Shown here one piece after another: positions 1 to 64,000 of a stretch of 64,000 nucleotides of DNA. Below the pieces are notes generated by a model, which was not told the origin of the DNA, did no database searches, and saw nothing but the letters and a program-made list of their open reading frames with translations. The position numbers and the translations under genes are program-made. How positions within the stretch are numbered: position 1 is the stretch's first letter; the number at the start of each line of letters is the position of its first letter. Source of the DNA: Candidatus Zixiibacteriota bacterium (GTDB taxonomy: Bacteria; Zixibacteria; MSB-5A5; GN15; JAAZOE01); contig JAGLON010000002.1 of the NCBI GenBank assembly GCA_023138975.1, positions 202,378-266,377 on the forward strand. The letters are read 5' to 3'.

Positions 1-111
1 AAGCCGAAAAAGACCTACTGGCATTTGTACAGCCTACAGACCCTCAGTTCAGAAAAATTCGTTAAAGTCATTAATAAGATTCTGCGGAAAGAGTTTATGG
101 TTATTAAGTAA
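1..111 (+). CDS. C-terminal tail of an unidentified protein (5' truncated)
   Basis: The window opens inside a reading frame that runs for 36 codons to a TAA at 109-111. The visible peptide is basic and ends KEFMVIK, with a WHLYSLQTL stretch near its start. It has no motif I recognise. No terminator follows. The next gene begins 133 bases later behind its own promoter-like sequence, so this is probably the last gene of a separate unit. It could still be a chance open frame, because only the tail is visible. Confidence 0.4.
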   Translation, partial: KPKKTYWHLYSLQTLSSEKFVKVINKILRKEFMVIK

Positions 112-166
112 AATTTAGCAACCAATTTGCCGATATTTTAAACTAATAAGTAGAGCATTTTTAGAC

Positions 167-195
167 TTGACAGATTAAGCCCCGGGGCGTACATT
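167..195 (+). promoter_or_regulatory. Candidate sigma-70 promoter for the M23 peptidase gene
   Basis: A perfect -35 TTGACA at 167-172 is followed, after 17 bases, by TACATT at 190-195. It lies about 50 bases before the start codon at 245. The spacer contains the palindrome GCCCCGGGGC. The call rests on match and spacing only. Confidence 0.45.
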
Positions 196-244
196 TGGGG
201 CGATTTTTGGGATATGGAAAGGAACTCCTTTTCTCGGACGAGGT

Positions 245-1147
245 ATGTGGAAAGATAAAATAACAGTAATGATAGTCCCCCGTGACGGTGGTGATCTATC
301 TCAGTTTGCAATCCCCACAAAATTGCTATGGGCCATAGGCCTTTGCGGTATCTGTTTTGTATTAGTCAATATGTTTCTACTCGCCGATTATTTTGATCAG
401 CGGGTCGATCAGGCCAGGATGGCTAAATTGACTGACGAAAATCAGATGCTTTCTGAGCAATTTTTAGCTATGGAAGAATCTATCCAATCGCTCCAAGGGG
501 ATTATGGTACGTTAGTAGCCAAGGAAGAGGCAATACGTACTATTTTTGGTTTGCCTGTAATTAACCCCGAAGAAAGAATGCTCGGTGTTGGTGGTCCCAC
601 GGATCCCAATATGAAGGAAGTAACTCTTCCGACTGCAGCGGCTATGGAGGTTAATACTGATGTCGATGAGCTCTTGCGTTTGTCAAAATTTGAGCGGCAA
701 AGATATCAGGAAGTCTATGAGCTTCTAAAGGGTAAGAAAGATATCCTGGATCATACTCCTTCGATTATGCCAACGAGGGGTTATTTTTCATCCGGCTATG
801 GATATCGAAGCGATCCCTTTACAGGGTTAAGGGAATTTCACCCCGGTCTTGATATTTCGAATCACCGAGGTACTCCGATTTACGCTACTGCAGATGGCAA
901 AGTTGTTTCGGTTAGAACCAACGGCGGTTTGGGTAAGATGATTTCCATCGACCACGGCAATGGTATGAAAAGCCGTTACGGCCATCTTAGTGCGTACAAG
1001 GTTAAAGTTGGTCAACGGATAAAACGAGGTGATATTATCGGCCTAATGGGTGATACCGGAAATGTTACCGGTCCGCATCTTCATTATGAAATTATTAAAA
1101 ACGGGAAGCACGTTAACCCATATCGGTATATCATCAACAGGAAATAG
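245..1147 (+). CDS. M23 family metallopeptidase (membrane-anchored murein hydrolase)
   Basis: Likely zinc endopeptidase acting on peptidoglycan cross-links in the periplasm. The 300-residue protein has a short basic N-terminus, one membrane segment at about residues 28-47, a coiled-coil-like stretch at about 50-95 and a C-terminal M23 (LytM) domain. The zinc ligands are visible: H199 and D203 in HPGLDIS, and the HLH motif at 278-280. The intervening HGNGMKSRYGHL is also typical. The ATG at 245 follows GACGAGGT, so the ribosome site is close but plausible. An intrinsic terminator follows directly, so the gene is probably monocistronic. A catalytically complete domain argues for an enzyme rather than an EnvC/NlpD-type activator, but the substrate cannot be told from sequence. 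Confidence 0.9.
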   Translation: MWKDKITVMIVPRDGGDLSQFAIPTKLLWAIGLCGICFVLVNMFLLADYFDQRVDQARMAKLTDENQMLSEQFLAMEESIQSLQGDYGTLVAKEEAIRTIFGLPVINPEERMLGVGGPTDPNMKEVTLPTAAAMEVNTDVDELLRLSKFERQRYQEVYELLKGKKDILDHTPSIMPTRGYFSSGYGYRSDPFTGLREFHPGLDISNHRGTPIYATADGKVVSVRTNGGLGKMISIDHGNGMKSRYGHLSAYKVKVGQRIKRGDIIGLMGDTGNVTGPHLHYEIIKNGKHVNPYRYIINRK

Positions 1148-1165
1148 TTGGTTCACAAAGCTTTT

Positions 1166-1195
1166 AAACCCTGCCTTTAGGCGGGGTTTTTTTTT
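1166..1195 (+). terminator. Intrinsic terminator after the M23 gene
   Basis: A 10-bp stem (AAACCCTGCC paired with GGCGGGGTTT, one G-U pair) with a TTTA loop is followed by a run of nine or more T. It lies 18 bases after the stop codon. Confidence 0.9.
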
Positions 1196-1532
1196 GATTC
1201 CCCTTAAGATAACATTTTCACAGATATTTATAGTAGATTCCCCTCCCGCAGGTGTATGTTAAAAGACTTACTTATAGGGGAAGAGGAAAAAAACTGGGAC
1301 AGCACATAGAGTGTCCTTGTATTTCTCTCATAATAGAGATTGACTTTATCCATTAATTGCATTATCTATTGGCTCGTATAGGGTTGGTAAGTAAAAACGA
1401 ATTATCACAAAAACTGATGTGAAATTAGTAATTTGATGGAACAAAACAGGGCAAAATGTGTTTTAATATAAAAATGAACCATTGTTGTCCACGTAATTAG
1501 TAATTTGTCACTCATAGACGAAGGGATACAAA
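1196..1532. other. 337-base gene-free stretch before the sigma factor gene
   Basis: AT-rich non-coding DNA. I see no convincing sigma-70 hexamers, RNA gene or long repeat. GGAAC at about 1438 resembles an ECF -35 element, which would fit autoregulation of the downstream sigma factor, but no matching -10 is clear. A weak hairpin GGACA...TGTCC lies near 1298-1316. Confidence 0.4.
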
Positions 1533-2180
1533 GTGGCAGCCACAATATCTGACAAGCGTCCCAAAACCAAAGTAGCGGAGATGAAACCCGTTGTTGATGA
1601 TAAGGACGAGCGCGAAGTAAAAGCCATCATCCGCCGGATAAAAAAGGGCGATGAGCGGGCTTTAGGCGAGCTGGTAAGCCGCTATCGTAATCAGGTTGGA
1701 GCACTGGCTTATAAAATGGTCGGCGATTATGACGAAGCCGCCGATATCTGTCAAAACGTATTTGTAAAAACTTCTCAAAATTTATGGCGTTACGATGAAA
1801 ATAAGCGGTTTTACACCTGGTTATACAGAATCACCGTTAACGCTTCTATAGATTATATGCGCAAACATCGCCGTCATCGTCATGAACCTTTGGATAATGT
1901 TCGTGAATCGGTTGAAAACCATCGCGATAACCCGGAGAGCAATTTCCGTAACAGCCGTTTGCGTGAGCACCTCGAGGAAGCAACTGAAAGGCTGAACGGT
2001 AAGCAAAAGTCAGCCTTTGTCTTACGAGACATCGAAGGCTGTCAAATTGATGCTGTTGCCAGTATTATGGAAATGCCAGAAGCAACCGTGCGCTGGTATC
2101 TCCATCGGGCACGCCAAAAAATTAGGAAAGATTTATTACGCAGATGCCCGAGCTTACTGATTGCCTGCGGCATTAAATAA
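1533..2180 (+). CDS. RNA polymerase sigma factor, sigma-70 family, ECF type
   Basis: Alternative sigma factor of 215 residues that would direct core polymerase to a small regulon. After a charged extension of about 35 residues come region 2 (LGELVSRYRNQV through the DYDEAADICQNVF and YTWLYRITVNASIDYMR segments, about 45-110) and region 4 (KQKSAFVLRDIEGCQI to TVRWYLHRARQKIR, about 155-205) with its helix-turn-helix. Regions 1.1 and 3 are absent, as in ECF factors. Translation starts at GTG 1533, with GAAGGGA a few bases upstream. ECF factors are usually followed by an anti-sigma gene. Here only a broken reading frame and a heavy-metal ATPase follow. The inducing signal is unknown. Confidence 0.88.
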   Translation: MAATISDKRPKTKVAEMKPVVDDKDEREVKAIIRRIKKGDERALGELVSRYRNQVGALAYKMVGDYDEAADICQNVFVKTSQNLWRYDENKRFYTWLYRITVNASIDYMRKHRRHRHEPLDNVRESVENHRDNPESNFRNSRLREHLEEATERLNGKQKSAFVLRDIEGCQIDAVASIMEMPEATVRWYLHRARQKIRKDLLRRCPSLLIACGIK

Positions 2181-2225
2181 AACATCTGTTAACCTTACTT
2201 TTATGGTTAATCCAAACTTTTTCGA

Positions 2226-2426
2226 TTGCCTGATTCCTGTCTTAAACGGGAATTGGGCGATTTTATTTCGGTCAATATCAAAGGAATCATCGGTGAGAGT
2301 GGCATTTATTTAAATGCCGTCAAAATCCAGTAAATCAGCGGCAAATCGTTGGTTTTTCTTGAGATTTCGGAAAACAATGAAAAACCCCTTGATATCGCTA
2401 CAAAAATAAAGATATTTAGGCCATGA
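2226..2426 (+). pseudogene. Possible remnant of a small gene between the sigma factor and the P-type ATPase
   Basis: One frame runs from TTG 2226 to a TGA at 2424-2426 and is broken only by a TAA at 2331-2333. Read through, the peptide is hydrophilic and protein-like: GDFISVNIKGIIGES before the stop and SLVFLEISENNEKPLDIATK after it. The final TGA overlaps the ATG of the ATPase gene as ATGA, the usual geometry of coupled operon genes. The stop, together with an 8-bp inverted repeat at 2301-2318, suggests a decayed gene. In this position an anti-sigma factor would be expected, but no zinc-finger motif is visible. It may be chance. Confidence 0.35.
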
Positions 2427-4885
2427 TGACTTCTGAGTTAGCCAAAGAAATTGATATCCGTCTTGACAAAAAATCCGGGAAAATTCCTGCTCGTGAAATC
2501 TTGGATCGACTAAAATCGATGAGGGGATTGTCCGATATAAGAGTAGATAAAGAAAACCGCAAGGTTATCTTTCGTTTGACTTATTCAGAGGATTCTAATA
2601 AAAAGCTCGATATGGTTGTTGAAGAAATTAACAAAACAGGAGCTACCGTGGCTTCCAATATCCTGGAAGTAGATGTCCTTAATCTGCGTTGCGCCGGATG
2701 TGTGGCTGCCTTGGAAAACGGCCTTAGAAGGCTGAAGGGGATATCAGACGTCCGGGTTAATTTCGCCACTCAGACCGCTCAGGTTGAGTTTTATGAAGGT
2801 ATCTATAAGCCAGACAGGATAATCGGTGATATTAAAGAAATCGGCTACGAGGCTGCTTTTAAGGCCGATGATAATAAAGATGCGGTTGAGCAATATCGTC
2901 TTAAGAAAAACCTGACCGTAGCTTTTTTGTCCACAACAATCATTTTTGTTCTTCACTTTGGTCAGCACATGCTGGGTCTGTTTTCATTGCCAGCAGCCGT
3001 ATCATCCCTGTTACAGTTTTTTATCTGTCTTCCGGTTCTATATGCCGGGCGTGAGTTTTTCTCCGATGGTTTCAGGCAATTCCGGCATCGCCGGGCCAAT
3101 ATGAATTCTCTCATTGCCTTAGGTTCCGGAACAGCTTTTTTATATTCGGCTGCTGTGACCGGTAATATTCTCTTGTCCGATAGCCCGGCTATCCATACGG
3201 TCTATTATGAAACGACGGCGATGATTCTATTGTTTATTCTCATTGGCCGGTATCTGGAAAAGAAAGCAACCTACGAAGCCCGTGACGCTGCTCTCGGAAT
3301 GGCGTCTCTTATTCCTCAAACTGTAACCAGAATTGTAAACGAAGTCGAAGAGGAAATAAAAACTGACGCTCTTGGTGTCGGCGATACGGTAATAGTTCGC
3401 CCCGGGCAATCAATACCGGCAGACGGTGTTATTATTACTGGGGAAACCGTGGTTGATGAATCTATTCTCACCGGAGAATCTCTTCCTGTTTCAAAAAAAG
3501 CGGCCGATAGTGTCATTGGCGGAACGGTCAATATCTCCGGCGGAATGAAAATGAAGGTTACCCGTGTTGGCACCGGATCGGTTCTGGGCCGAATGATAAA
3601 AATGGTCAGCGACGCTCAAGGCAAGAAAGCTCCGATTCAACGGTTGGCCGATAAAGTGGCCGGTGTTTTTGTCCCGATTATAATTGTGATTGCATTTATC
3701 ACGATGATTATATGGGCTATTTCTTCACCCGGTTCAACGATGGTTCTGACCGCTCCGGTAGCGGTACTGTTAATAGCCTGCCCCTGCGCTCTGGGGTTGG
3801 CGACTCCCACTGCGATTCTTGTGGCAACCGGACGTGCGGCCCGGTTGGGCGTGTTATTTGGCAATGGTGACGTATTAGAGAGACTGAGCAAGATCAATTG
3901 CTTTGTCTTTGACAAAACCGGTACATTGACCGAGGGACAGCCAGCGGTCGATGATGTTATCCCCGTGAAGCGATTTGGCAAAAAAGTAATTCCGTTTGAG
4001 GAACTTATCCGGTTAGCGGCCTCGGCCGAGGCGTTTTCAGAGCATCCGTACGGCAAGGCGATTTGTGCCCGGGCGAAAAAAGACGGCAGTAAACTATCTC
4101 CGATTGAAAAACATGAAAACATGCCCGGTGAAGGAATAATCGCCGAGATCGACGGCAAAACAGTCGTCGTTGGAAAAAGAAGTTTTGTAACCAAGTTGAA
4201 ACTCGCTCAGGAACAGCAAGAGGCGATGGATTCCATCGCCAAGAAAGAAGGTACCGCGATTGTTCACGTGGCGGTGGATAATGAATACATAGGGGCAATT
4301 ACACTGTCTGATACAGTTAAAAAAGACGCGCAGAACGCCGTCGAAAAACTGTTTGCCGATGGATTGGAAGTCGTGATGCTCACCGGCGATAATTTCCACT
4401 CGGCTAAAACAATTGCGGGCAAAGTCGGTATTACAAAAATCGAAGCCGACGCCGACCCGAAAAAGAAACTGGCGACGATTCATACTCTGAGTCGAACCGG
4501 CTACATGACCGCGATGGTAGGCGATGGCGTTAACGATGCCGCGGCGCTGGCAGCAGCCGATATCGGAATTGCAATCGGCAGTGGAGCAGATATTGCGGTG
4601 AAGGCCTCCGATATTACCATTACCGGAAAATCATTGACGTCTCTGTTGACGGCGTTAGAAATCTCTAAGAGAACATTGCGGATAATCAAACAGAATCTTT
4701 TTTGGGCGTTTATTTATAATATCATCATGATACCGGTCGCGGCCGGTCTGTTGTATCCTTATGGCCTGTCATTTTCACCGGCCTTTGCGGCGGCGGCGAT
4801 GGCCTTGTCGTCAGTTTTTGTGGTAAGCAATTCTCTACGCCTGAAAAAACTCCAGCCAGTCGAATCAGAGTATGTGGAGTCATGA
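2423..4885 (+). CDS. copA: Heavy-metal-translocating P1B-type ATPase, Cu(I) type
   Basis: ATP-driven metal pump of the inner membrane, probably exporting Cu(I). All family signatures are present in the 820 residues: a metal-binding HMA domain with CAGC at 90-93, the membrane CPC motif at 453-455, the actuator TGES near 350, the phosphorylation site DKTGTLT from D497, the SEHPYG motif, and GDGVND at 700-705. A first N-terminal HMA-like segment (about 10-75) lacks its CxxC pair. CPC plus the C-terminal membrane pair point to the CopA group rather than Zn/Cd exporters. ATG at 2423 and 2426 are both possible. The first forms an ATGA overlap with a possible remnant gene. No copper chaperone or copper regulator gene is adjacent. 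Confidence 0.9.
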   Translation: MMTSELAKEIDIRLDKKSGKIPAREILDRLKSMRGLSDIRVDKENRKVIFRLTYSEDSNKKLDMVVEEINKTGATVASNILEVDVLNLRCAGCVAALENGLRRLKGISDVRVNFATQTAQVEFYEGIYKPDRIIGDIKEIGYEAAFKADDNKDAVEQYRLKKNLTVAFLSTTIIFVLHFGQHMLGLFSLPAAVSSLLQFFICLPVLYAGREFFSDGFRQFRHRRANMNSLIALGSGTAFLYSAAVTGNILLSDSPAIHTVYYETTAMILLFILIGRYLEKKATYEARDAALGMASLIPQTVTRIVNEVEEEIKTDALGVGDTVIVRPGQSIPADGVIITGETVVDESILTGESLPVSKKAADSVIGGTVNISGGMKMKVTRVGTGSVLGRMIKMVSDAQGKKAPIQRLADKVAGVFVPIIIVIAFITMIIWAISSPGSTMVLTAPVAVLLIACPCALGLATPTAILVATGRAARLGVLFGNGDVLERLSKINCFVFDKTGTLTEGQPAVDDVIPVKRFGKKVIPFEELIRLAASAEAFSEHPYGKAICARAKKDGSKLSPIEKHENMPGEGIIAEIDGKTVVVGKRSFVTKLKLAQEQQEAMDSIAKKEGTAIVHVAVDNEYIGAITLSDTVKKDAQNAVEKLFADGLEVVMLTGDNFHSAKTIAGKVGITKIEADADPKKKLATIHTLSRTGYMTAMVGDGVNDAAALAAADIGIAIGSGADIAVKASDITITGKSLTSLLTALEISKRTLRIIKQNLFWAFIYNIIMIPVAAGLLYPYGLSFSPAFAAAAMALSSVFVVSNSLRLKKLQPVESEYVES

Positions 4886-4888
4886 AAC

Positions 4889-4906
4889 CCCATCATGAAT
4901 GATGGG
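4889..4906. repeat. Palindrome after the P-type ATPase gene
   Basis: Perfect 8-bp inverted repeat CCCATCAT/ATGATGGG with a GA loop, four bases after the ATPase stop. It has no T-run, so it is a weak terminator at best. It marks the left edge of the AT-rich lipoprotein gene and resembles the CCCAAGGC...GCCTTGGG hairpins near 12 kb in build. Confidence 0.6.
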
Positions 4907-4915
4907 CTACCCATC

Positions 4916-5554
4916 TTACTTATTTATTAATGGCATGATGAGACTTTCTTTAGTCCAATAATCAGATTCTGAATATGTTTTTTCATTTTTTCCATCTGTT
5001 TTTTTGTAAATACTCAGAGTTGTTAGTTTTATTATATTCGCCTTTTGAGATCGACGTATATCTAGGATATCCTCAGTAGAAATAAGCAAACTTACAATAA
5101 CATTGCTACTAATATCCCATTGTAGCACAGGAGTCACTGACGTATGGAATTCTGACGTGTATTCAAGTATTTTGTATGAATCTCCAAGCAATTCAATACA
5201 TGTCTTTAATATTTCTATATTATCTTGTGTATACAATGAATCGGTTTTACTTTTTAAACCATAAAACTGGATATCGGTAACAATATCTCCTGTACATTCT
5301 ATCGTCACATGCTTAAAGTATTGTATTCCATCTTTGGTGTAATAGCATTCACAAGATTCATCATAATGAATAGAAGAATTCTCTAATAGTCTATCGCAAT
5401 TTTGCCCTAATTTAATATTTTGGTGAATACAAAACTCGCTAACAATTGGTAGATCAATTGTATTATCCTGTTTTGCACAGCTAATTAGCAACATCAGTGT
5501 AGTGCATGAAACAATTAAACAAACATGTAATAAAGACTTATGCAACAACCTCAA
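4916..5554 (-). CDS. Hypothetical lipoprotein, AT-rich accessory gene
   Basis: I do not recognise a family. The N-terminus is basic (MRLLHKS), followed by a hydrophobic stretch and a lipobox LLISC, so the mature protein is probably a lipid-anchored periplasmic or outer-membrane protein of about 190 residues. It has several acidic and beta-strand-like segments and a few cysteines (SCECYY). The base composition is visibly more AT-rich than the neighbouring ATPase and propeller genes, and the gene lies between two palindromic elements, which suggests recent acquisition. The frame opens at TTG 5554. AGGAG lies only one base before it, so the TTG codons at 5548 or 5545 are better spaced starts. 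Confidence 0.6.
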   Translation of the reverse strand: MRLLHKSLLHVCLIVSCTTLMLLISCAKQDNTIDLPIVSEFCIHQNIKLGQNCDRLLENSSIHYDESCECYYTKDGIQYFKHVTIECTGDIVTDIQFYGLKSKTDSLYTQDNIEILKTCIELLGDSYKILEYTSEFHTSVTPVLQWDISSNVIVSLLISTEDILDIRRSQKANIIKLTTLSIYKKTDGKNEKTYSESDYWTKESLIMPLINK

Positions 5555-5590
5555 GCTCCTATTGATGGTCTCTCATTACTCTGTACCCCA

Positions 5591-5623
5591 CCCATCGGCT
5601 ATAGTCCCGCTTGCGGGGATGGG
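5591..5623. repeat. GGCTATAGTCCC hairpin element, copy A
   Basis: Outer arms CCCATC (5591-5596) and GATGGG (5618-5623) enclose the bulge GGCTATAGT and an inner hairpin CCCGC-TT-GCGGG. The same core recurs near 12277, 21957, 23142 and 38017 with different outer arms that still pair. It sits just upstream of the AT-rich lipoprotein gene. Confidence 0.75.
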
Positions 5624-5710
5624 ATTTTTATAGGTCATTTTGCTGTACTAATATAATACTATGCCCTTTGACCTTATACAACAAATTGCATTTCAAGATA
5701 ATTTGTTTTG

Positions 5711-5731
5711 ACCGCACCCAATGGGTGCGGT
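5711..5731. repeat. Perfect 9-bp palindrome
   Basis: ACCGCACCC and GGGTGCGGT pair around a three-base AAT loop. It lies in a 499-base gene-free stretch (5555-6053) made almost wholly of repeat fragments. Around 5765-5805 is a degenerate stretch resembling widespread dispersed repeats, and at 5911-5937 three 9-bp tandem copies of GAAGGGTGC-like sequence. Confidence 0.6.
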
Positions 5732-5936
5732 ACATGGTGTTGGCTATACCAAGTAATAACAAGTAGATAGCCACGTCGCTGACGCTCCTCGCTATGACGG
5801 GGTTAGGTTTATTTACACACCCCCCGCTGTCGCGGACCCCTCTCAAGAGGGGATTACTTTGCTGATAATCAGGTCATCCGCGCGACAGCAGAAAACACCT
5901 TGCAATACCCGAAGGGTGCGAAGGGTGCGACGGGTG

Positions 5937-5965
5937 AAAACGCCCGGGGTTGATGGCCCGGGCGT
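5937..5965 (-). terminator. Intrinsic terminator for the propeller lipoprotein gene
   Basis: On the minus strand a perfect 9-bp stem, ACGCCCGGG with CCCGGGCGT, and an 8-base loop are followed by TTTT. It lies about 90 bases after the stop codon at 6054. Confidence 0.7.
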
Positions 5966-6053
5966 CAATGAAACATAGAGGATGAGGAGAGGAGGGGAAG
6001 TTTGATTCCGCTGAGGCTGCGGCTATCCCCTCCTTCGATATAAGAGCGGAGGA

Positions 6054-7130
6054 TTAGAATGTATCTTCAAAGGCTATTTCCGGAGCTTCGGTCGTGCCGT
6101 CATAAAGAGTAGTTAGCAGACCGCCGGATTTCATTATCAGACCTTTATCAGTCGCGGCGATAAGTTTTTTGCCGTCTTCGATGAAGTTTGTTACCGCAAG
6201 ACCCTCGAACTTTTTAATAGTCTTGAATTCGTTGTTGAAGAACGTCACCGCGCCGTTGTCAGTACCGATCTTGATGACCCAGTCTTCGGCGCTGATGGCG
6301 GTGATATTTTCTGACGGGAGGCCGTCGGCAAGGCCGTATGGCTGCCAGCGGCCGCCGTCATAGACAAACAACCCGTTGTCGGTTCCGAGATAGAGATGGT
6401 TGTGATGAAACTGCAGCGCAGTTGTGTTGTCGAAGAGAGATGAATCGCGCTGCAGATAGCGTTTGCGGAAGCTATCACCGTTATAGTAGTACAGGCCCTC
6501 CCCGGCCGTGCCCACCCAGACACACATATCGCTTGAGGCGATATGCGAGACGTTTATATCGACGGCCAGTTCACGGATGCCGTTTATATCAATCTGATAA
6601 AATCCGGCGGTCGTGCCGACCATAAGTTTTGAGCCGTGCTTTTCGAGAGCGGTTATGGAGCCTTTTAGATTCAGGTCAAAATCCTCGACGGAAAGAAAGT
6701 CGCCTTGGAGTGTATAAAGATTGTTACCGCCGACTATTATTTTGTCGCCGAGATCAACCATGGCATTCAGTTTTTCATCACAGGGAACGAAACCGTTGAC
6801 ACCGTCAGAAAGATTGTGCATGACAATCCCGGTCTCCAACAGTGAATATACGACATTATTCTTGAGGAGCATGTCCTTGATGAGTGGATCGTCAACGATA
6901 TTCTCATCGGTGATTTCAACTTCATCAGAGACAACGACCTCATCAGCAAACGCGACTTCGACCGTTTCGGAATCAGTGGTTAAAACTGAGTTATCCATTA
7001 TCTGGGCGATAATCTCTTCGGTAACAGGGTCGGTGACATCGCCTTTTTCATCCGATGAACAGCCGACAATGAATATTCCCAGGCCGAGTGCGAGTCCGGC
7101 TAATACGATGGTCATAGTTTTTGTAGTCAT
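6054..7130 (-). CDS. Lipoprotein with beta-propeller (regulator-propeller type) repeats
   Basis: Lipid-anchored protein of 358 residues. The signal ends in IVGC with the lipidated cysteine at residue 24. After an acidic linker (about 28-80) come roughly six blade-like repeats with phrases such as GLYYYNGDSF, GLFVYDGGRWQ and GLADGLPSENITAI. These are typical of the propeller repeats found in hybrid two-component sensors. No kinase domain follows, so this is a free propeller, perhaps a ligand-binding or signalling partner. It is transcribed away from a kinase/NtrC-regulator operon, behind a sigma-54-type promoter at 7181-7197, and has its own terminator. Control by that regulator is inferred. 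The blade count is approximate. Confidence 0.75.
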   Translation of the reverse strand: MTTKTMTIVLAGLALGLGIFIVGCSSDEKGDVTDPVTEEIIAQIMDNSVLTTDSETVEVAFADEVVVSDEVEITDENIVDDPLIKDMLLKNNVVYSLLETGIVMHNLSDGVNGFVPCDEKLNAMVDLGDKIIVGGNNLYTLQGDFLSVEDFDLNLKGSITALEKHGSKLMVGTTAGFYQIDINGIRELAVDINVSHIASSDMCVWVGTAGEGLYYYNGDSFRKRYLQRDSSLFDNTTALQFHHNHLYLGTDNGLFVYDGGRWQPYGLADGLPSENITAISAEDWVIKIGTDNGAVTFFNNEFKTIKKFEGLAVTNFIEDGKKLIAATDKGLIMKSGGLLTTLYDGTTEAPEIAFEDTF

Positions 7131-7180
7131 GGCTTTCTCCTTAATGCTTACAAGTTTGTGGTTGTTCTATGGATAGTTAT

Positions 7181-7197
7181 ATCAAACGCCGTGCCAA
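7181..7197 (-). promoter_or_regulatory. Sigma-54 (RpoN) type promoter of the propeller lipoprotein gene
   Basis: Reading the minus strand from 7197 to 7181 gives TTGGCACGGCGTTTGAT. The consensus is TTGGCACGRNNNTTGCW. The -24 block TTGGCACG is perfect and the spacing to TTG is right. Only the C of the -12 GC is replaced by A. The expected start site is about 40 bases before the ATG at 7130. An NtrC-type activator is encoded by the divergent operon. Confidence 0.65.
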
Positions 7198-7199
7198 AA

Positions 7200-7215
7200 A
7201 GGCAACCAGTTGCCT
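7200..7215. promoter_or_regulatory. Palindrome AGGCAACCAGTTGCCT
   Basis: Perfect 7-bp arms around a CA centre, directly upstream of the -24 element of the minus-strand promoter. Possible operator or second activator site. Confidence 0.4.
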
Positions 7216-7258
7216 ATCATGGAGATGCGAATGTCGGAGCAAACCTGCGATTGTAAAA

Positions 7259-7278
7259 CTGTGTCATATTTGACACAG
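7259..7278. promoter_or_regulatory. Candidate activator-binding site (20-bp perfect palindrome)
   Basis: CTGTGTCATATTTGACACAG is an exact inverted repeat with 8-bp arms and a TATT centre. It lies about 80-110 bases upstream of the minus-strand sigma-54 promoter, a usual distance for an enhancer-bound NtrC-type regulator. It also overlaps the -35 (TTGACA 7270-7275) of a possible sigma-70 promoter with TATCTT at 7293-7298 for the plus-strand operon. A bound regulator could therefore activate one direction and repress the other. Confidence 0.5.
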
Positions 7279-7327
7279 GTATAAAAAAAGTTTATCTTGT
7301 TATTAGCGCTTATCTAAAAGGATTGAT

Positions 7328-8980
7328 ATGAAATCAGGATTGATAATTCTCTTTGCTACACTGTTAATTTCTATATCATTGCTATCCGCGCAACTGCTTG
7401 ATGCGGATATCGTACAGGTTAAGTTGAATCGACTGTATTTTTCCGAGGGAATTGAAGCGGGCGTCAATACCGGAACGCCGTTTTATATCGACTGCGACGG
7501 AGACAGTGTTTTATACGGTGTTGTTGAATATGCGGGAGCAGGGATTTCATATAGTCAGCCATCGTCGGATATCGATACTAATTTGATTAAACCGGATTGT
7601 CTGGCGCGACTGACGATATCAACGATAGACTCGACTGCAGAAATAAAACTCGGCACCGATTTACCGTTGGAACTGTTTGATCCGGTTCATGAGACTCTGT
7701 TTTTACGTACAGCTGATTCGGCGATTCCGCTTCTGGCTGATTCGAGTTTAGTTTCGGGCAAAGAACTGTTTATCTATCTCAATCCGAATATAATGTTTTC
7801 CGATGGCCTGAGAGTCAATGCCGCCGCGATTATCTGGTGGCTGAAAGACTTGCAGTATCGCAGCCGTTCTTATCCGGTGCGGTATTTTATGGCAAAAATG
7901 CTCCCGATTGATAAGGGCGGGGCAGTAATGATGGACGCGTTTACGGTCCGGTTGACGTTTCATCAGAACTTCCCGATGATTGAGTATCTACTGAGCCATC
8001 CTGATTTCAAAGTTTACAACCCCAATCAAAACGGTACTGGAGCTCTGGTAGAAATCGGGTATTCTGTTCCGGGTGAGAGCATTCGGGCGTTTATTCCCAA
8101 TCGCTATTACAGGGGTGATAAACCGGCTTATTCAAAGATTACGATTAAACAGTTTCGACAATCGTACCGGATGAAGTTTGAGTTTGAGAATGGACAGATT
8201 CACGGGTATTACGGTTTTGGATTCGATGAGGATTTAGCCGGTCGTTTCAATACCCGCACACAGTATCCGTATATAGCGGCCTTGATTTCAAATCTCAACC
8301 GCCCATCGTTTGCCAACGGACGATTTTCGGCCTCAATATATTACCGTTTCAACTTGGACCGCTCGCATCTGATCTATCCTCATGGTAAAATTGGCGAGGT
8401 TTTTCGATGGACGGTACGGTCGGATTCTGTCAGTAAAAGGTATTATCCGTTTGATTTTCTCAAGGGTAAATCACTGCATAAAACTATCGGCAATTCGTTT
8501 TCACGCATAAAACTTCTTTATGATAATCCGCTGTTATACGAAACCGGGCAATATATCGCCGATATCGTAGCTCGTGAGGGCTGTCGCACGATTCTTGAAC
8601 GGTATGCGATGGGACGTGAGTTTGATTTACGGCTGGCGTTTCTTCCAGCCTCGGATAAAATCATCCCGTTTTCTCTGATATCAACCGTGCTTGAGATCAA
8701 CGACCAGAATGCTAAGCTATCGGCATCTGACAAACTCAAGCAACCGGGATGGGATAATCTTGGGCGGGGATCCAGTTTCCGGGAGATGGAGAATCGTATG
8801 CGGTTTTTCAACCGGGCCGCAAACGAGATTTTTGACGAGGGTAGTTTCTTTCCGCTCTTCCGCCCGTGGGTGTACGGTATCGGCGGCAAACAGATCAAGG
8901 GGCAAGCCTTTGATTTTTACGGTTATCCTCAGTTAAGTGCCATTGCCTTGTTTAAGAATCTAACCGGAGGCAAGCGATGA
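7328..8980 (+). CDS. Solute-binding-like periplasmic protein (family 5 type) of a sensor operon
   Basis: Secreted 550-residue protein with an N-terminal signal (hydrophobic core at about 4-20). After an unusual N-terminal domain of about 100 residues, the rest resembles peptide/nickel-type substrate-binding proteins: FSDGLRVNAAAIIWWLKDL corresponds to the family's FSDGxPxTAxDVxxSxxR segment, and EIFDEGSFFPLF near the C-terminus is also typical. No permease or ATPase genes are near. It overlaps the histidine kinase gene by four bases (ATGA). The likely role is ligand capture for signalling rather than transport, which is inference from context. The repeat of weak family matches and the extra domain make this a divergent member. 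Confidence 0.65.
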   Translation: MKSGLIILFATLLISISLLSAQLLDADIVQVKLNRLYFSEGIEAGVNTGTPFYIDCDGDSVLYGVVEYAGAGISYSQPSSDIDTNLIKPDCLARLTISTIDSTAEIKLGTDLPLELFDPVHETLFLRTADSAIPLLADSSLVSGKELFIYLNPNIMFSDGLRVNAAAIIWWLKDLQYRSRSYPVRYFMAKMLPIDKGGAVMMDAFTVRLTFHQNFPMIEYLLSHPDFKVYNPNQNGTGALVEIGYSVPGESIRAFIPNRYYRGDKPAYSKITIKQFRQSYRMKFEFENGQIHGYYGFGFDEDLAGRFNTRTQYPYIAALISNLNRPSFANGRFSASIYYRFNLDRSHLIYPHGKIGEVFRWTVRSDSVSKRYYPFDFLKGKSLHKTIGNSFSRIKLLYDNPLLYETGQYIADIVAREGCRTILERYAMGREFDLRLAFLPASDKIIPFSLISTVLEINDQNAKLSASDKLKQPGWDNLGRGSSFREMENRMRFFNRAANEIFDEGSFFPLFRPWVYGIGGKQIKGQAFDFYGYPQLSAIALFKNLTGGKR

Positions 8981-10584
8981 CGTTTTCGAATCGCCTCCGT
9001 ATGACTCTGCTGCTCATTGCCGTCGTTCCCATTGCGCTTATCGCGCTAATTGTCGTTGCGGGAATCGGACAGCAGATTGAGCGTATTGAGTTTCGGGAGG
9101 CAAAGCTATCTGGTGAGCATTTTACTGAGCTATTAAACAGCACCATCCTGCGAATTGAAAAAAACATCACCTACGTATCGGATAATCAGGCTTTCAAGTT
9201 ATTGGAATTGAAAATAGCATCGGGTCGGCGGCCTGATCCATCGTATCAACTTCCGTTGCTATCGCTTGATTTTTTGGAATACACCGATTCGTCGGGGATT
9301 GTCATCCTTTCGGCCCAACGCCCGGCTCTGGTGGGAAGGGGACTTATAGTAAACGAGCCAAAACGATATTCCTATGAAAATGATTTTCGAGGAAAGCATC
9401 CGTCGGTTACGGTAATCCGGCCGACCGAAAACGGGTATCTCTATGGCGGAATATTTTTGGATGAGACCTTCAAGAATCTGGCTGAGGCGGTTACTCGTTC
9501 CGAAATCAATTTTATTGAGTTCACCGATGACGAGGAATCATTGGTACAAAAAGATACTCGACCGTATCGCGATGGTGAAAAGTTGATGGCTGTGCTCCAT
9601 TGGGGAGAACCGGATGGCTATAATATTCAGGCTTACTTTCCTCCCGGTGGGCAGGATGAGATTTTTAATAATTTCCTGACGGCCGTTGGCGCGGTAACTA
9701 TTGTCGCGCTTATTTTAGTCATCGTTGCCAGTATTTATTTTTCTTCCCGGGCCAAAAAGGAAATATCGGTATTAACCGATGGAGCTGTCCGGGTTGCCTC
9801 AGGAGATTTTACTCAACCGGTAGCATCGGGCAGCGAGGGGGAATTTTACGAACTGTCGGAATCATTTAACCGGATGATGAAACAGCTAACCGATTACCGG
9901 CAGAAACTTATCATGACCGAAAAAATAGCCGCCTGGCAGATCGTTGGGCGTAAAGTCGCTCATGAGATAAAAAATCCCCTGACGCCAATATCAATCGCCG
10001 CCGATGATCTGCATCGTAGTTTCATCGAAAAGCAGCCGGAGTTTGATAAGATTCTGATCGACTGCACGACAACCATAAAACATGAAGTCAATCGCCTTAA
10101 AAAGCTGATTGACCGCTTTGCGTCGTTTGCAAAAATGCCCGCCCCGGAGATTAAGAAGTTTGCGCTCGATGATTTCATCGAGGAGATATCAGCGTTGTAT
10201 AGGTCAGAGATTGATACTGGCAAGCTGAGTATAGCAAATGATGCGATGATAAAATATATCCACGCCGATGCCGATCAGCTCCGTCAGGTAATTATTAACC
10301 TCCTGAAAAATAGTTTCGAAGCCGGATGTAATGAATGTACGCTTTATTTCACAGATGCAGACAAAGATGTTGCCTTATCAATTGAGGATAACGGCGAGGG
10401 ATTTCCATATAAGATTATCTCCGAGGGCATCACACCTTATTTTTCGACCAAGGACAAAGGCAGCGGGTTGGGGCTGTTAATTTGTCAAAGGATTATTTTT
10501 GACCATAACGGTTCTATGAGTCTTGAAAATAAAACCGATGGAGGGGCTCGGGTGAATATTACCCTGCCGCAGAATAATGTTTGA
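8977..10584 (+). CDS. Sensor histidine kinase (NtrY-like, HAMP)
   Basis: Membrane sensor kinase of 535 residues. The order is an N-terminal membrane segment (about 8-30), a periplasmic sensor region of about 190 residues, a second membrane segment (about 228-250), HAMP (about 250-300), the dimerisation domain with the phosphorylated H329 in VAHEIKNPLTPI, and the ATPase domain with N box (QVIINLLKNSFEA), DNGEGF and GSGLGL boxes. It would phosphorylate the regulator encoded next, whose gene overlaps by eight bases. It is coupled upstream to a solute-binding-like protein by a four-base overlap. The periplasmic domain has no recognisable PAS or Cache signature. The ligand is unknown. Confidence 0.9.
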   Translation: MTFSNRLRMTLLLIAVVPIALIALIVVAGIGQQIERIEFREAKLSGEHFTELLNSTILRIEKNITYVSDNQAFKLLELKIASGRRPDPSYQLPLLSLDFLEYTDSSGIVILSAQRPALVGRGLIVNEPKRYSYENDFRGKHPSVTVIRPTENGYLYGGIFLDETFKNLAEAVTRSEINFIEFTDDEESLVQKDTRPYRDGEKLMAVLHWGEPDGYNIQAYFPPGGQDEIFNNFLTAVGAVTIVALILVIVASIYFSSRAKKEISVLTDGAVRVASGDFTQPVASGSEGEFYELSESFNRMMKQLTDYRQKLIMTEKIAAWQIVGRKVAHEIKNPLTPISIAADDLHRSFIEKQPEFDKILIDCTTTIKHEVNRLKKLIDRFASFAKMPAPEIKKFALDDFIEEISALYRSEIDTGKLSIANDAMIKYIHADADQLRQVIINLLKNSFEAGCNECTLYFTDADKDVALSIEDNGEGFPYKIISEGITPYFSTKDKGSGLGLLICQRIIFDHNGSMSLENKTDGGARVNITLPQNNV

Positions 10585-11896
10585 TATATTACTGATAGAT
10601 GACGAGCACGAAATAAGAAGCACGCTGAAGGCGGCGCTGGGCCGGCGAGGATACGATGTTGACACCTGCATCAACCTGAAAACTGCCCGGCAAAAGAAGT
10701 TCACCAAGTACAATATGATACTCCTTGATGTGATGCTCCCCGATGGTGACGGACTCGACTTGTTGAGCGAGATAACTCAAACTGAGAATGCTCCCCCCGT
10801 GGTTATGATTTCGGGGCATTCGGGCATTGATACGGCCGTTAAGTCGATTCAAATCGGCGCCGTTGATTTTCTGGAAAAACCGCTTTCGCTGGACAGAGTA
10901 CTGATAACAATAGAGAACGTTCTCAAGACAGAGAAACTAAAAACGGAAAATATATCACTGGCGCGTCAGTTGTACGGTGAAATTATCGGCAAGTCGGCAG
11001 AGATTAAAAGAATAAAAAAAGAAATCAAGGCGACGGCTCCCCGTTCAAACCGGTTTTTGATTCTTGGTGAAAACGGCACCGGTAAAGAACTTGCCGCTCG
11101 GATGGTACACGAATTCAGTCAGTATAAAGGCGGGCGATTTGTTCCGGTCAATTGCGCGGCCTTGCCGAGGGAATTAATTGAATCAGAACTGTTCGGGCAT
11201 GTCAAAGGCTCGTTCACCGGGGCGACAGCGGACAAAACCGGCCGTTTTGCCGAAGCCGATGGTGGGACAATCTTTTTGGACGAGATCGCCGATATGTCGC
11301 TGGAGGCGCAGGCGAAGATACTGCGGATCTTAGAGTCGGGTGAACTGCGCCCGGTCGGGTCTTCGGAGACAGTCAAAGTTGAGCTTAATGTAATTGCAGC
11401 CACGAACAAAAATGTACTCAAAGCGGTTGATGACGGCCTTTTCCGGCAGGATCTGTTTTATCGACTCAATGTTGTCACGTTTAATCTTCCTCCGTTGCGG
11501 GAGCGCAAAAAAGATATTGCGGTGTTGTATGATTATTTTCTGGAGTTGTTCGCATCACAGTCAGGGCGCACGCCGATACAGTTAGACAAGGATGCCAAGG
11601 AGCTACTTCTGGCCTATCATTATCCGGGCAATGTGCGTGAGTTGAAAAACATTGCCGAGCGGATCTCTATCTATATCGATAGTGACCGGGCGACTAAAGC
11701 TGATATCAAACCGCTGTTGATGTCGGCCACAGACAGTGAAGTTGTTGCCCTTAAAGATGCCGTCGAAGGATACGAGGCGGAGTATATTCAGAAGGCAATC
11801 GCGCTGTGTGGTGGGAACATCGCCGAGGCGGCCCGGCGGTTGGGACTCGAGCGTTCGCATTTGTATAAGAAGATGAAGAAACTGGGGCTGGATTGA
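10577..11896 (+). CDS. NtrC-family sigma-54-dependent response regulator
   Basis: Activator of sigma-54 promoters, 439 residues. The receiver domain carries phosphorylatable D51 (LLDVMLPDGDGL). An AAA+ domain with Walker A GENGTGKE, the sigma-54 contact loop read here as GSFTGA (GAFTGA in most members), and a C-terminal Fis-type helix-turn-helix (NIAEAARRLGLERSHLYKKM) follow. The gene overlaps the kinase gene by eight bases, so both are translated in step. Its probable target is the sigma-54 promoter at 7181-7197, through the palindrome at 7259-7278. The sigma-54 promoter at 50753 could be another. Serine for alanine in GAFTGA is tolerated in several family members. Confidence 0.92.
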   Translation: MFDILLIDDEHEIRSTLKAALGRRGYDVDTCINLKTARQKKFTKYNMILLDVMLPDGDGLDLLSEITQTENAPPVVMISGHSGIDTAVKSIQIGAVDFLEKPLSLDRVLITIENVLKTEKLKTENISLARQLYGEIIGKSAEIKRIKKEIKATAPRSNRFLILGENGTGKELAARMVHEFSQYKGGRFVPVNCAALPRELIESELFGHVKGSFTGATADKTGRFAEADGGTIFLDEIADMSLEAQAKILRILESGELRPVGSSETVKVELNVIAATNKNVLKAVDDGLFRQDLFYRLNVVTFNLPPLRERKKDIAVLYDYFLELFASQSGRTPIQLDKDAKELLLAYHYPGNVRELKNIAERISIYIDSDRATKADIKPLLMSATDSEVVALKDAVEGYEAEYIQKAIALCGGNIAEAARRLGLERSHLYKKMKKLGLD

Positions 11897-11900
11897 GTAA

Positions 11901-11924
11901 ATCCCACGGCTGAAGCCATGGGAT
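11901..11924. repeat. Hairpin ATCCCACGGC/GCCATGGGAT
   Basis: A 10-bp stem with one mismatch and a TGAA loop, five bases after the regulator stop codon. First member of a hairpin set also at 12019-12040 and 12229-12248. There is no T-run, so termination is doubtful. Confidence 0.6.
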
Positions 11925-12018
11925 ACCAATGTGAACTTTTGGGGTGTAGCAGGTTGGGCAGGAGCTACCCACTGCGTGAGCACTATAGCCCGCGCTCCTG
12001 CCATCTATCTATCAGGTA

Positions 12019-12040
12019 TCCCAAGGCTTTAGCCTTGGGA
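12019..12040. repeat. TCCCAAGGC/GCCTTGGGA hairpin, copy 1
   Basis: Perfect 9-bp arms with a TTTA loop, preceded by CAGGTA. A near-identical copy lies at 12229-12248. Confidence 0.7.
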
Positions 12041-12092
12041 GGAGATTCGGGCTAGCGAGTAGAACTAAAGCCTGCCGGGCACAGTATCTTCG

Positions 12093-12181
12093 GTAGGGGC
12101 TGGACCAAAGGCCTCATGAACTATGTCAGCCCGAAAGGCTTTGGCAGTGATTTCATCCGGGTCGACAGAGTCGACCCCTAC
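12093..12181. repeat. GTAGG...CCTAC element, long copy 1 of 3
   Basis: Terminal arms GTAGGGG (12093-12099) and CCCCTAC (12175-12181) enclose two inner hairpins: GGGCTG...CAGCCC and the perfect GGGTCGAC-AGA-GTCGACCC (12159-12177). Similarity to copies 2 and 3 continues on both sides: CTGCCGGGCACAG upstream (also in copy 2) and GAAGAATCTATAATGGATTA downstream. Confidence 0.85.
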
Positions 12182-12228
12182 GAAGAATCTATAATGGATT
12201 AATTTTTGGTGGGAACCTCATCAGGTAC

Positions 12229-12248
12229 CCCAAGGCTTTAGCCTTGGG
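12229..12248. repeat. CCCAAGGC/GCCTTGGG hairpin, copy 2
   Basis: Same palindrome and TTTA loop as 12019-12040, again preceded by CAGGTA. Confidence 0.7.
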
Positions 12249-12263
12249 AGGCGGCGGTGACTG

Positions 12264-12304
12264 TACCGCACCCATTGGCTATAGTCCCGCCTGCGAGGGT
12301 GCGA
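12264..12304. repeat. GGCTATAGTCCC hairpin element, copy B
   Basis: Outer arms CGCACCC (12267-12273) and GGGTGCG (12297-12303) enclose TTGGCTATAGT and the inner CCCGC-CT-GCGAG. The arms differ from those of copies A, C and D but still pair, as expected if folding is conserved. Confidence 0.75.
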
Positions 12305-12346
12305 ACAAAAAAGAAATTAGACTGCCGGGCACAGAATAAATCTTCG

Positions 12347-12419
12347 GTAGGGGCTGGGTTTCCCAGCCCGAAAAGACTTTGGCAGTGATTCCATCCGGGT
12401 CGACAGAGTCGACCCCTAC
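12347..12419. repeat. GTAGG...CCTAC element, long copy 2 of 3
   Basis: Same ends (GTAGGGG 12347-12353, CCCCTAC 12413-12419) and same second hairpin as copy 1. The first hairpin has a replaced interior and forms GGGCTGGG-TTT-CCCAGCCC (12351-12369), while copies 1 and 3 carry a longer loop with GGACCAAAGGCCTCATGA. Its downstream flank runs directly into the small lipoprotein gene. Confidence 0.85.
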
Positions 12420-12464
12420 GAAGAATATAGAATGGATTAATATTTTTTGGGTACAGAGAATTCT

Positions 12465-12887
12465 ATGATAAAGTCATTATTACTGTTTGTATCAATTATC
12501 CTCCTCTCCGGATGTATGCCGGTTAAAAAGGAGGAAATATATGGCAAGTATCTGGTCGAATTTCCGTTTGGTAGCCAGACTTTGAAGCTAAATCGTGATG
12601 GAACCTATGAACAAATAGTAATAATAACATGGAATGCCGATACGACAAGACATAACGGCAAATGGAAGTATAGTGATAACTATACGTATATATTATTGTT
12701 TAACGGTTTGTCAGTTGTTGACCCTTACTGTAGTTTGAGAACTAATTATAAGATACCCATTGATGGGATAGTAGTTGCCGCACCGATACAATACTTGCCA
12801 TGGTTCACTATCTCCTTAACTACTGGCTGTGAAGAATACTATTACAAACAGATCGAGTATTTTCCTGATACTAGCAGTACAGAGTAG
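12465..12887 (+). CDS. Small hypothetical lipoprotein enclosed by direct repeats
   Basis: About 140 residues starting at ATG 12465 (MIKSLLLF), with a lipobox LLSGC at about residues 14-18. A TTG 18 bases upstream is in frame but would spoil the signal peptide. The mature part contains LKLNRDGTYEQ and HNGKWKYSD phrases, like those of small lipocalin-like periplasmic proteins, but I assign no function. The gene lies between long-repeat copies 2 and 3. The terminal GTAGGGG of copy 3 supplies the last base of the final Glu codon and the TAG stop, so the original protein may have been longer. It is AT-rich compared with the operon upstream. No clear ribosome site is visible. Confidence 0.55.
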   Translation: MIKSLLLFVSIILLSGCMPVKKEEIYGKYLVEFPFGSQTLKLNRDGTYEQIVIITWNADTTRHNGKWKYSDNYTYILLFNGLSVVDPYCSLRTNYKIPIDGIVVAAPIQYLPWFTISLTTGCEEYYYKQIEYFPDTSSTE

Positions 12888-12972
12888 GGGCTGGACCAAA
12901 GGCCTCATGAACTATGTCAGCCCGAAAGGCTTTGGCAGTGATTCCATCCGGGTCGACAGAGTCGACCCCTAC
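12884..12972. repeat. GTAGG...CCTAC element, long copy 3 of 3
   Basis: Ends GTAGGGG (12884-12890) and CCCCTAC (12966-12972). The interior is nearly identical to copy 1, and the downstream flank is shared to about 12998. The upstream flank present in copies 1 and 2 is missing, and the lipoprotein coding sequence abuts the GTAGGGG terminus exactly. This defines the left boundary of the element. Confidence 0.85.
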
Positions 12973-13059
12973 GAAGAATCTATAATGGATTAATTTTTAG
13001 AAATAAGTTTCCCAAAAAACATCATAGCCATTCAAACTCTCCCTTTGTATAATAGACAG

Positions 13060-14166
13060 ATGATGAACAGACTAACTTTACAAATAACATGCGCTGTGTT
13101 TATCGCACTTTTTCTTCTCCTGCTGACTCCTGTGCGGGCTCAGGATTTGGGCGAAGTTGTTTCAATTCGCTCCATACAAATCGTTTCCGGTATCACAGAA
13201 TCAATCCCATCAGATGAAAACAAAATCGTAGAATACATTGATGAAGTCACTCTCTATGCCATAATAGAAATAGAAAAAAATGATGGTTCGGTGATATTCT
13301 TGTCAGATGCGGACAGTTTTTTTATCGAGGAGAGGAAGGCTGTCGCTGTTCCCATCCAGAATAGCCTCAAAAACTATAATCTTATCTGGTATAAAATAGA
13401 AAATGATGCCAAAAATAAATGGTACTCCAACACCGATCCGACTTGGCACTGGGATGAACTCGATTACAAAGAAACCCTGATTGACGGCATCAGCACACGC
13501 ATCACCGCCGATGTCGCGACCACAATCATATCGGCGACAGGACTCGACGGTAAAGCGGTCGGCACGATGCGGTATCGGGTTAAATTGATTTATAAAGGTC
13601 GGACTTTTTCCTCACCTGGGAAAAACGAGACTTATAAAGGATGTATCTCCGAAGCGGTTCATCGCATTTCCCGCAAGGGCAACTCGGGAAACGAGATTGT
13701 CGATTACGGATTGGCGATGTGCAACAGTCCTTATATCTGGGGGAGTGCCTCATACACCGGAAGTAAATTCGATAATCAAGCCGAGCGGTTTGTCGGTGCG
13801 GACTGCGCTGATTTTGCCGTAGCGGCGGCGCGCATGGCCGGGTATAAAAAACTTCCTTACGGAGGCAGTCGTACTCTGGGACCATACGTAACGAACATCG
13901 CCAGGCCTTCACGGTCAGAAAACGGCCTGTATTATGCGGGTAATAAAAAAGTATCTGTTTCAACGGATGCGGTTCGGCCCGGTGATTTTGTTGTCTGGCC
14001 GGGACATGTGGGGTTGTTCTATAAAGATACCGACCCGATAGGCGTTTTGGATGAAACCGATTTGGTTCTGCATACGCTGTTTGACGAGCCGAAGATTGTC
14101 GGTATCGACGAGGCCTACCCGAAGAGTTTTATTATCTGTCGTCCCAAAGAGTCTCTCAAGTACTAA
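13060..14166 (+). CDS. Secreted NlpC/P60-like cysteine-protease-fold protein
   Basis: Probable periplasmic cysteine hydrolase of about 368 residues, perhaps a peptidoglycan amidase or endopeptidase. A signal peptide (membrane core LQITCAVFIALFLLLL, ending VRAQ) is followed by a 180-residue N-terminal part of unknown fold. The catalytic-type C-terminal domain has the cysteine in GADCADFAVAAARMAG and the histidine in VRPGDFVVWPGHVGLFY, the spacing seen in NlpC/P60 relatives. The usual DCSG is replaced by DCAD. ATG 13060 or 13063 is preferred over TTG 13045. No strong ribosome site is visible. Not obviously in an operon. Confidence 0.6.
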   Translation: MMNRLTLQITCAVFIALFLLLLTPVRAQDLGEVVSIRSIQIVSGITESIPSDENKIVEYIDEVTLYAIIEIEKNDGSVIFLSDADSFFIEERKAVAVPIQNSLKNYNLIWYKIENDAKNKWYSNTDPTWHWDELDYKETLIDGISTRITADVATTIISATGLDGKAVGTMRYRVKLIYKGRTFSSPGKNETYKGCISEAVHRISRKGNSGNEIVDYGLAMCNSPYIWGSASYTGSKFDNQAERFVGADCADFAVAAARMAGYKKLPYGGSRTLGPYVTNIARPSRSENGLYYAGNKKVSVSTDAVRPGDFVVWPGHVGLFYKDTDPIGVLDETDLVLHTLFDEPKIVGIDEAYPKSFIICRPKESLKY

Positions 14167-14236
14167 AAACTACAGGTTTCGATAACTTTCAAATATAATT
14201 ATTATCCATAAACCGCTTTTTACCGTATATTGCTTT

Positions 14237-14863
14237 ATGCCGTTATTAATGCTGTTTTTGACATCTTTCGGAATCGGTTTTTCCGGCGCCCTCATGCCGG
14301 GACCGCTACTGACCGTTGATATTGCCGAATCGACCCGGCGAGGTTTCTGGACCGGACCGATATTGGTTCTCGGTCATGCCATTGCCGAATTGGCGGTCGT
14401 TATCGCTTTGGCGGTGGGGCTGTTAAAGTTCATGAATTCCGATTTGGCCTTTAAAGTAATTGGTCTGGTCGGAGGATTGGCTCTAATCATCATGGGCGGG
14501 ATGATGTTCTATGATATTCTCAGAAATCGCCTCACCCTTGACGATTCCAAACCGGCCTCCGGTTCCGGTCTGTTAATTGGGAAAGGTATTACCACTTCGC
14601 TGTCCAATCCGTACTGGTTTGTCTGGTGGGCCACAGTAGGGTCGGCATTATTGACAAAATCTCTTTCACACGGATTTGTAGGTCCGGCCGTCTTTTATAT
14701 AGGACATATACTTTCGGACCTCGTATGGTACAGTCTGGTCTCTTTCCTGATATCGATTGGAAAGAAATTCTTGGTTGGCAAACCATATATAATATTGATC
14801 TCTTTGTGCGCGTTATTTCTTTTATTTATCGGAGCGACATTTATAATAGACGCGCTGAAGTAG
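14237..14863 (+). CDS. LysE family amino-acid/metabolite exporter
   Basis: Inner-membrane exporter of 208 residues with about six membrane segments. The family signature near the N-terminus, GFSGALMPGPLLTVDIAES, is clear, and SNPYWFVWWATVG is the second conserved block. Members export amino acids or small metabolites such as lysine, threonine or homoserine lactones. The substrate here is unknown. The gene ends 13 bases before the M1-type peptidase gene, so the two may be co-transcribed. A peptidase plus amino-acid exporter pairing is plausible but unproven. Confidence 0.85.
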   Translation: MPLLMLFLTSFGIGFSGALMPGPLLTVDIAESTRRGFWTGPILVLGHAIAELAVVIALAVGLLKFMNSDLAFKVIGLVGGLALIIMGGMMFYDILRNRLTLDDSKPASGSGLLIGKGITTSLSNPYWFVWWATVGSALLTKSLSHGFVGPAVFYIGHILSDLVWYSLVSFLISIGKKFLVGKPYIILISLCALFLLFIGATFIIDALK

Positions 14864-14876
14864 TGAAGGGGATAGG

Positions 14877-17120
14877 ATGAAGCGACCGCTCTATTATTCA
14901 ATAACTTCATTTTTTCTAATCTATTTATTAGCTGTCTCCGCAATCACTATTTCCGCATCAGATTCTTTTCCGGAATTTCCCGGTCTCAATGATAAATTCA
15001 GTTCCAATACCGAAAGCCAGATTATTAAAAGCTGTAGTATCGATTATAACGGCAAAGTACGGTTGAATCTGATTGAGGGCAAAATTCATCGCCGTAGGGA
15101 TTTGGCCAAGCATTATGATTACTATTTTGAAGGACAAGCCGAGCTTATTATTCTTGATTCGCTCAAGCTTGATAATTTATGGAAACGTAAATTCAAGGAA
15201 GAAAACCGCCGGGCCTGTTCTTCGATATACATTTGCGGTCATAATATCCCTCAGCTTTTTGAGTTAGACAAAAACGGCTGGACCGAGGATAAGATATCGG
15301 GCCGAAGCCGTCATAAACTCCAGTTTAAACTAAAAGCCCCCGATAAATACTTCGGCCTTGATCTGGCGGGTGAACTACAATCCTGGTCTGCCAGTGAAAC
15401 TTTCGCTCCGCCAATTTGGATTGACATAAATCTGGGACGAGACGAGCAGTTAGTCGTTTATGTAACGCCCGAAACCAATGAGCAGTTAAACTTATATGTA
15501 TATGATGGTCTGCATGCAACTCCTTATCTGGTTGCTTCGTTTACTCTCAATCATTCTTTGGTAACTCAGCCGGTTTCCATCGATTCAACAATGGTTTCGA
15601 TACTATTAAAAGAATCGGGACGGTTTGAGGCTTCATCAAAAATAGTCTTTGCCAAAGGTACCGATGTGCGTGGGCTGAGTCTGCTGCTGCCGCATTTGTA
15701 CAAAGTCGATTCGGTTTTAGATAAAACCGGTGCAGGACTGGCGTTTGTTAAAAAACATTTTCGAAATGCTCTGTATATTGAACCCAGGGAAAAAGCCTCC
15801 GATAGTATTGACTATCTTACGGTTTTCTATCGAGGAAAGTTTATCAAGGCTCGTTATCAAGGCTATGATTATCCGGCTAATATAACTGGATGGTTCCCGC
15901 ATCTGCACCATAGGAATCTGGGGCAGTTCACCATTAATTACACATATTACAAGGACCTGACCCTAAAATCGGTGGGTACAAAGATCGGTCAATCGGATAG
16001 CGCCGAATTTCGTACCAGTACCTATCAAAGCGACGCCGATATTTCCTATATTAGTTTCGCACTCGGGAAATATGACGTTTACTCCGATACGGCGGCCGGA
16101 GTACCGGTCAGCTTTTATATCGAAAATCAAAACAATATTGGACTGTTTAACCGCGGCATCCCCCAAAAAATACTTAAAGATCTGACCCGATCATTCAAAA
16201 CCTTTCACGACTGGTTTGGCCCTCCGATAGTTACGGAGCTCAATGTTGTGGATCGGATGCATTTTGCCGGGCAAAGCAGTCCCGGATTGATTCATTTGCC
16301 GACCTACGCCATCTTCAATTCCAGGGGACAGTCGCATTTGTGCTCGCATGAGGTGGCTCATCAATGGTGGGGGCATACGGCCGTGCCAAAAACCTATCGG
16401 GAAATGTGGCTATCGGAAGGATTGGCCGAATACACCGCTTTTTTGTACTTGAAAGATGTCAGACAAGATGAGAATGAGTGGCGGGAAGTGGCCGATAATT
16501 GGCGACGGCATGTGACTCAGGTGGGAATGATAGGTGACTTGTATTCACGCGGCTATCGAGCCGGACCAATTACTCTCGGCGGACGATTATATCAGTCATA
16601 TTCTCCCGGTGATTACATCTCTTTGGTCTATGCCAAGGCCGCCTCTATGCTTCGCATGCTCCATTTTGAGATTGACGGGCCAGTTTACCGTACCGATTTC
16701 TTTATCATGATGCTGGCCGAGTACTGCCGCACTTATCACGGGACTGGAGTTACCAGTATTGATTTCATGAAAATTGCGGCTAAAAGATTGGGACAGAAGA
16801 GAGCTCAGCAATTTTTCCAGCAATGGCTTTATGATTGGCGGATCCCCGACTTCGAATGCCGTTATGAAGTAAAGAGGGATGAAAAAAACCGTCCCTATGC
16901 CGAGTTCTCTATTACTGTTTCCGAAGTTGACAGCAGTTTTTCAACTCCGTTTCCGATAGAAATTGAGTTCGAAGACGGGACGAGAGACAGGTTTCGAGTT
17001 GATAACGTCGGACAGCAAGAATTGTTTACTTTAGGGCCGTTTCCCACAGAGATAAAGAAAATTTACTTCGATCCGGACAATATCCTCCTTTACAATAAAA
17101 AGAAAATTATTGAACCGTAG
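14877..17120 (+). CDS. Secreted M1-type (gluzincin) metallopeptidase
   Basis: Zinc aminopeptidase-like protein of 747 residues. It has a signal peptide (about 8-27) and a long N-terminal beta region. The catalytic domain has HEVAH at 491-495 followed after 18 residues by E514, which is the exact HEXXH-X18-E spacing of family M1. The M1 substrate motif GAMEN is not evident; the segment before the active site reads FAGQSSPGLIHLP. The protein may therefore be a non-canonical M1 relative, as is common among secreted bacterial members. Its ATG follows AAGGGG and lies 13 bases after the LysE gene. The C-terminal part is beta-rich. Confidence 0.85.
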   Translation: MKRPLYYSITSFFLIYLLAVSAITISASDSFPEFPGLNDKFSSNTESQIIKSCSIDYNGKVRLNLIEGKIHRRRDLAKHYDYYFEGQAELIILDSLKLDNLWKRKFKEENRRACSSIYICGHNIPQLFELDKNGWTEDKISGRSRHKLQFKLKAPDKYFGLDLAGELQSWSASETFAPPIWIDINLGRDEQLVVYVTPETNEQLNLYVYDGLHATPYLVASFTLNHSLVTQPVSIDSTMVSILLKESGRFEASSKIVFAKGTDVRGLSLLLPHLYKVDSVLDKTGAGLAFVKKHFRNALYIEPREKASDSIDYLTVFYRGKFIKARYQGYDYPANITGWFPHLHHRNLGQFTINYTYYKDLTLKSVGTKIGQSDSAEFRTSTYQSDADISYISFALGKYDVYSDTAAGVPVSFYIENQNNIGLFNRGIPQKILKDLTRSFKTFHDWFGPPIVTELNVVDRMHFAGQSSPGLIHLPTYAIFNSRGQSHLCSHEVAHQWWGHTAVPKTYREMWLSEGLAEYTAFLYLKDVRQDENEWREVADNWRRHVTQVGMIGDLYSRGYRAGPITLGGRLYQSYSPGDYISLVYAKAASMLRMLHFEIDGPVYRTDFFIMMLAEYCRTYHGTGVTSIDFMKIAAKRLGQKRAQQFFQQWLYDWRIPDFECRYEVKRDEKNRPYAEFSITVSEVDSSFSTPFPIEIEFEDGTRDRFRVDNVGQQELFTLGPFPTEIKKIYFDPDNILLYNKKKIIEP

Positions 17121-17211
17121 TCGTTTACGATTTTGTCAAATTAAAAGCTTGAACGATGCCGTATTCTCTTTTACTATAGCTTTAGCCACTATATTAGGAT
17201 AAGAATCTACG

Positions 17212-20200
17212 ATGAAATTCAGTAACTTCGTGCATCTGCATAATCACACGCAGTATTCTCTTCTGGACGGCGCCAGCAAGGTAAAAGACCTTATTGCGAC
17301 TGTGAAAAACATGAAAATGCCGGCCATAGCCATTACCGACCACGGTAACATGTTCGGCGCCATTGATTTCTATAAAACCGCCACCGCCGCGGGTGTCAAG
17401 CCTATTATCGGAATGGAAGCCTACGTTGCCGGAACTTCCCGCTTTGATCATAAAAAAGTCCCCGGTTACCCCGATGGCGGTTTTCATATGGTTTTACTGG
17501 CCAAAAATCAGCAGGGTTACAAAAGCCTGATGAAGCTCGGATCGGCGGCCTATCGTGAAGGTTTTTATCATCGGCCCCGTATTGACCGCGAAATTCTCAC
17601 AGAATACCACTCCGGCTTAATAGCGTTGTCGGCCTGTCTAAAAGGCGAAGTGCCCTATTGGCTGGCCCGGGGAGAAGAGGACAAAGCGGAAGAAGCTGCT
17701 CAATTCTATGGTGACTTATTCGGAGTCGATCATTTCTATATTGAAATACAGGATCATGGCATTGATAAAGAAGATATCGTCCGACCGAAACTGGTTGAGT
17801 TAGCTCAGAAATTAGATTTGCCATTAGTTGCGACCAATGACTGTCATTATATCAAACAGGAAGATGCCGAAGCCCATGATGCTCTTATCTGTATTCAGAC
17901 CGGGAAGTTGGTTTCAGATACCAACCGGATGAAATACAACACCGATCAGATTTATGTCAAATCCGCCGAGGAAATGGGAGAGCTTTTTGCCGAATATCCC
18001 CAGGCGATTGAAAACACGATAAAAATCGCTGAACGGTGTAATCTCGAAATAGAACTGGGCACCCTTCTCTTACCGGAGTTCCCAATTCCGGTAGAAGATA
18101 AAACTCCCGATGAATATCTGGAAGACCTGTGCCGTGAGGGTATCGCCAAGCTGTATCCCGAGGTGACCGACGAAGTCACAGAGCGAATGATGTATGAACT
18201 GGGTGTCATTAAACAACTTGGATGGGCCGGATATTTTCTCATCACGATGGATTTTGTGCAGTACGCCAAGGATCATGATATTCCGGTCGGACCGGGGAGA
18301 GGTTCAGCAGCAGGATCGATTGTCTCCTATAGTCTTGGTATTACCAATGTTGACCCGATAAAGTATGAACTGCTGTTTGAGCGTTTTCTAAATCCGGAAC
18401 GAATCTCAATGCCGGATATAGATATTGATTTCGGCGATCGCCAGCGCGATAAAATCATCGAATATGTCCAGAATAAGTACCACAAGGACAACGTTACCCA
18501 GATTATTACGTTCGGTACTATGGCTGCCCGCGGAGTTGTCCGGGATGTCGGGCGGGTATTAGCGGTTCCGTATTCCGAAGTTGATAAAATCGCCAAAATG
18601 ATTCCTGCGGCTCCCGATATGACGCTGGAAAAAGCCCTGACCCAATCACCGGATCTCAAGCAATTGGTTGACAGTGATCCTCGTGTGGCCAAGCTCATCC
18701 AGTTGTCAAAGACCCTCGAAGGGCTCTGCCGGCATGCCTCGACTCATGCGGCCGGGGTGGTTATCGCTCCGGCGGATTTGACTGACTATGTCCCGCTTTT
18801 CAAAGGTTCCAAGGGTGAGGTAACAACCCAGTATCCGATGAAGCACGTCGAGATGATTGGGCTTCTCAAGATGGATTTCCTCGGTCTGCGGACCCTGACC
18901 GTCATTGATGATGCGGTCAAGATGGTAAAAGTCAATCATGATGTCGATATCGACCTCGATAATATCGACTTGGCCGAGGAACCGATTTATAAGATGTTCG
19001 GTTGCGGTCATACTATCGGGATTTTTCAGTTTGAATCAAACGGCATGCGCGATTACCTGTCAAAGTTAAAACCGGCCTGTTTGATTGACCTGATAGCCAT
19101 GAACGCGCTCTATCGACCGGGTCCGCTTGATTCGGGCATGATTGATATTTATATCCGTCGTAAACACGGGGAAGAAAAAGTTGTTTATGAGCACCCGGTT
19201 CTCGAAAAAATACTGCAGGATACTTATGGCGTAATCGTCTTTCAGGAACAGATTCTGCAAATCGCTAACCGTATGGCCGGGTATTCGTTGGGGCAGGCTG
19301 ATATTCTTCGCAAAGCGATGGGCAAAAAAGATATCGCGATAATGCAGGAGCAGAAAAAACGGTTTATCGACGGCTCGGTGGAAAACAAAGTTGATAAAAA
19401 AGTTGCCGAGAGGATATTTGATCTCATTGAGACTTTTGCCCGCTATGGATTTAACCGCGCCCATTCAACCTGCTATGCGATTTTGGCCTATCAGACGGCG
19501 TGGCTAAAGATTCATTACCCGCACGAATTTATGGCGGCGGCTTTAACTTCGGAAATGGGTGATTCCAACCGGGTGGTTATCCTGATGGATGAATGCCGCC
19601 GGATGGGTATCGAAGTCCTGCCTCCTGATGTCAATGAGTCACACGGCACCTTTACTGTAGTCGAAGATAAAATCCGGTTTGGACTATTGGCGATAAAAAA
19701 CGTCGGAGCCGGGCCGGTGGAGCAGATATTAAAGGCCCGTGAAAGCGGTGAAAAATTTGAATCAATGGCCGATTTTGTCTCTCGTGTCGATTTGCATTCT
19801 CTCAATCGCCGGGCGTTGGAATCGATGATTTCCGCCGGGGCGTTCGATGCTATCCATGCTAACCGAGCCGCTATGACGACGGTTCTCGAAGCGATGATAA
19901 CCTACGGGCAGACAGTTCAGGAGACATCTCATACGGTCGATATGTTCGGTGGAGGACTCGAGGACGGAACCAGAAAAGCTCCCGATATGCCGAAAGAAGA
20001 GGAATGGCCGGTCTCCGAAAGACTGAGCAAGGAAAAAGAAATGCTCGGATTTTATGTTTCCGGGCACCCGCTGGGTCGGTTTAAAAAAGAACTTCTGCGG
20101 TTTTCCGGGAAGTCTACCCGGGATATTGATTCCAATGACGATGGCAGGGAAATCAGTATCGGGGGCATTGTTCAAGCGATCCAGATAAAGGTCGATAAAC

Positions 20201-20646
20201 GGGGCAACCAGATGGCCTTTGTGACTCTCGAGGATTTTGCCGGAAGCATGGAACTTATCGTCTTTTCCGATTGTTATGATACATCAAAGAGCTTTTTGAT
20301 AGTTGACAGTATCATACTGGCCTGGGGACGAGTTTCAACCCGCGAAGGTCAGGCGGCCAAGCTGATTGTATCAAGACTCATTCCGCTTTCTAATTTAGCC
20401 GACCACTTTAACTGCTGTTTAGTCTTAGACGTTGAACGGGAAGATCTTAACAAGGTTGGCTCAGTCTGGCCGACACTGGAACCATTTCGAGGAGATAGAG
20501 ATATTATTATTATCACCCGGAAAAATGGAGAAGAATTGACTATTAAACCGAGAAATTTTCAGGTAAGGATCAATGGCGAAGTGGTCGATAAATTGAAGGA
20601 TTTGCTCGGTGAAGATAAAGCCTATCTGGTTCCAGCCCAGAACTGA
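17212..20646 (+). CDS. dnaE: DNA polymerase III alpha subunit
   Basis: Catalytic subunit of the replicative polymerase, 1144 residues, the normal length for DnaE1. The PHP domain begins with HLHNHTQYSLLDGASK. The catalytic aspartates are D402 and D404 in PDIDIDFGDR and D555 in LKMDFLGLRT. A clamp-binding-like motif HTVDMFGG lies near residues 905-912. The OB domain (ISIGGIVQAIQIKV) and a C-terminal tail domain follow. No split or inserted element is visible. It is probably expressed from its own promoter, and the genes around it are unrelated to replication. Confidence 0.97.
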   Translation: MKFSNFVHLHNHTQYSLLDGASKVKDLIATVKNMKMPAIAITDHGNMFGAIDFYKTATAAGVKPIIGMEAYVAGTSRFDHKKVPGYPDGGFHMVLLAKNQQGYKSLMKLGSAAYREGFYHRPRIDREILTEYHSGLIALSACLKGEVPYWLARGEEDKAEEAAQFYGDLFGVDHFYIEIQDHGIDKEDIVRPKLVELAQKLDLPLVATNDCHYIKQEDAEAHDALICIQTGKLVSDTNRMKYNTDQIYVKSAEEMGELFAEYPQAIENTIKIAERCNLEIELGTLLLPEFPIPVEDKTPDEYLEDLCREGIAKLYPEVTDEVTERMMYELGVIKQLGWAGYFLITMDFVQYAKDHDIPVGPGRGSAAGSIVSYSLGITNVDPIKYELLFERFLNPERISMPDIDIDFGDRQRDKIIEYVQNKYHKDNVTQIITFGTMAARGVVRDVGRVLAVPYSEVDKIAKMIPAAPDMTLEKALTQSPDLKQLVDSDPRVAKLIQLSKTLEGLCRHASTHAAGVVIAPADLTDYVPLFKGSKGEVTTQYPMKHVEMIGLLKMDFLGLRTLTVIDDAVKMVKVNHDVDIDLDNIDLAEEPIYKMFGCGHTIGIFQFESNGMRDYLSKLKPACLIDLIAMNALYRPGPLDSGMIDIYIRRKHGEEKVVYEHPVLEKILQDTYGVIVFQEQILQIANRMAGYSLGQADILRKAMGKKDIAIMQEQKKRFIDGSVENKVDKKVAERIFDLIETFARYGFNRAHSTCYAILAYQTAWLKIHYPHEFMAAALTSEMGDSNRVVILMDECRRMGIEVLPPDVNESHGTFTVVEDKIRFGLLAIKNVGAGPVEQILKARESGEKFESMADFVSRVDLHSLNRRALESMISAGAFDAIHANRAAMTTVLEAMITYGQTVQETSHTVDMFGGGLEDGTRKAPDMPKEEEWPVSERLSKEKEMLGFYVSGHPLGRFKKELLRFSGKSTRDIDSNDDGREISIGGIVQAIQIKVDKRGNQMAFVTLEDFAGSMELIVFSDCYDTSKSFLIVDSIILAWGRVSTREGQAAKLIVSRLIPLSNLADHFNCCLVLDVEREDLNKVGSVWPTLEPFRGDRDIIIITRKNGEELTIKPRNFQVRINGEVVDKLKDLLGEDKAYLVPAQN

Positions 20647-20756
20647 GGATAAAATCGCTTGCTTTTATCGGGTATTACTGTAAACTATTGTGACATCAAT
20701 GCATATAAGGTTTAGATAAAGATTAATCTTCCGGTCATATGCAACATTGGAGTATT

Positions 20757-21332
20757 ATGAAAAAATCGATTATAACTGTCTTGATCTTGTTCTGCTTTCT
20801 AATCACCGGGTTTTCTTTCGCTGGTGATAAACCGGTAAAAAACAGTAAGAACTCCGCCAAAAAAGTACTCAACAGCACTAATAGCGATAAAGATATACTG
20901 ACCTGGGTTCGCTATGATGAGGGAATGAAATTAGCCAAGGCAAGCGGTAAAAAAGTATTTCTCGAATTTACTACGACCTGGTGTGGTTGGTGCAAGAAAA
21001 TGCATGCGACTACTTTCAAAGATCCTAAGGTTATTGAGCTGTTGAACAATTACTTTGTTACCATTAGTGTCGATGGCGATTCGCGGGATTCTTTAAATGT
21101 CGATGGGTTTATTACGACCGAAAAGGGAGTCACCCGAGAATACGGCGTCAGCAGTTACCCGACCTACTGGTTTTTGGAATCCGATGGTGGGAAAATCGCT
21201 CCAATGAAAGGCTACAAAGACCGGAATGTTTTAGAAGATATCCTGGACTATCTCAAGGATGATACCTATAAGACGGTTGAATTCGGCGAGTTCCTGGCTA
21301 AGAAAAAAGAGGATGCAAAAAAAACTCCATAA
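20757..21332 (+). CDS. Periplasmic thioredoxin-fold protein
   Basis: Exported thiol-disulfide protein of about 191 residues from ATG 20757, which has GGAG four bases upstream. An in-frame ATG at 20739 is less likely. The signal peptide ends near FSFAGDK. The thioredoxin domain has CGWC at 76-79 and a cis-proline in SSYPTYW. This is the DUF255/DsbD-gamma type (FLEFTTTWCGWCKKMHATTF). A lipoprotein with a CPPC motif follows 18 bases downstream, so the two may form a redox relay for cytochrome c or disulfide handling. No DsbD-like membrane partner is adjacent. Confidence 0.8.
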   Translation: MKKSIITVLILFCFLITGFSFAGDKPVKNSKNSAKKVLNSTNSDKDILTWVRYDEGMKLAKASGKKVFLEFTTTWCGWCKKMHATTFKDPKVIELLNNYFVTISVDGDSRDSLNVDGFITTEKGVTREYGVSSYPTYWFLESDGGKIAPMKGYKDRNVLEDILDYLKDDTYKTVEFGEFLAKKKEDAKKTP

Positions 21333-21350
21333 ATAAAGACTGAATTTAAA

Positions 21351-21902
21351 ATGAAAATATTCAAATATCTGTTTATAGCCGCCGCGCTCATGATAAGCCT
21401 GGCGGTTTTATCGTCCTGCGGCGAAACCGAATCGGCCAGCACCGACACAGAAGCGACAGCCGTTGCTGTCTCAAAAGTACCCTATACCGGTCCGGAGCGG
21501 TTTGTTCTGGAGGGTATTGACGGTAATGTCCGCAATTGGTCTGAGTTTGCCGGTCAGCCGGTGGTAATTAACTTCTGGGCAACATGGTGTCCGCCCTGCC
21601 GAATTGAAATCCCGATTCTAAAAGAACTGTACGCTGAATTCAAACCGAAAGGGATGGAGATTATCGGGATATCGTTTGATATGCCGGGACGTTCCAAACA
21701 CAAAGTCGCTCCGTTTATCAGAGAAAACAACATTCCGTGGGTAACGGTTTTTGTCAATCAAGATGTGGCTAAAGAGTTTGACTATCAGGGCAGTATCCCG
21801 ATGACGGTTTTTATTAATGCTAAGGGTGAAGAAACCGGGCGCATAACCGGTGCGCAGCCTCACGCCACTTTCCGTAAAGAATTCGAAAAAATGTTTGAGT
21901 AG
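21351..21902 (+). CDS. TlpA/ResA-like thioredoxin-fold lipoprotein
   Basis: Lipid-anchored thiol reductase of 183 residues. The lipobox LSSC places the lipidated cysteine at residue 23. The redox motif WCPPC is at 79-83 in INFWATWCPPCRIEIP, and the cis-proline loop is GSIPMTVF. TlpA/ResA proteins reduce apocytochrome c cysteines before haem attachment, or keep other periplasmic thiols reduced. The CydA-like cytochrome at 24.5 kb carries two CxxCH sites and would need such a step, but the link is inference. Probably co-transcribed with the preceding thioredoxin-fold gene. Confidence 0.85.
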   Translation: MKIFKYLFIAAALMISLAVLSSCGETESASTDTEATAVAVSKVPYTGPERFVLEGIDGNVRNWSEFAGQPVVINFWATWCPPCRIEIPILKELYAEFKPKGMEIIGISFDMPGRSKHKVAPFIRENNIPWVTVFVNQDVAKEFDYQGSIPMTVFINAKGEETGRITGAQPHATFRKEFEKMFE

Positions 21903-21944
21903 CAGGGACGTTGTCCCTCTTTAGATTTTCACTAATATCTCATC

Positions 21945-21983
21945 CCAACCCTGAATGCTATAGTCCCGAACGGAGGGGGTTGG
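21945..21983. repeat. GGCTATAGTCCC hairpin element, copy C (TGCTATAGTCCC variant)
   Basis: Outer arms CCAACCC (21945-21951) and GGGTTGG (21977-21983) enclose TGCTATAGTCCCG. It is followed at once by ACCAAAGGCCTCATGA, a segment also found in the loops of the long repeats at 12.1 and 12.9 kb. It lies at the 3' edge of the minus-strand lipoprotein gene. Confidence 0.7.
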
Positions 21984-22010
21984 ACCAAAGGCCTCATGAG
22001 GGTACCTTGG

Positions 22011-22562
22011 TTACTTTGTTCCTCTTTTTAACATCCATCCCAACACACTCCTGGATTTATAATCGTAACCGCAAACGGGCTCCAAATTTATCGACTCACC
22101 GTTGCGATACAAAAAGCTATCCAACTCAATTGTCACTAATGCTATTCTATTTTTGTTTGTGATATCTCTAATCAAATCGTCAGATAATAAATGGCGATAT
22201 TTATATTTGTAAATACACTCATATGTGACACCGGGAATCAAGGTATCATTTATCACAGGATCGGTATCATAATCTATCAATTCCATTTCTATGTCTTCAT
22301 AATCTGCCACAAGACAATTAAGATCAATTTGCCAGGCAGAGCCTTCTTCCTTTATCTTTAATTTAATATACAAATACAAATCATAACTTCCCCCTGGATT
22401 AACAGATCCAGAGATTCGCATTCTGGCTTGACCATCATTGATGTCGATTTTTAAACTATAGTCTTTCCTATTTTCACCAAAACAGATAGTTTTCGCTGGG
22501 TCCTTACAACCCAATAATATTAACAGAAATGAGCACAAAATTAATAATGGGAAAAGTCGCAT
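22011..22562 (-). CDS. Hypothetical lipoprotein, AT-rich accessory gene
   Basis: About 183 residues from ATG 22562 (MRLFPLLILCSFLLILLGC), with lipobox LLGC. Upstream in-frame starts exist, such as ATG 22601 with GAGG twelve bases before it. The mature part alternates charged and beta-like segments (YDLYLYIKLKIKEEG) and has several cysteines. I recognise no family. The base composition is visibly AT-rich. The gene and the next one upstream form a minus-strand pair between two GGCTATAGTCCC elements, which suggests an acquired segment. Confidence 0.55.
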   Translation of the reverse strand: MRLFPLLILCSFLLILLGCKDPAKTICFGENRKDYSLKIDINDGQARMRISGSVNPGGSYDLYLYIKLKIKEEGSAWQIDLNCLVADYEDIEMELIDYDTDPVINDTLIPGVTYECIYKYKYRHLLSDDLIRDITNKNRIALVTIELDSFLYRNGESINLEPVCGYDYKSRSVLGWMLKRGTK

Positions 22563-22620
22563 CCATTTAACTTCAGCATAGATATTACTTAAATATTTCA
22601 TATTATCGTAAAACCTCGGT

Positions 22621-22638
22621 GCCCCAAGTTTAAGGGGC
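22621..22638. repeat. Hairpin GCCCC/GGGGC between the two orphan genes
   Basis: A 5-bp GC stem with an AAGTTTAA loop, followed on the plus strand by TTGTTTT. It lies between the minus-strand genes at 22011 and 22674. Confidence 0.4.
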
Positions 22639-22673
22639 TTGTTTTGTGGGTGGCATCGTTCTGGCACTTTATA

Positions 22674-23090
22674 CTATCTTTTTGCTGAAAAATCACCTAA
22701 AAGAAATTCACCGGCGTATTTATCAGTATATTTCGCTGCTGATTGAAGATATTCCCTAATTACCATTCTATGGTTATTACCTTTATATTTTGGTTTATAC
22801 TCTCTGAAATAAACTAATCTATCTTTTTCACTCCTTTTTTCCAAGAGACTGGCAACATTGATGCGAGAACTAATACTGAGAGGATTGAAATAAGTTTTAG
22901 GACGCTTATCTATTAGAAAAGTGAACAACTCATTTCTTCTATCATACATTATTAGCAAAACGCTAGTTTTGTTTACCAGCGTTACACGTACATGTAATTC
23001 ATCATCTTTCTCGTCATATATCTCAAGGTAATACTTTTGCATGATTTTTTTAAAAGAATTTTTTATAATAGTGCGCATATGATTATCCAT
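22674..23090 (-). CDS. Hypothetical protein, AT-rich accessory gene
   Basis: 138 residues, strongly basic, with no signal peptide and no membrane segment. It contains KYYLEIYDEKDDELHVRV, a strand-like TSVLLIMYDRRNELFTFLI and a basic C-terminal half. I recognise no family, and the cytoplasmic location is a guess from composition. ATG 23090 or 23078 could start it; neither has a strong ribosome site. It forms a minus-strand pair with the lipoprotein gene 112 bases downstream. The pair is bracketed by palindromic elements at 21945-21983 and 23132-23168. Confidence 0.5.
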   Translation of the reverse strand: MDNHMRTIIKNSFKKIMQKYYLEIYDEKDDELHVRVTLVNKTSVLLIMYDRRNELFTFLIDKRPKTYFNPLSISSRINVASLLEKRSEKDRLVYFREYKPKYKGNNHRMVIREYLQSAAKYTDKYAGEFLLGDFSAKR

Positions 23091-23131
23091 TCTCAGTTTT
23101 GATTATAAACCACTCTTAAGAATACATTTAC

Positions 23132-23168
23132 CTCACCCATCGGCTATAGTCCCGCCTGCGGGGGTGAG
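23132..23168. repeat. GGCTATAGTCCC hairpin element, copy D
   Basis: Outer arms CTCACCC (23132-23138) and GGGTGAG (23162-23168), core GGCTATAGTCCC at 23142-23153, inner hairpin CCCGC-CT-GCGGG. It lies just upstream of the minus-strand orphan gene and is followed by TTGTTTTT. Confidence 0.75.
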
Positions 23169-23330
23169 ATTGTTTTTAATCATTCTGCTGTGTCAATTGT
23201 TTTACCCGATCAATGTCCCGACTATCCCGCTAACATTTTCACTACCAACTTACTACTAATTCAGGATACATCAATATAATAAACGCCATTAAAAAGGGAT
23301 ACCTGTGAAGCTAGCATTATTAAAAAACTT

Positions 23331-23414
23331 CCGTAGGTCAGGATCCCTGTGATCCTGACAATTGCGCTAAGTGCGATAAGTAATCGTCAAGACCACAGGG
23401 GTCTTGACCTACGG
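23331..23414. repeat. GTAGG...CCTAC element with two inner hairpins
   Basis: The ends CCGTAGGTCA (23331-23340) and TGACCTACGG (23405-23414) pair over 10 bp. Inside are GTCAGGATC-CCTGT-GATCCTGAC (23337-23359) and GTCAAGACC-ACAGG-GGTCTTGAC (23386-23408). The two loops, CCTGT and ACAGG, are exact reverse complements. The sequence lies 38 bases beyond the end of the cytochrome-like gene. Confidence 0.85.
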
Positions 23415-23452
23415 CAGCCCTACGGCTAATAATAAAAACACTCTGCCTGAGG

Positions 23453-24547
23453 CTATGCCTTCTCCGGTGAACCGAAGTATTTCTTCAGCATCCAGAAGAG
23501 CGCTACCAGTCCTATCACAAACGTGATTAAAAACATTATCAGCGGGCTGTAATCGTCACTCGTTTGAAGCGCCGCCGGGTCGAATTTCCCCTCAAGGAAA
23601 ACCAGCCGCAAATAATGTCGAGTCATCACCATCAGGAATACGCCGACGAAAGCGAGTATTGCTGATGTCAGCACCATCGGTTTCGGACTCAACGACTCCG
23701 AGCTTTTATAAACCAAAAAGGCGATAATGATATTTATCACGATAGCTGTTGTTAAAACATGTAAGCCGGGCGAGTGCAAAAATTGCCTCAGCACAACCGG
23801 CTCAAGAGTTAACAGATAAATAACGGCGGCAGTTGCTGCACTCAAAACGCCCATCAGGAAAACTCGTCCGCCAAAAAACAGAAGCTCGCGATTGCCCTTG
23901 ACTTTGTCAAAGTAGAGCACATAAAGCTGAATGATAATTCCAGCTACAGCCAGCGCTCCGGACATAATATGTATCCAGCGGAAAATCGTCTGACCCCAGG
24001 ACGGGTTCAGGCTCCAGCCGGACGGCGACGATTGATACAGTTCGGCCCACAGATAAGGTTTGGAGGCAAGATCGGAGATCATCGTGATTGTAAATGAAAC
24101 GAAAACCAAACCCGTAAGCGAAATAAGCAAGAGTTTAATGCGTCCGGAATCGGAAAGACTTTTCTTAATTGATGCTGTATAAAAAAGATAATACACGACC
24201 AGAAGCACCGGAATTATCAGGAGCCATTGCCATCCGGAAATAATCGAGGCGCTGTAAAAGAACTCTCCATAGATGACCTGTAAAAATAACAGCGGAGCGA
24301 CTCCAAGTGTTATTGTCGCGGCCATAACCGTCGGGAAGACTTTGATGTTTTCAAAAAAGAGCAGTTTCCGATATGGTGAGTTTTTTGCCATTATCATCAA
24401 CAGGACACCACCCATCAGGAAATTCATCGCAAGAAGGTGAAGCGTCAAAATCAACCAATGCAGGACCGTGAATAACCAATAGGGACCGGGAATCGACATT
24501 GACGGGCCGGTCTGTGCGATGACAGAAATTATATTCTGAATAATCAT
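23453..24547 (-). CDS. CydA-like polytopic membrane protein, second subunit
   Basis: 364 residues with about eight or nine membrane segments. TLHLLAMNFLMGGVLLM carries a histidine in the place where CydA-family proteins bind haem, and LGVAPLLFLQVIYGEFFYSASI resembles the CydA segment following it. A second histidine segment is RWIHIMSGALAVAGI. The gene overlaps the upstream CydA-like haem c gene by four bases (ATGA), so the two products probably form one complex. No CydB or CydX gene is present. It could be a quinol- or cytochrome-linked electron-transfer module rather than a classical oxidase. Confidence 0.6.
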   Translation of the reverse strand: MIIQNIISVIAQTGPSMSIPGPYWLFTVLHWLILTLHLLAMNFLMGGVLLMIMAKNSPYRKLLFFENIKVFPTVMAATITLGVAPLLFLQVIYGEFFYSASIISGWQWLLIIPVLLVVYYLFYTASIKKSLSDSGRIKLLLISLTGLVFVSFTITMISDLASKPYLWAELYQSSPSGWSLNPSWGQTIFRWIHIMSGALAVAGIIIQLYVLYFDKVKGNRELLFFGGRVFLMGVLSAATAAVIYLLTLEPVVLRQFLHSPGLHVLTTAIVINIIIAFLVYKSSESLSPKPMVLTSAILAFVGVFLMVMTRHYLRLVFLEGKFDPAALQTSDDYSPLIMFLITFVIGLVALFWMLKKYFGSPEKA

Positions 24548-26034
24548 TTCACACCTCCCGTCAGATAAGCGATTAAAAGTTTTAGTTCTTCATCCGTTCC
24601 GGTAAACGGAGGCATCTCCTCGGTGAGATCCTCCAGGACGAGAATGATTTCCTCGGTTTCCTCAGCATCGATGCCCTCAAACGTGTCGGCCAACGGCCGG
24701 AAACCGGTCATCGTATGGCAGCCGCCGCATCGCCGTTGGAAAACGATGTCAGCTTTTTGAGTTTCCGTCAATGATGCGTGAGTTGTCAGCGGATCGGGCC
24801 CCGCGATAGTTTTTAGATATCCGGCTAAGGCGATAGCATCATCATCATTGCCGGGGAAAGGCGCCATCCGTCCCTGAAAAAGATGTAACCTCGGGATGAT
24901 ATTGGCGATAAACTCTTCATCGAGCCCGGCCAGTTTATCATCGAGCGATTTGTAACCGCTAATTGTGTGGCAGGACCGGCAACCGGACAAATACAGATCA
25001 CGCCCCCGGTCTCCGGTTGAATACGTAACCATCAATGGCTCGGTAGCGGGAAGACTCGGCACTTCGGAAGCTAACAGATTATTACTGTATAGGAAACCTT
25101 GAATAACAAACGGTTTGCGGATAGCCTCACGCGACCATTCAAATCCGCCCATAGCTAATAGTCCGCACATCATTAAGACTCCGGCCGAAACATAACCGGA
25201 ATGGCGAGGGAAAATAATATTGCTGAGCAACGTTAATAGAAACAGGATACCGGAGGCGAAAAGCATAACTTGAAACGCTATTGAGGCCGCGCTGCCGGGA
25301 GTAAAACCGTCGAGGACAGCTTGAGGGTGGGCGTTATAGTACCAGATACCAATAGGAATTGACAGAAGCAGGGGAATTAATATAAAGGCTCCGTTCCGGC
25401 GCATCACCCGTATTTTAAGCTCAACATTTTTCTCTTTTGCTACCGATAGCGTCGCAAATAGTCCGGCGACAATTATCGCGATGCAGGTTCTAAATAGAGT
25501 CGATGGCAGGTAGGTCGGATTCAAAAAGCCATCCCAGAAGTTTCCGGTAGTAACCCATTCGGCGGGAGTAAGCATAAATGTCAGGATACCGTTGATAATT
25601 ACCAGCGACATCCAGGCAGATATAAAGTATATCCAGCCAACGGCGATATGGGTGGATGATTTCAGTTTTTTCCAACCGTAATAATAAATCAGGGCTGCGG
25701 CAATTTCGATAAAGAAGAAGACCCATTCGGTGGCCCATGCCCAAACGTAATTATTGATCAACCATTTGGTGCCGTTGGGATGAATTAGGCCGATTGTAAC
25801 CCAGATTCCAACGCCGGTAACGGCGCCGTAAACAAGAGTCGTCAAGGCGAAAAATCTGGAATGTTTTTTTACATATTCCAGGTGCTGGTTATCGTTTTTG
25901 CGCTTAGCCCAGATCTCAGCCAGGACGAGGTATAAACCACCGCCAATCGCGAAATGCGAAACGAAAACATGCGGTATCGCGATTATTGCCATCAACAGGC
26001 CGTTAGATATGAATGGTTCCCAATTTGGATACAT
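24544..26034 (-). CDS. CydA-like membrane protein fused to two c-type cytochrome domains
   Basis: 496 residues. The first 320 or so hold about eight or nine membrane segments with HVFVSHFAIGGGLYLVLAE near the N-terminus, a CydA-type histidine region. The C-terminal 160 residues carry two haem c sites, CRSCH near residue 351 and CGGCH near 435, each with a downstream methionine (GRMAPF and EEMPPF) as likely axial ligand. Such bd-like proteins with fused haem c are known from some nitrite-oxidising and other deep-branching bacteria. The quinol-binding Q-loop of true bd oxidases is not evident. The ATG follows AGCAGG. Translationally coupled to the next gene by a four-base overlap. Confidence 0.65.
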   Translation of the reverse strand: MYPNWEPFISNGLLMAIIAIPHVFVSHFAIGGGLYLVLAEIWAKRKNDNQHLEYVKKHSRFFALTTLVYGAVTGVGIWVTIGLIHPNGTKWLINNYVWAWATEWVFFFIEIAAALIYYYGWKKLKSSTHIAVGWIYFISAWMSLVIINGILTFMLTPAEWVTTGNFWDGFLNPTYLPSTLFRTCIAIIVAGLFATLSVAKEKNVELKIRVMRRNGAFILIPLLLSIPIGIWYYNAHPQAVLDGFTPGSAASIAFQVMLFASGILFLLTLLSNIIFPRHSGYVSAGVLMMCGLLAMGGFEWSREAIRKPFVIQGFLYSNNLLASEVPSLPATEPLMVTYSTGDRGRDLYLSGCRSCHTISGYKSLDDKLAGLDEEFIANIIPRLHLFQGRMAPFPGNDDDAIALAGYLKTIAGPDPLTTHASLTETQKADIVFQRRCGGCHTMTGFRPLADTFEGIDAEETEEIILVLEDLTEEMPPFTGTDEELKLLIAYLTGGVK

Positions 26035-26071
26035 GGTACCTGCTCTTTATCTAAATCCTAATTTGTTTTCT

Positions 26072-26497
26072 TCATTGAGATATTTTTTTTCTGAAATAGA
26101 TGATTTTGTCCCATCCTTCATAACCGCAACGCCGGAAGAGCGACATTGACGGGAAGTTTTCATCTTCTATAAGCGCGGAAAAAACCTCAACTCCCATATC
26201 CTTCAAGAATTCTTCGGTCTTTTCCAAAAGGCGCTCGGCCAGACGATGCCCCCGATAATCGGGATCAATGGCCAACCGGTTTATCCATCCCTTGCGCCCG
26301 TCTGACGAGCCGATAACAGCCCCTATCATTTTACCTTCATCGGTTTTCATAATGTATATGACAACGTGATCGTCGAAAACTTGACGCTCAATTTTGGTGC
26401 GTGTATCCCGGTCTTCACGATCAAATGGCAGTCCGGTCCGCTCCCAGAGCGCAATCAGCTCATCGTATTCTTCAATATTAAATATCTCAATACTCAT
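26072..26497 (-). CDS. GNAT family N-acetyltransferase
   Basis: Acetyl-CoA-dependent acyltransferase of about 141 residues starting at ATG 26497; the in-frame TTG at 26503 is less likely. The acetyl-CoA-binding segment is visible as INRLAIDPDYRGHRLAERLLEKTEEFL, and the C-terminal FRRCGYEGWDKIIYF block fits the fold. Small GNATs of this build acetylate small molecules or protein N-termini. The substrate is unknown. It lies 37 bases upstream of the CydA-like gene on the same strand, but nothing ties their functions together. Confidence 0.85.
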   Translation of the reverse strand: MSIEIFNIEEYDELIALWERTGLPFDREDRDTRTKIERQVFDDHVVIYIMKTDEGKMIGAVIGSSDGRKGWINRLAIDPDYRGHRLAERLLEKTEEFLKDMGVEVFSALIEDENFPSMSLFRRCGYEGWDKIIYFRKKISQ

Positions 26498-26590
26498 GTT
26501 CAAGGCATACCTGATGTTTGTATTTTCAGTTGGAAAGTTATATCGAGGGTGTGTCTATAGCAAGTTTAACTTCACATTGGAATAAATTCG

Positions 26591-26628
26591 CAAAAAAATA
26601 GCCGGACAAAATTAGATTGTCCGGTTAT
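26591..26628 (-). terminator. Intrinsic terminator for the TPR lipoprotein gene
   Basis: On the minus strand a 12-bp stem (ATAACCGGACAA with TTGTCCGGCTAT, one G-U pair) is followed by seven T. It lies 21 bases after the stop at 26649. Confidence 0.9.
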
Positions 26629-26648
26629 TATCAGCTTAGTCGGGCGTA

Positions 26649-27179
26649 TTAAAATGCCTTAGGATGTATTTTGCCCTTTTTCCCTTTTCGGGTTTTTATT
26701 TGAACTCGTTCAGCGCCGGCTTTGGCCGGAGCATGCGACGGATTAAGCGTCAGGGTTTTGGAGTACAATTCCTGAGCCCGCTCAAGATGACCCTCTTTCT
26801 CCCAGCTAATCGCCATGGCAAATGTAATCTGAGCATGGGTCTCAAGTATATCGGGAGCATACTTGGCGGCATTCTTGAAAGAGCTGATTGAGCGGTCGTA
26901 CCGGTTCTGTTTTTGTTGAGTCAAGCCCATGTAATAATAAGCTTCCCAGTTCTCACGGTTATTAGTGATGGCTCGAATGAAATGTTTTGTGGCTTGAGTG
27001 TATTTACCGATTAGATAAAGCCGTCTTCCCTGCTTCACATGGTTATAAGAAGAAACGTGGCGTCCTTTGTTTATAGTCTGTTGAGCGTCGTCGACAGGAT
27101 GAGTCTTTATTACGGTTGTTTGGCTGCTGCAACTGACGATGAAAAGAAGTAAAGTAGTAATTATCAATGCTCGTACCAT
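26649..27179 (-). CDS. TPR-repeat lipoprotein
   Basis: 176 residues with a lipobox FIVSC (cysteine near residue 17), so anchored to the periplasmic face of a membrane. Three TPR units are visible: QGRRLYLIGKYTQATKHFIRA, AYYYMGLTQQKQNRYDRSI and AISWEKEGHLERAQELYSKTL. The C-terminus is very basic (KTRKGKKGK). TPR lipoproteins usually act as assembly or scaffold factors in the envelope. GGAGG five bases before the ATG is a strong ribosome site, and a strong terminator ends the single-gene unit. Confidence 0.85.
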   Translation of the reverse strand: MVRALIITTLLLFIVSCSSQTTVIKTHPVDDAQQTINKGRHVSSYNHVKQGRRLYLIGKYTQATKHFIRAITNNRENWEAYYYMGLTQQKQNRYDRSISSFKNAAKYAPDILETHAQITFAMAISWEKEGHLERAQELYSKTLTLNPSHAPAKAGAERVQIKTRKGKKGKIHPKAF

Positions 27180-27266
27180 GTTTTCCTCCGTATAAGTTCT
27201 TCTTCAACTTATATCGGAAGAATAAAAACCAGCCTGATAGGGGAGTAAAAAATTACTCTAAATAAG

Positions 27267-27299
27267 AAATATCCTGTTCAGTTGTTGAACAGGATATTT
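27267..27299 (-). terminator. Palindromic terminator after the squalene/phytoene synthase-like gene
   Basis: A perfect 14-bp stem (AAATATCCTGTTCA with TGAACAGGATATTT) and a 5-base loop, 15 bases after the stop at 27314. The U-tract on the minus strand is interrupted (ATTTCTTATTT), so efficiency is uncertain. Confidence 0.65.
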
Positions 27300-27313
27300 G
27301 CAAAGAGTTTAGT

Positions 27314-28303
27314 TTAGGCGCTGATTGGTTCGGATGAAATTAATGCGGTCAAGCGAGTTGTTACCAGTTCTGAACTTATACCGGAATGTTTCGAAGCCCT
27401 TTCGGCAGCCAGCATGATTTCGCTGCTGGAAAGGTTTAAGTTTTCGTGAATCAAAATACACTGTTGATCAGAAATCTTGGCAGCCGTCGCCGAATATAAC
27501 TCATAAATGAATCGCAGGGCAAAGCGGCCATCTTCCGGTAGTCTGTCGTCGATAGCCTCAAGCATATCCATTGCTTTGGTTTGATAATCTTGCAGGCGGT
27601 TGAAATACCACTTGATCATATTAGTGAATTTCAAACTCTGCTGCCAACCGTTGGCATTTTTCGCAAGCTCATTTTCGTCAATATTGAACATATTGGTTGT
27701 ATCTTTATCGAGATAAATCAGAGGTTCCTTGCCCGATGTGAAATCCTTTTTGAAATCTCGTAAAACATGGACTAAATAGGAGAATAAGGCTAAGGGACGA
27801 GCGGCCTCGCGAATGTCAATTTCAGGTAAAACTATTTGTCCTCGATCATCGAAACTACTGGCGGCCAAGTGCATAAAGATAGATGCCGGGGCCACTGCAG
27901 CGCCTTCTGAATAATCTAAGAATTGATTAAAAGTCTCGAAACGGTCGTTTTCGATATCAAACTTCATCGCTCCGGCCAGTTCGATAAAAGGCCATGAGGG
28001 AATCTCAAAACGAGCAATTGCCAGTTTTATATCCTGAGCGTACGGCACTGAATCATCAAATTTCCGGTTAGCAAACATTTCTATAAACCGGTCGATTTCT
28101 GCGCTGATTTCTTGTTTGCACAGGGTTGACATATTGCCCGCGGAGCGGTTATCATCAACGATGTCATCGGTCAATCTCATAGCCGCATAAGTAGCCAAAA
28201 AGGCGCGGAACTTATCGTCAGGCTCCAAAAAGTTTGCCGCCAAATATAGATTGGGAGTGCCCTTGCGGGCTAAATTCTGGCTGAATTCGTAGTTGTTTGT
28301 CAT
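27314..28303 (-). CDS. Squalene/phytoene synthase family protein
   Basis: Head-to-head prenyl synthase fold, 329 residues. Both aspartate-rich motifs are present: DDIVDD at 46-51 and the second in RDFKKD with D183 and D187. The EGAAVAPASIFMHL block between them also fits. Such enzymes condense two prenyl diphosphates to squalene, dehydrosqualene or phytoene. No desaturase, cyclase or hopanoid gene is near, so the product cannot be named. No strong ribosome site precedes the ATG at 28303. Likely single-gene unit with the palindrome at 27267 as terminator. Confidence 0.8.
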   Translation of the reverse strand: MTNNYEFSQNLARKGTPNLYLAANFLEPDDKFRAFLATYAAMRLTDDIVDDNRSAGNMSTLCKQEISAEIDRFIEMFANRKFDDSVPYAQDIKLAIARFEIPSWPFIELAGAMKFDIENDRFETFNQFLDYSEGAAVAPASIFMHLAASSFDDRGQIVLPEIDIREAARPLALFSYLVHVLRDFKKDFTSGKEPLIYLDKDTTNMFNIDENELAKNANGWQQSLKFTNMIKWYFNRLQDYQTKAMDMLEAIDDRLPEDGRFALRFIYELYSATAAKISDQQCILIHENLNLSSSEIMLAAERASKHSGISSELVTTRLTALISSEPISA

Positions 28304-28363
28304 TATATTACATTATACGAGGGTAGAAAGATAAAGTTGATATTTAACTGATTTTAGCGTCTT

Positions 28364-29620
28364 TTATTTACGTTTTATGATTCGGGAGTAGAATTCCCGT
28401 AACATTTGAACGATAATTTTACGTGTTGCGGGAAAATCTGAAAAATCGATATCATCAAGAAACAGGCGGCGGAAATTGAAATAATCCCTAAAATTATAAC
28501 CGACATTCCGCCCCTTAAATACATTTAAAACCATTGAAAGAGTATCAGAGAATAATATTCTGGCGCGAACATTTTTACTATTTATAGTTTTAGGAATATC
28601 CCGGTTTAATGCTGCCTGGCATAACAGGGTTGGAAAATGTACTCCGTTGGCCATAGCCAACGGCACCGAGCCCCAGAACCGGGGATTGGCTTCAAGGAAC
28701 TTGTAATCGGGAAGTTTTCCCTGCTGCACCATTTCCTTGAATTCAAACATTACGACACCATGCCAATTCAGAGTTTGCAGAAGTTTGCTTAACTGATCCG
28801 TCAATCGGAGGTTATCAATATCCCATGGTTCCCGGCTGGTGGAGGCGCCTCCGGAAATTGGGAACTCACGCACCCGCTTATGTCCAAAATGCTGCAATAG
28901 ATTTGGTTTATCCCAGTGGATAGAAGAAATACCCGTGCCGCGACCAACGATATTTTCCTGAACTATGATATCCTCGTTTTCCAGTTTTGCACAGGCAGTT
29001 TTCAATTCGTCTACGGAATGGACACGATAGACTCCGACGGAAGATGTGGAACGGCGGGTTTTAACAATCAGCGGAAATACAATCCCGGAGTGATCGTTGA
29101 TGAAGTGATCAGCGGTTTTATAGTTTTCCATCGCTGAATAGGAAACGCCGGTCAAACCGGCTTTGGCTACAACCTCCTGAACCGGTTCGGTAGTATCTCC
29201 GATTGACCAGCATCGCGGCAAATAGGCAACGTCAATATTCCCACCGAGGAGTTCAAAGAAATATTTTTTATCATGAAAAAGAAGCAGCTTGTGATAGTTT
29301 TCAAAGGGAAACAAAGCATGTTTTTCGATGATGTCTTTTTTCTTTGCCAGAGCCATCATTTCGGCAGCATTGACCGGAAGAACAATATCAATGTTCTTTT
29401 CCTGAATGAAATCAACTACTGATTTGACAAAAGCATCTTCGTCTGTTTTTGGATTAGGGTATATTAAATTATAAGATTTATCTTTAATACAGTTGGAAAA
29501 CAGTCCCGGCGCACCGGCGCGATAATCAGCTCCGCACACATCAAAGCCGTTATCGGATAAATTTTTGAGGATATTCCAACCCTTGACGAAACAATTGAGA
29601 ACGAGAACTCGAGTGCTCAT
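28364..29620 (-). CDS. ATP-grasp ligase-like protein
   Basis: 418 residues of the carbamoyl-phosphate-synthase-like ATP-grasp group. An N-terminal pre-ATP-grasp domain (VLVLNCFVKGWNILKNL) is followed by the nucleotide-binding region with PLIVKTRRSTSSVGVYRV and the metal-binding FKFLEANPRFWGSVPLAM block, read as FLEANPRFWGS. Enzymes of this type join a carboxylate to an amine. The acceptor is unknown. ATG 29620 is preferred over the upstream GTG 29629. It begins 21 bases after a polysaccharide-deacetylase-like gene, a pairing seen in surface-glycan or exopolysaccharide modification loci, so the two are probably one operon. Confidence 0.8.
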   Translation of the reverse strand: MSTRVLVLNCFVKGWNILKNLSDNGFDVCGADYRAGAPGLFSNCIKDKSYNLIYPNPKTDEDAFVKSVVDFIQEKNIDIVLPVNAAEMMALAKKKDIIEKHALFPFENYHKLLLFHDKKYFFELLGGNIDVAYLPRCWSIGDTTEPVQEVVAKAGLTGVSYSAMENYKTADHFINDHSGIVFPLIVKTRRSTSSVGVYRVHSVDELKTACAKLENEDIIVQENIVGRGTGISSIHWDKPNLLQHFGHKRVREFPISGGASTSREPWDIDNLRLTDQLSKLLQTLNWHGVVMFEFKEMVQQGKLPDYKFLEANPRFWGSVPLAMANGVHFPTLLCQAALNRDIPKTINSKNVRARILFSDTLSMVLNVFKGRNVGYNFRDYFNFRRLFLDDIDFSDFPATRKIIVQMLREFYSRIIKRK

Positions 29621-29641
29621 AGAACGCACCCACTTAGTCTG

Positions 29642-30535
29642 CTATTTCTCATTTGTATCGCTTTCCGATTTTTGTCCTACTAACTGACCTTTATAATCCG
29701 ATGTTCCCATGAATCGCTTGACCATATTTTTGGCTGAATCAAGTCCGAAATCAAACATCCAGGTTAAAATATCGCCGGACCATCGATCAGGATGCATATT
29801 CATGTATACACGATGGTTTTTGGTGGTACCAAGTATTGCACTTAAATCCTCAAGGTTATTTAGTCCGGCGGTTTTACAATCGTCAATATGGTCTTTGAGA
29901 TTGTATCGAGGATTGAACCGGCCGGTATCGGGAATGTAAACATCAAAATCTTTGCCTGTAATATCAATTGAAGCATCACCGATTAACCGGTTGGTTACTT
30001 TCTCAGCAACCAAATCACGGTCATATGTAAAGGCGAGTTGATCCAGGAAGTTATCGTCCCGCAACAAATGCACAACCTGACGATTATCAACATCGGATAT
30101 GGGGTTGCCGTGCGCACAAACCGATTTAATGGGGAATCCCAGTTTGTCCAAATCCAACAGGGAACCGACAAAAAAGCCGACTGCGTCGCGGGCGACTTGA
30201 TTATTCGGAGCCTTTTGATGAGTGTCAATCTCTTCGTAATGATAACCGATCTGGTGTCCTAACTCAGCGATTTTTGTTATAATTGGAATATCACTTTCAA
30301 AAAACTTTCGGCGGATATAGTAGGTTGTTGCAATCCCTTGGTCGGCTTCTATTTTAGCTAAGACCAACGCCCGCTTGGGATAATAGTCGACATCATGGCG
30401 AATGGCGGTAAATTTCCCTTCTGGGATAAACCCGTCGAGACGAAATTCAAGGACCTTTTCGATTCCATGAATAGCATAGCCGGCTCCGGTAATCGTATCC
30501 AGAAGCTTTTTGTATGAGTCAAATGTAAACAGCAT
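29642..30535 (-). CDS. Polysaccharide deacetylase-like (NodB-fold) protein
   Basis: 297 residues with no signal peptide. The NodB-type metal site is recognisable: AIRHDVDYYP (H47, D48, D50) and GHQIGYHYEEID (H93, H98). Most family members remove N- or O-acetyl groups from sugars. The first motif has the HDVD form found in a cytoplasmic subgroup often encoded beside ATP-grasp proteins, as here. The likely role is sugar or surface-glycan precursor modification, which is inference. The gene is first in a two-gene minus-strand unit. Confidence 0.75.
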   Translation of the reverse strand: MLFTFDSYKKLLDTITGAGYAIHGIEKVLEFRLDGFIPEGKFTAIRHDVDYYPKRALVLAKIEADQGIATTYYIRRKFFESDIPIITKIAELGHQIGYHYEEIDTHQKAPNNQVARDAVGFFVGSLLDLDKLGFPIKSVCAHGNPISDVDNRQVVHLLRDDNFLDQLAFTYDRDLVAEKVTNRLIGDASIDITGKDFDVYIPDTGRFNPRYNLKDHIDDCKTAGLNNLEDLSAILGTTKNHRVYMNMHPDRWSGDILTWMFDFGLDSAKNMVKRFMGTSDYKGQLVGQKSESDTNEK

Positions 30536-30645
30536 ATTTCTTATACGTTATAAATCCTATGACGAAATATAATATCCTATCTATCGGCGTTTTAAATCCA
30601 GTGTATAATACTATGAAACGGAAATCTTGTCAAAAGAGAATTGTG

Positions 30646-31383
30646 CTAAACAATCGGCAGGATGCTGTCTGTGTCGAATTCAGATTTAATATTCCGGCAC
30701 ATTTTTGATAGTGCGCTCTTACCCCGAAGCTCGTCAACGAATGATCCATGATCAGCACTATAAAGCATAATCCGAGGTAATTCATCCTTTTTTGCCAAAG
30801 GAAGCACTCGAAAAGATAATGTCGTGAGCATTCCCAAAGTGCCCCAGCTATTATAGAATAATCGGGAAACATCATAACCCGATACCGATTTAAACGTTAA
30901 TGCTCCGGGTGTGACAATAGAACCATCTGGCAGGACAGCCTCGACCGATAGTAAATACCGGCTAAAGGGAACAGTGTGAGTCCCATCGCTCCCGGCAAGT
31001 CCGACCGCCAGAGCTCCTCCGAAGGAGCCGGGGTAATTGGTTTCACCAAATGGAAACCATAGATTATGTTCAGCCAGAGTTTTATTGATCTCTTTTAGCG
31101 GGTACCCGGATCCGACCGTTATATAGAAGTCTTTGTCACCAATTTCAATGACGCCGTTTAGGCGATCTGATTTTAGGACCAGCATTTCAGAGAATGTCAT
31201 GCCAACGGGGTCAATTTCATTTCCATAACCGGAAATGAATCCCTGTTGTTTATATTTTCGCATGCGATTGAATATGTCGGCGATTTCGGCTGATGACTCC
31301 GGATGAAAGGTGGCAATGCTTTTTTGCCATGTGAGGCCGAGGGGATACTCTGTTAGAATATCATTTTCAAGTTGATTATTCAT
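30646..31383 (-). CDS. Short FAD-binding oxidase, GlcE-like
   Basis: About 245 residues with the PCMH-type FAD domain: LKSDRLNGVIEIGDKDFYITVGSG, then GSFGGALAVGLAGSDGTHTVPFSRYLLSVEAVLPDG and KSVSGYDVSRLFYNSWGTLG. The C-terminus (KSEFDTDSILP) matches the usual family end. It is shorter than GlcE or GlcD and lacks their cap domain, as in subunits of glycolate oxidase-like complexes. No glcD or glcF gene is near. ATG 31383 is chosen because TATATAAT lies just upstream; a GTG at 31410 would leave only 40 bases to the divergent gene. Confidence 0.75.
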   Translation of the reverse strand: MNNQLENDILTEYPLGLTWQKSIATFHPESSAEIADIFNRMRKYKQQGFISGYGNEIDPVGMTFSEMLVLKSDRLNGVIEIGDKDFYITVGSGYPLKEINKTLAEHNLWFPFGETNYPGSFGGALAVGLAGSDGTHTVPFSRYLLSVEAVLPDGSIVTPGALTFKSVSGYDVSRLFYNSWGTLGMLTTLSFRVLPLAKKDELPRIMLYSADHGSFVDELRGKSALSKMCRNIKSEFDTDSILPIV

Positions 31384-31392
31384 GTGTGATGT

Positions 31393-31400
31393 TATATAAT
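31393..31400. promoter_or_regulatory. Possible divergent promoter region
   Basis: TTATATAATAAAG lies in the 67-base gap between the minus-strand FAD gene and the plus-strand membrane/TPR gene. It could serve as -10 in either direction. No convincing -35 is visible. Confidence 0.3.
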
Positions 31401-31450
31401 AAAGTGTCACATCATGGGCAAGTTTTATTTAACAAGAGTGGACAATCTCG

Positions 31451-33481
31451 ATGGCACAAGGACGAAGCAATCGAAGTACCACATCTGTTGCAATTGTAGG
31501 TATAGCCTCATTGGTTTTAGTTATGCCTGTGATCGCTGTTTTATTGCCACAAATGCGGGCTTGGGGATTTAATCATCTTAGTTTTCTGCCGGCCGGGTTT
31601 ACCTGGGCTTATGTCTTATTATCTGCCGGTTCTTTGATCCTGTTGTTTAAACCGGGATATGCAGCGCAGGTTTATAATGCTGCCGCAGGCTTTACATTGG
31701 GCGATCAAAACTGGCGGAAATGGTGGATAATCGCGGGTCTGTTTTCGGTTATCTTTTGGCTTTTTCGACTACCGGTTTTTTTACTCGGCGACAGCTATTC
31801 AGCGGTAGCCAATATCTCCAATGATCTTCCAGTTATCTACAAGTGGTCTGAAATTGGCGCGATAGTCATTGTTAATTCATTAGCTCAACTGGTTTCAGGA
31901 CTTACAGACAATCCCGGCTTGTTGTCCTATAATATAATAGCAGTTCTTTCCGGAGGCGTGACGGTATTATTATTCCTGGCCATTGCCTATGAATCAGGTA
32001 ATAATCAGCGGGAGAGAATGCTGGTTTTCGGTCTATCTATTTGTGCCGGATGGGTTTTATTATTTTTTGGTTATACCGAAAACTATCCGGTTCTTTGGCC
32101 GTTTGTTACCGGATACATATTTTTCTCGCTTCGCTATTTGAATAAAAAAGGCAGTCTGATTGTCCCTGCGGTATTTCTGTTGGCCGCATTGATACTTCAC
32201 CTCCAGATATTGTTTTTCCTGTTTTCATTTGCGATAGTACTGTTTTCGCACGGCAAACCTGCTAATTTTTATTACCGTTTCAAAAAAAGTATGATTGCGG
32301 GGTATGCGCTAGTCATCCTAATGGGCGTGATTCTCTTTGCCTGGCTATATCAAAACTCCTTAGAGTTTCGCATATATATTATTCCGTTATTAGGCAGGTC
32401 AGGAATTTCCGGCGAGTATTCTTTACTATCGCTCCGGCATTTAGCCGATATAGGAAATCAATTTATTATCCTCATGCCGATATTTCCGGTGTTACTGGTA
32501 GCAGGGTGGCAAGGTTGGAAAAAACTTACTTCGGATAAAATAAATCAGTTTTTACTGCTGCTTACTCTCGGTAGTCTGGCGTTTTTACTCCTTATTGATC
32601 CCAAGCTTGGTATGGGACGCGACTGGGATCTGTTTGCATTGGCCGGGTTGCCTCCGATGTTGCTGCTTGCTCGCGGCATCATTGCTAAATCGGATAAACT
32701 TGGAAATTATTTTCCAGTAATTATAATTATACTTTTAACTACAATAATGCCGTTTTTTGCGGTAAACCTCGACTATAATGGCGCGATTACTAAATATGAA
32801 TTTTTACTCAATCTTGATTCTTACCGGAGCAGATCTGGCATTACTTCTTTGCGCGAGCATTATTTGGCGCAGGGAAACATTGAGGCGGTCGATAGTCTCA
32901 ATGAAGTTCTGGTAAGCACTTTTCCCTCGACACGGTTAGCGCCATTGGCGTATAACCTTATAGCGATCGGGCGATTTGACGAAGCCAAACTACTTATCGA
33001 CTCAATGGCTATATTAGAACCAAATGCTATTGATGTGTATAATTTACGCGGGACATATTATTTAAAACTTGGTCGAATGAAACAAGCTATAGATGAACTG
33101 CAAATAGCGGCGCGATTGGGTCGATATGATAGCCGGCCGCTGGTAAACCTTGCTCAAGCTTATAGTCAAACCCACCAGTTTGACAAAATGATGACTGTAC
33201 TTCGAGACGCTCAAGCGCGTAATCCGGGCTCGATTCTCGTTGCCGAGGGGTTGGCAACCGGATTTTACGCATTGGCTCAATACGACTCAGCGCTGGTTTA
33301 CAGCGTTAATATGATTGAGTCGGATCCGGCCCAACCATTGGGATATTATTATGCCGGATTCAGCGCCTATAATATGGGGGACAAGCAAACTGCATCTCGA
33401 ATGTTCACCCGGTTTTTAGAATTAGCTCCCTCCCATCTTCAGGCGAGCCAAGTGAAAGAAATAATGCGTATGATGAAATAA
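31451..33481 (+). CDS. Polytopic membrane protein with TPR tail, tandem paralogue 1
   Basis: 676 residues, about ten membrane segments followed by a C-terminal TPR domain (about 490-676). Blocks shared with the two following genes are RAWGFNHLSFLP (36-47), LLGDSYSAVANI (111-122), KWSEIGAI (131-138), FGYTENYPVLWPF (206-218) and IDPKLGMGRDWDLF (382-395). The layout, with membrane segments, an acidic residue in an early outer loop (GDS) and a TPR tail, resembles GT-C glycosyltransferases of the TMTC type. Transfer of sugar from a lipid carrier is a reasonable guess, not shown. It begins 67 bases from the divergent FAD gene. Confidence 0.6.
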   Translation: MAQGRSNRSTTSVAIVGIASLVLVMPVIAVLLPQMRAWGFNHLSFLPAGFTWAYVLLSAGSLILLFKPGYAAQVYNAAAGFTLGDQNWRKWWIIAGLFSVIFWLFRLPVFLLGDSYSAVANISNDLPVIYKWSEIGAIVIVNSLAQLVSGLTDNPGLLSYNIIAVLSGGVTVLLFLAIAYESGNNQRERMLVFGLSICAGWVLLFFGYTENYPVLWPFVTGYIFFSLRYLNKKGSLIVPAVFLLAALILHLQILFFLFSFAIVLFSHGKPANFYYRFKKSMIAGYALVILMGVILFAWLYQNSLEFRIYIIPLLGRSGISGEYSLLSLRHLADIGNQFIILMPIFPVLLVAGWQGWKKLTSDKINQFLLLLTLGSLAFLLLIDPKLGMGRDWDLFALAGLPPMLLLARGIIAKSDKLGNYFPVIIIILLTTIMPFFAVNLDYNGAITKYEFLLNLDSYRSRSGITSLREHYLAQGNIEAVDSLNEVLVSTFPSTRLAPLAYNLIAIGRFDEAKLLIDSMAILEPNAIDVYNLRGTYYLKLGRMKQAIDELQIAARLGRYDSRPLVNLAQAYSQTHQFDKMMTVLRDAQARNPGSILVAEGLATGFYALAQYDSALVYSVNMIESDPAQPLGYYYAGFSAYNMGDKQTASRMFTRFLELAPSHLQASQVKEIMRMMK

Positions 33482-33511
33482 AGTAAAAACCTTTCTCAAA
33501 GGATTGTCGTG

Positions 33512-35545
33512 ATGACCTCACCATCTTCCGACACTCAGACAACAATCAGGCCGGTTATCGCCGGAGCTTTGGCCTGTTTATGGCTTTTGCACTGGCTACC
33601 GTTTTTGTTTCCTCAGGCACGATTCTGGGGGTTTAATCATCTTCTATTCCTTCCGATGTGGGGGCGAGTTGTTTTCACTATCGGAGGATTCTTTTGTCTG
33701 CTTTTATTTTTCAACCCAATAAGACAATTTGCGGGAAGAGCATTTGCTTCGCTGAGCGAGTTCTTATTTGCACATCACCCCAGAGTTCGATGGTCTATCG
33801 TTGGATTGGCTTCCATTGCCATCTTCTGGTTACTTAAGCCGGAATTGTTCTGGCTGGGCGACAGTTACTCGGTCGCGGCGAATATTGGAAATGATTTACC
33901 TGTTATTTATAAGTGGTCTGAAATCGGCGCCATTTATATCGCCAATTTTATTGGCGGTTTATTACCGGGACAATCCGAGGAAGTCGCGAGATTAGCCTAT
34001 GCCATAATTGCGGTAATCTCGGGAGGAGCCTCGGTTTATTTATTCTTTGGAATTGCATCAGAATTATCTGAGGATAATCAATCACGGTTAATGTCCTGGT
34101 GTGTGATGATCTTCGGTGGGTGGATAGTTTTATTCTTCGGCTATACTGAGAACTATCCGGTTCTCTGGCCGTTGATACTCGGATACATTTACTCAGCAAT
34201 TCAGTATTTAAAAGGGAAAAACCTTCTGATAGTCCCGGCCATGTTTTTAATCATGGCTCTGATCATTCATTTGCAAGCGTTGTTTTTTACGCTGTCGTTT
34301 ATGGCGCTGATGTTCTCTCGGGGGAGAGGGGCGAAGTTTTACTACCAGTTTAAAAAAATAATCTGGCTCGGGCTATTTATTATATTTTGTGCGGGAGTTT
34401 TTAGTTTTATTCGATTGTATATGAACTCGCTCGAGTTCAAACTGTACTTGATACCGTTTTTTACTCCGCATGCACCGTCAATTGACTATACTCTTTTCTC
34501 CCTTGCACATTTATTTGATGGTCTAAATCTGCTCTGGCTGATGTCGCCAATTTTACCGCTGTTAATCATTCTCGGGTGGAAGTATCGCAAAGAACTGCTT
34601 AAATCCAAAACTGATCTGTTTTTTGGGCTTATGACAATGGGGGGGATTGTCTTTTTATTTATAATTGATCCCAAGCTGGGAATGGGACGCGATTGGGATC
34701 TGTTTGCTCTTACGGCTCTGATGCCGACATTATGGCTCATTAGAAAAACTCTTAACCAACTACAAAGCAATTATTTCCCTGCCATTGCGGTACTTTGTAT
34801 TGTTCTGACATTCCCGTTTGTATCGGTGCAACTGCAGGAAAAACCGGCGATTGATAATTATCAGTACATGCTGGCGCAGGATATCGAACGTTCACGGACA
34901 GGTCTGGTAATATTGAAAAATTATTATAGTGAAAATAGTAATTTTGCGGCTGCCGATAGTCTGGAGCGCGTTTTAGTAAACTCTTTCCCCCCCCACATAT
35001 TGGTTCCATTAGCCTATAATTATATGGATAACGGGCGGTTACAAGCTGCCAAAGAAATCATTGATTCCATTGTCTATTTAAATCCATACTCGACCGAATC
35101 ATTGAGCCTGCTGGGGATGTATTATTTTAAAATAGGACAGTATCAAAAAGCTCTTCCTTATTTAGAGGCTTCGGCGATGATGGGACGCTATGACAGCCGG
35201 TTATTAGTGACGCTTGGGACAGTTTATAGTAATGACAATCAACATCGAAAGGCGATTGAAGAATTTCAACAAGCTCGCACACTTAATCCCGATTATATCC
35301 CCGTTTACGAAGGGCTCTGTACCTCATATTTTGGTTTGCATGATTATGACTCTTCATATTATTACGCGATGCAGGGCATTCAGCGCGACAGCTCCTTGGC
35401 CAATGCGTATATGATAGCAGGTTTTAGCGCCTATAGAATGAAGAGAAGCGATGCCGCGAAATACTATTTTAAAACATTTCTGGCATTGGCACCAGAAAGC
35501 TCATTCAAAAGCCATGTCGAGAAAACCCTATTGACAATTCGTTAG
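33512..35545 (+). CDS. Polytopic membrane protein with TPR tail, tandem paralogue 2
   Basis: 677 residues from ATG 33512, which has AAAGGA eight bases upstream; a GTG directly before it is in frame. It has the same order of blocks as paralogue 1: RFWGFNHLLFLP, WLGDSYSVAANI, KWSEIGAI, FGYTENYPVLWPL and IDPKLGMGRDWDLF, then TPR units such as YNYMDNGRLQAAKEIIDSI and MYYFKIGQYQKALPYLEAS. The start lies 30 bases after the first gene, so co-transcription is likely. The paralogues are well diverged at nucleotide level, so the duplication is old and all copies appear to be under selection. Confidence 0.6.
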   Translation: MTSPSSDTQTTIRPVIAGALACLWLLHWLPFLFPQARFWGFNHLLFLPMWGRVVFTIGGFFCLLLFFNPIRQFAGRAFASLSEFLFAHHPRVRWSIVGLASIAIFWLLKPELFWLGDSYSVAANIGNDLPVIYKWSEIGAIYIANFIGGLLPGQSEEVARLAYAIIAVISGGASVYLFFGIASELSEDNQSRLMSWCVMIFGGWIVLFFGYTENYPVLWPLILGYIYSAIQYLKGKNLLIVPAMFLIMALIIHLQALFFTLSFMALMFSRGRGAKFYYQFKKIIWLGLFIIFCAGVFSFIRLYMNSLEFKLYLIPFFTPHAPSIDYTLFSLAHLFDGLNLLWLMSPILPLLIILGWKYRKELLKSKTDLFFGLMTMGGIVFLFIIDPKLGMGRDWDLFALTALMPTLWLIRKTLNQLQSNYFPAIAVLCIVLTFPFVSVQLQEKPAIDNYQYMLAQDIERSRTGLVILKNYYSENSNFAAADSLERVLVNSFPPHILVPLAYNYMDNGRLQAAKEIIDSIVYLNPYSTESLSLLGMYYFKIGQYQKALPYLEASAMMGRYDSRLLVTLGTVYSNDNQHRKAIEEFQQARTLNPDYIPVYEGLCTSYFGLHDYDSSYYYAMQGIQRDSSLANAYMIAGFSAYRMKRSDAAKYYFKTFLALAPESSFKSHVEKTLLTIR

Positions 35546-35600
35546 TATTAAGAGTGAGGAAATCTTGACCGGATAAGTTTATATGTGTATTGTGTAACAA

Positions 35601-37643
35601 ATGATGGTATCGAAACCCAAAAATAATCTAATAATTATTCTGGCGCTGTTCCTCTGGAGTTTGCGCTTTATACCATTTATCTGGCCGGATGGCCGATTAT
35701 GGGGATTTAACCATCTGATATTTACCGACGATGCTTTTTTCTATATCTATGCCTTGTCGGGTCTGCTTATTGCCGGAGCTTTAATTCCGGTAGTGAGAAA
35801 TTCTTATTTACTGGCGATGAAATTCCCGGCTCAGTTATTTGAGCGAAGAAACCGGTTTGCATGGGTGCTGTTTTCATTAGCTTCTATGGCTGTTTTCTGG
35901 CTCTTTCGGATGCCGACTAATTTGCTTGGCGATGGCTATGCCGTGATAAACAATATCGGCAATGATATTCCGGTCGTGTTCAAATGGTCCGAAATCGGCG
36001 CTATAAAGATTATCTATTTTGTGTCTCAACTGCTGCCTTATGAGGGACTGGTTAGAGGCGAGTACGCCTATGCGACACTGTCCGTTATATCGGGAGGTAT
36101 AACTGTATACTTCTTCTTTGAAATCGCTTATGAAATAGGTCTCGATAAAGAACGCCGGTTATTGTCATTTTGTCTGCTGTTATTCTCCGGGTGGACGTTA
36201 CTGTTTTTCGGGTATGCGGAGAACTATCCGGTTTTGTGGCCGTTTATCAGCGCATATTTATTTTTCAGTATTCGGTATCTTTCTGATCGCTGTTCGCTTG
36301 TTATTCCTTTGATAATTCTCCTGCTTGCTTTGACCCTGCATCTTCAAATCTTTTTCTTTGCCGGTACCATATTGGTATTGCTGTTTGCTAAAGCAAAAGG
36401 AAGAAAGCTATTCGACCGATTTTCCAAACAAGTTTGGGCAGGTATCATTATTTTGATGCTGGCGGGGATATTATACTTTATCTGGCAATACCAGACTTCG
36501 CTGGGGTTTCAGGTTCATTTCTTGCCGCCGTTTTTTGGTCGGCCGATTGCCCCGGACTATGCGATGTTTTCGCCCATCCATTTTGCGGATATCATAAACC
36601 TGTTATTACTTGTTGTTCCTCTGTTTCCCATACTGGTGGTTGTTTCTATAAAAGGTTTTAAGAATGTCATCAAAGATTCAATAAATCTATTTTTACTCGT
36701 TTTTACTCTCGGTGCGGTAGTTTTTATACTCATCATTGATCCCCGGCTGGGTATGGCACGGGACTGGGATTTATTCGCCCTGAGTTGTCTGGGGCCGGCT
36801 GTGCTGTTCATACGGTTGACGGTTCGGCAACTATCAGATTCTCGTTCAATCCCGGTTCTAATTCTATTGGCTATTATATCTACGGCGCCATATATCGCCT
36901 CTAATACTTCACGAGACTCATCACTGGCGTACTTTGAATCTCTGCTTGAGATGGATAAATCCCGTTCCCGTTCCGGTCTGGTAATGCTGCGAGATTATCT
37001 TAAAAATCAAGGGGAGTCTGAGCGGGCGGTTTCGGTTAATAAATCGCTTATTGAAGCCTTTCCGCAAAGTGAAACTGCGAGCCGGGTGACCCGCCTTCTT
37101 GATGCTCGTCAATACGACAACGCCCTTATTCTGGCGGATTCGATCTATCGTATAAATCCCTTTGTGGTGGATGGCATGAATATGAAGGGGATGTCTTTTT
37201 TACGCCTGCGAGTTTTTGACAGCGCCCTGTACTATCTAAGTCAATCAAGAGAACTGGCGCGCTATGAGCACCGTACTTATGTGAATCTGGCCGAGCTGTA
37301 TGCTAAGACCGGACAAAAAGAAAAAATGTGGGACAACCTTCGTCATGCGCAGCGTTTGAATCCTAATAGTCTTAATGTCATCCAACCGATGGCGATGTCG
37401 TTTTATGCTGACGGTATATATGACTCGGCTTTAGTTTACGGACGCAGACTCCAAAAAATTGCCCCGGAGCACAAAGACGGATATCTTGTAGTCGGGTTGG
37501 CTTCGGTGATTTACAAAGATTTCATCACAGCCAAGGCCAATTTGGTTAAGTATTTGCAGATAGCGCCATCATCACCGCAGAGCGAAGTCGCCCGCAAGAC
37601 ATTGTTGATAGTCGAAGAACGTCTGGGGGGTGCGGGGGGATGA
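35601..37643 (+). CDS. Polytopic membrane protein with TPR tail, tandem paralogue 3
   Basis: 680 residues with the same plan: RLWGFNHLIF, LLGDGYAVINNI (DSY becomes DGY), KWSEIGAI, FGYAENYPVLWPF and IDPRLGMARDWDLF (MGRD becomes MARD). TPR units fill the last 190 residues. The gene follows paralogue 2 after 55 bases and ends in an intrinsic terminator that overlaps its stop codon, so the three genes form a likely operon from 31451. If these are GT-C enzymes, the substitutions near the putative active-site loops could mean different donors or acceptors. Confidence 0.6.
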   Translation: MMVSKPKNNLIIILALFLWSLRFIPFIWPDGRLWGFNHLIFTDDAFFYIYALSGLLIAGALIPVVRNSYLLAMKFPAQLFERRNRFAWVLFSLASMAVFWLFRMPTNLLGDGYAVINNIGNDIPVVFKWSEIGAIKIIYFVSQLLPYEGLVRGEYAYATLSVISGGITVYFFFEIAYEIGLDKERRLLSFCLLLFSGWTLLFFGYAENYPVLWPFISAYLFFSIRYLSDRCSLVIPLIILLLALTLHLQIFFFAGTILVLLFAKAKGRKLFDRFSKQVWAGIIILMLAGILYFIWQYQTSLGFQVHFLPPFFGRPIAPDYAMFSPIHFADIINLLLLVVPLFPILVVVSIKGFKNVIKDSINLFLLVFTLGAVVFILIIDPRLGMARDWDLFALSCLGPAVLFIRLTVRQLSDSRSIPVLILLAIISTAPYIASNTSRDSSLAYFESLLEMDKSRSRSGLVMLRDYLKNQGESERAVSVNKSLIEAFPQSETASRVTRLLDARQYDNALILADSIYRINPFVVDGMNMKGMSFLRLRVFDSALYYLSQSRELARYEHRTYVNLAELYAKTGQKEKMWDNLRHAQRLNPNSLNVIQPMAMSFYADGIYDSALVYGRRLQKIAPEHKDGYLVVGLASVIYKDFITAKANLVKYLQIAPSSPQSEVARKTLLIVEERLGGAGG

Positions 37644-37654
37644 ACCCCCTTTTT
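37635..37654 (+). terminator. Intrinsic terminator overlapping the paralogue 3 stop codon
   Basis: GGGGG-ATGAA-CCCCC followed by TTTTT. The TGA stop lies in the loop at 37641-37643. Confidence 0.7.
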
Positions 37655-37673
37655 GGGCTGTTAAGCAATAAAA

Positions 37674-37749
37674 AAGTAGGTCGAAACCCCTGCGGTTTCG
37701 ACTTATTTCTTTACACGATTGTCAAAACCGCAGGGGTTTTGACCTACTT
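37674..37749. repeat. GTAGG...CCTAC element with two inner hairpins
   Basis: The ends AAGTAGGTC (37674-37682) and GACCTACTT (37741-37749) pair perfectly. Inside are GTCGAAACC-CCTGC-GGTTTCGAC (37680-37702) and GTCAAAACC-GCAGG-GGTTTTGAC (37721-37743). The loops CCTGC and GCAGG are reverse complements, as in the element at 23331. Confidence 0.85.
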
Positions 37750-37785
37750 GACTGAGTCGTCATCGCGTGGACTATAGCTTTAGTA

Positions 37786-37801
37786 GTAGGTTTTGACCTA
37801 C
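37786..37801. repeat. Minimal GTAGGT/ACCTAC hairpin
   Basis: GTAGGT-TTTG-ACCTAC. It looks like a deletion form of the larger element, ends only, lying 37 bases after the full copy. Confidence 0.55.
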
Positions 37802-37831
37802 GTGATCTTAATAGACTCCAATAATTATATC

Positions 37832-37956
37832 CGTCACTGCGAGGAATCCCGCTTGCGGGGTGACGTGGCAGTCTGGTAGTATGAAAACGGCTTATATTTA
37901 CATATGATGAGATTCAAAGACAGATTGCCACACCCCTATCTAGGTTCGCAATGACG
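37832..37956. repeat. Dispersed palindromic repeat (CGTCACTGCGA...TCGCAATGACG)
   Basis: Outer arms of 11 bp with one mismatch (37832-37842 and 37946-37956), inner arms GTGGCAGTCTG (37865-37875) and CAGATTGCCAC (37921-37931), and a CCCGC-TT-GCGGG hairpin. Repeats of this general type are found scattered in many bacterial genomes. The gap 37644-38229 consists almost entirely of such elements. Confidence 0.7.
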
Positions 37957-37996
37957 AAGATAGATTATTTTATTATATTGATGCCTTCGGGATTAG

Positions 37997-38055
37997 TAGT
38001 AGTGTTGGTTTCCATAGGCTATAGTCCCAATATTATTGGGGAACCTGCACTACTA
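37997..38055. repeat. GGCTATAGTCCC hairpin element, copy E
   Basis: Outer arms TAGTAGTG (37997-38004) and CACTACTA (38048-38055), a GGTTTCC/GGGAACC inner pairing, the core GGCTATAGTCCC at 38017-38028 and a CCCAAT-ATT-ATTGGG hairpin. Largest member of the family. Confidence 0.7.
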
Positions 38056-38161
38056 ATTGCCAGCTACCTAAACCAGTATTCGTTGGCGCACGGGGACGTA
38101 CGCCAACCACAAAGTCTTTTTGATCAGATGTAACTCTTTTGATTTATGAATTATTAAAATA

Positions 38162-38188
38162 CCCGGCAGATGTGGACATCCTGCCGGG
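38162..38188 (-). terminator. Probable terminator for the aldehyde dehydrogenase operon
   Basis: CCCGGCAG and CTGCCGGG form an 8-bp stem with an 11-base loop. Read on the minus strand it is followed by TATTTTAATAA. It lies 41 bases after the stop at 38230. Confidence 0.6.
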
Positions 38189-38229
38189 CACATAATCTAT
38201 AGACAGCCAAAAACGGGGTGAAGCTCCCG

Positions 38230-39654
38230 TTATTTCAAGTTCAGGCCGAGGAGTTTTATCTCGGTCATGTCTTCGATGCCGTACTTAATGCCTTCACGGC
38301 CCATGCCGGATTTCTTGACACCGCCGTAAGGCATGTGATCCACCCGATAGGTAGGGATATCGTTGATTATCACACCGCCGCATTCGATATATTTATAAGC
38401 ATAGAAAATATCCTTGATGCGGTTAGTGAACACGCCCGCCTGAAGACCGTATTCGGAATCGTTTATCTGTTTTACAACTTTTTTCAAATCGCGATATTGG
38501 AACAGCACCGCGAGAGGCGCAAACACTTCCTGTGAGCAAACATTCATATTGGTCTTAACGTTGCCGAGCAGAGTCGGCTGCAGCATCCGATTACGGCGTT
38601 TGCCTCCGGCCAGTAATTTCGCTCCACCGGCGACAGCTTCTTTTATCCATTCTTCGGTACGCTTTGCCGATTCGATATCAACCATCGGGCCGAGGTCAGT
38701 TTTGTCGTTGAGCGGGTTGCCCATTTTTATTTTCTTGATAGCCGCCCGGAACTTGCGCACGAACTTATCATAAACTTTTTCATGGACATAAATCCGCTGG
38801 ACCGAAATACAACTCTGTCCGGCCTGACCGAACGAGCCATAGACCAATCGCATCACCGCGAAATCAACATCGGCATCGTCAGCAACTGCAACTCCAGCAT
38901 TACCGCCGAGTTCCAGCACCGTGCGTTTGTCACCGGAATTAGCTTTGATCCACCAGCCAACCGGAGATGATCCTGTGAAAGTGATGACCTTAACTCTGGG
39001 GTCTTCAATCAATGGTGTTGATTCTTTCGATGAGCCCGGCAGAACCGATAGGGCGCCTTTTGGTAGATCAGTTTTGTCAATAATTTCGGCCAGCATCAGC
39101 GCAATAATTGGTGTTTTGGAAGCAGGTTTGAGGACGATGGGACAACCGGCCGCGATAGCCGGAGCGATTTTGTGCGCGACCAGATTCAGGGGGAAGTTAA
39201 ACGGGGAAATTCCGGCAACGACACCAACCGGGAAGCGGCGAATGAGGGCTACTCGCTCTTCCGAACCGGGGACCCAGTCCAAATCGGTAATCTCACCGCC
39301 GATACGTTTTGATTCTTCGGCTGCAACGTGGAAACAGTTGGCCGAACGGTCAACCTCAACACGTGCGTCTTTGATAGCCTTGCCCATTTCCAGCGACATC
39401 ATGCGGGCCATTTTTTCGGAATTAGCTCTGATGCCGTCTGCTATTTGCTGACAGATTCTTTCGCGCGCATACGATGGTAGGTTGCGGGTTATCTCAAAGC
39501 TCTTATGTGCTTCGGCTATGGCTTTGGTGTAATCTTTTTTTATCGCTGATGAGACCGTGCCGACTAGTTTGTTATCATAGGGAGATTCGACCCGGATTTT
39601 ATCTTTGGCCGCGACCCATTTGCCGGCCAGATACATTTTGTATGATTTTGCCAT
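38230..39654 (-). CDS. NAD(P)-dependent aldehyde dehydrogenase
   Basis: Oxidises an aldehyde to the acid in the cytoplasm. 474 residues, normal length. Catalytic residues are visible: N153 in SPFNFPL, K176 in VLKPAS, E248 in LELGGNA and the nucleophile C282 in GQSCIS. The form resembles succinate-semialdehyde, glyceraldehyde-3-phosphate (non-phosphorylating) or lactaldehyde-type enzymes; the substrate cannot be fixed. GGAG lies five bases before the ATG. It starts 13 bases after an acetolactate-synthase-like gene, so the two form an operon. Similar pairs occur in other bacteria, suggesting a joint step in keto-acid or aldehyde metabolism. Confidence 0.9.
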   Translation of the reverse strand: MAKSYKMYLAGKWVAAKDKIRVESPYDNKLVGTVSSAIKKDYTKAIAEAHKSFEITRNLPSYARERICQQIADGIRANSEKMARMMSLEMGKAIKDARVEVDRSANCFHVAAEESKRIGGEITDLDWVPGSEERVALIRRFPVGVVAGISPFNFPLNLVAHKIAPAIAAGCPIVLKPASKTPIIALMLAEIIDKTDLPKGALSVLPGSSKESTPLIEDPRVKVITFTGSSPVGWWIKANSGDKRTVLELGGNAGVAVADDADVDFAVMRLVYGSFGQAGQSCISVQRIYVHEKVYDKFVRKFRAAIKKIKMGNPLNDKTDLGPMVDIESAKRTEEWIKEAVAGGAKLLAGGKRRNRMLQPTLLGNVKTNMNVCSQEVFAPLAVLFQYRDLKKVVKQINDSEYGLQAGVFTNRIKDIFYAYKYIECGGVIINDIPTYRVDHMPYGGVKKSGMGREGIKYGIEDMTEIKLLGLNLK

Positions 39655-39667
39655 AATGTCTCCTGCG

Positions 39668-41314
39668 TCAGATAGGGCAGACGATTTTGCCCAGTTTTTC
39701 TGTTAGTTTTATATTTTCACGATAGTCAACGGCGACCTCGACAACAACCGGTTTCCCGGCCGCAAACGCCTTTTTCAAAGTATCCTGTACATCTTTTGCC
39801 TTTTCAATCCGCATGCCCACCGCGCCGAACGATTCGGCGAATTTTACAAAATCAGGATTGGTGACCTTGGTGGCATATGAATGGCCGTAATGATTTTTTT
39901 GTTTCCATTCGATCAGGCCGTAACTGTTATCATTCCAAATCATGATGACAATCGGCAGCTTGAGCCGGACAGCCGTTTCCAAATCCTGCGAATTCATGAG
40001 GAATCCGCCGTCGCCGCATACGGCTAAGACGTTGCGGTCGGGATAAATCAGCTTGGCTGCCAAGGCGCCGGGGAGAGCGATACCCATTGACGCGAATCCG
40101 TTGGATATTATACAGCTATTAGGTGATTTTGTCACATACATGCGGGCAATCCACATCTTATGGGCGCCGACATCGGAAATCAGGATATCATCGTCAGCGA
40201 GGACACTACGGATATCGTGAATCAGCTTCTGCGGTTTGACCGGGAAGGCGGTGTCGTTATCGTATTCATGGATATCATCCATTATCAATTTGCGATATTT
40301 GGATGCCCAGGTGCCTTTGTCCTGCTCCGTACCGTTAAACTGCTCGTTAAGTTCCCACAACGTACCGGCGATGTCGGCTACGATCTCAACCTCGGGATGA
40401 TAATGCTGGTCAACCTCGGCTTCGGTAAAATCAATATGGATTACTTTCTTGTCTCGGCCGGGGTTCCAGAATGAGGGAGAATATTCAACCAAATCATAGC
40501 CGATGGCGATAATGAGGTCGGCTTCCTCAATCGCACACGAGACATGGTCGCGCGACTGCAGGCCGATGGTTAAAAGATTATAATCATAATCCCAATTGGC
40601 TGCGCCTTTGGCCATGAAAGTATTACAGACCGCGATTTTAATTTTGTCCAGAAACAATTTAAGTTGTTTGGATGCGCGTTTGCGAATGGCGCCGTTCCCG
40701 CACAGGATAAGCGGTTTTTTGGCCGCTTTGATAAGTTCCATCGCCTGATTTATAGCTTTATAATCAGCGGCGGGACGCCGGACTTTTCTGGTTTTCAGAG
40801 AACTACAGTTGTTTCTAACATCCATCTCGGCGATATTTTCGGGTAGTTCCAGATGCGTCGAACCGGGTTTTTCCATTTCAGCCAGTTTGAATGCCTTGCG
40901 CACCGATTCGGAGATAATTTCCGGCTGGTTGATTTGCGTGTTCCATTTGGTAATCGGTTTAAGCATAGATACGATATTGATGTACTGGTGTGATTCCTTG
41001 TGCATACGGTCCGTTGATGCCTGGCCGGTGATGGCCACCAGCGGTGAACGGTCCAAAAAAGCATCAGCAATCGGCGTGATTAAATTTGTAGCGCCGGGGC
41101 CGATTGTCGCCAGACAAACGCCAGCCTTGCCGGTCAGCCGCCCCCATACGTCGGCCATGAAGGCCGCCGTCTGTTCATGACGGGTTAGCACAAATTTTAT
41201 ATCGGATTGGCGCACCGCTTCCAGAAAGGCGATATTTTCCTCACCGGGAAGTCCGAAGATATACTCAACGCCTTCATTTTGGAGACATTGGACAAACAGC
41301 TCAGATGCCTTCAT
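39668..41314 (-). CDS. Acetolactate synthase-like thiamine-diphosphate enzyme
   Basis: Thiamine-diphosphate-dependent enzyme of 548 residues, closest in build to catabolic acetolactate synthase large subunits. The activating glutamate E47 is in LTRHEQTAAFMA, and the cofactor motif begins GDGGFLMNSQDLE and ends WNDN. The QSRDH and GYDLVEY blocks of the middle domain are also typical. No regulatory small subunit (ilvN/ilvH) and no branched-chain amino-acid genes are near, so it may be a catabolic AlsS-type or a different 2-keto-acid carboligase. AAAGG is well placed before the ATG. First gene of the operon with aldehyde dehydrogenase. Confidence 0.85.
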   Translation of the reverse strand: MKASELFVQCLQNEGVEYIFGLPGEENIAFLEAVRQSDIKFVLTRHEQTAAFMADVWGRLTGKAGVCLATIGPGATNLITPIADAFLDRSPLVAITGQASTDRMHKESHQYINIVSMLKPITKWNTQINQPEIISESVRKAFKLAEMEKPGSTHLELPENIAEMDVRNNCSSLKTRKVRRPAADYKAINQAMELIKAAKKPLILCGNGAIRKRASKQLKLFLDKIKIAVCNTFMAKGAANWDYDYNLLTIGLQSRDHVSCAIEEADLIIAIGYDLVEYSPSFWNPGRDKKVIHIDFTEAEVDQHYHPEVEIVADIAGTLWELNEQFNGTEQDKGTWASKYRKLIMDDIHEYDNDTAFPVKPQKLIHDIRSVLADDDILISDVGAHKMWIARMYVTKSPNSCIISNGFASMGIALPGALAAKLIYPDRNVLAVCGDGGFLMNSQDLETAVRLKLPIVIMIWNDNSYGLIEWKQKNHYGHSYATKVTNPDFVKFAESFGAVGMRIEKAKDVQDTLKKAFAAGKPVVVEVAVDYRENIKLTEKLGKIVCPI

Positions 41315-41456
41315 AAATACCTTTCGGAATTAAACCTATTCAGATGTCCTATAATGTATCATTATACTATAGGGGAATGAGATTTTCACTAAAAAGTTCC
41401 ACATTTCTACATTAAGGACGTAAATAGTCCGTTATAGTTATTGCGTTATTACGTAG

Positions 41457-41484
41457 TTGACAACGAACAAGTAATTGCTATTAT
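41457..41484 (+). promoter_or_regulatory. Sigma-70 promoter for the acyl-CoA dehydrogenase gene
   Basis: TTGACA at 41457-41462, a 16-base spacer and TATTAT at 41479-41484, about 40 bases before the ATG at 41525. Confidence 0.6.
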
Positions 41485-41524
41485 GCAAAAGCTTAAGATC
41501 TGAAATTATCGATGAGGTTGATAT

Positions 41525-42730
41525 ATGATTTCCTTTGAATTAACCGACAGTCAGTTGGAAGTCCAGCGCATGGCCCGGGAACTGACCGCTAAAAGAATTA
41601 TCCCCAACATCGCCGAACAGGACCGGGCGCAGGAGTATAATCCTCAGCTTATCAAGGATATGGCTAAAGCGGACCTGCTCGGTTTTTGCCTGCCGGAAAA
41701 ATACGGCGGACTGGGTATGGACTACATTTCGCTGGGGCTGGCTTCGGAAGAACTGGAATATGGTGATACTTCCGCGCGAGTGGTCCTTTCCGTCCATATC
41801 GGGTTGTACTGTCTACCGGTCTGCACCTGGGGCAACGAAGCCCAGAAAGAGAAATATCTGGTACCGTGTGCCAAAGGTGAAAAACTTGCCACGTTCGGGT
41901 TGACCGAACCGGCAGCCGGGTCAGATGCCATCGGGATTCAGACAACCGCCGTCAAGAAAGGTGACAAGTATATTCTCAACGGTGAGAAGATGTGGATATC
42001 GCTGGCTGATGTCGCCGATTATTTTATCGTTTTTGCCTGGCATGATTTAGATAAAAAGAAAGCCCGTGATCACAGTGGATTGTCGGCCTTTATTGTCGAG
42101 CGTGAGTTTGCCGGCGTTACAACCAGTACGATTCACGGAAAACTGGGCGTTCGGGCCGGTAATACCGGGTCGATTGCCTTTACCGATGTTGAAGTCCCTG
42201 CCGAAAACCTTGTGGGCAACGAAGGCGAAGGGTTCAAAATCGCAATGTTTTGCCTCGATCAGGGACGCTACACCGTTGCGGCCGGTTCGACTGGACTAAT
42301 TAAAGCTTGTCGTGACGCCTGTGTGAAATATTCTCATGAACGGGAAACGTTTGGGACGCCGATTGCCAACCATCAACTCGTCAAACAGATGATTGCCAAT
42401 ATGGAAGCCGGGTATGAGTTCTCCCGGCTGCTCTGGTTGAAAGCCGGATGGAAAAAGAATCTGGGCGAACCGAACACGCGTGAGACTTCAATGGCGAAAT
42501 GGATTGCCTGTCGAGAAGCTGAAAAGGCGGCGGCCGAAGCTGTTCAGGTACATGGGGCCTATGGATTCTCAGATGAGTATCCGGTGGAACGGTTTTATCG
42601 TAACTCCAAGGGTGCGTCGATATACGAAGGCACTCGTGAGGTACATACGTTGATGCAGGCTGATTATGTGTTGGGTTTACGTAAGGATAAACCACTCAGG
42701 GTGCATTTACCAATCGTTGAGCAGGGGTGA
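41525..42730 (+). CDS. Acyl-CoA dehydrogenase
   Basis: FAD flavoenzyme of 401 residues that introduces the alpha-beta double bond into acyl-CoA thioesters. Typical blocks are FGLTEPAAGSDAIGIQTTA, GEKMWISLADVADYFIVFA and KIAMFCLDQGRYTVAAGS. The catalytic base is probably E368 in IYEGTREVH. No thiolase, enoyl-CoA hydratase or electron-transfer-flavoprotein genes are beside it. It has its own promoter and ends in a terminator that is part of a palindromic element. Substrate chain length is not predictable. Confidence 0.92.
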   Translation: MISFELTDSQLEVQRMARELTAKRIIPNIAEQDRAQEYNPQLIKDMAKADLLGFCLPEKYGGLGMDYISLGLASEELEYGDTSARVVLSVHIGLYCLPVCTWGNEAQKEKYLVPCAKGEKLATFGLTEPAAGSDAIGIQTTAVKKGDKYILNGEKMWISLADVADYFIVFAWHDLDKKKARDHSGLSAFIVEREFAGVTTSTIHGKLGVRAGNTGSIAFTDVEVPAENLVGNEGEGFKIAMFCLDQGRYTVAAGSTGLIKACRDACVKYSHERETFGTPIANHQLVKQMIANMEAGYEFSRLLWLKAGWKKNLGEPNTRETSMAKWIACREAEKAAAEAVQVHGAYGFSDEYPVERFYRNSKGASIYEGTREVHTLMQADYVLGLRKDKPLRVHLPIVEQG

Positions 42731-42745
42731 GTGAATTTGACACAA

Positions 42746-42815
42746 TTGTAGGGCAGACCTCCCTCAGAAGTCTGCCTTTTTTATTGGTAGATTTTATTGG
42801 AAATCTGCCCTACAA
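42746..42815. repeat. GTAGG...CCTAC element doubling as terminator
   Basis: The ends TTGTAGGGCAGA (42746-42757) and TCTGCCCTACAA (42804-42815) pair over 12 bp. The first inner hairpin GGCAGAC...GTCTGCC (42752-42776) is followed by TTTTTT and is a good plus-strand terminator for the acyl-CoA dehydrogenase gene. The second is GGTAGATTT-TATTGG-AAATCTGCC (42786-42809). It lies between that gene and the putAbiC-type gene. Confidence 0.85.
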
Positions 42816-42847
42816 GACTGACCTATCTGTAAACTAGTTTATTGAAA

Positions 42848-43705
42848 TTATCTAAATGCTTTTTCATCATAGAGATTAACATGAGATGCTTCAATAAGCT
42901 TGTTTCTATCAAGATGTTTCATAAAACTATACTTTTCAATTAGTGGTTTGAATTTTCCCCTCCCTCTACCAGAAATGCAATTATAGAATAAAACCACAAG
43001 CTCATCACCGGACATAATAGCTCTAATTATATTGGTGTACTCTTTTTTTCTATTTGGATTTACTTCTGAGTTATCAACCAATTTAAATATATTATATAAT
43101 AGACGCATATAATTAGATAGCATCGGGTAAAATTCATTGAAGATTCGGGCGTAACTAGTGCCAATAATGTCATGGACTTTATATTGTCCAATCTGTGAAT
43201 TTATATTTTCGGAGTAAACTTTTTTTAGACGAATTGTTATTCTTCTAAAGCTAGCTGCTGAATTTAAGCTAGTATGGTGTTTGCCTTCTAATAAATCTTG
43301 AGAAAATTGTTGATGTATTTTTAATAATTGAAAAAAACGATTCTCAAAATTCTGTATTTCCATTTGTTCTTTTTGGCCTTGAAGTTGTTTTTTCTGCCCA
43401 GCTAACTCTTTGCGGTTTAGGACTAATTCCTCTCGTTGAAGTATTAATTCTTCTCGCTGTAATCCTAATTCTCTTTTTTGAAGAAAAATAGCATAAATGA
43501 GCCCCATAAATGCCAATACAGAGAATAACGATGTTGAAGCACCAAACATGTCCCCAAAGATACCTTTATCTGCCCAGTTTTCAGAGGGTACTAAAAAGGG
43601 AACTATTAGATTAGCTATCCAAAAAAGTAGTGCAAAAATACAGACCGGCCAAAACCATTTCGGTACTGCCTTTTTATCTTCTTTTTTATCTTTTTGTTTT
43701 TCCAT
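42848..43705 (-). CDS. Putative phage abortive infection protein (putAbiC type)
   Basis: 285 residues: two membrane segments (about 18-40 and 50-70), a coiled coil with repeated QREEL/NRKEL units (about 71-115), then a soluble domain with FENRFFQLLKIHQQF, YNIFKLVDN, MSGDELVVLFYNCIS and KFKPLIEKYSFMKHL. These blocks match what I know of the putAbiC family, proposed to abort phage infection; the mechanism is not established. GAGAGG precedes the ATG. The gene is AT-rich compared with its neighbours, stands alone on the minus strand and sits between palindromic elements at 42746-42815 and 43763-43862. Acquisition by transfer is likely. Family assignment is from memory of motifs only. Confidence 0.65.
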   Translation of the reverse strand: MEKQKDKKEDKKAVPKWFWPVCIFALLFWIANLIVPFLVPSENWADKGIFGDMFGASTSLFSVLAFMGLIYAIFLQKRELGLQREELILQREELVLNRKELAGQKKQLQGQKEQMEIQNFENRFFQLLKIHQQFSQDLLEGKHHTSLNSAASFRRITIRLKKVYSENINSQIGQYKVHDIIGTSYARIFNEFYPMLSNYMRLLYNIFKLVDNSEVNPNRKKEYTNIIRAIMSGDELVVLFYNCISGRGRGKFKPLIEKYSFMKHLDRNKLIEASHVNLYDEKAFR

Positions 43706-43762
43706 TAGAATCCTCTCAGGATATATGTAGTATAGTAATTTCTTCCATTAAATCAATATATT

Positions 43763-43862
43763 TGTCATTCCCGAGAGTCCGCGCGTTAGCCGGACGAGTC
43801 GGGAATCCAGAGCGGAATATGGTCAATCTCACCACTGGATACCCGCGTGCGCGGGTATGACA
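43763..43862. repeat. Dispersed palindromic repeat (TGTCATTCCCG...ATGACA)
   Basis: Outer TGTCAT (43763-43768) and ATGACA (43857-43862). Inner hairpins ATTCCCGA...TCGGGAAT (43767-43806), with a GTCCG/CGGAC sub-stem, and the perfect ATACCCGC-GTGC-GCGGGTAT (43839-43858). ATCCAG and CTGGAT pair in between. Related repeats are widespread in bacteria. It lies just upstream of the putAbiC-type gene. Confidence 0.75.
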
Positions 43863-44006
43863 CATCCAATGGATACTATGAAAATGCTGACGGGGGGACG
43901 TCCAATCACACAGGACTTTGATCTGCGGGGCTTATTTGATTAGATGTTAAGTTAAGGTACATATACATGATTTAAAAAGGGCTGATGGTTTTCAGTCCTT
44001 TTTTTA
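43863..44006 (+). ncRNA. Possible small RNA ended by an orphan terminator
   Basis: The stretch 43863-43973 has no open frame. It ends in a terminator-like hairpin (AAGGGCTGA with TCAGTCCTT, then seven T, 43975-44006). No plus-strand gene precedes it; the nearest one ends at 42730 and has its own terminator. No clear promoter is seen, so this is a weak call. Confidence 0.25.
43975..44006 (+). terminator. Orphan intrinsic terminator
   Basis: Nine-base-pair stem with one G-U pair, about a 5-base loop and a run of T. It lies 82 bases before the cheY-like gene and could end an unannotated transcript. Confidence 0.7.
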
Positions 44007-44088
44007 TTATAAAAACAGATAATTTTACGAGCGATTATTCCGATATCTTTAATAGGAAAACTGACCTAAATCAAAAGGGCTACTTACA

Positions 44089-44481
44089 ATGAAAGTTTTA
44101 ATCGTCGATGATTCTATGGCAATCCGCCATGCCATATCCAAGACTGTCACAGAAATGGGGTATGAGCCCATAGAAGCAGAAAATGGCGCCGAGGCTTTGA
44201 TCAAACTAAAAAGCTCATATCAGCAAGTTGTTCTTACTATCCTGGATTGGAATATGCCGGTGATGGATGGTATGGATGTTCTGAGGAAAGTGAAAAACAC
44301 CGAAGAGTACGCTCATATTCCGGTCCTAATGGCAACTTCAGATGGTATTAAAGAAGATGTCATAAAAGCATTGAAAGCAGGCGCCGCATCATATTTAGTA
44401 AAACCGTTCAAATCAGAAGAACTCCAAGCTCGTATAGAAGAGATTCTAAACGCAGTGGATGCTTCTGTAAAAAGTGAGTAA
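44089..44481 (+). CDS. CheY-like single-domain response regulator
   Basis: 130-residue receiver domain with no output domain. The acidic pair D7/D8, phosphoacceptor D53 (ILDWNMPVMDG), T83 (LMATSDG) and K105 (VKPF) are all present, so it should be phosphorylated by a histidine kinase and act by binding a partner. A CheX-like phosphatase gene follows directly, with an intrinsic terminator between the two. No kinase, receptor or flagellar gene is in this window, so the pathway is unknown; it need not be motility. Confidence 0.9.
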   Translation: MKVLIVDDSMAIRHAISKTVTEMGYEPIEAENGAEALIKLKSSYQQVVLTILDWNMPVMDGMDVLRKVKNTEEYAHIPVLMATSDGIKEDVIKALKAGAASYLVKPFKSEELQARIEEILNAVDASVKSE

Positions 44482-44482
44482 C

Positions 44483-44503
44483 AGTCCTAATCGGACTTTT
44501 TTT
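44483..44503 (+). terminator. Intrinsic terminator or attenuator between cheY and cheX-like genes
   Basis: AGTCC-TAATC-GGACT followed by seven T. It begins two bases after the cheY stop and ends directly at the ATG (44504) of the next gene. The stem also covers GGA, the only ribosome-site-like sequence for that ATG. Confidence 0.65.
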
Positions 44504-45007
44504 ATGAATAGTACTTTTACTAAATCCAGGTTGTCACCGGATATTGTGGTTCAGTCGTTTGAAAATGCGATTCTTGCGGTCTTAAGCTCAATTTCCGATA
44601 CTGACATTTCCATTGTGGATCGGCAGTCCTACCCCAAGTGTATCCCATCGACGGATTATTATGGCGAAGCAATTCTCGATGGAGTATTGAAAGGTCAGGT
44701 TTGCGTCGCGATTAATGAGCCGGCGGCGAGGTTTATTTCTGCAAAGTTGGCAATGGCACAACCGCCTGAAATAGATGAAGACGTTACCGTCGATGGCGTC
44801 AAGGAGACATTAAACCAAATCTGTGGCAAATTCAGGACGATTCTCGGAGAGTTTGAGGGGAAAATCGAATTTAGTATTCCAGCAGTAAGTCAGGAAACGG
44901 TCAAATTATTACCGGGGATATATGATAAGAGGTTGACCCAGTTAACTGTCGTTAAGCTAAATAATCATCATGTATCTATATTACTTTTGGCCTCATATCA
45001 GGCCTGA
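44504..45007 (+). CDS. CheX-like CheY-phosphate phosphatase
   Basis: About 167 residues from ATG 44504. A GTG at 44474 would add ten residues and overlap cheY by eight bases. The CheC/CheX/FliY catalytic pattern is visible as ETLNQICG, with E101 and N104, and the P126 of FSIPAV sits at the expected distance. The family removes phosphate from CheY-P. One catalytic helix is present, as in CheX. Placed directly after cheY, it should set the signal lifetime. The terminator just before ATG 44504 suggests that its expression is lowered or regulated relative to cheY. Confidence 0.75.
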   Translation: MNSTFTKSRLSPDIVVQSFENAILAVLSSISDTDISIVDRQSYPKCIPSTDYYGEAILDGVLKGQVCVAINEPAARFISAKLAMAQPPEIDEDVTVDGVKETLNQICGKFRTILGEFEGKIEFSIPAVSQETVKLLPGIYDKRLTQLTVVKLNNHHVSILLLASYQA

Positions 45008-45011
45008 TAGT

Positions 45012-45974
45012 TTATAAGATTTTATAATCTTCAAAACTAAAATTCATCAAAGATAATAAAAATTTTTTCTGATGCGGGTTTCCCCATCCGCTTTCATCAA
45101 ATTCAGTATCTAATATAAGCCAGATGGCTTCGTCGATAAACACAAAGAAAAGGAAATCCTGCCAGATCTCTTTTTCTACTTCAGTAAGTTCAATAAGACT
45201 AAGATATTGATTACGGAACAACTCCCACTCAAAGACCGTTAGCATCCGGGGAGGGGCTGTGATAAATTCATTGTTAAACAGAATCAAGGCCAGGGCAAGA
45301 TCAAACAGCCGGGGAATCCGTCCGGCATTATCTGGATCGATTAGGGTCGGGCGATTATCTTCGCTATAAACTAAGTTGTTTGCTTTGTAGTCCCAGGTGG
45401 CATTGACCAGAGGCAGGTCGTGCTTTTTTAGTTGAGGCAATTTATCTGTTAAGAACAGCTCAATTTTCTTTACCAATGCCGGTGTTGAATCCAGATTCAG
45501 CTTTTTGCCGAGAGCGTTCAGGTTTGACAGGTCGCCTTCGAGTTCCTTGTTATAATCATCATCAAAATTATCCCATGTAAACCGGGGGAGACCAAAATCA
45601 ATTTCGGGTTGATGAGCATGGATACGGCCCAGTAAATCGGCGGCGCCAATAAGATGCTCGGGAATACCGGAATACAGAATTCCTCTGACAAAAGGATAGA
45701 CAATCCAGACCTTGTCATCAATTTCCACTGGATTGGGTGAAATGCTGTCTATCGGAGTCACGACTTTGATGCTGTCGTCGGATATTGATTTAGTCCAGTT
45801 GAGCAGGTTTTCGGCTCGGCTAAACGGAGGAGTTTTGGTTCGCTTGATGATGAAATCATCGGTGCCTTTTTGATACCGAAAAACCGGAGCAAAGGGGTAA
45901 ATAGATTCGAGCGAGACGTATTCAATCTCGAGGCCGAATGTTTCGAAGACCGTTTTGTATTCGGTAGCTTTCAT
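45012..45974 (-). CDS. APH-fold phosphotransferase (aminoglycoside/choline-kinase-like)
   Basis: About 320 residues from ATG 45974, which has AAGGA nine bases upstream. The fold is recognised from DFIIKRT (ATP-anchoring lysine), the LLGRIHAHQP segment and the C-terminal kinase motifs ATWDYKANNLVY and PTLIDPDNAGRIPRLFDLALAL. The Brenner motif HxDxxxxN appears as TWDYKANN, so the usual histidine is replaced by threonine, while the catalytic Asp and Asn remain. Possible substrates are small molecules such as homoserine or an aminosugar; none is indicated. It converges with the cheX-like gene, five bases away. Confidence 0.7.
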   Translation of the reverse strand: MKATEYKTVFETFGLEIEYVSLESIYPFAPVFRYQKGTDDFIIKRTKTPPFSRAENLLNWTKSISDDSIKVVTPIDSISPNPVEIDDKVWIVYPFVRGILYSGIPEHLIGAADLLGRIHAHQPEIDFGLPRFTWDNFDDDYNKELEGDLSNLNALGKKLNLDSTPALVKKIELFLTDKLPQLKKHDLPLVNATWDYKANNLVYSEDNRPTLIDPDNAGRIPRLFDLALALILFNNEFITAPPRMLTVFEWELFRNQYLSLIELTEVEKEIWQDFLFFVFIDEAIWLILDTEFDESGWGNPHQKKFLLSLMNFSFEDYKIL

Positions 45975-46094
45975 TTCTGTACATCCTTCAGATTCTGTGT
46001 ATAATACCAAACGGCAGTCAGGTCTATATGTTGCAGAAAAAGTGTGTACTGTAAATATAGCGTTACTTTTCCCTATAGGGAAACCGATTGAATT

Positions 46095-46523
46095 TTACCC
46101 GATCTTAATTGTCAGCTTGCCGTCGCTGAATTCGACCGGGTAAACTGTCAGATTATTTAGTTTATCATTATTCAATATCTTGCCGGAATAATCATAGGTC
46201 GATTTTCCGATTGAACAACATTGTATCGTCTCTGTTCCGGGTACCGGGTCTAATCTCCGTTTAGCGTGCTCACAGTGATTCCTGTAGGCATGATACTCAT
46301 TGTCCTCGCCGTATATGACTAATACCCGGTTGGGTAGTTCTTTACTTTCGATACGAAGCGCACCGTTGACCGGATCAAGTTCTTTGGCTTGGTTCAAATC
46401 CACCGTTATCACACCGCTGGCATACGACCAGCAATCGTTGTTGGCCGGCAGTTCGGTCACGCATTTTCCAAACAGTCGCTGGAAGATTCCCCGTTTGAGA
46501 ATTTTGATTTTATTGTCACTCAT
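46095..46523 (-). CDS. Degenerate Rieske-like protein coupled to a repeat protein
   Basis: 142 residues starting at ATG 46523, which overlaps the stop region of the upstream gene by eight bases. The C-terminal half resembles a Rieske [2Fe-2S] domain: VLVIYGEDNEYHAYRNHCEH, then IQCCSIGKSTYDYSGKI and a closing VYPVEFSDGKLTIKI. The first ligand pair C84-x-H86 is present. In the second pair the cysteine is there (C102 or C103), but the histidine expected three residues on is isoleucine or glycine. It may not hold a normal cluster. There is no signal peptide although the partner protein is exported. Confidence 0.65.
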   Translation of the reverse strand: MSDNKIKILKRGIFQRLFGKCVTELPANNDCWSYASGVITVDLNQAKELDPVNGALRIESKELPNRVLVIYGEDNEYHAYRNHCEHAKRRLDPVPGTETIQCCSIGKSTYDYSGKILNNDKLNNLTVYPVEFSDGKLTIKIG

Positions 46524-48660
46524 CGAAAATCTCCAGTTCGGGAATGTGTCCGTTATCAGTATCAATGCCGATGCCAAAGTTGTTGTGTCCAAAGTTTTCG
46601 TGGTCTCTATCCAATGTCCGCCAGATAGCATTGTTGATGAACTTATCTGAGGCCGAAGTGGTGTTACCCTCAACCACAAAATAATTATCCGTGCCGTTGG
46701 CATCAATGAAAATTCCAGCCGATTTGGCATAGTAGCTGTAAGTGTGCAGTTCGGACGGCTTTTTAAACGCCTCACGGAACGAAGCGGCTCCAAAGCCTTC
46801 CTGACCTTTGTTATAGGTATAGGTGTCGGCTCCTTCCATATCAAAAAAGAATGCGAACGACCGTATCTGAGCCAGACCGTATGAAATAATTTTGGCTTCG
46901 TATTCGTCGTCTCCGGCCCGGTCGATAAAGAGCGCATTGGCAAAATCCCACCCAAAGCCCAGAGCGGCTCCGGCTGTTTCATAGAGTAAATGTTTGTCGT
47001 TGCCCTGTTCATCAATTAAGGCGCTGTTGCAAAAATGAGCCCCGGAAGCTTGCGTAAAATAGACCGACTTATAAACGTCGTCGCCTTCTCCGTCATAACA
47101 GAGACCGGTACCAAACCAATATCCGCATCCCAACGACCAGTTACCGGAGATATACTCATCATTGCCTTTAATATCTATAATTGCTCCAAGGCCACCGGCC
47201 CAGCTATGACCGTCTGAGCCGTCGCCGCGCCTACCAAAACCGGCTCCCTGAGCGTTATTGACATTGATCGAAAAATCGCTATGGTAATCACCCCGGTTTA
47301 CGACCTTGGAGGATGGTTCGGCGGTATAACTATCGTCACCGGAGTAATCAGCGAGGCAGCCGACGCCTCCGCCGACCCCGCCCATGCCTTGACCGTCGCC
47401 GTAAAGGTAATACTTATCATCACCGGCACAATCAATTGAGAGACCGATACCGAAATAGCCGCAGCCTTGAGCCGATGTTTCCGCTCGGTAATCGTCGCTG
47501 CCGTTTTTATCGAATAAAATACCCAAGCCAAAAAAACCGGCGCCTTGAGAAAAAACCGTTCCGGTATAACGATCAGAACCGTCAGCGTCATACAACAATC
47601 CTACTCCGAGAATCCCGGCGCCAAATGACGGTTTTTCTTTGGAAGTCTGGATGTAATTATCATTACCGCCTAAATCAATGGCGACTGAAATACCTCGATC
47701 CGGGCGAGAGGTCGCTCCAACCGGGCCGCTATAGGTATCGTCGCCTCCAAAATCAATAATCAGCAAGGCATCGTTTCCGTCAATGGTGTTGTTTTCGGTG
47801 CCTTTCAGGACAATGCGCCCGTATGGAGTAGGAAAGTCAAACGAGAAATCGGCCGGTATATTATGAATATATTTATGTACAGCTTTCTCAAATTTCTCGG
47901 CGGCTTCGGTCAGCTTTAATCCAGCATAGCAGAGAGATTCAAAATCGATTAATCCGGCGGCGTCATCAATTTCAGGATAATAAACTTGCCCATCCCCCTG
48001 CGTGTCGGCTATATCACGGATATAGAATATTTTCTGCCGTAACTCATGTGGGATATTCCGCAGGGCTATGTCACGCCATTTGACTGCATCGCGAATGTTT
48101 TCAACCAGCATTGCCAGCGGCTGGCTGATTCCTTCGGGCAAGTCCACGGTCTGGGCGGCGATATCTTTTCGTAAATCGGGCCAGTCAGCTTTTTTTCCAA
48201 AAGTGATATACTCGGTGTTTTGCCCGGCCTGAATGAAAATGTTTTCGATGGCCCTGATAAACGGCTTTTCACCGTCCGGAGCGCCAATCGTATTGGCTCC
48301 ATAGACTCGCATGCCGCCTATTTTTCGTTCGACACCCAAAAGGTAGGTCAAGCGATAGAGGTTATTTTCGAGACTGTCCAATAATTCAGGCGAACAGTAT
48401 CTTCGCACAGCTCCGGCGAATGATTTTGTGTAATCATAGAGCTTTAGCGGTTCGGCAAAGAGATCATCGAATGATTTTAGCTTATACGGAATGTCAGTTG
48501 GAAATCTGGTCCAATATCCTTTTGGGCTGTATCCCAAATCGGACCGGCTGAAGCCAATGGAATCAAGCGCGGCATCGAGTAAATCCGGCTTGTCCTGCCC
48601 GTACAGGCATGAAGCAGCCATAAAAATTATTAAGATGAATATTAGAGCGTGCGTTTTCAT
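46516..48660 (-). CDS. Exported protein with about twelve G-D/N-D-x-Y repeats
   Basis: 714 residues with a signal peptide (about 4-22). Residues up to about 275 form a helical region. The rest is a chain of roughly twelve units of 30-40 residues, each with a loop of type GGDDTY, GNDNY, GSDRY, GSDDY, GDDKY, GDDSY, GNDEY, GDDVY, GDDEY or GTDNY, followed by glycine-rich strands such as QGAGFFGLGILFD. The pattern suggests a parallel beta structure with acidic, perhaps calcium-binding, turns. It is not the classical RTX nonapeptide. GGAGG precedes the ATG. The Rieske-like gene is translationally coupled downstream. The function is unknown; a surface or periplasmic scaffold is possible. Confidence 0.65.
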   Translation of the reverse strand: MKTHALIFILIIFMAASCLYGQDKPDLLDAALDSIGFSRSDLGYSPKGYWTRFPTDIPYKLKSFDDLFAEPLKLYDYTKSFAGAVRRYCSPELLDSLENNLYRLTYLLGVERKIGGMRVYGANTIGAPDGEKPFIRAIENIFIQAGQNTEYITFGKKADWPDLRKDIAAQTVDLPEGISQPLAMLVENIRDAVKWRDIALRNIPHELRQKIFYIRDIADTQGDGQVYYPEIDDAAGLIDFESLCYAGLKLTEAAEKFEKAVHKYIHNIPADFSFDFPTPYGRIVLKGTENNTIDGNDALLIIDFGGDDTYSGPVGATSRPDRGISVAIDLGGNDNYIQTSKEKPSFGAGILGVGLLYDADGSDRYTGTVFSQGAGFFGLGILFDKNGSDDYRAETSAQGCGYFGIGLSIDCAGDDKYYLYGDGQGMGGVGGGVGCLADYSGDDSYTAEPSSKVVNRGDYHSDFSINVNNAQGAGFGRRGDGSDGHSWAGGLGAIIDIKGNDEYISGNWSLGCGYWFGTGLCYDGEGDDVYKSVYFTQASGAHFCNSALIDEQGNDKHLLYETAGAALGFGWDFANALFIDRAGDDEYEAKIISYGLAQIRSFAFFFDMEGADTYTYNKGQEGFGAASFREAFKKPSELHTYSYYAKSAGIFIDANGTDNYFVVEGNTTSASDKFINNAIWRTLDRDHENFGHNNFGIGIDTDNGHIPELEIFDE

Positions 48661-48784
48661 TAATACCTCCGGAAAGTTCCTCAGTACGATAGCCGACTGC
48701 TGAATAAAAATCTATATAAAATATAGTAAAAAATTAGTTGCGCCAGTCAATATAATCTTATTGCTTTTGTGCTAAGGGATTAAT

Positions 48785-48865
48785 ATGAAGCGTTTGTCAA
48801 TAATTACAATCGTCACTTTATGCGCAGTCATGGTGTTTGTGTTTTGGTATCGTGCGATAGTGTAG
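48785..48865 (+). CDS. Candidate 26-residue membrane microprotein
   Basis: A short frame ATG 48785 to TAG 48865, preceded by AAGGGA six bases upstream. The peptide begins MKRLSIITIVTLC and continues as one hydrophobic helix ending FWYRAIV, a typical single-span small membrane protein with a positive N-terminus. No partner is evident. It may be chance, since one short frame with a ribosome site is weak evidence. Confidence 0.35.
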   Translation: MKRLSIITIVTLCAVMVFVFWYRAIV

Positions 48866-49255
48866 TGATTGAGAGGACAGGGTCTTTCTCATAGGGAACT
48901 AATTTTGTTCGGTTTTCTTATTGAGGAATTTGTTGTCAAGTAAAAAAAAGTTAAATTTTATTTTTTTCATTTTTTGCTTGCGCAGAGCGTATGATAAGAT
49001 AAATTTAACATCGAATTTTAGATGTGTTAGTGAATATAGAGTAAGGCAGGATAAATATGGAAACCAAGGGAGGTTTCAGCTGTCAGGGATTACGGCGGAA
49101 CCAAAGCATGGAGGAAACTATATGATGTAGATCTTTAACGGTTTTCCCTTTACATGATTAATGGCTAGAAGCAACGTAAGGCGAAGATCGTCTATACTTT
49201 TTTGAATATAAAACGAAATAATATAAATCAATGAACTTCTTACAAAGGAAGAGCA
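48866..49255. other. Gene-free leader region before the outer-membrane barrel gene
   Basis: 390 bases of AT-rich sequence without a convincing gene. A GAAACC-AAGGGA-GGTTTC hairpin lies at 49060-49077, followed by purine-rich segments (CGGCGGAACC, CATGGAGGAAAC). This looks like a structured untranslated leader, but it matches no riboswitch class that I can recognise. Confidence 0.35.
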
Positions 49256-50470
49256 ATGAAAAAAGTTTTAATTTTTACAATGTTGTTTGCCTTTATCTTA
49301 GGCAGCATGGCGTTTGCAAACGGTGATGCTGAAGATTTTGCTGGCGGAAGTGCCCGTGTCGAGACTATGGGTTATGTCAACAACATCGTCCGTGACGTCG
49401 CCAATATCTGGATTTACCCGTCAACTATTAACTCATATCCGAACCAATTCTATGGTGAGTTTTTTGATGGTGACTTTGATGTAGCCGGCGTGCATTTCGG
49501 CTTCAACCAGGATAACCCATGGGTATTGGGTGCCTATTTCTCAGAAGATAATTATTACCATAGTGTCTTAAGTGGTGGTGGTCCTTCAAAAGCCACCAGT
49601 CCGTATGCCGATCAGCGCATCAACTTGTTTTATGGCCGTAACTTCAATGATATGCCATTCGGTTTTTCCCTCGGCATATACGGCAATAGCCAGAAGCAGG
49701 AAAATGACACTGTTTCTTCTGCTAGCTATGAGCGCTCATTGAAGCGCTATGAAATCGGCTTCGGTATTTCACCGATGGAACAGAAATTGGATATTGGTTT
49801 CATGGTTGCCTTTACATCCTGGACTGAGAAAGAATGGAATGGCACCGATGCTCTGTATGATGAATCCAAGCCGAAAGGCAACATGGATCTCATGCTGAAC
49901 TTCCGTTACTGGATGGATCCGATGGACAAATGTATCCTTGTTCCTCACCTTGGGTTCTATAAGTCCAAGCAGGGTATCGAAGGATATGCCTCAGACAACA
50001 CCCTTTTGGGCAAGTATACCATTAGTGAAACCGTGATTGATCTCGGTGTGGGTATGAACTATGAAGCTGCCGAGGATGTCCTTGTTGTTACCAATATGGG
50101 AATCCTGTTTGATTCTTATAAGAACGAAACCGAAAGTCCGGGTAACCCGACAACGGAAACGAAAAGGTCTTACAAGAATATTCCGTATTTCCAAATTGGC
50201 ATTGATGCCAAAGTGCTCAAATGGATGGATTTCCGCGCTGGTGTTTCCAGTTTCTGGCGGAAATATACTTCTGAGCCGGTACCTTCAAGAAAGTACACGA
50301 GCTCATATGCCAGCACCGATACCTATCTTGGCCTCGGTTTCCATTGGGGTGACCTCGAACTCGACGTCTCCGTAGAAGAAGACTTCCTCGAGAACGGTCC
50401 GTATTTCGTCTCAGGTGAAAGTACAGATTATATGTTTGAGCGCGTCAGCTTGACATATTACTTTGACTAA
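49256..50470 (+). CDS. Probable outer-membrane beta-barrel protein
   Basis: 404 residues with a clear signal peptide (cleavage near MAFANGD). The mature protein has many short alternating strands with aromatic girdles, such as YADQRINLFYGRNF, GFSLGIYG, RYEIGFGISP and LMLNFRYWMD. It ends in an aromatic strand RVSLTYYFD, close to the usual C-terminal signal for barrel insertion (last residue D instead of F). The function is unknown; a porin or channel is possible. AAAGGA precedes the ATG, and a strong terminator follows. A long leader suggests post-transcriptional control. Confidence 0.7.
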   Translation: MKKVLIFTMLFAFILGSMAFANGDAEDFAGGSARVETMGYVNNIVRDVANIWIYPSTINSYPNQFYGEFFDGDFDVAGVHFGFNQDNPWVLGAYFSEDNYYHSVLSGGGPSKATSPYADQRINLFYGRNFNDMPFGFSLGIYGNSQKQENDTVSSASYERSLKRYEIGFGISPMEQKLDIGFMVAFTSWTEKEWNGTDALYDESKPKGNMDLMLNFRYWMDPMDKCILVPHLGFYKSKQGIEGYASDNTLLGKYTISETVIDLGVGMNYEAAEDVLVVTNMGILFDSYKNETESPGNPTTETKRSYKNIPYFQIGIDAKVLKWMDFRAGVSSFWRKYTSEPVPSRKYTSSYASTDTYLGLGFHWGDLELDVSVEEDFLENGPYFVSGESTDYMFERVSLTYYFD

Positions 50471-50494
50471 ATCGACTTATTAGAATTATCTATA

Positions 50495-50522
50495 AAACCC
50501 CGCCAAACGGCGGGGTTTTTTT
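50495..50522 (+). terminator. Intrinsic terminator after the barrel gene
   Basis: Perfect 10-bp stem AAACCCCGCC/GGCGGGGTTT with an AAAC loop and seven T. Confidence 0.93.
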
Positions 50523-50602
50523 ATGCCTACATTATATATAGTATATTCTATCCATATTTTTCTGTCTGCAAATGAGCACCGGCTTGCATATATTCGACTC
50601 GA

Positions 50603-50617
50603 TTGCAGGCAGTGCAA
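50603..50617. promoter_or_regulatory. Candidate upstream activator site TTGCA-N5-TGCAA
   Basis: Perfect inverted repeat about 135-150 bases before the sigma-54 promoter at 50753, a usual place for an NtrC-type enhancer. Otherwise the stretch 50523-50752 shows nothing convincing. Confidence 0.3.
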
Positions 50618-50752
50618 ACTATTTCATCTCAACCGAGCTTCTTTCTATCAAAAGGCTATTTCTATGTTAAATATGTTGATGTGCAACAAGTTAAGGCTGT
50701 ATGATAAGATTTTCCAGGCGATTATCTGACAATTTTTGCTCTTTTTCTGAAA

Positions 50753-50768
50753 TGGCACAGCTCTTGCA
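50753..50768 (+). promoter_or_regulatory. Sigma-54 (RpoN) promoter
   Basis: TGGCACAGCTCTTGCA: perfect -24 TGGCAC and -12 TTGCA with the correct five-base spacing. It lies 41 bases before the ATG at 50810, with AAAGGAGG between. Confidence 0.8.
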
Positions 50769-50809
50769 ATTACCCCTTCACGAACGACGACAGCAAAGGA
50801 GGAAATAAA

Positions 50810-51424
50810 ATGCTGAATTACAGACGCGGTTTTAGTGAAGACAAGTTGAAAGCGATGCCCGAACCCCGAGTTAAGTATGACGACGGCGGTTTCCATATAA
50901 TGACTATCTCTGAAAATGTTAAAGTATATTTTGATGATTACTATGCCTTTCTGGAAGGCGCCTATGATAATGTCATGACTGAATTAGCCCGAGTGGAAGA
51001 ACGGCTGACTGAATACAGTAATGAATGGACGGAAACGGTTGCCTATTATAAGGCGGTTAAGATTGTATTGGAACTGGTTGCCAAGAATATCCGGTCATTT
51101 TATACTGACGGTTCCAATTTCGGCGTAGTGATGACTCCCTGGTGTTTTGGGACGGTAATCCTGGAAAAGATTGAGGCATATAAGGATAGACTATCTAAAG
51201 GACAGGTCGCAGATAGCAGCCTACCGGATGACGTCTACTATGTAGTTAAATATATCGAAGAGACCCACCGCAAGGTTCTGTTGGATGTTTTTGATTTTCC
51301 GGAAGAGGCTTTTAAGATGCGCTGGCAGTATAGCGAACTGCTGAAGAGATATTCCAAGGCCCTGAATAATATTGCCGGTTCGCTAAATTCGGTGATGATG
51401 ATGGTAAAAAGCTACGGAGTCTAA
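50810..51424 (+). CDS. Hypothetical cytoplasmic protein under sigma-54 control
   Basis: 204 residues, no signal peptide, mostly alpha-helical by composition. Helical segments include NVMTELARVEERLTEYSNEW, YYKAVKIVLELVAKNIRSFY and LLKRYSKALNNIAGSLNSVM. I recognise no family. The start is firm: GGAGG lies seven bases before ATG 50810. A near-perfect sigma-54 promoter precedes it and a strong terminator follows, so it is a single-gene unit switched on by an NtrC-type activator. This suggests a role in a response to nutrient, surface or envelope signals. Whether the regulator at 10.6 kb controls it is unknown. Confidence 0.75.
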   Translation: MLNYRRGFSEDKLKAMPEPRVKYDDGGFHIMTISENVKVYFDDYYAFLEGAYDNVMTELARVEERLTEYSNEWTETVAYYKAVKIVLELVAKNIRSFYTDGSNFGVVMTPWCFGTVILEKIEAYKDRLSKGQVADSSLPDDVYYVVKYIEETHRKVLLDVFDFPEEAFKMRWQYSELLKRYSKALNNIAGSLNSVMMMVKSYGV

Positions 51425-51458
51425 GAAAAACCTTTCACTTGCACACCTCGTCATAAGT

Positions 51459-51492
51459 AGCCCGCTTTTCCTCCTGAAGCGGGCTTTTTTTT
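51459..51492 (+). terminator. Intrinsic terminator after the sigma-54-driven gene
   Basis: Perfect 9-bp stem AGCCCGCTT/AAGCGGGCT, 9-base loop and eight T. Confidence 0.92.
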
Positions 51493-51569
51493 ATCAATTA
51501 AGTTAATCTCTGGTCGATACTTATATTAAGAGTAAACTAAGACATGACTTTTAGCTCATATTTTTTGAC

Positions 51570-52553
51570 ATGAATGTAGCCAGTAAATCAAGCACTGTGC
51601 AGGATAAATACCTACCGATTTATCTGGATGCTCTCCGGATTGATTCTATCGTAGATTTTGATCTTTATTTAAAAATTGGTCGGGATTTAATTCTCTATCG
51701 TGCCTCAGATCTCCCTTTTACTGATAGAACTCGTCATACTCTTCTGGAAAATAATGTCGAAACGCTTTTTGTCCCTACATCTGAACGAGAGCAGTATCAG
51801 AATTATATCGAGTCTAATATCAGTATGATTCTTAATGACCAATCTATTTCTACAGAGACAAAATCAGGAATTATTTATGACAGCACTAAGCTCTTAGTAC
51901 GTGACGTTCTTGCCAATCCGACCTTGGGCGAAAACATTCAACGTAGTAAAACTATGGTGGAATCTTCGGTAGGATATATTCTGAAGGAGAAAGACGCTTT
52001 TCACAATCTCATTAAAGTGATGTCGTTTGACTATTACACCTACACTCATTCGGTCAACGTTTGTACCTTTTCAGTGGCTTTTGCCCGCCATTTAGGATTT
52101 GCCGATGAGGAGTTTCTCAACAATCTGGGAGTTGGGGCTTTATTACATGATGTCGGTAAAACCAAAGTATCAGACCGGATATTAAACAAGCGAGGCCGCC
52201 TGAGTCCGCTCGAAATGGAAATAATAAAACGGCATCCACAATGGGGTGTTGACCTCATGGAAGAAACGGATATGCTTGAGAAAGAGGCGTACTATCCGAT
52301 TATTCAGCATCATGAGCGTGAGGATCGGTCCGGCTATCCGCATGGTCATGGGAGTGACGATATTCATATTTACGGCAAGATTGTCGCCATCGCCGATACT
52401 TTTGATGCAATGACCACTCATCGAGTATACCAGCCGGCCAAAGAAACATTCCCGGCGCTTAAGACGATGTTTGGTTGTGATGATGCTTATGATAGAGAAC
52501 TGCTGGAAAAATTTGCTGCTCTAATGGGGCCAACCGGTATCGCCGATATTTAA
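51570..52553 (+). CDS. HD-GYP domain phosphodiesterase
   Basis: Predicted cyclic-di-GMP phosphodiesterase of 327 residues. The N-terminal 140 residues have no clear domain but resemble the DUF3391-like part often seen before HD-GYP. The catalytic HD is at 193-194 (ALLHDVGK), the second histidine pair at 247-248 (IQHHERED) and GYP at 255-257. All metal ligands seem intact, so it should be active. No receiver or membrane segment is fused. The gene stands alone between a terminator and the RidA gene. It implies cyclic-di-GMP control of a lifestyle switch in this organism. Confidence 0.85.
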   Translation: MNVASKSSTVQDKYLPIYLDALRIDSIVDFDLYLKIGRDLILYRASDLPFTDRTRHTLLENNVETLFVPTSEREQYQNYIESNISMILNDQSISTETKSGIIYDSTKLLVRDVLANPTLGENIQRSKTMVESSVGYILKEKDAFHNLIKVMSFDYYTYTHSVNVCTFSVAFARHLGFADEEFLNNLGVGALLHDVGKTKVSDRILNKRGRLSPLEMEIIKRHPQWGVDLMEETDMLEKEAYYPIIQHHEREDRSGYPHGHGSDDIHIYGKIVAIADTFDAMTTHRVYQPAKETFPALKTMFGCDDAYDRELLEKFAALMGPTGIADI

Positions 52554-52621
52554 TCCTCTTTTTTTAATTGCATTATTTTCCAAATACTATAATATTCAGT
52601 CTCTAAAATGGAGAATGAATC

Positions 52622-53008
52622 ATGCGAAAAACTATTATTGCTACTGACAAGGCTCCGCGAGCCATCGGAGCTTATAATCAAGCCGTTTCGGTAGAAGGCG
52701 GAAAATTACTATTTGTATCCGGCCAGTTGGGTATGGATCCTGGGACTATGGAATTAGTATCGGGTGGAGTGTCAGCCGAAGCCGTACAGGCCATGAAAAA
52801 TCTGGAAGCGATACTGGTCGAAGCCGGAGGCGGGTTTGAATCAATTGTCAAGGCGACAATCTATTTAGCCGACATCAAAGATTTTACCGCGGTGAACGAA
52901 ATTTATGCATCCTGTTTTGCCAGTGATTTCCCGGCTCGGGCCGCCTTTGCAGTCGCCGATTTACCGAAAGCTGGTAGAGTCGAAATTGAAGCTGTTGCAG
53001 CCCTGTAA
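52622..53008 (+). CDS. ridA: RidA/YjgF family enamine/imine deaminase
   Basis: 128 residues, the usual length. RidA hydrolyses reactive enamines and imines produced by PLP enzymes. The conserved FVSGQLGMDP, the active-site arginine R106 in FPARAAFAV and E121 in GRVEIEAV are present, which places it in the deaminase-active group. It forms trimers in the cytoplasm. It may be co-transcribed with the MFS gene that starts 33 bases downstream. No PLP enzyme gene is adjacent. Confidence 0.92.
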   Translation: MRKTIIATDKAPRAIGAYNQAVSVEGGKLLFVSGQLGMDPGTMELVSGGVSAEAVQAMKNLEAILVEAGGGFESIVKATIYLADIKDFTAVNEIYASCFASDFPARAAFAVADLPKAGRVEIEAVAAL

Positions 53009-53041
53009 TATATGTTTGTTACACATCATTGAGATAAATTG

Positions 53042-54202
53042 ATGACCCGGAATATTAAAGTCTTTTTAGTCTGCGAAGCAGCACTGGCTGCCTTCGGCGG
53101 CTTTATTCTGCCTATTTATGTCCTTTACTTTCGGTATTTCGGTATTAATCTGCTGCAGATAGCTATGTTGGCCGCAGTTTTTGAGGCAACGGTGTTAGTT
53201 ACCGAGATTCCGACCGGGTTATTTGCCGATAAATTTGGTCGGAAGCTTTCGGTGAATATTGGCTTTCTTCTGTTTGCGATAAGCGGCCTAATTTTTATCA
53301 AATATCCTTCATTTTACGGATTTCTTATTGGAGAGGTTTTCTTTGGGATGGCCGAGGCGTTTATCTCTGGAGCAAGCGAGGCACTGGCGGTCGATTCCAT
53401 AGTCGTAGAAAACAAAGACTCAGCATTGAAACGGATGTTTACATCGCGAAGCCGGGTCCGAATAGTTATGACAGCTCTGTTCATGATAGGCGCCGGATGG
53501 GTTTTTGCAGGATATGCTGAGTTTGCCTTCTACCCGGTTTTAGTCGGAGGTATATTAGGGTTTATCGGCTCATTGTTTTTTATCCGGAATCAGTCTAAAG
53601 AATCAGACAAAATCAGCTTACTTGAACCGGTCAGGCAGATGTTTCGTCAAGTAAAGTTGATTCCCTTGTTGAAAATTATTTTCTGGACCTCCCTTGTGGC
53701 GAACTTTGCCTTTGAGGGGGCGGATCAATACTGGCAGGTGCTAAGTTCGGAGATGTTCGATATCGATGTGAGTTTTTTTGGAATTATCACGGCTGTCGGG
53801 GCAGTTTTCGCGTTTGTTTTAGTCGGGCCTTTGGTCAAACGGTTTTCGGGTAATATTTCGCTACCGCTGCTGATTATATTACTGGCCGGAATTACGATCT
53901 CGTCAATGCCGAATATCACCGGGATACTACTTCCGGCTTTGTTGGTCATCTACTTTGTCTGTAAAGAATTAATAGTTCCGCTATTTTCAACTGCCATCAA
54001 TTCGGTCATCTCATCCGAGGGAAGGGCGACTTTTCTGTCGGGGTACAACTTGACCTGCTCGGTCGGTGAGGTCGCTTCGGCTATTGCCGCCGGATACATT
54101 GTGACTTACTTGGGACTGCCGGTTGTATTTGTCTTGTGTGGCGGGGTGTTAGTACTGTTTACGCTGGTCATGCTGGTTCTGAGTCAGCTTCGGCCGGGTT
54201 AA
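53042..54202 (+). CDS. MFS transporter
   Basis: 386 residues with about twelve membrane segments. The motif between segments 2 and 3 reads GLFADKFGRK, the standard major facilitator loop (GxxxDxxGRR). The TEIPTGLFAD form is common in a subgroup annotated as multidrug or sugar efflux. ATG 53042 is preferred; TTG 53039 is in frame. The substrate is unknown. The gene lies downstream of ridA on the same strand and converges with the large secreted-protein gene. Confidence 0.85.
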   Translation: MTRNIKVFLVCEAALAAFGGFILPIYVLYFRYFGINLLQIAMLAAVFEATVLVTEIPTGLFADKFGRKLSVNIGFLLFAISGLIFIKYPSFYGFLIGEVFFGMAEAFISGASEALAVDSIVVENKDSALKRMFTSRSRVRIVMTALFMIGAGWVFAGYAEFAFYPVLVGGILGFIGSLFFIRNQSKESDKISLLEPVRQMFRQVKLIPLLKIIFWTSLVANFAFEGADQYWQVLSSEMFDIDVSFFGIITAVGAVFAFVLVGPLVKRFSGNISLPLLIILLAGITISSMPNITGILLPALLVIYFVCKELIVPLFSTAINSVISSEGRATFLSGYNLTCSVGEVASAIAAGYIVTYLGLPVVFVLCGGVLVLFTLVMLVLSQLRPG

Positions 54203-54213
54203 GCCCTTTCAAT

Positions 54214-54243
54214 AAAAAACCCCGCAGAAAAAAATCTACAGGG
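54214..54243 (-). terminator. Intrinsic terminator for the large secreted protein gene
   Basis: On the minus strand CCCTGTAGA pairs with TCTGCGGGG (two G-U pairs) and TTTTTT follows. It lies in the 63-base gap between the convergent genes and may serve both. Confidence 0.65.
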
Positions 54244-54265
54244 CTATAGTTGTGCTCTTAATTTT

Positions 54266-56959
54266 TTATTTGGTAAGAATCATTTTCATTGTCGCAGATA
54301 CTGTTCCAGCGGAAATCTTGTAAAAATAGATTCCCGAAGAAACCGCAGTGCCGGATGTGTTCTTAGAATCCCAGGCAATTTCAACCAATCCGGCTTCGGA
54401 CGCACCGGTGAAGCTATTTACCTTTTGTCCGGTGATATTGTAAATGTCAACCGTCCATTCGGATGCTGTATTCAAATCAAAACTGATGGTTGTTGTCGGG
54501 TTGAATGGATTCGGGAAATTCTGATGAACCGTAAACTTTTGAGGTAAGTTTCGGATAGTACTTTCCAAAACCGCTCCATTATACGTTGCGGCCTCAACCT
54601 CGATCAATTCGGCCGAACCATTGACAGGAATAGTCAGTTCGGTTTCGGAAGTAATCTTTTTGGTACCAATATTATATACCAGAACTCGCAGCTGCTTATC
54701 AATGACTTCGTAGACAACATCCATGCCATTATTGACAGTTGGCGTTCCGGCCAACCCGTCGATGTCAAATACGAACAGAGCCGCTCCGGCATCAATATCG
54801 GTATCAATGGACAGTTTGGTGCCGTCGAATGAGGCGTTAAAGAATGCTCCCGGTATCGGTTTGGGGTAGGCGACAGCATCGCCGATTATTATCCTGACCA
54901 GATAAACCAGATCCGCTACGGTAAGGGGCGTCCCATCGGCGTTTATATCCGAAGCGGCGATAGAGCCGTCAACATGATCGTAGAACGCGCTCGCACCGGA
55001 GATAAAGAAATTGGTCAGCATTACCGCATCGGAGATTTCATTGGAAATGCCGTTCATGTTGACGTCACCACGGTCATCAATTTCGTTCTTGTCAATAATT
55101 TTGATGCCGCCGTTGAATAAATCAATAAAGCGAACGGGGGGGGTTTTGGTTGAAGAACCGGCGAAATCCAATATACAAGAATTCGGGACTCCATAATAAG
55201 TCGGGAACTCGGTGTCGTTATCGGTCACATCAATATAGGTGTCGATTCCATCCGAGCCATAGTAATTATAAACATACCGGGAAATCGCCAGAGTATCACC
55301 CGATGGAACCGAAATAGAATTATCACCGCAGTCCATCCAAAAGAATTTCACGTGTGCGAGCTGATTATTGGCGTTGACATCAGAAGTGACAAAGAAAGTT
55401 AAGTTAGCGATTATCTCATCTGTTGCAGATGCACCACCAATACAGTCATAATCAGGATGATAGGGGCCGTTGTTGGTTTCGGCTAACCCGACTAAACGGA
55501 TTTGACCGGTAGGACACGCGCTTCCGCAATTACCATTCCAACTCTGCCGATAGGTGAAATACTCCCAGCCGCAGTCAGAAAAATACTGTCCCAGGGATGC
55601 CTCGGAGAAAGTTAGCAGAGTGTTATCATAGGTTAACAGGAAATCAAAACCACCGATAGGATCAGAGCCTTTGGTCTGTCGAACCGGTAAATCGATAAAA
55701 TGGCCCTGAATGACGTCGGGTACCATATCTATTTTTACTTCATACCATTCACATGTCGTAACAGCAATTTCAAAACTACATTCTGTTGAGTTAGTAAAGC
55801 CATCTGTAACACCAACGGTGATGATATGATATCCAATATCCGCAATCGTTGGGTTCCAAGTATAGAGGCCGGTGGAAGCATCAATGCTTCCGGGGCCGGA
55901 AACGAGAGAAAATGTCAAGTTGTCACATTCATCGGCGTCCGTCGCGGATATATCTGTCTTGGTAATCGGATTGTCAAAACAGGCTGGATTAAAGTATATA
56001 CCACAATCGATGGTCGGAGCATTGTTGGTTACATTTACATTGATAGTATAGAAGTTACAACCCTCTGTCGAATGATAGGGATCAACTGTAAAAACTGTTA
56101 CGGTAACAGCTGTGCCGACATCGGCCGCAGTCGCAGTATAGGTTACCTCACAGGTACCGTCACCATTGTCAGTTACAATAGCAGAGCCGCTGCCGGTGTT
56201 TTCGGTAAGGCCGAAGGAAATCTGATCCGATTCACCATCTGAGGCGGAAAGAGTTACCGAATTGCTGCCGCAGTGATCGACATCCATTGAGGTCGGGAGA
56301 CCGGAGTCAAATTCAGGGCACCATTGCCCCGGATCCGTAACAACAAAACATAAACCACCTTCAGCCCATGTTACTGCCGGAGCTAAGGTCGAACCGCCGC
56401 CGTCGATAAAGACAAACGGAGCCGCCGGAGGAATGAAACCTGAGTCCATACACAGAGTTTCGTATTCTGCTACACCAGGACCGGTAGCGGTAAAGTGCAG
56501 GGACAACATATGTTCCATGGCACCAACAGGTAAGCCGCCCATCAAAGCCACACCACCGATGTTAATAGTATCCGGTAAGTTACCGTCGAGACCGGCATTA
56601 GCCATATCAAGACCAGTATCACTTACGATAAGGTTACCCAGATCCCATACGGAAGCTGTAGGAAACATACGTGAAGCTGCATTAACAGTTAAGGCTTCAT
56701 AATAACCAAAACCGTCGGCTTGGGCGGGATAACTTAATGTAACTCCACCTTCCGGGTTATAAAGATTGAAACCAAATCCAATACCGCCAAGCTTAATATC
56801 ATTTTCTACCGAGATTTGCATCTCGACAGTTTGGTCAGTCCATATTGTGTCAGCTTTAACACCCGGACCAGTGGCAACTATATCGACTACGTTTGCAGCT
56901 GTTAAAAACCCGCCACAGCACAGGCATACGCCTAATGTAAAGAGCATCACTCTTTTCAT
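54266..56959 (-). CDS. Large secreted multidomain protein with T9SS-type C-terminal sorting domain
   Basis: 897 residues. Order: signal peptide; a ~190-residue domain shared with the next three genes (GIGFGFNLYNPEGGVTLSYP, TASVWDLGNLIVSDTG); two Ig or cadherin-like domains (about 210-400, with IDASTGLYTWNPTIADIGYH); a cohesin-like domain (IGGFDFLLTYDNTLLTFSEA); a dockerin-like EF-hand pair (RGDVNMNGISNEISDAVML, INADGTPLTVADLVYL); and a C-terminal sorting domain (HQNFPNPFNPTTTISFDL to SSGIYFYKI). The last is the por/T9SS type, so the protein is probably exported through the outer membrane and attached to the surface. AAGGA lies ten bases before the ATG. Own terminator. Confidence 0.8.
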   Translation of the reverse strand: MKRVMLFTLGVCLCCGGFLTAANVVDIVATGPGVKADTIWTDQTVEMQISVENDIKLGGIGFGFNLYNPEGGVTLSYPAQADGFGYYEALTVNAASRMFPTASVWDLGNLIVSDTGLDMANAGLDGNLPDTINIGGVALMGGLPVGAMEHMLSLHFTATGPGVAEYETLCMDSGFIPPAAPFVFIDGGGSTLAPAVTWAEGGLCFVVTDPGQWCPEFDSGLPTSMDVDHCGSNSVTLSASDGESDQISFGLTENTGSGSAIVTDNGDGTCEVTYTATAADVGTAVTVTVFTVDPYHSTEGCNFYTINVNVTNNAPTIDCGIYFNPACFDNPITKTDISATDADECDNLTFSLVSGPGSIDASTGLYTWNPTIADIGYHIITVGVTDGFTNSTECSFEIAVTTCEWYEVKIDMVPDVIQGHFIDLPVRQTKGSDPIGGFDFLLTYDNTLLTFSEASLGQYFSDCGWEYFTYRQSWNGNCGSACPTGQIRLVGLAETNNGPYHPDYDCIGGASATDEIIANLTFFVTSDVNANNQLAHVKFFWMDCGDNSISVPSGDTLAISRYVYNYYGSDGIDTYIDVTDNDTEFPTYYGVPNSCILDFAGSSTKTPPVRFIDLFNGGIKIIDKNEIDDRGDVNMNGISNEISDAVMLTNFFISGASAFYDHVDGSIAASDINADGTPLTVADLVYLVRIIIGDAVAYPKPIPGAFFNASFDGTKLSIDTDIDAGAALFVFDIDGLAGTPTVNNGMDVVYEVIDKQLRVLVYNIGTKKITSETELTIPVNGSAELIEVEAATYNGAVLESTIRNLPQKFTVHQNFPNPFNPTTTISFDLNTASEWTVDIYNITGQKVNSFTGASEAGLVEIAWDSKNTSGTAVSSGIYFYKISAGTVSATMKMILTK

Positions 56960-57195
56960 CGCTAATATTTTCCTTACTAAATATTTCTAAGCAGTACTTA
57001 AATAAGTAAATACTCACAAGTGTAATAGATTATATATTACCAGGATCGGTAGAGAGAAATTGGCGGTGGGAGGAATTCCCTGCCGAAACCTTATTTTCTA
57101 TACGAAATATACCTTCTGCATTCATTCTGTCAAGCACTTTCGTAAATAAAAGGAAGAAAATTATAATTTTGTTAGTTAAGATAGGCAAAGGGCTA
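56960..57195. other. Intergenic region upstream of the large secreted protein gene
   Basis: About 236 bases, AT-rich. I see no gene, RNA or clear promoter. It separates the 54266 gene from the terminator of the three-gene secreted-protein unit. Confidence 0.4.
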
Positions 57196-57233
57196 TAAAT
57201 AAAACAAGGCAGTAAGCCCAAGCTTACCGCCTT
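57196..57233 (-). terminator. Intrinsic terminator of the three-gene secreted-protein unit
   Basis: On the minus strand AAGGCGGTAAGC pairs with GCTTACTGCCTT (one G-U pair) around TTGG, followed by GTTTTATTT. It lies 24 bases after the stop at 57258. Confidence 0.85.
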
Positions 57234-57257
57234 AAAAAATGAGAGTTCATATAAATT

Positions 57258-58415
57258 CTAATCCATACAGTCGCTGCAAGTTGGAACTGGGCCACCACGA
57301 AAGATATAGTTAATGACAAATATCCCGTCCCCGATATTAACTTCGCAGTCATTGTTGACGTCACTGCAGGCTAAATCTACCGGTGGAGGGCCGCCTCGGA
57401 AAATGTAGTTTACCATGTACACGACATCACCCAGATTAGCCTGAACATCACCATTGAAATCACCGGCGATATAATCAAAAACATTAAAAGTAATAGAGTG
57501 AGAGCGGTACATGCACATTTCTAACGAGTGGAAAGGATCACAGGCATAGACAGTTACGATAACTGATGTACCGAAGTCGGCCTCGGCTGATGTGTATGTT
57601 ACCTCACAGGTGCCGTCGCCATTGTCGTCGACAATCGCTATGCCATTTCCCGTATTGTCCAGGAGGGTAAAGGAAATAGGGTCATCTTCCAAATCTGTGG
57701 CCGAAAGAGTTGTTGAATTGCTGCCAAAGCGGTATATGTCCATAGTCGTCGTGAGTCCCGAGTCAAACACAGGGCAATCCTGCCCCATAGCTACGACAAC
57801 AAAACATTCACCACCTTCGTCCCAGCTGACAGTTGGCGTCATAGTCGAACCGCCGCCGTCGATAAAGACAAACGGAGCCGCTGTAGGTATAAAGGTTGAG
57901 TCCATACATAGAGTTTCAAAAACACCGACACCAGGACCGGTAGCGATAAAGTACAAGGAGAGCATATGCTCCATAGCACCGATAGGCAGACCGCCCGATA
58001 AGGCGACACCGCCGATATTTACGGTATCCGGTAGGGTACCGTTTAGACCGGCATTAGCCATGTCAAGACCAGTATCACTTACGATAAGGTTACCCAGATC
58101 CCATACGGAAGCGGTCGGGTACATACGTGAAGCCGGATTAACAGTTACAGCTTCATAATAGCCAAAACCATCAACTTGGGCGGGATAAGATAAGCTAACG
58201 CCGCCTTCCGGGTTATAAAGATTGAAACCTAATCCAATACCGCCCAGAACAAAGTCGTTTTCAATTGAAATCTGTATTTCAACTGGATAATCTGTATAGA
58301 GTGTATCAGCATTCCATACTCCGGGGCCAGTAACGGTTATATCGACTATATTTGCGGCTTGCGTCATTGAAACAATAGCAAAGAAAAGAAGAGATAGTAT
58401 ACTTAGAGTTTTCAT
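57258..58415 (-). CDS. Secreted dockerin-type I protein, paralogue
   Basis: 385 residues. A signal peptide is followed by the ~190-residue domain shared with the neighbours (GIGLGFNLYNPEGGVSLSYP), an Ig-like segment (DDNGDGTCEVTYTSAEADFG) and a C-terminal dockerin type I pair. The two calcium loops are GDFNGDVQANLGDVVYMVNY and SDVNNDCEVNIGDGIFVINY, each followed by IFRGGP. The last 60 or so residues are identical to those of the next gene, although the nucleotides differ at many third positions. Dockerins bind cohesins in cellulosomes, but in this lineage they are general surface modules. GAGAGGG precedes the ATG. Last of three co-directional genes. Confidence 0.8.
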   Translation of the reverse strand: MKTLSILSLLFFAIVSMTQAANIVDITVTGPGVWNADTLYTDYPVEIQISIENDFVLGGIGLGFNLYNPEGGVSLSYPAQVDGFGYYEAVTVNPASRMYPTASVWDLGNLIVSDTGLDMANAGLNGTLPDTVNIGGVALSGGLPIGAMEHMLSLYFIATGPGVGVFETLCMDSTFIPTAAPFVFIDGGGSTMTPTVSWDEGGECFVVVAMGQDCPVFDSGLTTTMDIYRFGSNSTTLSATDLEDDPISFTLLDNTGNGIAIVDDNGDGTCEVTYTSAEADFGTSVIVTVYACDPFHSLEMCMYRSHSITFNVFDYIAGDFNGDVQANLGDVVYMVNYIFRGGPPPVDLACSDVNNDCEVNIGDGIFVINYIFRGGPVPTCSDCMD

Positions 58416-58445
58416 GGCAACCCTCTCTATATTATATAAAGCATT

Positions 58446-59579
58446 CTAATCCATACAGTCGCTGCAGGTCGGAACGGGTCCACCACGGAAGATATAGTTA
58501 ATGACAAATATTCCGTCGCCGATATTAACTTCGCAGTCATTGTTGACATCACTGCAGGCTAAATCAACCGGAGGAGGACCTCCCCGGAAGATGTAGTTTA
58601 CCATGTACACGACATCACCCAGATTAGCCTGAACATCGCCATTGAAATCACCGGCCACGAAATCAATAACATCGATTTTTAGAGTAAAATTCTGACTGGG
58701 TTCGGTCGTAAAACAGACTTCATCATAGGCGGCGACGACAATCTCAACCTGTTGTCCCACGTCAGCTAAGGGTGTGATATATTTAATGTTACAGGTCCCG
58801 TCACCGTTGTCCTCAACGGTCGCTTCGCCCGTTCCATTATTAACACTCAATAATTGGATGGTAATAAGACCAAAGACATTTTCCCAACCGCCGACATTTT
58901 CTACATAGACAGTATTAAGTGGCACAGAAACGGTACTGTCTTCATTTTCATCGGGATTAATGAGATAAGGGATATCGGCGCAAAACATAGAGACGATATA
59001 GCATTTCCCGCCTTCATTCCAACCGATTGATGGGATTGTATTTCCAGCGTTACCAATAAATATAAACGAACCTGAGGGGGGAACAAAGACACTGTCAAAG
59101 CAAAGAGTCGATAATTCGTAAGGCTCTGTACCTTTCGGTTTGCCATGCATTGAAAACATGTGCCGGAGTGGTCCGGGTTGTAATCCACCCGCCACTGCTA
59201 ATCCGCTGATGAGAATAGTGTCCGGGAGTCCATTATTTATATTTGTGTCAGAAACTAATAGGCCTCCGATATCCCATATTGAATCAGGTGGATACATGTG
59301 ACACCATTCAAAGACTGTTACCGATCCAGACGTTCCATATCCCCCGACATCTTCCCAGTCCCATTCGGCACCGTCCGGTGACCAAACTTGAAAGGCTAAA
59401 CCCATTCCGGCAATGTGCAAATCATTTCCAATTGAAATTTGTATCTCAACTGGCTGGTGGCTAAAAAACGTGTCCGCAACAACACCGGGTCCGGTGGCAA
59501 TCATATCGACTATATTTGCGGCTTGCGCCATTGAAACAATAGCAAAGAAAAGAACAGTTAGAATCCCCAAGATTTTCAT
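58446..59579 (-). CDS. Secreted dockerin-type I protein, divergent paralogue
   Basis: 377 residues. The signal peptide is nearly identical to that of the 57258 gene (ILTVLFFAIVSMAQAANIVD) and the C-terminal dockerin pair is the same. The central domain has diverged: LHIAGMGLAFQVWSPDGAEW replaces the usual fold line, and the Ig-like part reads DNGDGTCNIKYITPLADVG. So the ends are conserved while the middle differs, as expected of modular shuffling or gene conversion. It lies 30 bases upstream of the 57258 gene and 43 bases downstream of the 59623 gene, so one transcript is likely. Confidence 0.8.
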   Translation of the reverse strand: MKILGILTVLFFAIVSMAQAANIVDMIATGPGVVADTFFSHQPVEIQISIGNDLHIAGMGLAFQVWSPDGAEWDWEDVGGYGTSGSVTVFEWCHMYPPDSIWDIGGLLVSDTNINNGLPDTILISGLAVAGGLQPGPLRHMFSMHGKPKGTEPYELSTLCFDSVFVPPSGSFIFIGNAGNTIPSIGWNEGGKCYIVSMFCADIPYLINPDENEDSTVSVPLNTVYVENVGGWENVFGLITIQLLSVNNGTGEATVEDNGDGTCNIKYITPLADVGQQVEIVVAAYDEVCFTTEPSQNFTLKIDVIDFVAGDFNGDVQANLGDVVYMVNYIFRGGPPPVDLACSDVNNDCEVNIGDGIFVINYIFRGGPVPTCSDCMD

Positions 59580-59622
59580 GACAACCCTCTCTCTTTACAT
59601 ATCTTACTGCATTTGTAGTTTA

Positions 59623-60465
59623 CTACAAACAGGAACTGCAACTTATAGGAGGCCCGTTTCTGAATATATAATCTATAAGCCTAACGGCATCAGCAGCATT
59701 AACTTCACAATCACTGTTTACATCGGAGCAGGCTCTATCAAGGGGGGCTTCTCCGTTTTTAAAGACATAGTTTATTATGAAAACAACATCTCCGAGATTT
59801 CCATAGCCGTCAAAATTGGCATCGCCCGGAACCGGGACACGATTGATGACCGAAAAACATAGATCGTCGGAATCCCAGCCGATTATGGGAGCAATGGTCG
59901 ACCCACTACCGCCGATAAAGAAAAACGGACACCCCGGTGGAGAGCAAGCTGAGTCTATGCACAGCGTTTCGTATTCACCGGCACCGGAACTAGTGATAGT
60001 GAAGTGCAACGACATCATGTGTTCCATTACACCAGCATCCATACCACCCATCATAGCCACACCACCAATATCAATAGTATCCGGTAAATTACCGTTCAGG
60101 CCGCAATCCGCTAATGAATAGCCGGTATCAGAAACGATAAGGTTACCCAGATCCCATACAGAAGCTGTCGGATACATACGTGAAGCCGGGTTAACAGTAA
60201 AGGCCTCATAATAACCATAACCGCCAACTTGGGCAGGATAAGATAAGCTAACTCCGCCTTCAGGGTTAGTGAGCTTATACCCAAGCGCAATCCCACCTAA
60301 TAACTCATCGTTTTCAATCGATATTTTTACTTCATATGGAATGTTGGTATAGAGAGTGTCTCTTATGGAACCAGCTCCGACAACTTCCATATCGACTATA
60401 TTGGCGGCAAAAACAGTAGATGATAGGAAAAGCCATGCCAAAAGTAAGAGTAGAAACTTCTTCAT
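59623..60465 (-). CDS. Secreted dockerin-type I protein, short paralogue
   Basis: 280 residues: signal peptide, the shared ~190-residue domain (GIALGYKLTNPEGGVSLSYP, SRMYPTASVWDLGNLIVSDTG) and a dockerin pair with its own sequence (GDANFDGYGNLGDVVFIINY, SDVNSDCEVNAADAVRLIDY). It lacks the Ig-like part of the other members. AGGAGG lies seven to eight bases before the ATG, a very strong ribosome site, and this is the first gene of the likely three-gene unit. Its function is unknown; the shared domain resembles a cell-surface recognition or cohesin-like fold, which is a guess. Confidence 0.8.
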   Translation of the reverse strand: MKKFLLLLLAWLFLSSTVFAANIVDMEVVGAGSIRDTLYTNIPYEVKISIENDELLGGIALGYKLTNPEGGVSLSYPAQVGGYGYYEAFTVNPASRMYPTASVWDLGNLIVSDTGYSLADCGLNGNLPDTIDIGGVAMMGGMDAGVMEHMMSLHFTITSSGAGEYETLCIDSACSPPGCPFFFIGGSGSTIAPIIGWDSDDLCFSVINRVPVPGDANFDGYGNLGDVVFIINYVFKNGEAPLDRACSDVNSDCEVNAADAVRLIDYIFRNGPPISCSSCL

Positions 60466-60946
60466 GCCCCTGTCCTCCTGCGATTTGGTTTTTCAATCCT
60501 CTTAATAAGGCCGGTAATACTTAGAAATGTAAAATTTAAGAGAGCGCACATTTTCAATAATGTCAATATTAATAATATAACAATTAAAGGGGACAGGTCA
60601 AGGTATTAACCGGTACATAGACTCGGAAGTCTGCAATAGTATGGCTCTGGGTATTTAATATGGCATGGGGAGCCAATAAATAAGGTTAATCTGAGAAAAT
60701 AGATATATGCACTCACAAGAACATAATCTCAGGCAACGAATGATAAACTTATGCAATTGATTATCATAGACTGGTATTACCGGTAAGGTTATAGATAATT
60801 ACTTGTTTGACATAGAGTTGTAAAAAAATAAAAAGAGCTTGACAAAATATAGAATTTGTCTTTCTTATCAGCTTAATTATGGGGCCAATATGTGAAAATC
60901 GTCACATGTGTGATGTTTTTCAATCTGGCAACAGGAGATGGTAGAT
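60466..60946. other. Divergent control region between secreted proteins and nuo
   Basis: 481 bases. It holds an inverted repeat GACAAA-N8-TTTGTC at 60841-60860, TTGACA at 60839-60844 without a good -10, and a perfect CRP/FNR-type palindrome at 60891-60906. I see no gene in it. Confidence 0.5.
60891..60906. promoter_or_regulatory. CRP/FNR-family binding site upstream of nuoA
   Basis: TGTGAAAATCGTCACA is an exact TGTGA-N6-TCACA palindrome, the CRP consensus half-sites. It ends 40 bases before the chosen nuoA ATG. No CRP-family gene is in this window, so the binder is unknown. If transcription starts near the TTGACA at 60839, the site would be downstream of the start and act as a repressor site. 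Confidence 0.55.
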
Positions 60947-61303
60947 ATGCCTGCTGACTATAGTGCTGTTTTGGTCTTTATCATCGCCGGAACCGGCATC
61001 GTCGTGTTCACATTCCTTCTGTCCTGGTTTGTTCAACCGCGCAATCCGTATAAAGTAAAGACCGAGACCTACGAATGCGGTGAACCAATATTTGAACAGA
61101 GCTGGACACAATTCAATAACCGTTTTTACATTTTCGGATTGATTTTTGTCATATTCGACGTGGAGGCGGTGTTTCTTTTTCCCTGGGCAGTAGCCTTCAA
61201 ATCATTAGGTCTTTTTGCACTGGTTGAGATGGTGATATTTATTACCATTTTGCTCGTAGGATTAGTCTATGCCTGGAAGAAAGGAGCTTTGAAATGGGTG
61301 TAA
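60947..61303 (+). CDS. nuoA: NADH-quinone oxidoreductase subunit A
   Basis: Membrane subunit of complex I, 118 residues from ATG 60947; GGAG lies nine bases upstream, while the ATG at 60938 would leave it one base away. Three membrane segments and the family block [16 protein letters not shown] with [16 protein letters not shown] are clear. First gene of the nuo operon. It overlaps nuoB by ten bases. A CRP-type palindrome precedes it. Confidence 0.95.
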
Positions 61304-61806
61304 ACGATAAGCTTCCGGTACATGCTGAGCAATCGCCCGGCGGCGGTATAATAACGACTGAGCTTAACAAGATTTTTACTCTGACTCAGGCAAAATCACT
61401 CTGGTACCTGCTGTTTGGTACCGCGTGCTGTGCTATTGAGCTTATGGCGACCGGTGCGTCGCGCTATGATTTTGATCGTCTGGGGATGATATTCCGGGCC
61501 TCGCCCCGGCAATCGGACCTGATGATTGTAGCCGGAACTATTACTTACAAGATGGCTCCGGTAGTCAAGCGTCTTTATGATCAAATGGCCGAACCGAGAT
61601 ACGTCCTGGCGATGGGCGGTTGTGCTATCGGCGGCGGACCTTTTCATTATGACAGCTATTCTGTTTTACAGGGAGTAGATAAGATAATCCCGGTTGATGT
61701 TTTTGTTCCCGGATGTCCTCCGCGTCCCGAAGCTCTGCTACAGGGCTGTCTTGAGGTCGGCAAAAAGCTTAGAACGCAGAAAATAGATGATTGGAGAGTC
61801 AGGTAA
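61294..61806 (+). CDS. nuoB: NADH-quinone oxidoreductase subunit B
   Basis: Peripheral-arm subunit that carries the N2 iron-sulfur cluster, next to the quinone site. 170 residues with cluster cysteines C45, C46 ([11 protein letters not shown]), C110 ([10 protein letters not shown]) and C141 ([11 protein letters not shown]), the full set. The start codon overlaps the end of nuoA. nuoC follows after five bases. Confidence 0.96.
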
Positions 61807-61811
61807 CTCCC

Positions 61812-62285
61812 ATGACCAAAGAAGAACTGATTTCATATATTCAGGAAAACTTCTCAGGTAAGGTAGAGCTTATCGAGAATGACATGCCCGAGCCGTATTT
61901 TTTGATCGAGCCCAAGGCTATCGTAGCGTTTTCCCGCTTTATCCATGACGATAACAAATTGATTATGCACTTTCTAATGAACCTCTCGGGCGTTGATACT
62001 AAAGAGAATATGGAAGTAGTGTATAATGTCTGCTCTTATCGCCTGAAACACCGATTATTTTTCAAAACAGTACTTCCCCATGAAAAAGCAGAAGTTGATA
62101 CGGTCAAGGAGATTTGGGCTGTGGCGGATTGGCATGAACGAGAAGCTTGGGAATTATTCGGCATCAATTTCAACGGCCATCCAAATCTGACTCGATTCCT
62201 TCTTCCCGACGATTGGGATCAGGGTCACCCGCTCCGCAAGGATTGGGTTGGCAGAGACGTGATACCGTTCCCGGAGGGAAAATAG
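61812..62285 (+). CDS. nuoC: NADH-quinone oxidoreductase subunit C
   Basis: Peripheral subunit of about 157 residues from ATG 61812; an upstream in-frame TTG at 61791 would overlap nuoB. The family signature is the [20 protein letters not shown] block near the C-terminus, followed by [18 protein letters not shown]. Separate from nuoD here, unlike the fused NuoCD of E. coli. The stop is one base from the nuoD ATG. Confidence 0.95.
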
Positions 62286-62286
62286 C

Positions 62287-63393
62287 ATGGCGAATAAACT
62301 CCATTTAGAGACCATGCAGATCAATATGGGGCCTCATCACCCCTCGACCCACGGAGTATGTCGCCTAATCCTGACCATTGACGGTGAAAACATTGTCGAA
62401 TGCGTTCCGGATATCGGGTTTTTACACCGTTCGATAGAGAAAATCTGCGAGAACCGCACCTATGCTCAGTGTATTCCGATGATGGATCGTTTTGAATATG
62501 TCACTTCTATGATGTGCAACTGGGGTTTTGCTCTGGCCACCGAGAAGCTGACCGATCTGGTTGTTCCCGAACGAGCTGAGTATTTACGCGTTATCATGGG
62601 TGAACTCAATCGCATTGCCTCGCACCTGCTCTGCATCGGTGTGACCGGCTTGGATCTGGGCGCTCTTACACCGTTTCTGTACACCTTCCGTGAGCGTGAG
62701 GATATCCTCGACTTGTTCGAGATGACGTGCGGGCAACGCCTGACGTACAACTATATCCGCATCGGCGGTGTCTCCCGGGATATTCCTCCGGAGTTCTTCC
62801 CGAAATGCAAAGAGTTTTTGGACAAATTCGGCGAAAAGTGTGATGATTACGAAAAAGTCCTGACGGAAAACCCGATCTGGATCGCCCGAAATAGGAACGT
62901 TGGTGTTATTACAGAACAGATGGTTTACGATTATGCCGTATCCGGACCATCGGCGAGAGCTTCCGGAGTCAACTTCGATATCCGTAAACACGATCCCTAC
63001 TCAATCTATGACCGTTTCGATTTCAAGGTTCCGGTTTTCTACGGTGGTGACTGCTATGACAGGTATCGGGCTCGTATGGCAGAAATGCGTCAATCGGCCA
63101 GTATTGTACGTCAAGCTCTGGATCAGATGCCGGAAGGCGACGTTCGCTGTAAAGTATCGCCGAAATTCAAACCTAAAGTTGGTGAAGTATATTCACGCGT
63201 TGAGAATTCCCGCGGTGAGATGGGATTCCATATAATTTCTGACGGCACTGTCAAGCCGTTTAGAGTTCGTGCCCGGGGCGGCAGTTATAATCACCTTCTG
63301 GTGACCCCGGAAATTGTCAGGGGACTCAAGATAGCCGACTTAGTGGCGATTTTCGCGTCTCTTGATATCATTATGCCGGAGATTGACAGATAA
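62287..63393 (+). CDS. nuoD: NADH-quinone oxidoreductase subunit D
   Basis: 49-kDa subunit forming the quinone-binding pocket with NuoB. 368 residues, typical of short bacterial forms. NMGPHHPSTHGVCRL holds the quinone-binding histidine region, and YDRYRARMAEMRQS and the closing DIIMPEIDR are conserved. The stop overlaps the next ATG (TAATG). The next gene is nuoH; nuoE, nuoF and nuoG, the NADH-oxidising module, are not between them. Confidence 0.96.
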   Translation: MANKLHLETMQINMGPHHPSTHGVCRLILTIDGENIVECVPDIGFLHRSIEKICENRTYAQCIPMMDRFEYVTSMMCNWGFALATEKLTDLVVPERAEYLRVIMGELNRIASHLLCIGVTGLDLGALTPFLYTFREREDILDLFEMTCGQRLTYNYIRIGGVSRDIPPEFFPKCKEFLDKFGEKCDDYEKVLTENPIWIARNRNVGVITEQMVYDYAVSGPSARASGVNFDIRKHDPYSIYDRFDFKVPVFYGGDCYDRYRARMAEMRQSASIVRQALDQMPEGDVRCKVSPKFKPKVGEVYSRVENSRGEMGFHIISDGTVKPFRVRARGGSYNHLLVTPEIVRGLKIADLVAIFASLDIIMPEIDR

Positions 63394-64000
63394 TGGAAAT
63401 TTTGGAACTGGCATGGATATTTGAATGGTTGAATGAGAATCTCTTAGTCCCCATCGTTGGAGACGGCGAGTTTGGCATTTTAGTTAGGAACCTGATACTG
63501 GCTTGCTCAGTATTCGGGCTTCTTAGCCTTATAGCTCTCTGCCTGGTCTGGTGGGAACGTAAAGTTTCGGCTCATATTCAGCAGCGGTTTGGTCCTATGA
63601 TGACCGGCTGGCACGGTATCTTACAAACTGTTGCCGATGCTGTCAAACTCATTCAAAAAGAGGATATAGTACCGGCTCTGGCCGATAGGAAGGTTTTCTT
63701 CTGGGCGCCGGTTATCTGCTTTGTCTGCGCCTTTGCGGCTTATATTGTGATTCCTTTCGGCGATGGATTAATCGTATCCGATTTGAATGTCGGTATCCTT
63801 TATATCATAGCCATCACAACGTTCACCATCATATCCCTTATGATGGCCGGGTGGGGCTCCAATAATAAGTATGCTCTTTTAGGCGGTATGCGTTCGGCGG
63901 CTCAGGCGGTTTCATACGAAGTCCCGATGGCGTTATCGATCCTCGGTGTTGTAATGGTGACCGGTTCGATGTCAATGCAGGAAATTGTTAAGGCCCAGTC
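63393..64000 (+). CDS. nuoH: NADH-quinone oxidoreductase subunit H (3' end outside the window)
   Basis: Membrane subunit at the junction of the peripheral and membrane arms. 202 codons are visible from ATG 63393, which overlaps the nuoD stop by one base, to the window end with no stop. Family blocks are LVWWERKVSAHIQQRFGP, GWHGILQTVADAVKLIQKED, GWGSNNKYALLGGMRSAAQ and VSYEVPMALSIL. At least four membrane segments are visible. Truncated only by the window edge. Confidence 0.95.
   Translation, partial: MEILELAWIFEWLNENLLVPIVGDGEFGILVRNLILACSVFGLLSLIALCLVWWERKVSAHIQQRFGPMMTGWHGILQTVADAVKLIQKEDIVPALADRKVFFWAPVICFVCAFAAYIVIPFGDGLIVSDLNVGILYIIAITTFTIISLMMAGWGSNNKYALLGGMRSAAQAVSYEVPMALSILGVVMVTGSMSMQEIVKAQ

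Follow-up and report, generated by a model that had tools for sequence, protein, structure and literature searches.

Palindromic elements in a Zixiibacteriota genome: probable REPINs of two separate REP/RAYT systems

What are the palindromes that recur in a stretch of DNA from an uncultured bacterium grouping with Candidatus Zixiibacteriota? The stretch analysed, here called the window, is 64,000 nucleotides long. The original prediction saw in it a single family with an outer stem beginning GTAGG and ending CCTAC around two inner hairpins, and likened its plan to REP/REPIN-type elements. It noted that only the ends and the folding plan are shared, the interiors differing from copy to copy. 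How can elements with such variable interiors belong together, and what would move them?

The elements are very probably REPINs, head-to-head pairs of GTAG-footed REPs, and non-autonomous mobile elements of two separate REP/RAYT systems. The repeats are of a well-known kind; they are new members, in a phylum not mentioned by Quentin et al. 2018. What we add is which enzyme goes with which repeat, a measured match between internal and flanking stems, and fixed insert modules. Genome-wide statements below come from pattern, model and region searches.

Anatomy of the elements in the window

The pattern GTAGG-N-CCTAC has seven matches in the window against 0.55 expected, one of which (at 51969) has no hairpins. 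Strong hairpins headed by GTAG number eight, against 0.05 in simulated Markov-1 sequences. When all 256 4-mers are ranked as heads preceding a hairpin, GTAG comes top apart from AAAA (11 hits against a mean of 0.96). The six full copies reported earlier do exist as pairs with GTAGG/CCTAC ends (12093-12181, 12347-12419, 12884-12972, 23333-23412, 37676-37747 and 42748-42813), the starts given as 23331, 37674 and 42746 being corrected to 23333, 37676 and 42748. Apart from four bases, all copies lie outside ORFs. The individual repeats are as follows.

12093..12132, plus strand: family B REP, left half of REPIN B-1, with a 17-nt insert GACCAAAGGCCTCATGA at 12103-12119 in the stem
12159..12181, minus strand: family B REP, right half of REPIN B-1, GTAG GGGTCGAC tct GTCGACCC (model R2, E 3e-7)
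12347..12369, plus strand: family B REP, left half of REPIN B-2, GTAG GGGCTGGG ttt CCCAGCCC (model, folding)
12397..12419, minus strand: family B REP, right half of REPIN B-2, GTAG GGGTCGAC tct GTCGACCC (model, folding)
12884..12923, plus strand: family B REP, left half of REPIN B-3, with the 17-nt insert at 12894-12910
12950..12972, minus strand: family B REP, right half of REPIN B-3, GTAG GGGTCGAC tct GTCGACCC
23333..23359, plus strand: family A REP, left half of REPIN A-1, GTAG GTCAGGATC cctgt GATCCTGAC (model R1, E 2e-12)
23386..23412, minus strand: family A REP, right half of REPIN A-1, GTAG GTCAAGACC cctgt GGTCTTGAC
37676..37702, plus strand: family A REP, left half of REPIN A-2, GTAG GTCGAAACC cctgc GGTTTCGAC
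37721..37747, minus strand: family A REP, right half of REPIN A-2, GTAG GTCAAAACC cctgc GGTTTTGAC
37770..37801, minus strand: long-loop family A REP remnant, GTAGGTCAAAACC then TAC...CTATAG; compare GTAGGTCAAAACTTACCC...CTATAG in locus L317
42748..42776, plus strand: degenerate GTAG REP, possible terminator, GTAG GGCAGACCTC cctca GAAGTCTGCC, between converging ORFs
42786..42813, minus strand: degenerate inverted partner of 42748-42776 (folding)

Each element is a pair of inverted REPs, and each REP is an unpaired GTAG foot followed by a hairpin. The proposed outer stem does not survive DNA folding: GTAG and CTAC are unpaired feet, the adjoining GG and CC are the first pairs of the two hairpins, and among the window copies 37676 alone folds as a single long hairpin. 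The foot conforms to the GT[AG]G of GTAG REPs, with the hairpin immediately after it, and the inverted REPs of a REPIN are separated by a short spacer of 18-27 nt. In 12093 and 12884 the left half carries the insert at stem position 6/7 and does not fold into the simple hairpin. The loops CCTGT/ACAGG and CCTGC/GCAGG are indeed reverse complements, as had been observed, but this is not a separate feature, because the two halves are inverted copies of one REP. At 37786, what had been taken for a minimal copy is the 5' arm of a minus-strand family A REP with a long loop, and it scores at noise level with the family A model (E = 4.9).

This anatomy is that of the GTAG-tagged REP families described by Di Nocera et al. 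2013 (PMC3733652), which share the unpaired GTAG foot beside a 6-13 bp stem, a loop specific to each family, stem subfamilies that differ by complementary changes, dimers arranged head to head, several families per genome and REP-flanked RAYT genes. Conserved ends with variable interiors, singled out earlier as notable, are standard for GTAG REPs, as are complementary stem subfamilies (PMC3733652). The present stem/loop combinations are those of a Zixiibacteriota genome, likened to the 24 published families as a group. The REPINs of Pseudomonas fluorescens SBW25 (Bertels and Rainey 2011, PMC3116915) are likewise inverted REP doublets with a short spacer and a link to a RAYT, and fold as two hairpins or as one long one; here, in contrast, copies number in the tens, and in the few complete REPINs the two stems differ.

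Two families and their copies in the genome

The window does not hold one family but a mixture of two unrelated ones, together with a degenerate third type. Family A, with window members at 23333 and 37676, has GTAG, a 9-bp stem and a CCTGY loop. Family B, with members at 12093, 12347 and 12884, has GTAG followed by GGG..., an 8-bp stem and a 3-nt loop. The element at 42748 is the third type, a relative outside both families; its left REP (42748-42776) is similar to GTAGGGCAGAAG, found upstream of RAYT genes in loci L117 and L156. The three family B copies are close copies of one another with flanking sequence in common, 12884-12923 being near-identical to 12093-12132, which suggests that they may be partly a local duplication.

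Both families are present in many copies, far above control, as the copy-number check set beforehand required. Family A has 41 pattern matches against 0 in the control, and 59 covariance-model hits; family B has about 30 copies (32 matches within one mismatch, 29 of them exact, against 1). An outside-ORF position was seen for the window copies. The stems vary by paired changes, as the idea of differing interiors with pairing kept would have it. In family A, 99.1% of cells are paired, where shuffling gives 88.0%, and 6 of 9 pairs show changes on both sides; the figures for family B are 98.7%, 80.7% and 5 of 8. Neither search pattern required exact complementarity at the variable positions. An additional covariation check agrees, its percentage paired being biased by preselection of rows for at least 7 of 9 pairs. 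Compensatory changes that keep the stem, the mark of a GTAG REP, are thus abundant in both families.

Eight family B REPs carry the 17-nt insert at the identical stem position. In the same family, CT lies within 7 nt before GTAG in 19 of 30 copies against a background of 27% (P = 3e-5, the copies not all being independent); family A has no such excess upstream of GTAG (33% against 32%). Many REPs are single, without a partner, and a strict rule for head-to-head dimers finds only six, four of family A and two of family B. We dropped a rule that the arms are always of two different stems, which with these four and two pairs is not significant.

Could the elements nevertheless be one family of MITE-like sequences, with an outer GTAGG/CCTAC stem as terminal inverted repeats, free interiors and a DDE transposase? 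The ends common to all copies and the differing interiors are what such elements would show. Yet partnerless single REPs are common, each half is already a GTAG hairpin, most DNA folds leave GTAG and CTAC unpaired, the two families differ in stem length and loop, and cognate HuH genes are present. We regard this explanation as extremely improbable.

RAYT genes and their cognate repeats

If the elements are REPINs, which enzymes go with them? The genome has at least 12 RAYT genes, nine matching PF01797 (Y1 transposase) and three divergent ones that PF01797 misses. None lies inside the window, and REPs of the two families sit beside such genes, which supports the suggestion that the transposase is encoded elsewhere. 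Both RAYT-A and RAYT-B genes have on their flanks REPs with further copies in the genome.

Three RAYT-A loci (L001, L002 and L003) are bracketed by family A REPs in inverted orientation, which have CCTG loops and stems that match. In other Zixiibacteriota the arrangement recurs, with different stems, at several RAYT loci. This association points to family A REPs as the probable cognate repeats of the RAYT-A genes that they flank. A RAYT-A protein scores above the cut-off of NF047646 (REP-associated tyrosine transposase). RAYT-A aligns along almost all of its own length with E. coli TnpA-REP (PDB 4er8; profile E 2.6e-28), with the HxH, WQ and Y...NP motifs aligned. The HuH motif, Y...NP motif and WQ region that mark RAYT/TnpA-REP (class 2 HuH) are all present. 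E. coli TnpA-REP has WEH where RAYT-A has WDH. The REPs of RAYT-A have no bulge, unlike those of E. coli TnpA-REP and the S. maltophilia/Marinomonas REPtrons (PMC8266576); a perfect-stem REP resembles the group 3 REPs. Multiple near-identical transposase copies moving as a unit, as in IS200/IS605, were not found: identity to the first RAYT-A is 46-51% in three paralogues, and the RAYT-B pair share 69%.

RAYT-B, which PF01797 alone misses, comprises three ORFs on contig C16, one with a stop inside. Immediately behind the HuH motif each has an in-frame family B REP, with an inverted one upstream of the gene, and from this placement family B REPs appear to be cognate to RAYT-B. The best family is again NF047646, with scores below both its cut-off and that of Pfam.

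A different reading is that the hairpins are kept for an RNA function, as bidirectional terminators or 3'-end stabilisers of independent origin and without mobility. The copies at 37676 and 42748 each lie between converging ORFs, TTTTTT follows the left hairpin of 42748, and a terminator scan flags a REP followed by a T run. It is 37702-37680 on the minus strand that is flagged, not 42748, so the earlier proposal that one copy serves as a terminator is plausible only. A terminator, however, needs neither a fixed GTAG foot nor a family-specific loop, most copies have no T run, and there are copies beside or within cognate RAYT genes, with stems that match. We consider an origin in RNA function very unlikely; terminator use can be a secondary role of REPs.

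By analogy with the TnpA-REP enzymes of E. coli, Stenotrophomonas and Marinomonas (PMC8266576), a REPIN would move as follows. When the strand is single, each REP would fold into a hairpin. The family's HuH/Tyr transposase would recognise the GTAG foot, the loop and the fact that the stem is paired, whatever its exact letters. It would then cut at a short site next to the REP, CT for example, and the REPIN would be moved as single-stranded DNA. Among the relatives searched there is no same-genus genome, so no pair of empty and filled sites can be demonstrated in the window.

REPs inside RAYT-B genes

A REP within the gene for its own transposase is not a new discovery; in-gene REPs have been described in other phyla (Quentin et al. 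2018, subclass 2.4, PMC6006769). RAYT-B shares with this TnpA-REP subclass, which is RAYT group 4, the in-frame REP between HuH and Y, stems starting with three G-C pairs, a variable linker and double-foot REPs in relatives (PMC6006769). Zixibacteria are absent from that paper, and the match between internal and flanking stems is measured here. Across the phylum, a GTAG hairpin lies between HuH and Y in 49 of 66 intact RAYT-B homologues; codon shuffles give 0.15. These internal REPs have 41 different stems and occur in both orientations and all reading phases. Their identity to the REPs of their own flanks is 0.89, against 0.49 across loci and 0.60 in the best of 2000 permutations.

Why is the internal REP there? 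It may be only debris tolerated in a flexible linker, a reading to which we give an even chance. PMC6006769 proposed that the internal REP is likely harmless, linker length varies and the peptide shows no conservation; an internal REP is missing from about a quarter of the homologues and is therefore not required. Against debris, many internal REPs are undecayed, and their 41 stem variants tend to follow their own flanking REPs, a sign of recent renewal, gene conversion or selection. More doubtfully, the REP could be a built-in part: the gene would hold the substrate that its enzyme must recognise, keeping enzyme and repeat in step, or the enzyme would regulate its own gene through the internal REP. 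Such a role, if real, would explain why the hairpins are kept in either orientation and any frame, with 41 stems that match their own flanking REPs.

The REPIN reading settles the identity of the palindromes in the window and, in a phylum that has been little studied, links the two main families with the enzymes likely to act on them. In the RAYT-B set a transposase gene is physically joined to its probable substrate in more than forty naturally occurring stem variants, ready-made material for testing how RAYTs recognise REPs and whether repeat and enzyme co-evolve.

Paired REPs of two families

The six paired palindromes of the original prediction are present, at positions agreeing within two bases. 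In the window the pattern GTAGG-N-CCTAC matches seven times against 0.55 expected, and GTAG followed by a strong hairpin occurs at eight sites, where Markov-1 sequences average 0.05. When the 256 four-letter heads are ranked for a trailing hairpin in a window scan, GTAG comes second; AAAA alone, a head 4.5 times as frequent, stands higher. A pattern match at 51969, without hairpins, was set aside as a chance hit.

Every paired copy consists of two inverted units, each a GTAG foot plus a hairpin (a REP; the pair is a REPIN). In family A the hairpin has a 9 bp stem and a five-nucleotide loop, CCTG[CT]; in family B, an 8 bp stem starting GGG and a three-nucleotide loop.

Paired copies in the window
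23333-23412, family A pair
37676-37747, family A pair
12093-12181, family B pair, 17-nt insert in left half
12347-12419, family B pair
12884-12972, family B pair, 17-nt insert in left half
42748-42813, degenerate GTAG REP pair, resembling GTAGGGCAGAAG units upstream of RAYT (REP transposase) genes in relatives

The copies had been taken for a single family; they split into families A and B and the degenerate pair. Nor does an outer stem enclose the two hairpins as proposed, since in single-strand DNA folds the GTAG/CTAC ends are unpaired and the adjoining GG/CC already belong to the stems. Only copy 37676, owing to the near identity of its two stems, forms a single long hairpin. The reverse-complementary loops are present as described, but they are accounted for by the inversion of the units and are not a separate feature. 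The supposed minimal copy at 37786 is one arm of a family A REP of the long-loop type.

The window also holds other repeats. The 17-nt module GACCAAAGGCCTCATGA (25 genome matches) occupies the identical stem position in eight family B REPs, on two stem backgrounds, and is found also without a surrounding GTAG REP; it is apparently a small repeat in its own right, nested within REPs. In some family A REPs a second module separates the CCTG loop from the 5' stem arm, and the CTATAG module occurs in other hairpins too (47 matches; control, 4). Hairpins of the form GTAN CCCANGGC ... GCCNTGGG make up a third family, with 47 genome matches against 2 in the control. Repeats about 2070 bases apart are common to three adjacent ORFs of 676-680 aa, likely tandem paralogues, and four adjacent minus-strand ORFs have repeated stretches, 69-91% identical, in common, likely a duplicated protein family.

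Other repeats
12103-12119, 12894-12910, 21982-21999, GACCAAAGGCCTCATGA module
37770-37801 (also L047, L052, L320, L324 and other loci), TACCC-loop-GGG(C/T)ACTATAG module
5584-5646, 12264-12326, 23129-23191, repeats around CACCCATNGGCTATAGTCCCGC, in the CTATAG group
11903-11926, 12016-12039, 12225-12248, GTAN family
31451-37643, three ORFs
54266-60465, four ORFs, minus strand

Copy number and stem covariation

Genome-wide figures come from pattern and model searches of the 108-contig assembly, which is 93.6% complete. Both families lie far above control in copy number: 17+24 pattern matches for family A against 0+0 with the reversed control pattern, and 13+19 against 0+1 for family B. A covariance-type model of family A gives 59 hits at E <= 0.01; several weaker hits span 46-69 bases, as expected for long-loop variants.

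Pairing was held to be kept while sequences change, and this is borne out. Among distinct sequences, 99.1% of family A cells are paired against 88.0% with partners shuffled, and 98.7% against 80.7% in family B, with search patterns that did not demand exact complementarity at changing positions (that of family A favoured purine-pyrimidine pairs there). The covariation scores, 0.43 (shuffled, 0.20) for A and 0.52 (0.18) for B, are reached in 0 of 500 shuffles for each family, a comparison that relatedness of copies can inflate. Slid structures collapse in this test.

Transposase genes and the REPs within them

Four of the genome's nine genes matching PF01797, the Y1 transposase model, form one sequence group, RAYT-A (loci L001, L002, L003 and L007). 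Its profile matches E. coli TnpA-REP (4er8) at E 2.6e-28 and other Y1 transposases in the PDB weakly. Family A REPs, feet outwards, bracket L001, L002 and L003 near both gene ends; at L007 longer relatives of the repeat are present. A collection scan gave 181 relatives. Among the best 80, most are labelled Candidatus Zixiibacteriota, the basis on which the present genome is assigned to that phylum. In many of these genomes REPs of this kind flank the gene, with a different stem that is usually identical on both sides (GTCAGGAGC, GGCAGAACC, GGCAGGATC, GCCAAGACC and others). Both-side changes occur in seven of nine pairs across 26 distinct REPs at relatives' loci, which were selected for at least seven of nine pairs kept. 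A further PF01797 gene, L009, has a family A REP upstream; by eye its protein groups with L005 and L006, and a hairpin of the GGCAGATG/GGCAAATG type lies near both L009 and L006. Hairpins of CCCATGGC/CCCACGGC, related to the GTAN family, flank another RAYT gene, L008.

Three further REP transposases, linked to family B, were not detected by the PF01797 genome search; their best family is NF047646, with a score below cut-off.

RAYT-B ORFs (contig C16)
L219 4899-5405, ORF 1, PNHFHAILFL-VGAGSPGPEDS
12924-13418, ORF 2, PNHFHAVLFL-VGVDSVDPEDT
15485-15772, ORF 3, PDHFHAIYFL-VGAGLPGPEDS

Within all three lies a family B REP, its GTA serving as the valine codon right after the HuH strand, and an inverted family B REP lies upstream of the ATG. 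In ORF 3, TAG stands directly past the internal REP. The stems found inside these ORFs, GGGCCGGG and GGGTCGAC, rank with the most frequent dispersed family B types; in the window, all three family B REPINs have GGGTCGAC as their right half.

At E <= 0.001 a RAYT-B protein search had matches in 101 of 132 genomes of the phylum, the weaker matches being other RAYT groups. An intact ORF that includes both motifs (HuH and Y) is present at 66 of 90 loci examined, and in 49 of these 66 a GTAG hairpin lies between the motifs (codon-shuffle control: mean 0.15, maximum 2, 200 shuffles). These in-gene REPs comprise 41 stem types, on both strands and in every reading phase; the peptide is therefore not what is conserved. 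At 30 loci the internal REP and its best nearby match have a mean identity of 0.89 within the locus against 0.49 between loci, and 2000 permutations peak at 0.60. At L246 the same REPIN lies upstream of, inside and downstream of the gene. Linker lengths show a filled/empty contrast with overlapping ranges: the shortest HuH-to-Y linkers, several of them 54-62 residues long, are in genes that lack an internal REP, and the shortest with one has 65. No same-genus genome was found among the relatives searched.

Proposed movement and relation to known REPs

Published biochemistry has foot, loop and perfect stem recognised, with cutting at CT (PMC8266576), and by analogy these repeats would move via single-strand cutting. 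Of 30 family B REPs, some of them non-independent, 19 have a CT no more than seven nucleotides ahead of the foot, against a 27% background (P = 3e-5), one sequence sign that may reflect such cutting; family A has no CT excess in the same 7-nt test.

Already known are GTAG REPs, their complementary stem subfamilies and their head-to-head dimers (PMC3733652), and likewise the REPIN as the unit (PMC3116915). Subclass 2.4 carries in-frame REPs within RAYT genes, between HuH and Y, and has a stem base of three G-C pairs and double-foot REPs (PMC6006769, which does not mention Zixibacteria by name). Since GTAG REPs, REPINs and in-gene REPs have all been described, the finding adds a member to a kind that is already known.

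Follow-up and report, generated by a model that had tools for sequence, protein, structure and literature searches.

Three tandem genes of a Zixibacteria genome very probably encode extracytoplasmic GT-C glycosyltransferases with TPR tails

TMTC1–4 and TMEM260 consist, in the portion of PMC11292533 that deals with them, of a GT-C module followed by an extracytoplasmic TPR tail, and the same portion states that further studies are needed on acceptor choice by these tails. The plan of GT-C enzymes, as laid out in a section of PMC6801728, is a 1-6-4 order of helices with the conserved loops EL1, EL2, EL3 and EL5, and as a general rule an acidic motif stands soon after the first TMD. We analyzed a window of 64,000 nucleotides from a Candidatus Zixiibacteriota bacterium (the whole stretch of DNA under study; contig JAGLON010000002.1), in which three tandem genes, referred to here as genes 1–3, very probably encode enzymes that add sugars at the outer face of the cell membrane. 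The original prediction had likened their products to the TMTC-type plan of membrane segments followed by TPRs, and both a GT-C module and a predicted extracytoplasmic TPR tail were indeed found.

The open reading frames lie exactly where they had been predicted, as a tandem set of near-equal length, and all three products were confirmed to have a multi-span membrane half followed by TPRs (Table 1). Identity to gene 1 over 694 alignment columns is 43% for gene 2 and 38% for gene 3. For the gene pairs 1/2, 1/3 and 2/3, the cores are 47, 42 and 43% identical and the tails 39, 33 and 25%. Judged from these sequences, genes 1–3 are ancient paralogues; the family tree, with its long branches and with gene 3 and the C19 copy placed away from genes 1 and 2, led us to reject a recent triplication. 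The tree comprises 44 of 50 sequences (length 400 or more), and with several weak forks and long branches that join one another, it is not used to claim finer orthology. The short spacers (27 bases between genes 1 and 2, 55 between genes 2 and 3) are compatible with co-transcription of the three genes. The promoter scan was uninformative, as the 17 sites found against 16.4 expected correspond to chance level.

Table 1. Coordinates, within the window, of the three genes, their neighbour and the features of gene 1
Feature	Coordinates	Strand	Details
FAD_binding_4 oxidase, GlcE/GlcD-like, 254 aa	30646..31410	-	Head-to-head neighbour of gene 1
Gene 1: GT-C membrane half and TPR tail	31451..33481	+	676 aa, ATG start
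N-terminal two-helix hairpin with WGFNHL block, gene 1 residues 10–66	31478..31648	+	W38, G39 43/44
GT-C core, 11 helices in 1-6-4 order, gene 1 residues 73–440	31667..32770	+	Model and published plan
GDSY (113–116), gene 1, first external loop of GT-C core	31787..31798	+	D114 44/44 members
KWSEIGAI (131–138), gene 1, same external loop as GDSY	31841..31864	+	K131, E134 counts in text
GYTENYP (207–213), gene 1, external loop 2	32069..32089	+	Y208, Y212 44/44; E210 43/44
HLQ (250–252), gene 1, external loop 3	32198..32206	+	H250 44/44
S327, H330, D333, gene 1, end of external loop 4	32429..32449	+	H330 43/44
DPKLGMGRDWD (383–393), gene 1, external loop 5	32597..32629	+	R390 43/44; D391, W392, D393 44/44
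TPR superhelix, gene 1 residues 492–675, predicted extracytoplasmic	32924..33475	+	Pfam, model
Gene 2: paralogue	33509..35545	+	678 aa, GTG start; ATG is the following codon
Gene 3: paralogue, TPR signal weaker	35601..37643	+	680 aa

Confident AlphaFold2 models were obtained for the full-length gene 1 protein (pLDDT 86.3) and for its membrane half, residues 1–451 (pLDDT 85.3, pTM 0.89). When the membrane half was compared with known structures, the first 48 rows were all GT-C enzymes (Z 19.7 to 7.9), and the first unrelated match, a transporter in row 49, had a Z of 3.7. The matches include 6p25_B (Z 19.7, 328 aligned, 4.6 Å), ArnT (5f15; Z 19.2, 291 aligned, 4.2 Å) and 8pn9_A (Z 19.1, 335 aligned, 5.7 Å), and ArnT was also the top match in Foldseek (E 9.3e-4). 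In nearly all rows the match starts around residue 70–88, that of AftA (8if8) from residue 46. The membrane half, as modeled, thus belongs to the GT-C superfamily fold, the outcome that the original prediction had proposed to check by structure prediction. PIG-U chains also appear among the matches (Z 10–11); members of the GT-C fold need not be catalytic.

Read against the published plan (the section of PMC6801728 cited above), the helices of the model follow the 1-6-4 order, with the N terminus inside and the C terminus outside, and an extra N-terminal hairpin precedes the core, giving 13 helices in total. Lysine and arginine make up 21.2% of the residues in the inside loops and 6.9% in the outside loops (38 sequences). 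Strongly conserved columns (under 0.7 bit) account for 27 of 112 positions in the outside loops and 0 of 57 in the inside loops. D114, E210, Y212, H250, H330, D333, R390, D391, W392 and D393 fall in extracytoplasmic loops 1–5 of the model; a cytoplasmic location of the conserved residues, which would have spoken against the GT-C proposal, is not what the modeled topology gives. As the number of helices before the TPR tail is odd, the tail is placed on the same outer side as these loops.

The motifs that the original prediction had described as shared are present in all three genes, but only KWSEIGAI is identical in every letter. In genes 1, 2 and 3, respectively, the LLGDSY block reads LLGDSY, WLGDSY and LLGDGY, and the GYTENYPVLWPF block reads GYTENYPVLWPF, GYTENYPVLWPL and GYAENYPVLWPF; the IDPKLGMGRDWDLF block has the version IDPRLGMARDWDLF in gene 3. 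RxWGFNHLxF is an additional block common to the three genes. Columns were counted in 44 of 50 sequences (length 400 or more) from three phyla, 38 from Zixibacteria and six forming an outgroup. Conservation of the family motifs in this alignment is much above chance: G113, D114, L204, G207, Y208, Y212, H250, D391, W392 and D393 are invariant (44/44), E210 is kept in 43 members across the three phyla and D333 in 42, the remaining two having E. Genes 2 and 3 keep all key residues. K131 and E134 of KWSEIGAI, on the other hand, occur in 34 and 35 of the 38 Zixibacteria members vs none and two of the six outgroup members. The first external core loop contains an acidic residue, D114, as the single acid of GD(S/G)Y and not as a DD or DE pair, and D114 is presumed to be a catalytic or metal-binding acid. 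GYTENYP lines up with the E-x-Y of TMEM260-like proteins in the profile alignment. HLQ forms the tip of a short helix pair (237–249 and 251–264), with a helix break there in the predicted models, and R390 presumably binds the donor phosphate.

The tail of gene 1 matches the TPR protein 2pl2 with a Z of 21.6 over residues 492–675. For genes 1 and 2 there are Pfam TPR matches above cut-off; gene 3 has none (best TPR_8, 19.4 of 25.7 bits), yet NCBIfam TPR models match it with E about 1e-10. TPRs are all that Pfam and NCBIfam name in genes 1–3, the membrane half having no family model. Pfam found no TPR in the Chloroflexota members L049 and L050, and the tail is thus not required in all family members. 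As far as its annotation goes, the family is unnamed, widespread and recognized by its TPR tail alone. Of 132 Zixibacteria genomes, 113 carry it, in many copies and often in tandem; it is also present in 20 of 64 Gemmatimonadota genomes and in Chloroflexota.

The head-to-head linkage of the FAD gene to a family gene recurs in at least 17 of 78 genomes (counted by eye). A DprE1-like identity of this neighbour was rejected, since GlcE/GlcD match far better (E 1.2e-21 vs 0.0015), and a genuine DprE1-like gene (366.6 of 500 bits) lies on a different contig (C40). Just 27 of 132 genomes contain AftA_N, and that of the window lacks it. With these three findings, an arabinan pathway was discarded as a general role.

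Sequence relationships were examined by profile comparison, and the nearest relatives found in this way are TMEM260-like and PMT_2 enzymes. Pfam GT-C models gave nothing above cut-off in any family member scanned. PF11028, the TMEM260-like model, did not match genes 1–3 even at E 1; one of 20 members gave E 0.18, and L034 reached 15.4 of 24.2 bits, below the cut-off. In hhalign, the family profile matched 28 TMEM260-like sequences with a probability of 94% (E 1.5e-7, score 68), a value reached only with the deeper alignments (6.5% with four TMEM260-like sequences), and weaker collinear matches were seen for the C part (E 0.001) and the N part (E 0.0012). Since the 12 controls scored at most 30.3 (reversed profiles 30.3 and 29.9; ten shuffles, maximum 29.6), the family is a distant relative of TMEM260-like proteins by common descent, not a member. 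The link to PMT_2 (PF13231; bacterial PMT/ArnT-like GT-C) is weaker (probability 84%, E 7.9e-6, score 52.6; reversed controls 20.9 and 22.1), and its alignment consisted of seven matches from the window's genome and one related neighbour gene of L041. Single PMT_2-type sequences gave no clear match to the family profile (best of eight, probability 20.5%), nor did the AftA-like neighbour (0.1%). The PMT_2 Pfam model did not match genes 1–3 and gave one weak match among 20 members (E 0.0053, below cut-off). The two groups have the fold in common, but no motif of loop 1 or loop 5 emerged as common to both. A profile of four paralogues found no match among PDB sequences up to E 1.

The GT-C fold, the 1-6-4 core behind a hairpin and the charged residues in external loops are computed features of the models; from these we infer the donor, the acceptor and the division of labour among the three genes. 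Genes 1–3 probably encode extracytoplasmic GT-C transferases that depend on a polyprenyl-phosphate sugar and have periplasmic TPR tails for choosing the acceptor, probably a protein. The donor would be made in the cytoplasm and flipped outward, its phosphate would be bound by R390 and H330/D333, a metal ion perhaps assisting, and D114 of loop 1 together with E210 would activate the acceptor or bind metal. The sugar would then go to the acceptor, most likely an exported protein; its recruitment by the TPR tail would follow what has been proposed for TMTC and TMEM260. As to the donor, dolichol-phosphate mannose synthase (5mlz) is matched by a GT2 protein from the window's genome with E 3.3e-31, but this candidate polyprenyl-phosphate-mannose synthase lies on another contig (C43), unlinked to genes 1–3. 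Because the catalytic part is shared and the tail is the most divergent part, the tandem copies probably serve different acceptors and do not repeat one job.

It is also conceivable, if rather unlikely, that these transferases build an envelope glycan or a lipid-linked saccharide, the TPRs holding enzymes or partners and the copies adding successive sugars. Genes for a PMT_2-type GT-C and an AftA-type arabinofuranosyltransferase adjoin family members in one relative (G066; L041 and L042, on two contigs), and the structural matches include ArnT, AftB, ALG12 and AftA, the acceptors of which are not proteins. The sparse occurrence of AftA_N is nevertheless out of step with that of the family, and the TPR tails of known GT-C enzymes (TMTC, TMEM260) accompany protein acceptors in the portion of PMC11292533 concerned.

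The presence of PIG-U among the matches, and the fact that tandem copies could form subunits of a single assembly, would fit a GT-C-like scaffold devoid of transferase activity, like PIG-U in GPI transamidase, with a TPR tail organizing an envelope complex. Active enzymes score a much higher Z than PIG-U, however, and nearly all 44 members from three phyla retain the charged residues of the loops while the remainder diverges, which makes a scaffold very improbable. Least probable of all, to the point of being hardly credible, is a different multi-span protein with a TPR tail (a transporter, or an O-antigen ligase or polymerase): hydropathy alone, and a membrane half lacking a family model, are compatible with it, but the first unrelated row, a transporter, came behind 48 GT-C rows and the profile links lead to GT-C families. 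We thus favour transferases with a probable protein acceptor.

If this is true, a large family known by its TPR annotation consists of glycosyltransferases that act outside the cytoplasm in three or more phyla, suggesting glycoproteins or glycans in Zixibacteria that have so far not been sought, and the finding directs attention to a bacterial glycosylation system about which little is known. The fold of residues 73–451 is common to yeast Pmt1-Pmt2 (Pmt2, Z 19.7), fungal Pmt4 (Z 19.6) and ArnT (Z 19.2), with 8–12% identity in the structural alignments; PMTs carry a MIR domain, according to the part of PMC7759382 that describes it, and the family has TPRs in its place. With TMTC1–4 (CAZy GT105) it shares an N-terminal GT-C module and C-terminal extracytoplasmic TPRs, but has 13 helices, through the extra N-terminal hairpin, in contrast with 11, and the TMTC/DUF1736 model was absent from the Pfam matches of genes 1–3 and 20 members up to E 1. 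TMEM260-like proteins (PF11028; human TMEM260 is CAZy GT117, a protein O-mannosyltransferase) are GT-C proteins and the nearest by profile comparison. Collinear E-x-Y, H and RD-x-D-like blocks occur in both groups, whereas in loop 1 all 28 TMEM260-like sequences have WDCGEF and the family has GD(S/G)Y; an extracytoplasmic TPR tail like that predicted here is reported for human TMEM260 in the portion of PMC11292533 cited. The possibility exists, although we hold it only tentatively, that Zixibacteria and Gemmatimonadota have a separate protein O-glycosylation based on this TMEM260-distant family, in which tandem sets share one core and each periplasmic TPR tail is for different exported proteins, paralleling animal TMTC and TMEM260. 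Such enzymes would offer a bacterial comparison for acceptor choice by the TPR tails of TMTC and TMEM260, and the TMEM260-like link, with TMEM260-like proteins in 130 of 132 Zixibacteria genomes, would open an evolutionary approach to a gene family involved in human disease.

Fold, topology and distant homology lend support to the original prediction that the three tandem genes may form a GT-C family. AlphaFold2, run with 20 sequences, modelled the full gene 1 product with a pLDDT of 86.3 and a pTM of 0.83, and residues 1–451 with a pLDDT of 85.3 and a pTM of 0.89. In a structural comparison of the membrane half, rows 1–48 were all GT-C enzymes, and the first unrelated protein, a transporter, came in row 49 (Z 3.7). 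The matches comprised Pmt2 (Z 19.7), Pmt4 (19.6), ArnT (19.2), ALG12 (19.2), human OST-A (19.1), AftB (16.7), PglB (16.6), DPY19 (15.0), the Emb proteins (11–13), PIG-U (10–11) and PimE (8); Foldseek by itself placed ArnT first (E 9.3e-4). The tail (residues 492–675) matched TPR proteins, best 2pl2 (Z 21.6). Since nearly all GT-C matches began at about residue 70–88, the exception being AftA (8if8) from residue 46, the two preceding helices were regarded as an extra hairpin.

Positions of the genes and predicted helices (window positions unless a contig, locus or genome is named; helices in gene 1 residues)
Feature	Position	Strand	Remarks
Gene 1	31451–33481	+	676 codons
Gene 2	33509–35545	+	678 codons
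Gene 3	35601–37643	+	680 codons
Fourth family copy	G000:C19:190286–192283		window's own genome
Extra hairpin	10–31, 48–66
Core helix 1	88–104		then long loop
Core helices, group of six	155–182, 186–205, 212–230, 237–249, 251–264, 278–300		then long loop
Core helices, group of four	331–353, 363–381, 392–411, 414–440
FAD oxidase	30646–31410	−	254 aa; short, without the usual C-terminal half
Squalene/phytoene synthase-like gene	27314–29629	−	adjoins ATP-grasp gene; kept beside FAD oxidase in locus L041
putAbiC protein	42848–43705	−	putative phage abortive infection; Pfam E 9.5e-23
Repeat protein	46516–48660	−	714 aa; many GGDD/GNDxY-like repeats; no Pfam match
Four adjoining secreted proteins	54266–60465	−	N-terminal regions repeated
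Frame beside fourth copy	L004:4110–4607	−	runs through HSRENGNP / MDPCFRRGD repeat units; looks like an interspersed repeat
DprE1-like oxidase	G000:C40:8553–9731 (L126)		366.6 bits, under the curated 500
AftA-type homologue	L042:2557–4470
Five consecutive family copies	G088:2878029–2887740

Inside and outside loops were assigned from the predicted helix list together with residue counts. In 38 Zixibacteria sequences, K and R made up 21.2% of the residues in assigned inside loops vs 6.9% in outside loops, and columns below 0.7 bit numbered 27/112 in outside loops, 0/57 in inside loops and 21/265 in helices. On this predicted topology the conserved residues would thus lie on the outer side, as the GT-C idea had supposed. 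The most constant residues among 44 sequences were G113 and D114 (loop 1), Y208, E210 and Y212 (loop 2), H250 (loop 3), H330 and D333 (loop 4), and R390, D391, W392 and D393 (loop 5).

The three genes are consecutive, with 27 bases separating the first two and 55 bases the last two. Identity to gene 1 is 43% for gene 2, 38% for gene 3 and 33% for the fourth copy. An alignment of the three showed every key residue in each, so no dead copy is apparent among them. Pairwise identity was 47, 42 and 43% in the core vs 39, 33 and 25% in the tail, which would fit one chemistry with several acceptors; this is only suggestive, because the contrast between core and tail is moderate and faster divergence is common in tails. 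When 44 members were placed in a tree, gene 1 clustered with sister-genus copies and gene 2 joined the same clade, whereas gene 3 and the fourth copy fell outside it. The set is consequently old rather than freshly triplicated, although some forks are weak.

A profile of four membrane halves found the family in 113 of the 132 genomes of the phylum, with up to 10 copies per genome, frequently in tandem. When genome contigs were scanned, 14 loci were returned, some of them in Gemmatimonadetes and Chloroflexota records. A wider family profile matched 20/64 genomes in the phylum set centred on the Gemmatimonadetes record L047.

Head-to-head with gene 1 lies a GlcE/GlcD-like FAD_binding_4 oxidase. 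Of 78 genomes with the oxidase (E 1e-25 or better), at least 17 showed divergent pairing of oxidase and family member when counted by eye: five in family f1, five in f2 and seven in f4. The count takes in G066, where one gene intervenes, and leaves out G025 (distance 3.1 kb); in many f2 genomes the pairing was absent among the matches listed. The intervening gene of G066 is PMT_2-type (26.2 bits vs a cut-off of 26.1), and on another contig of that genome an AftA-like gene directly follows a family member. AftA-type arabinofuranosyltransferase homologues occur in 27/132 Zixibacteria genomes; the same search gave none in the window's genome and, among 14 control genomes, matched only Corynebacterium glutamicum. 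A DprE1-like match as strong as that in the table was seen only in the window's genome and G070 among 21 genomes searched. The ATP-grasp gene is kept beside the FAD oxidase in locus L038. Downstream of the transferase genes, the order of aldehyde dehydrogenase and TPP-enzyme genes, which look metabolic, is kept in close relatives.

GT-C enzymes draw on polyprenol-linked donors (PMC6801728). The gene content of the window's genome makes a supply of these donors likely, since it encodes a GT2 protein resembling dolichol-phosphate mannose synthase (5mlz, E 3.3e-31) and has seven PMT_2 matches. Exported glycosylation might act on the four adjoining secreted proteins. Pfam places a Por_Secre_tail/FlgD_ig sorting domain at the end of one and a dockerin at the end of another; the other two have similar dockerin-like ends by eye.

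Pfam and NCBIfam scans detected only the C-terminal TPRs, with no convincing match in the membrane half. A family profile of 50 members matched 28 TMEM260-like sequences (PF11028, GT117) of the same phylum with 94% probability (E 1.5e-7, score 68). The controls scored lower: 30.3 and 29.9 with reversed profiles, and between 16.0 and 29.6 when columns were shuffled within blocks ten times. Separate alignments gave E 0.0012 for the N part (control 0.15) and E 0.001 for the C part (controls 0.025 and 0.058), with RDRDYFF opposite RDWDLF. PMT_2 (PF13231) was a weaker relative by profile alignment (E 7.9e-6, score 52.6; reversed controls 20.9 and 22.1). Since the members scanned matched neither Pfam definition and their loop-1 motif is different, we treat the family as separate within GT-C. 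Of the phylum's 132 genomes, 130 carry PF11028 proteins; the window's genome has four matches. No description of the family was found in the literature searched, which contained few subscription papers; none of the work found there on Zixibacteria glycosyltransferases concerned it by title or abstract start, and none joining DUF2723 with glycosyltransferase was found. Its novelty is that of an unnamed GT-C family, not of a new kind of enzyme.

After the hairpin, the gene 1 core has the 1-6-4 helix organisation of POMT, TMTC (GT105) and others; in STT3A, helices 5 and 6 are likewise read from one hydrophobic stretch, conserved areas of GT-C families are named in EL1, EL2, EL3 and EL5, and R649 in EL5 of Pmt is named for donor binding (PMC6801728). 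For the TPR tails of TMTC and TMEM260, PMC11292533 proposes substrate recruitment. The E-x-Y of TMEM260-like proteins aligns with the GYxENYP of the family, and their H with H250.
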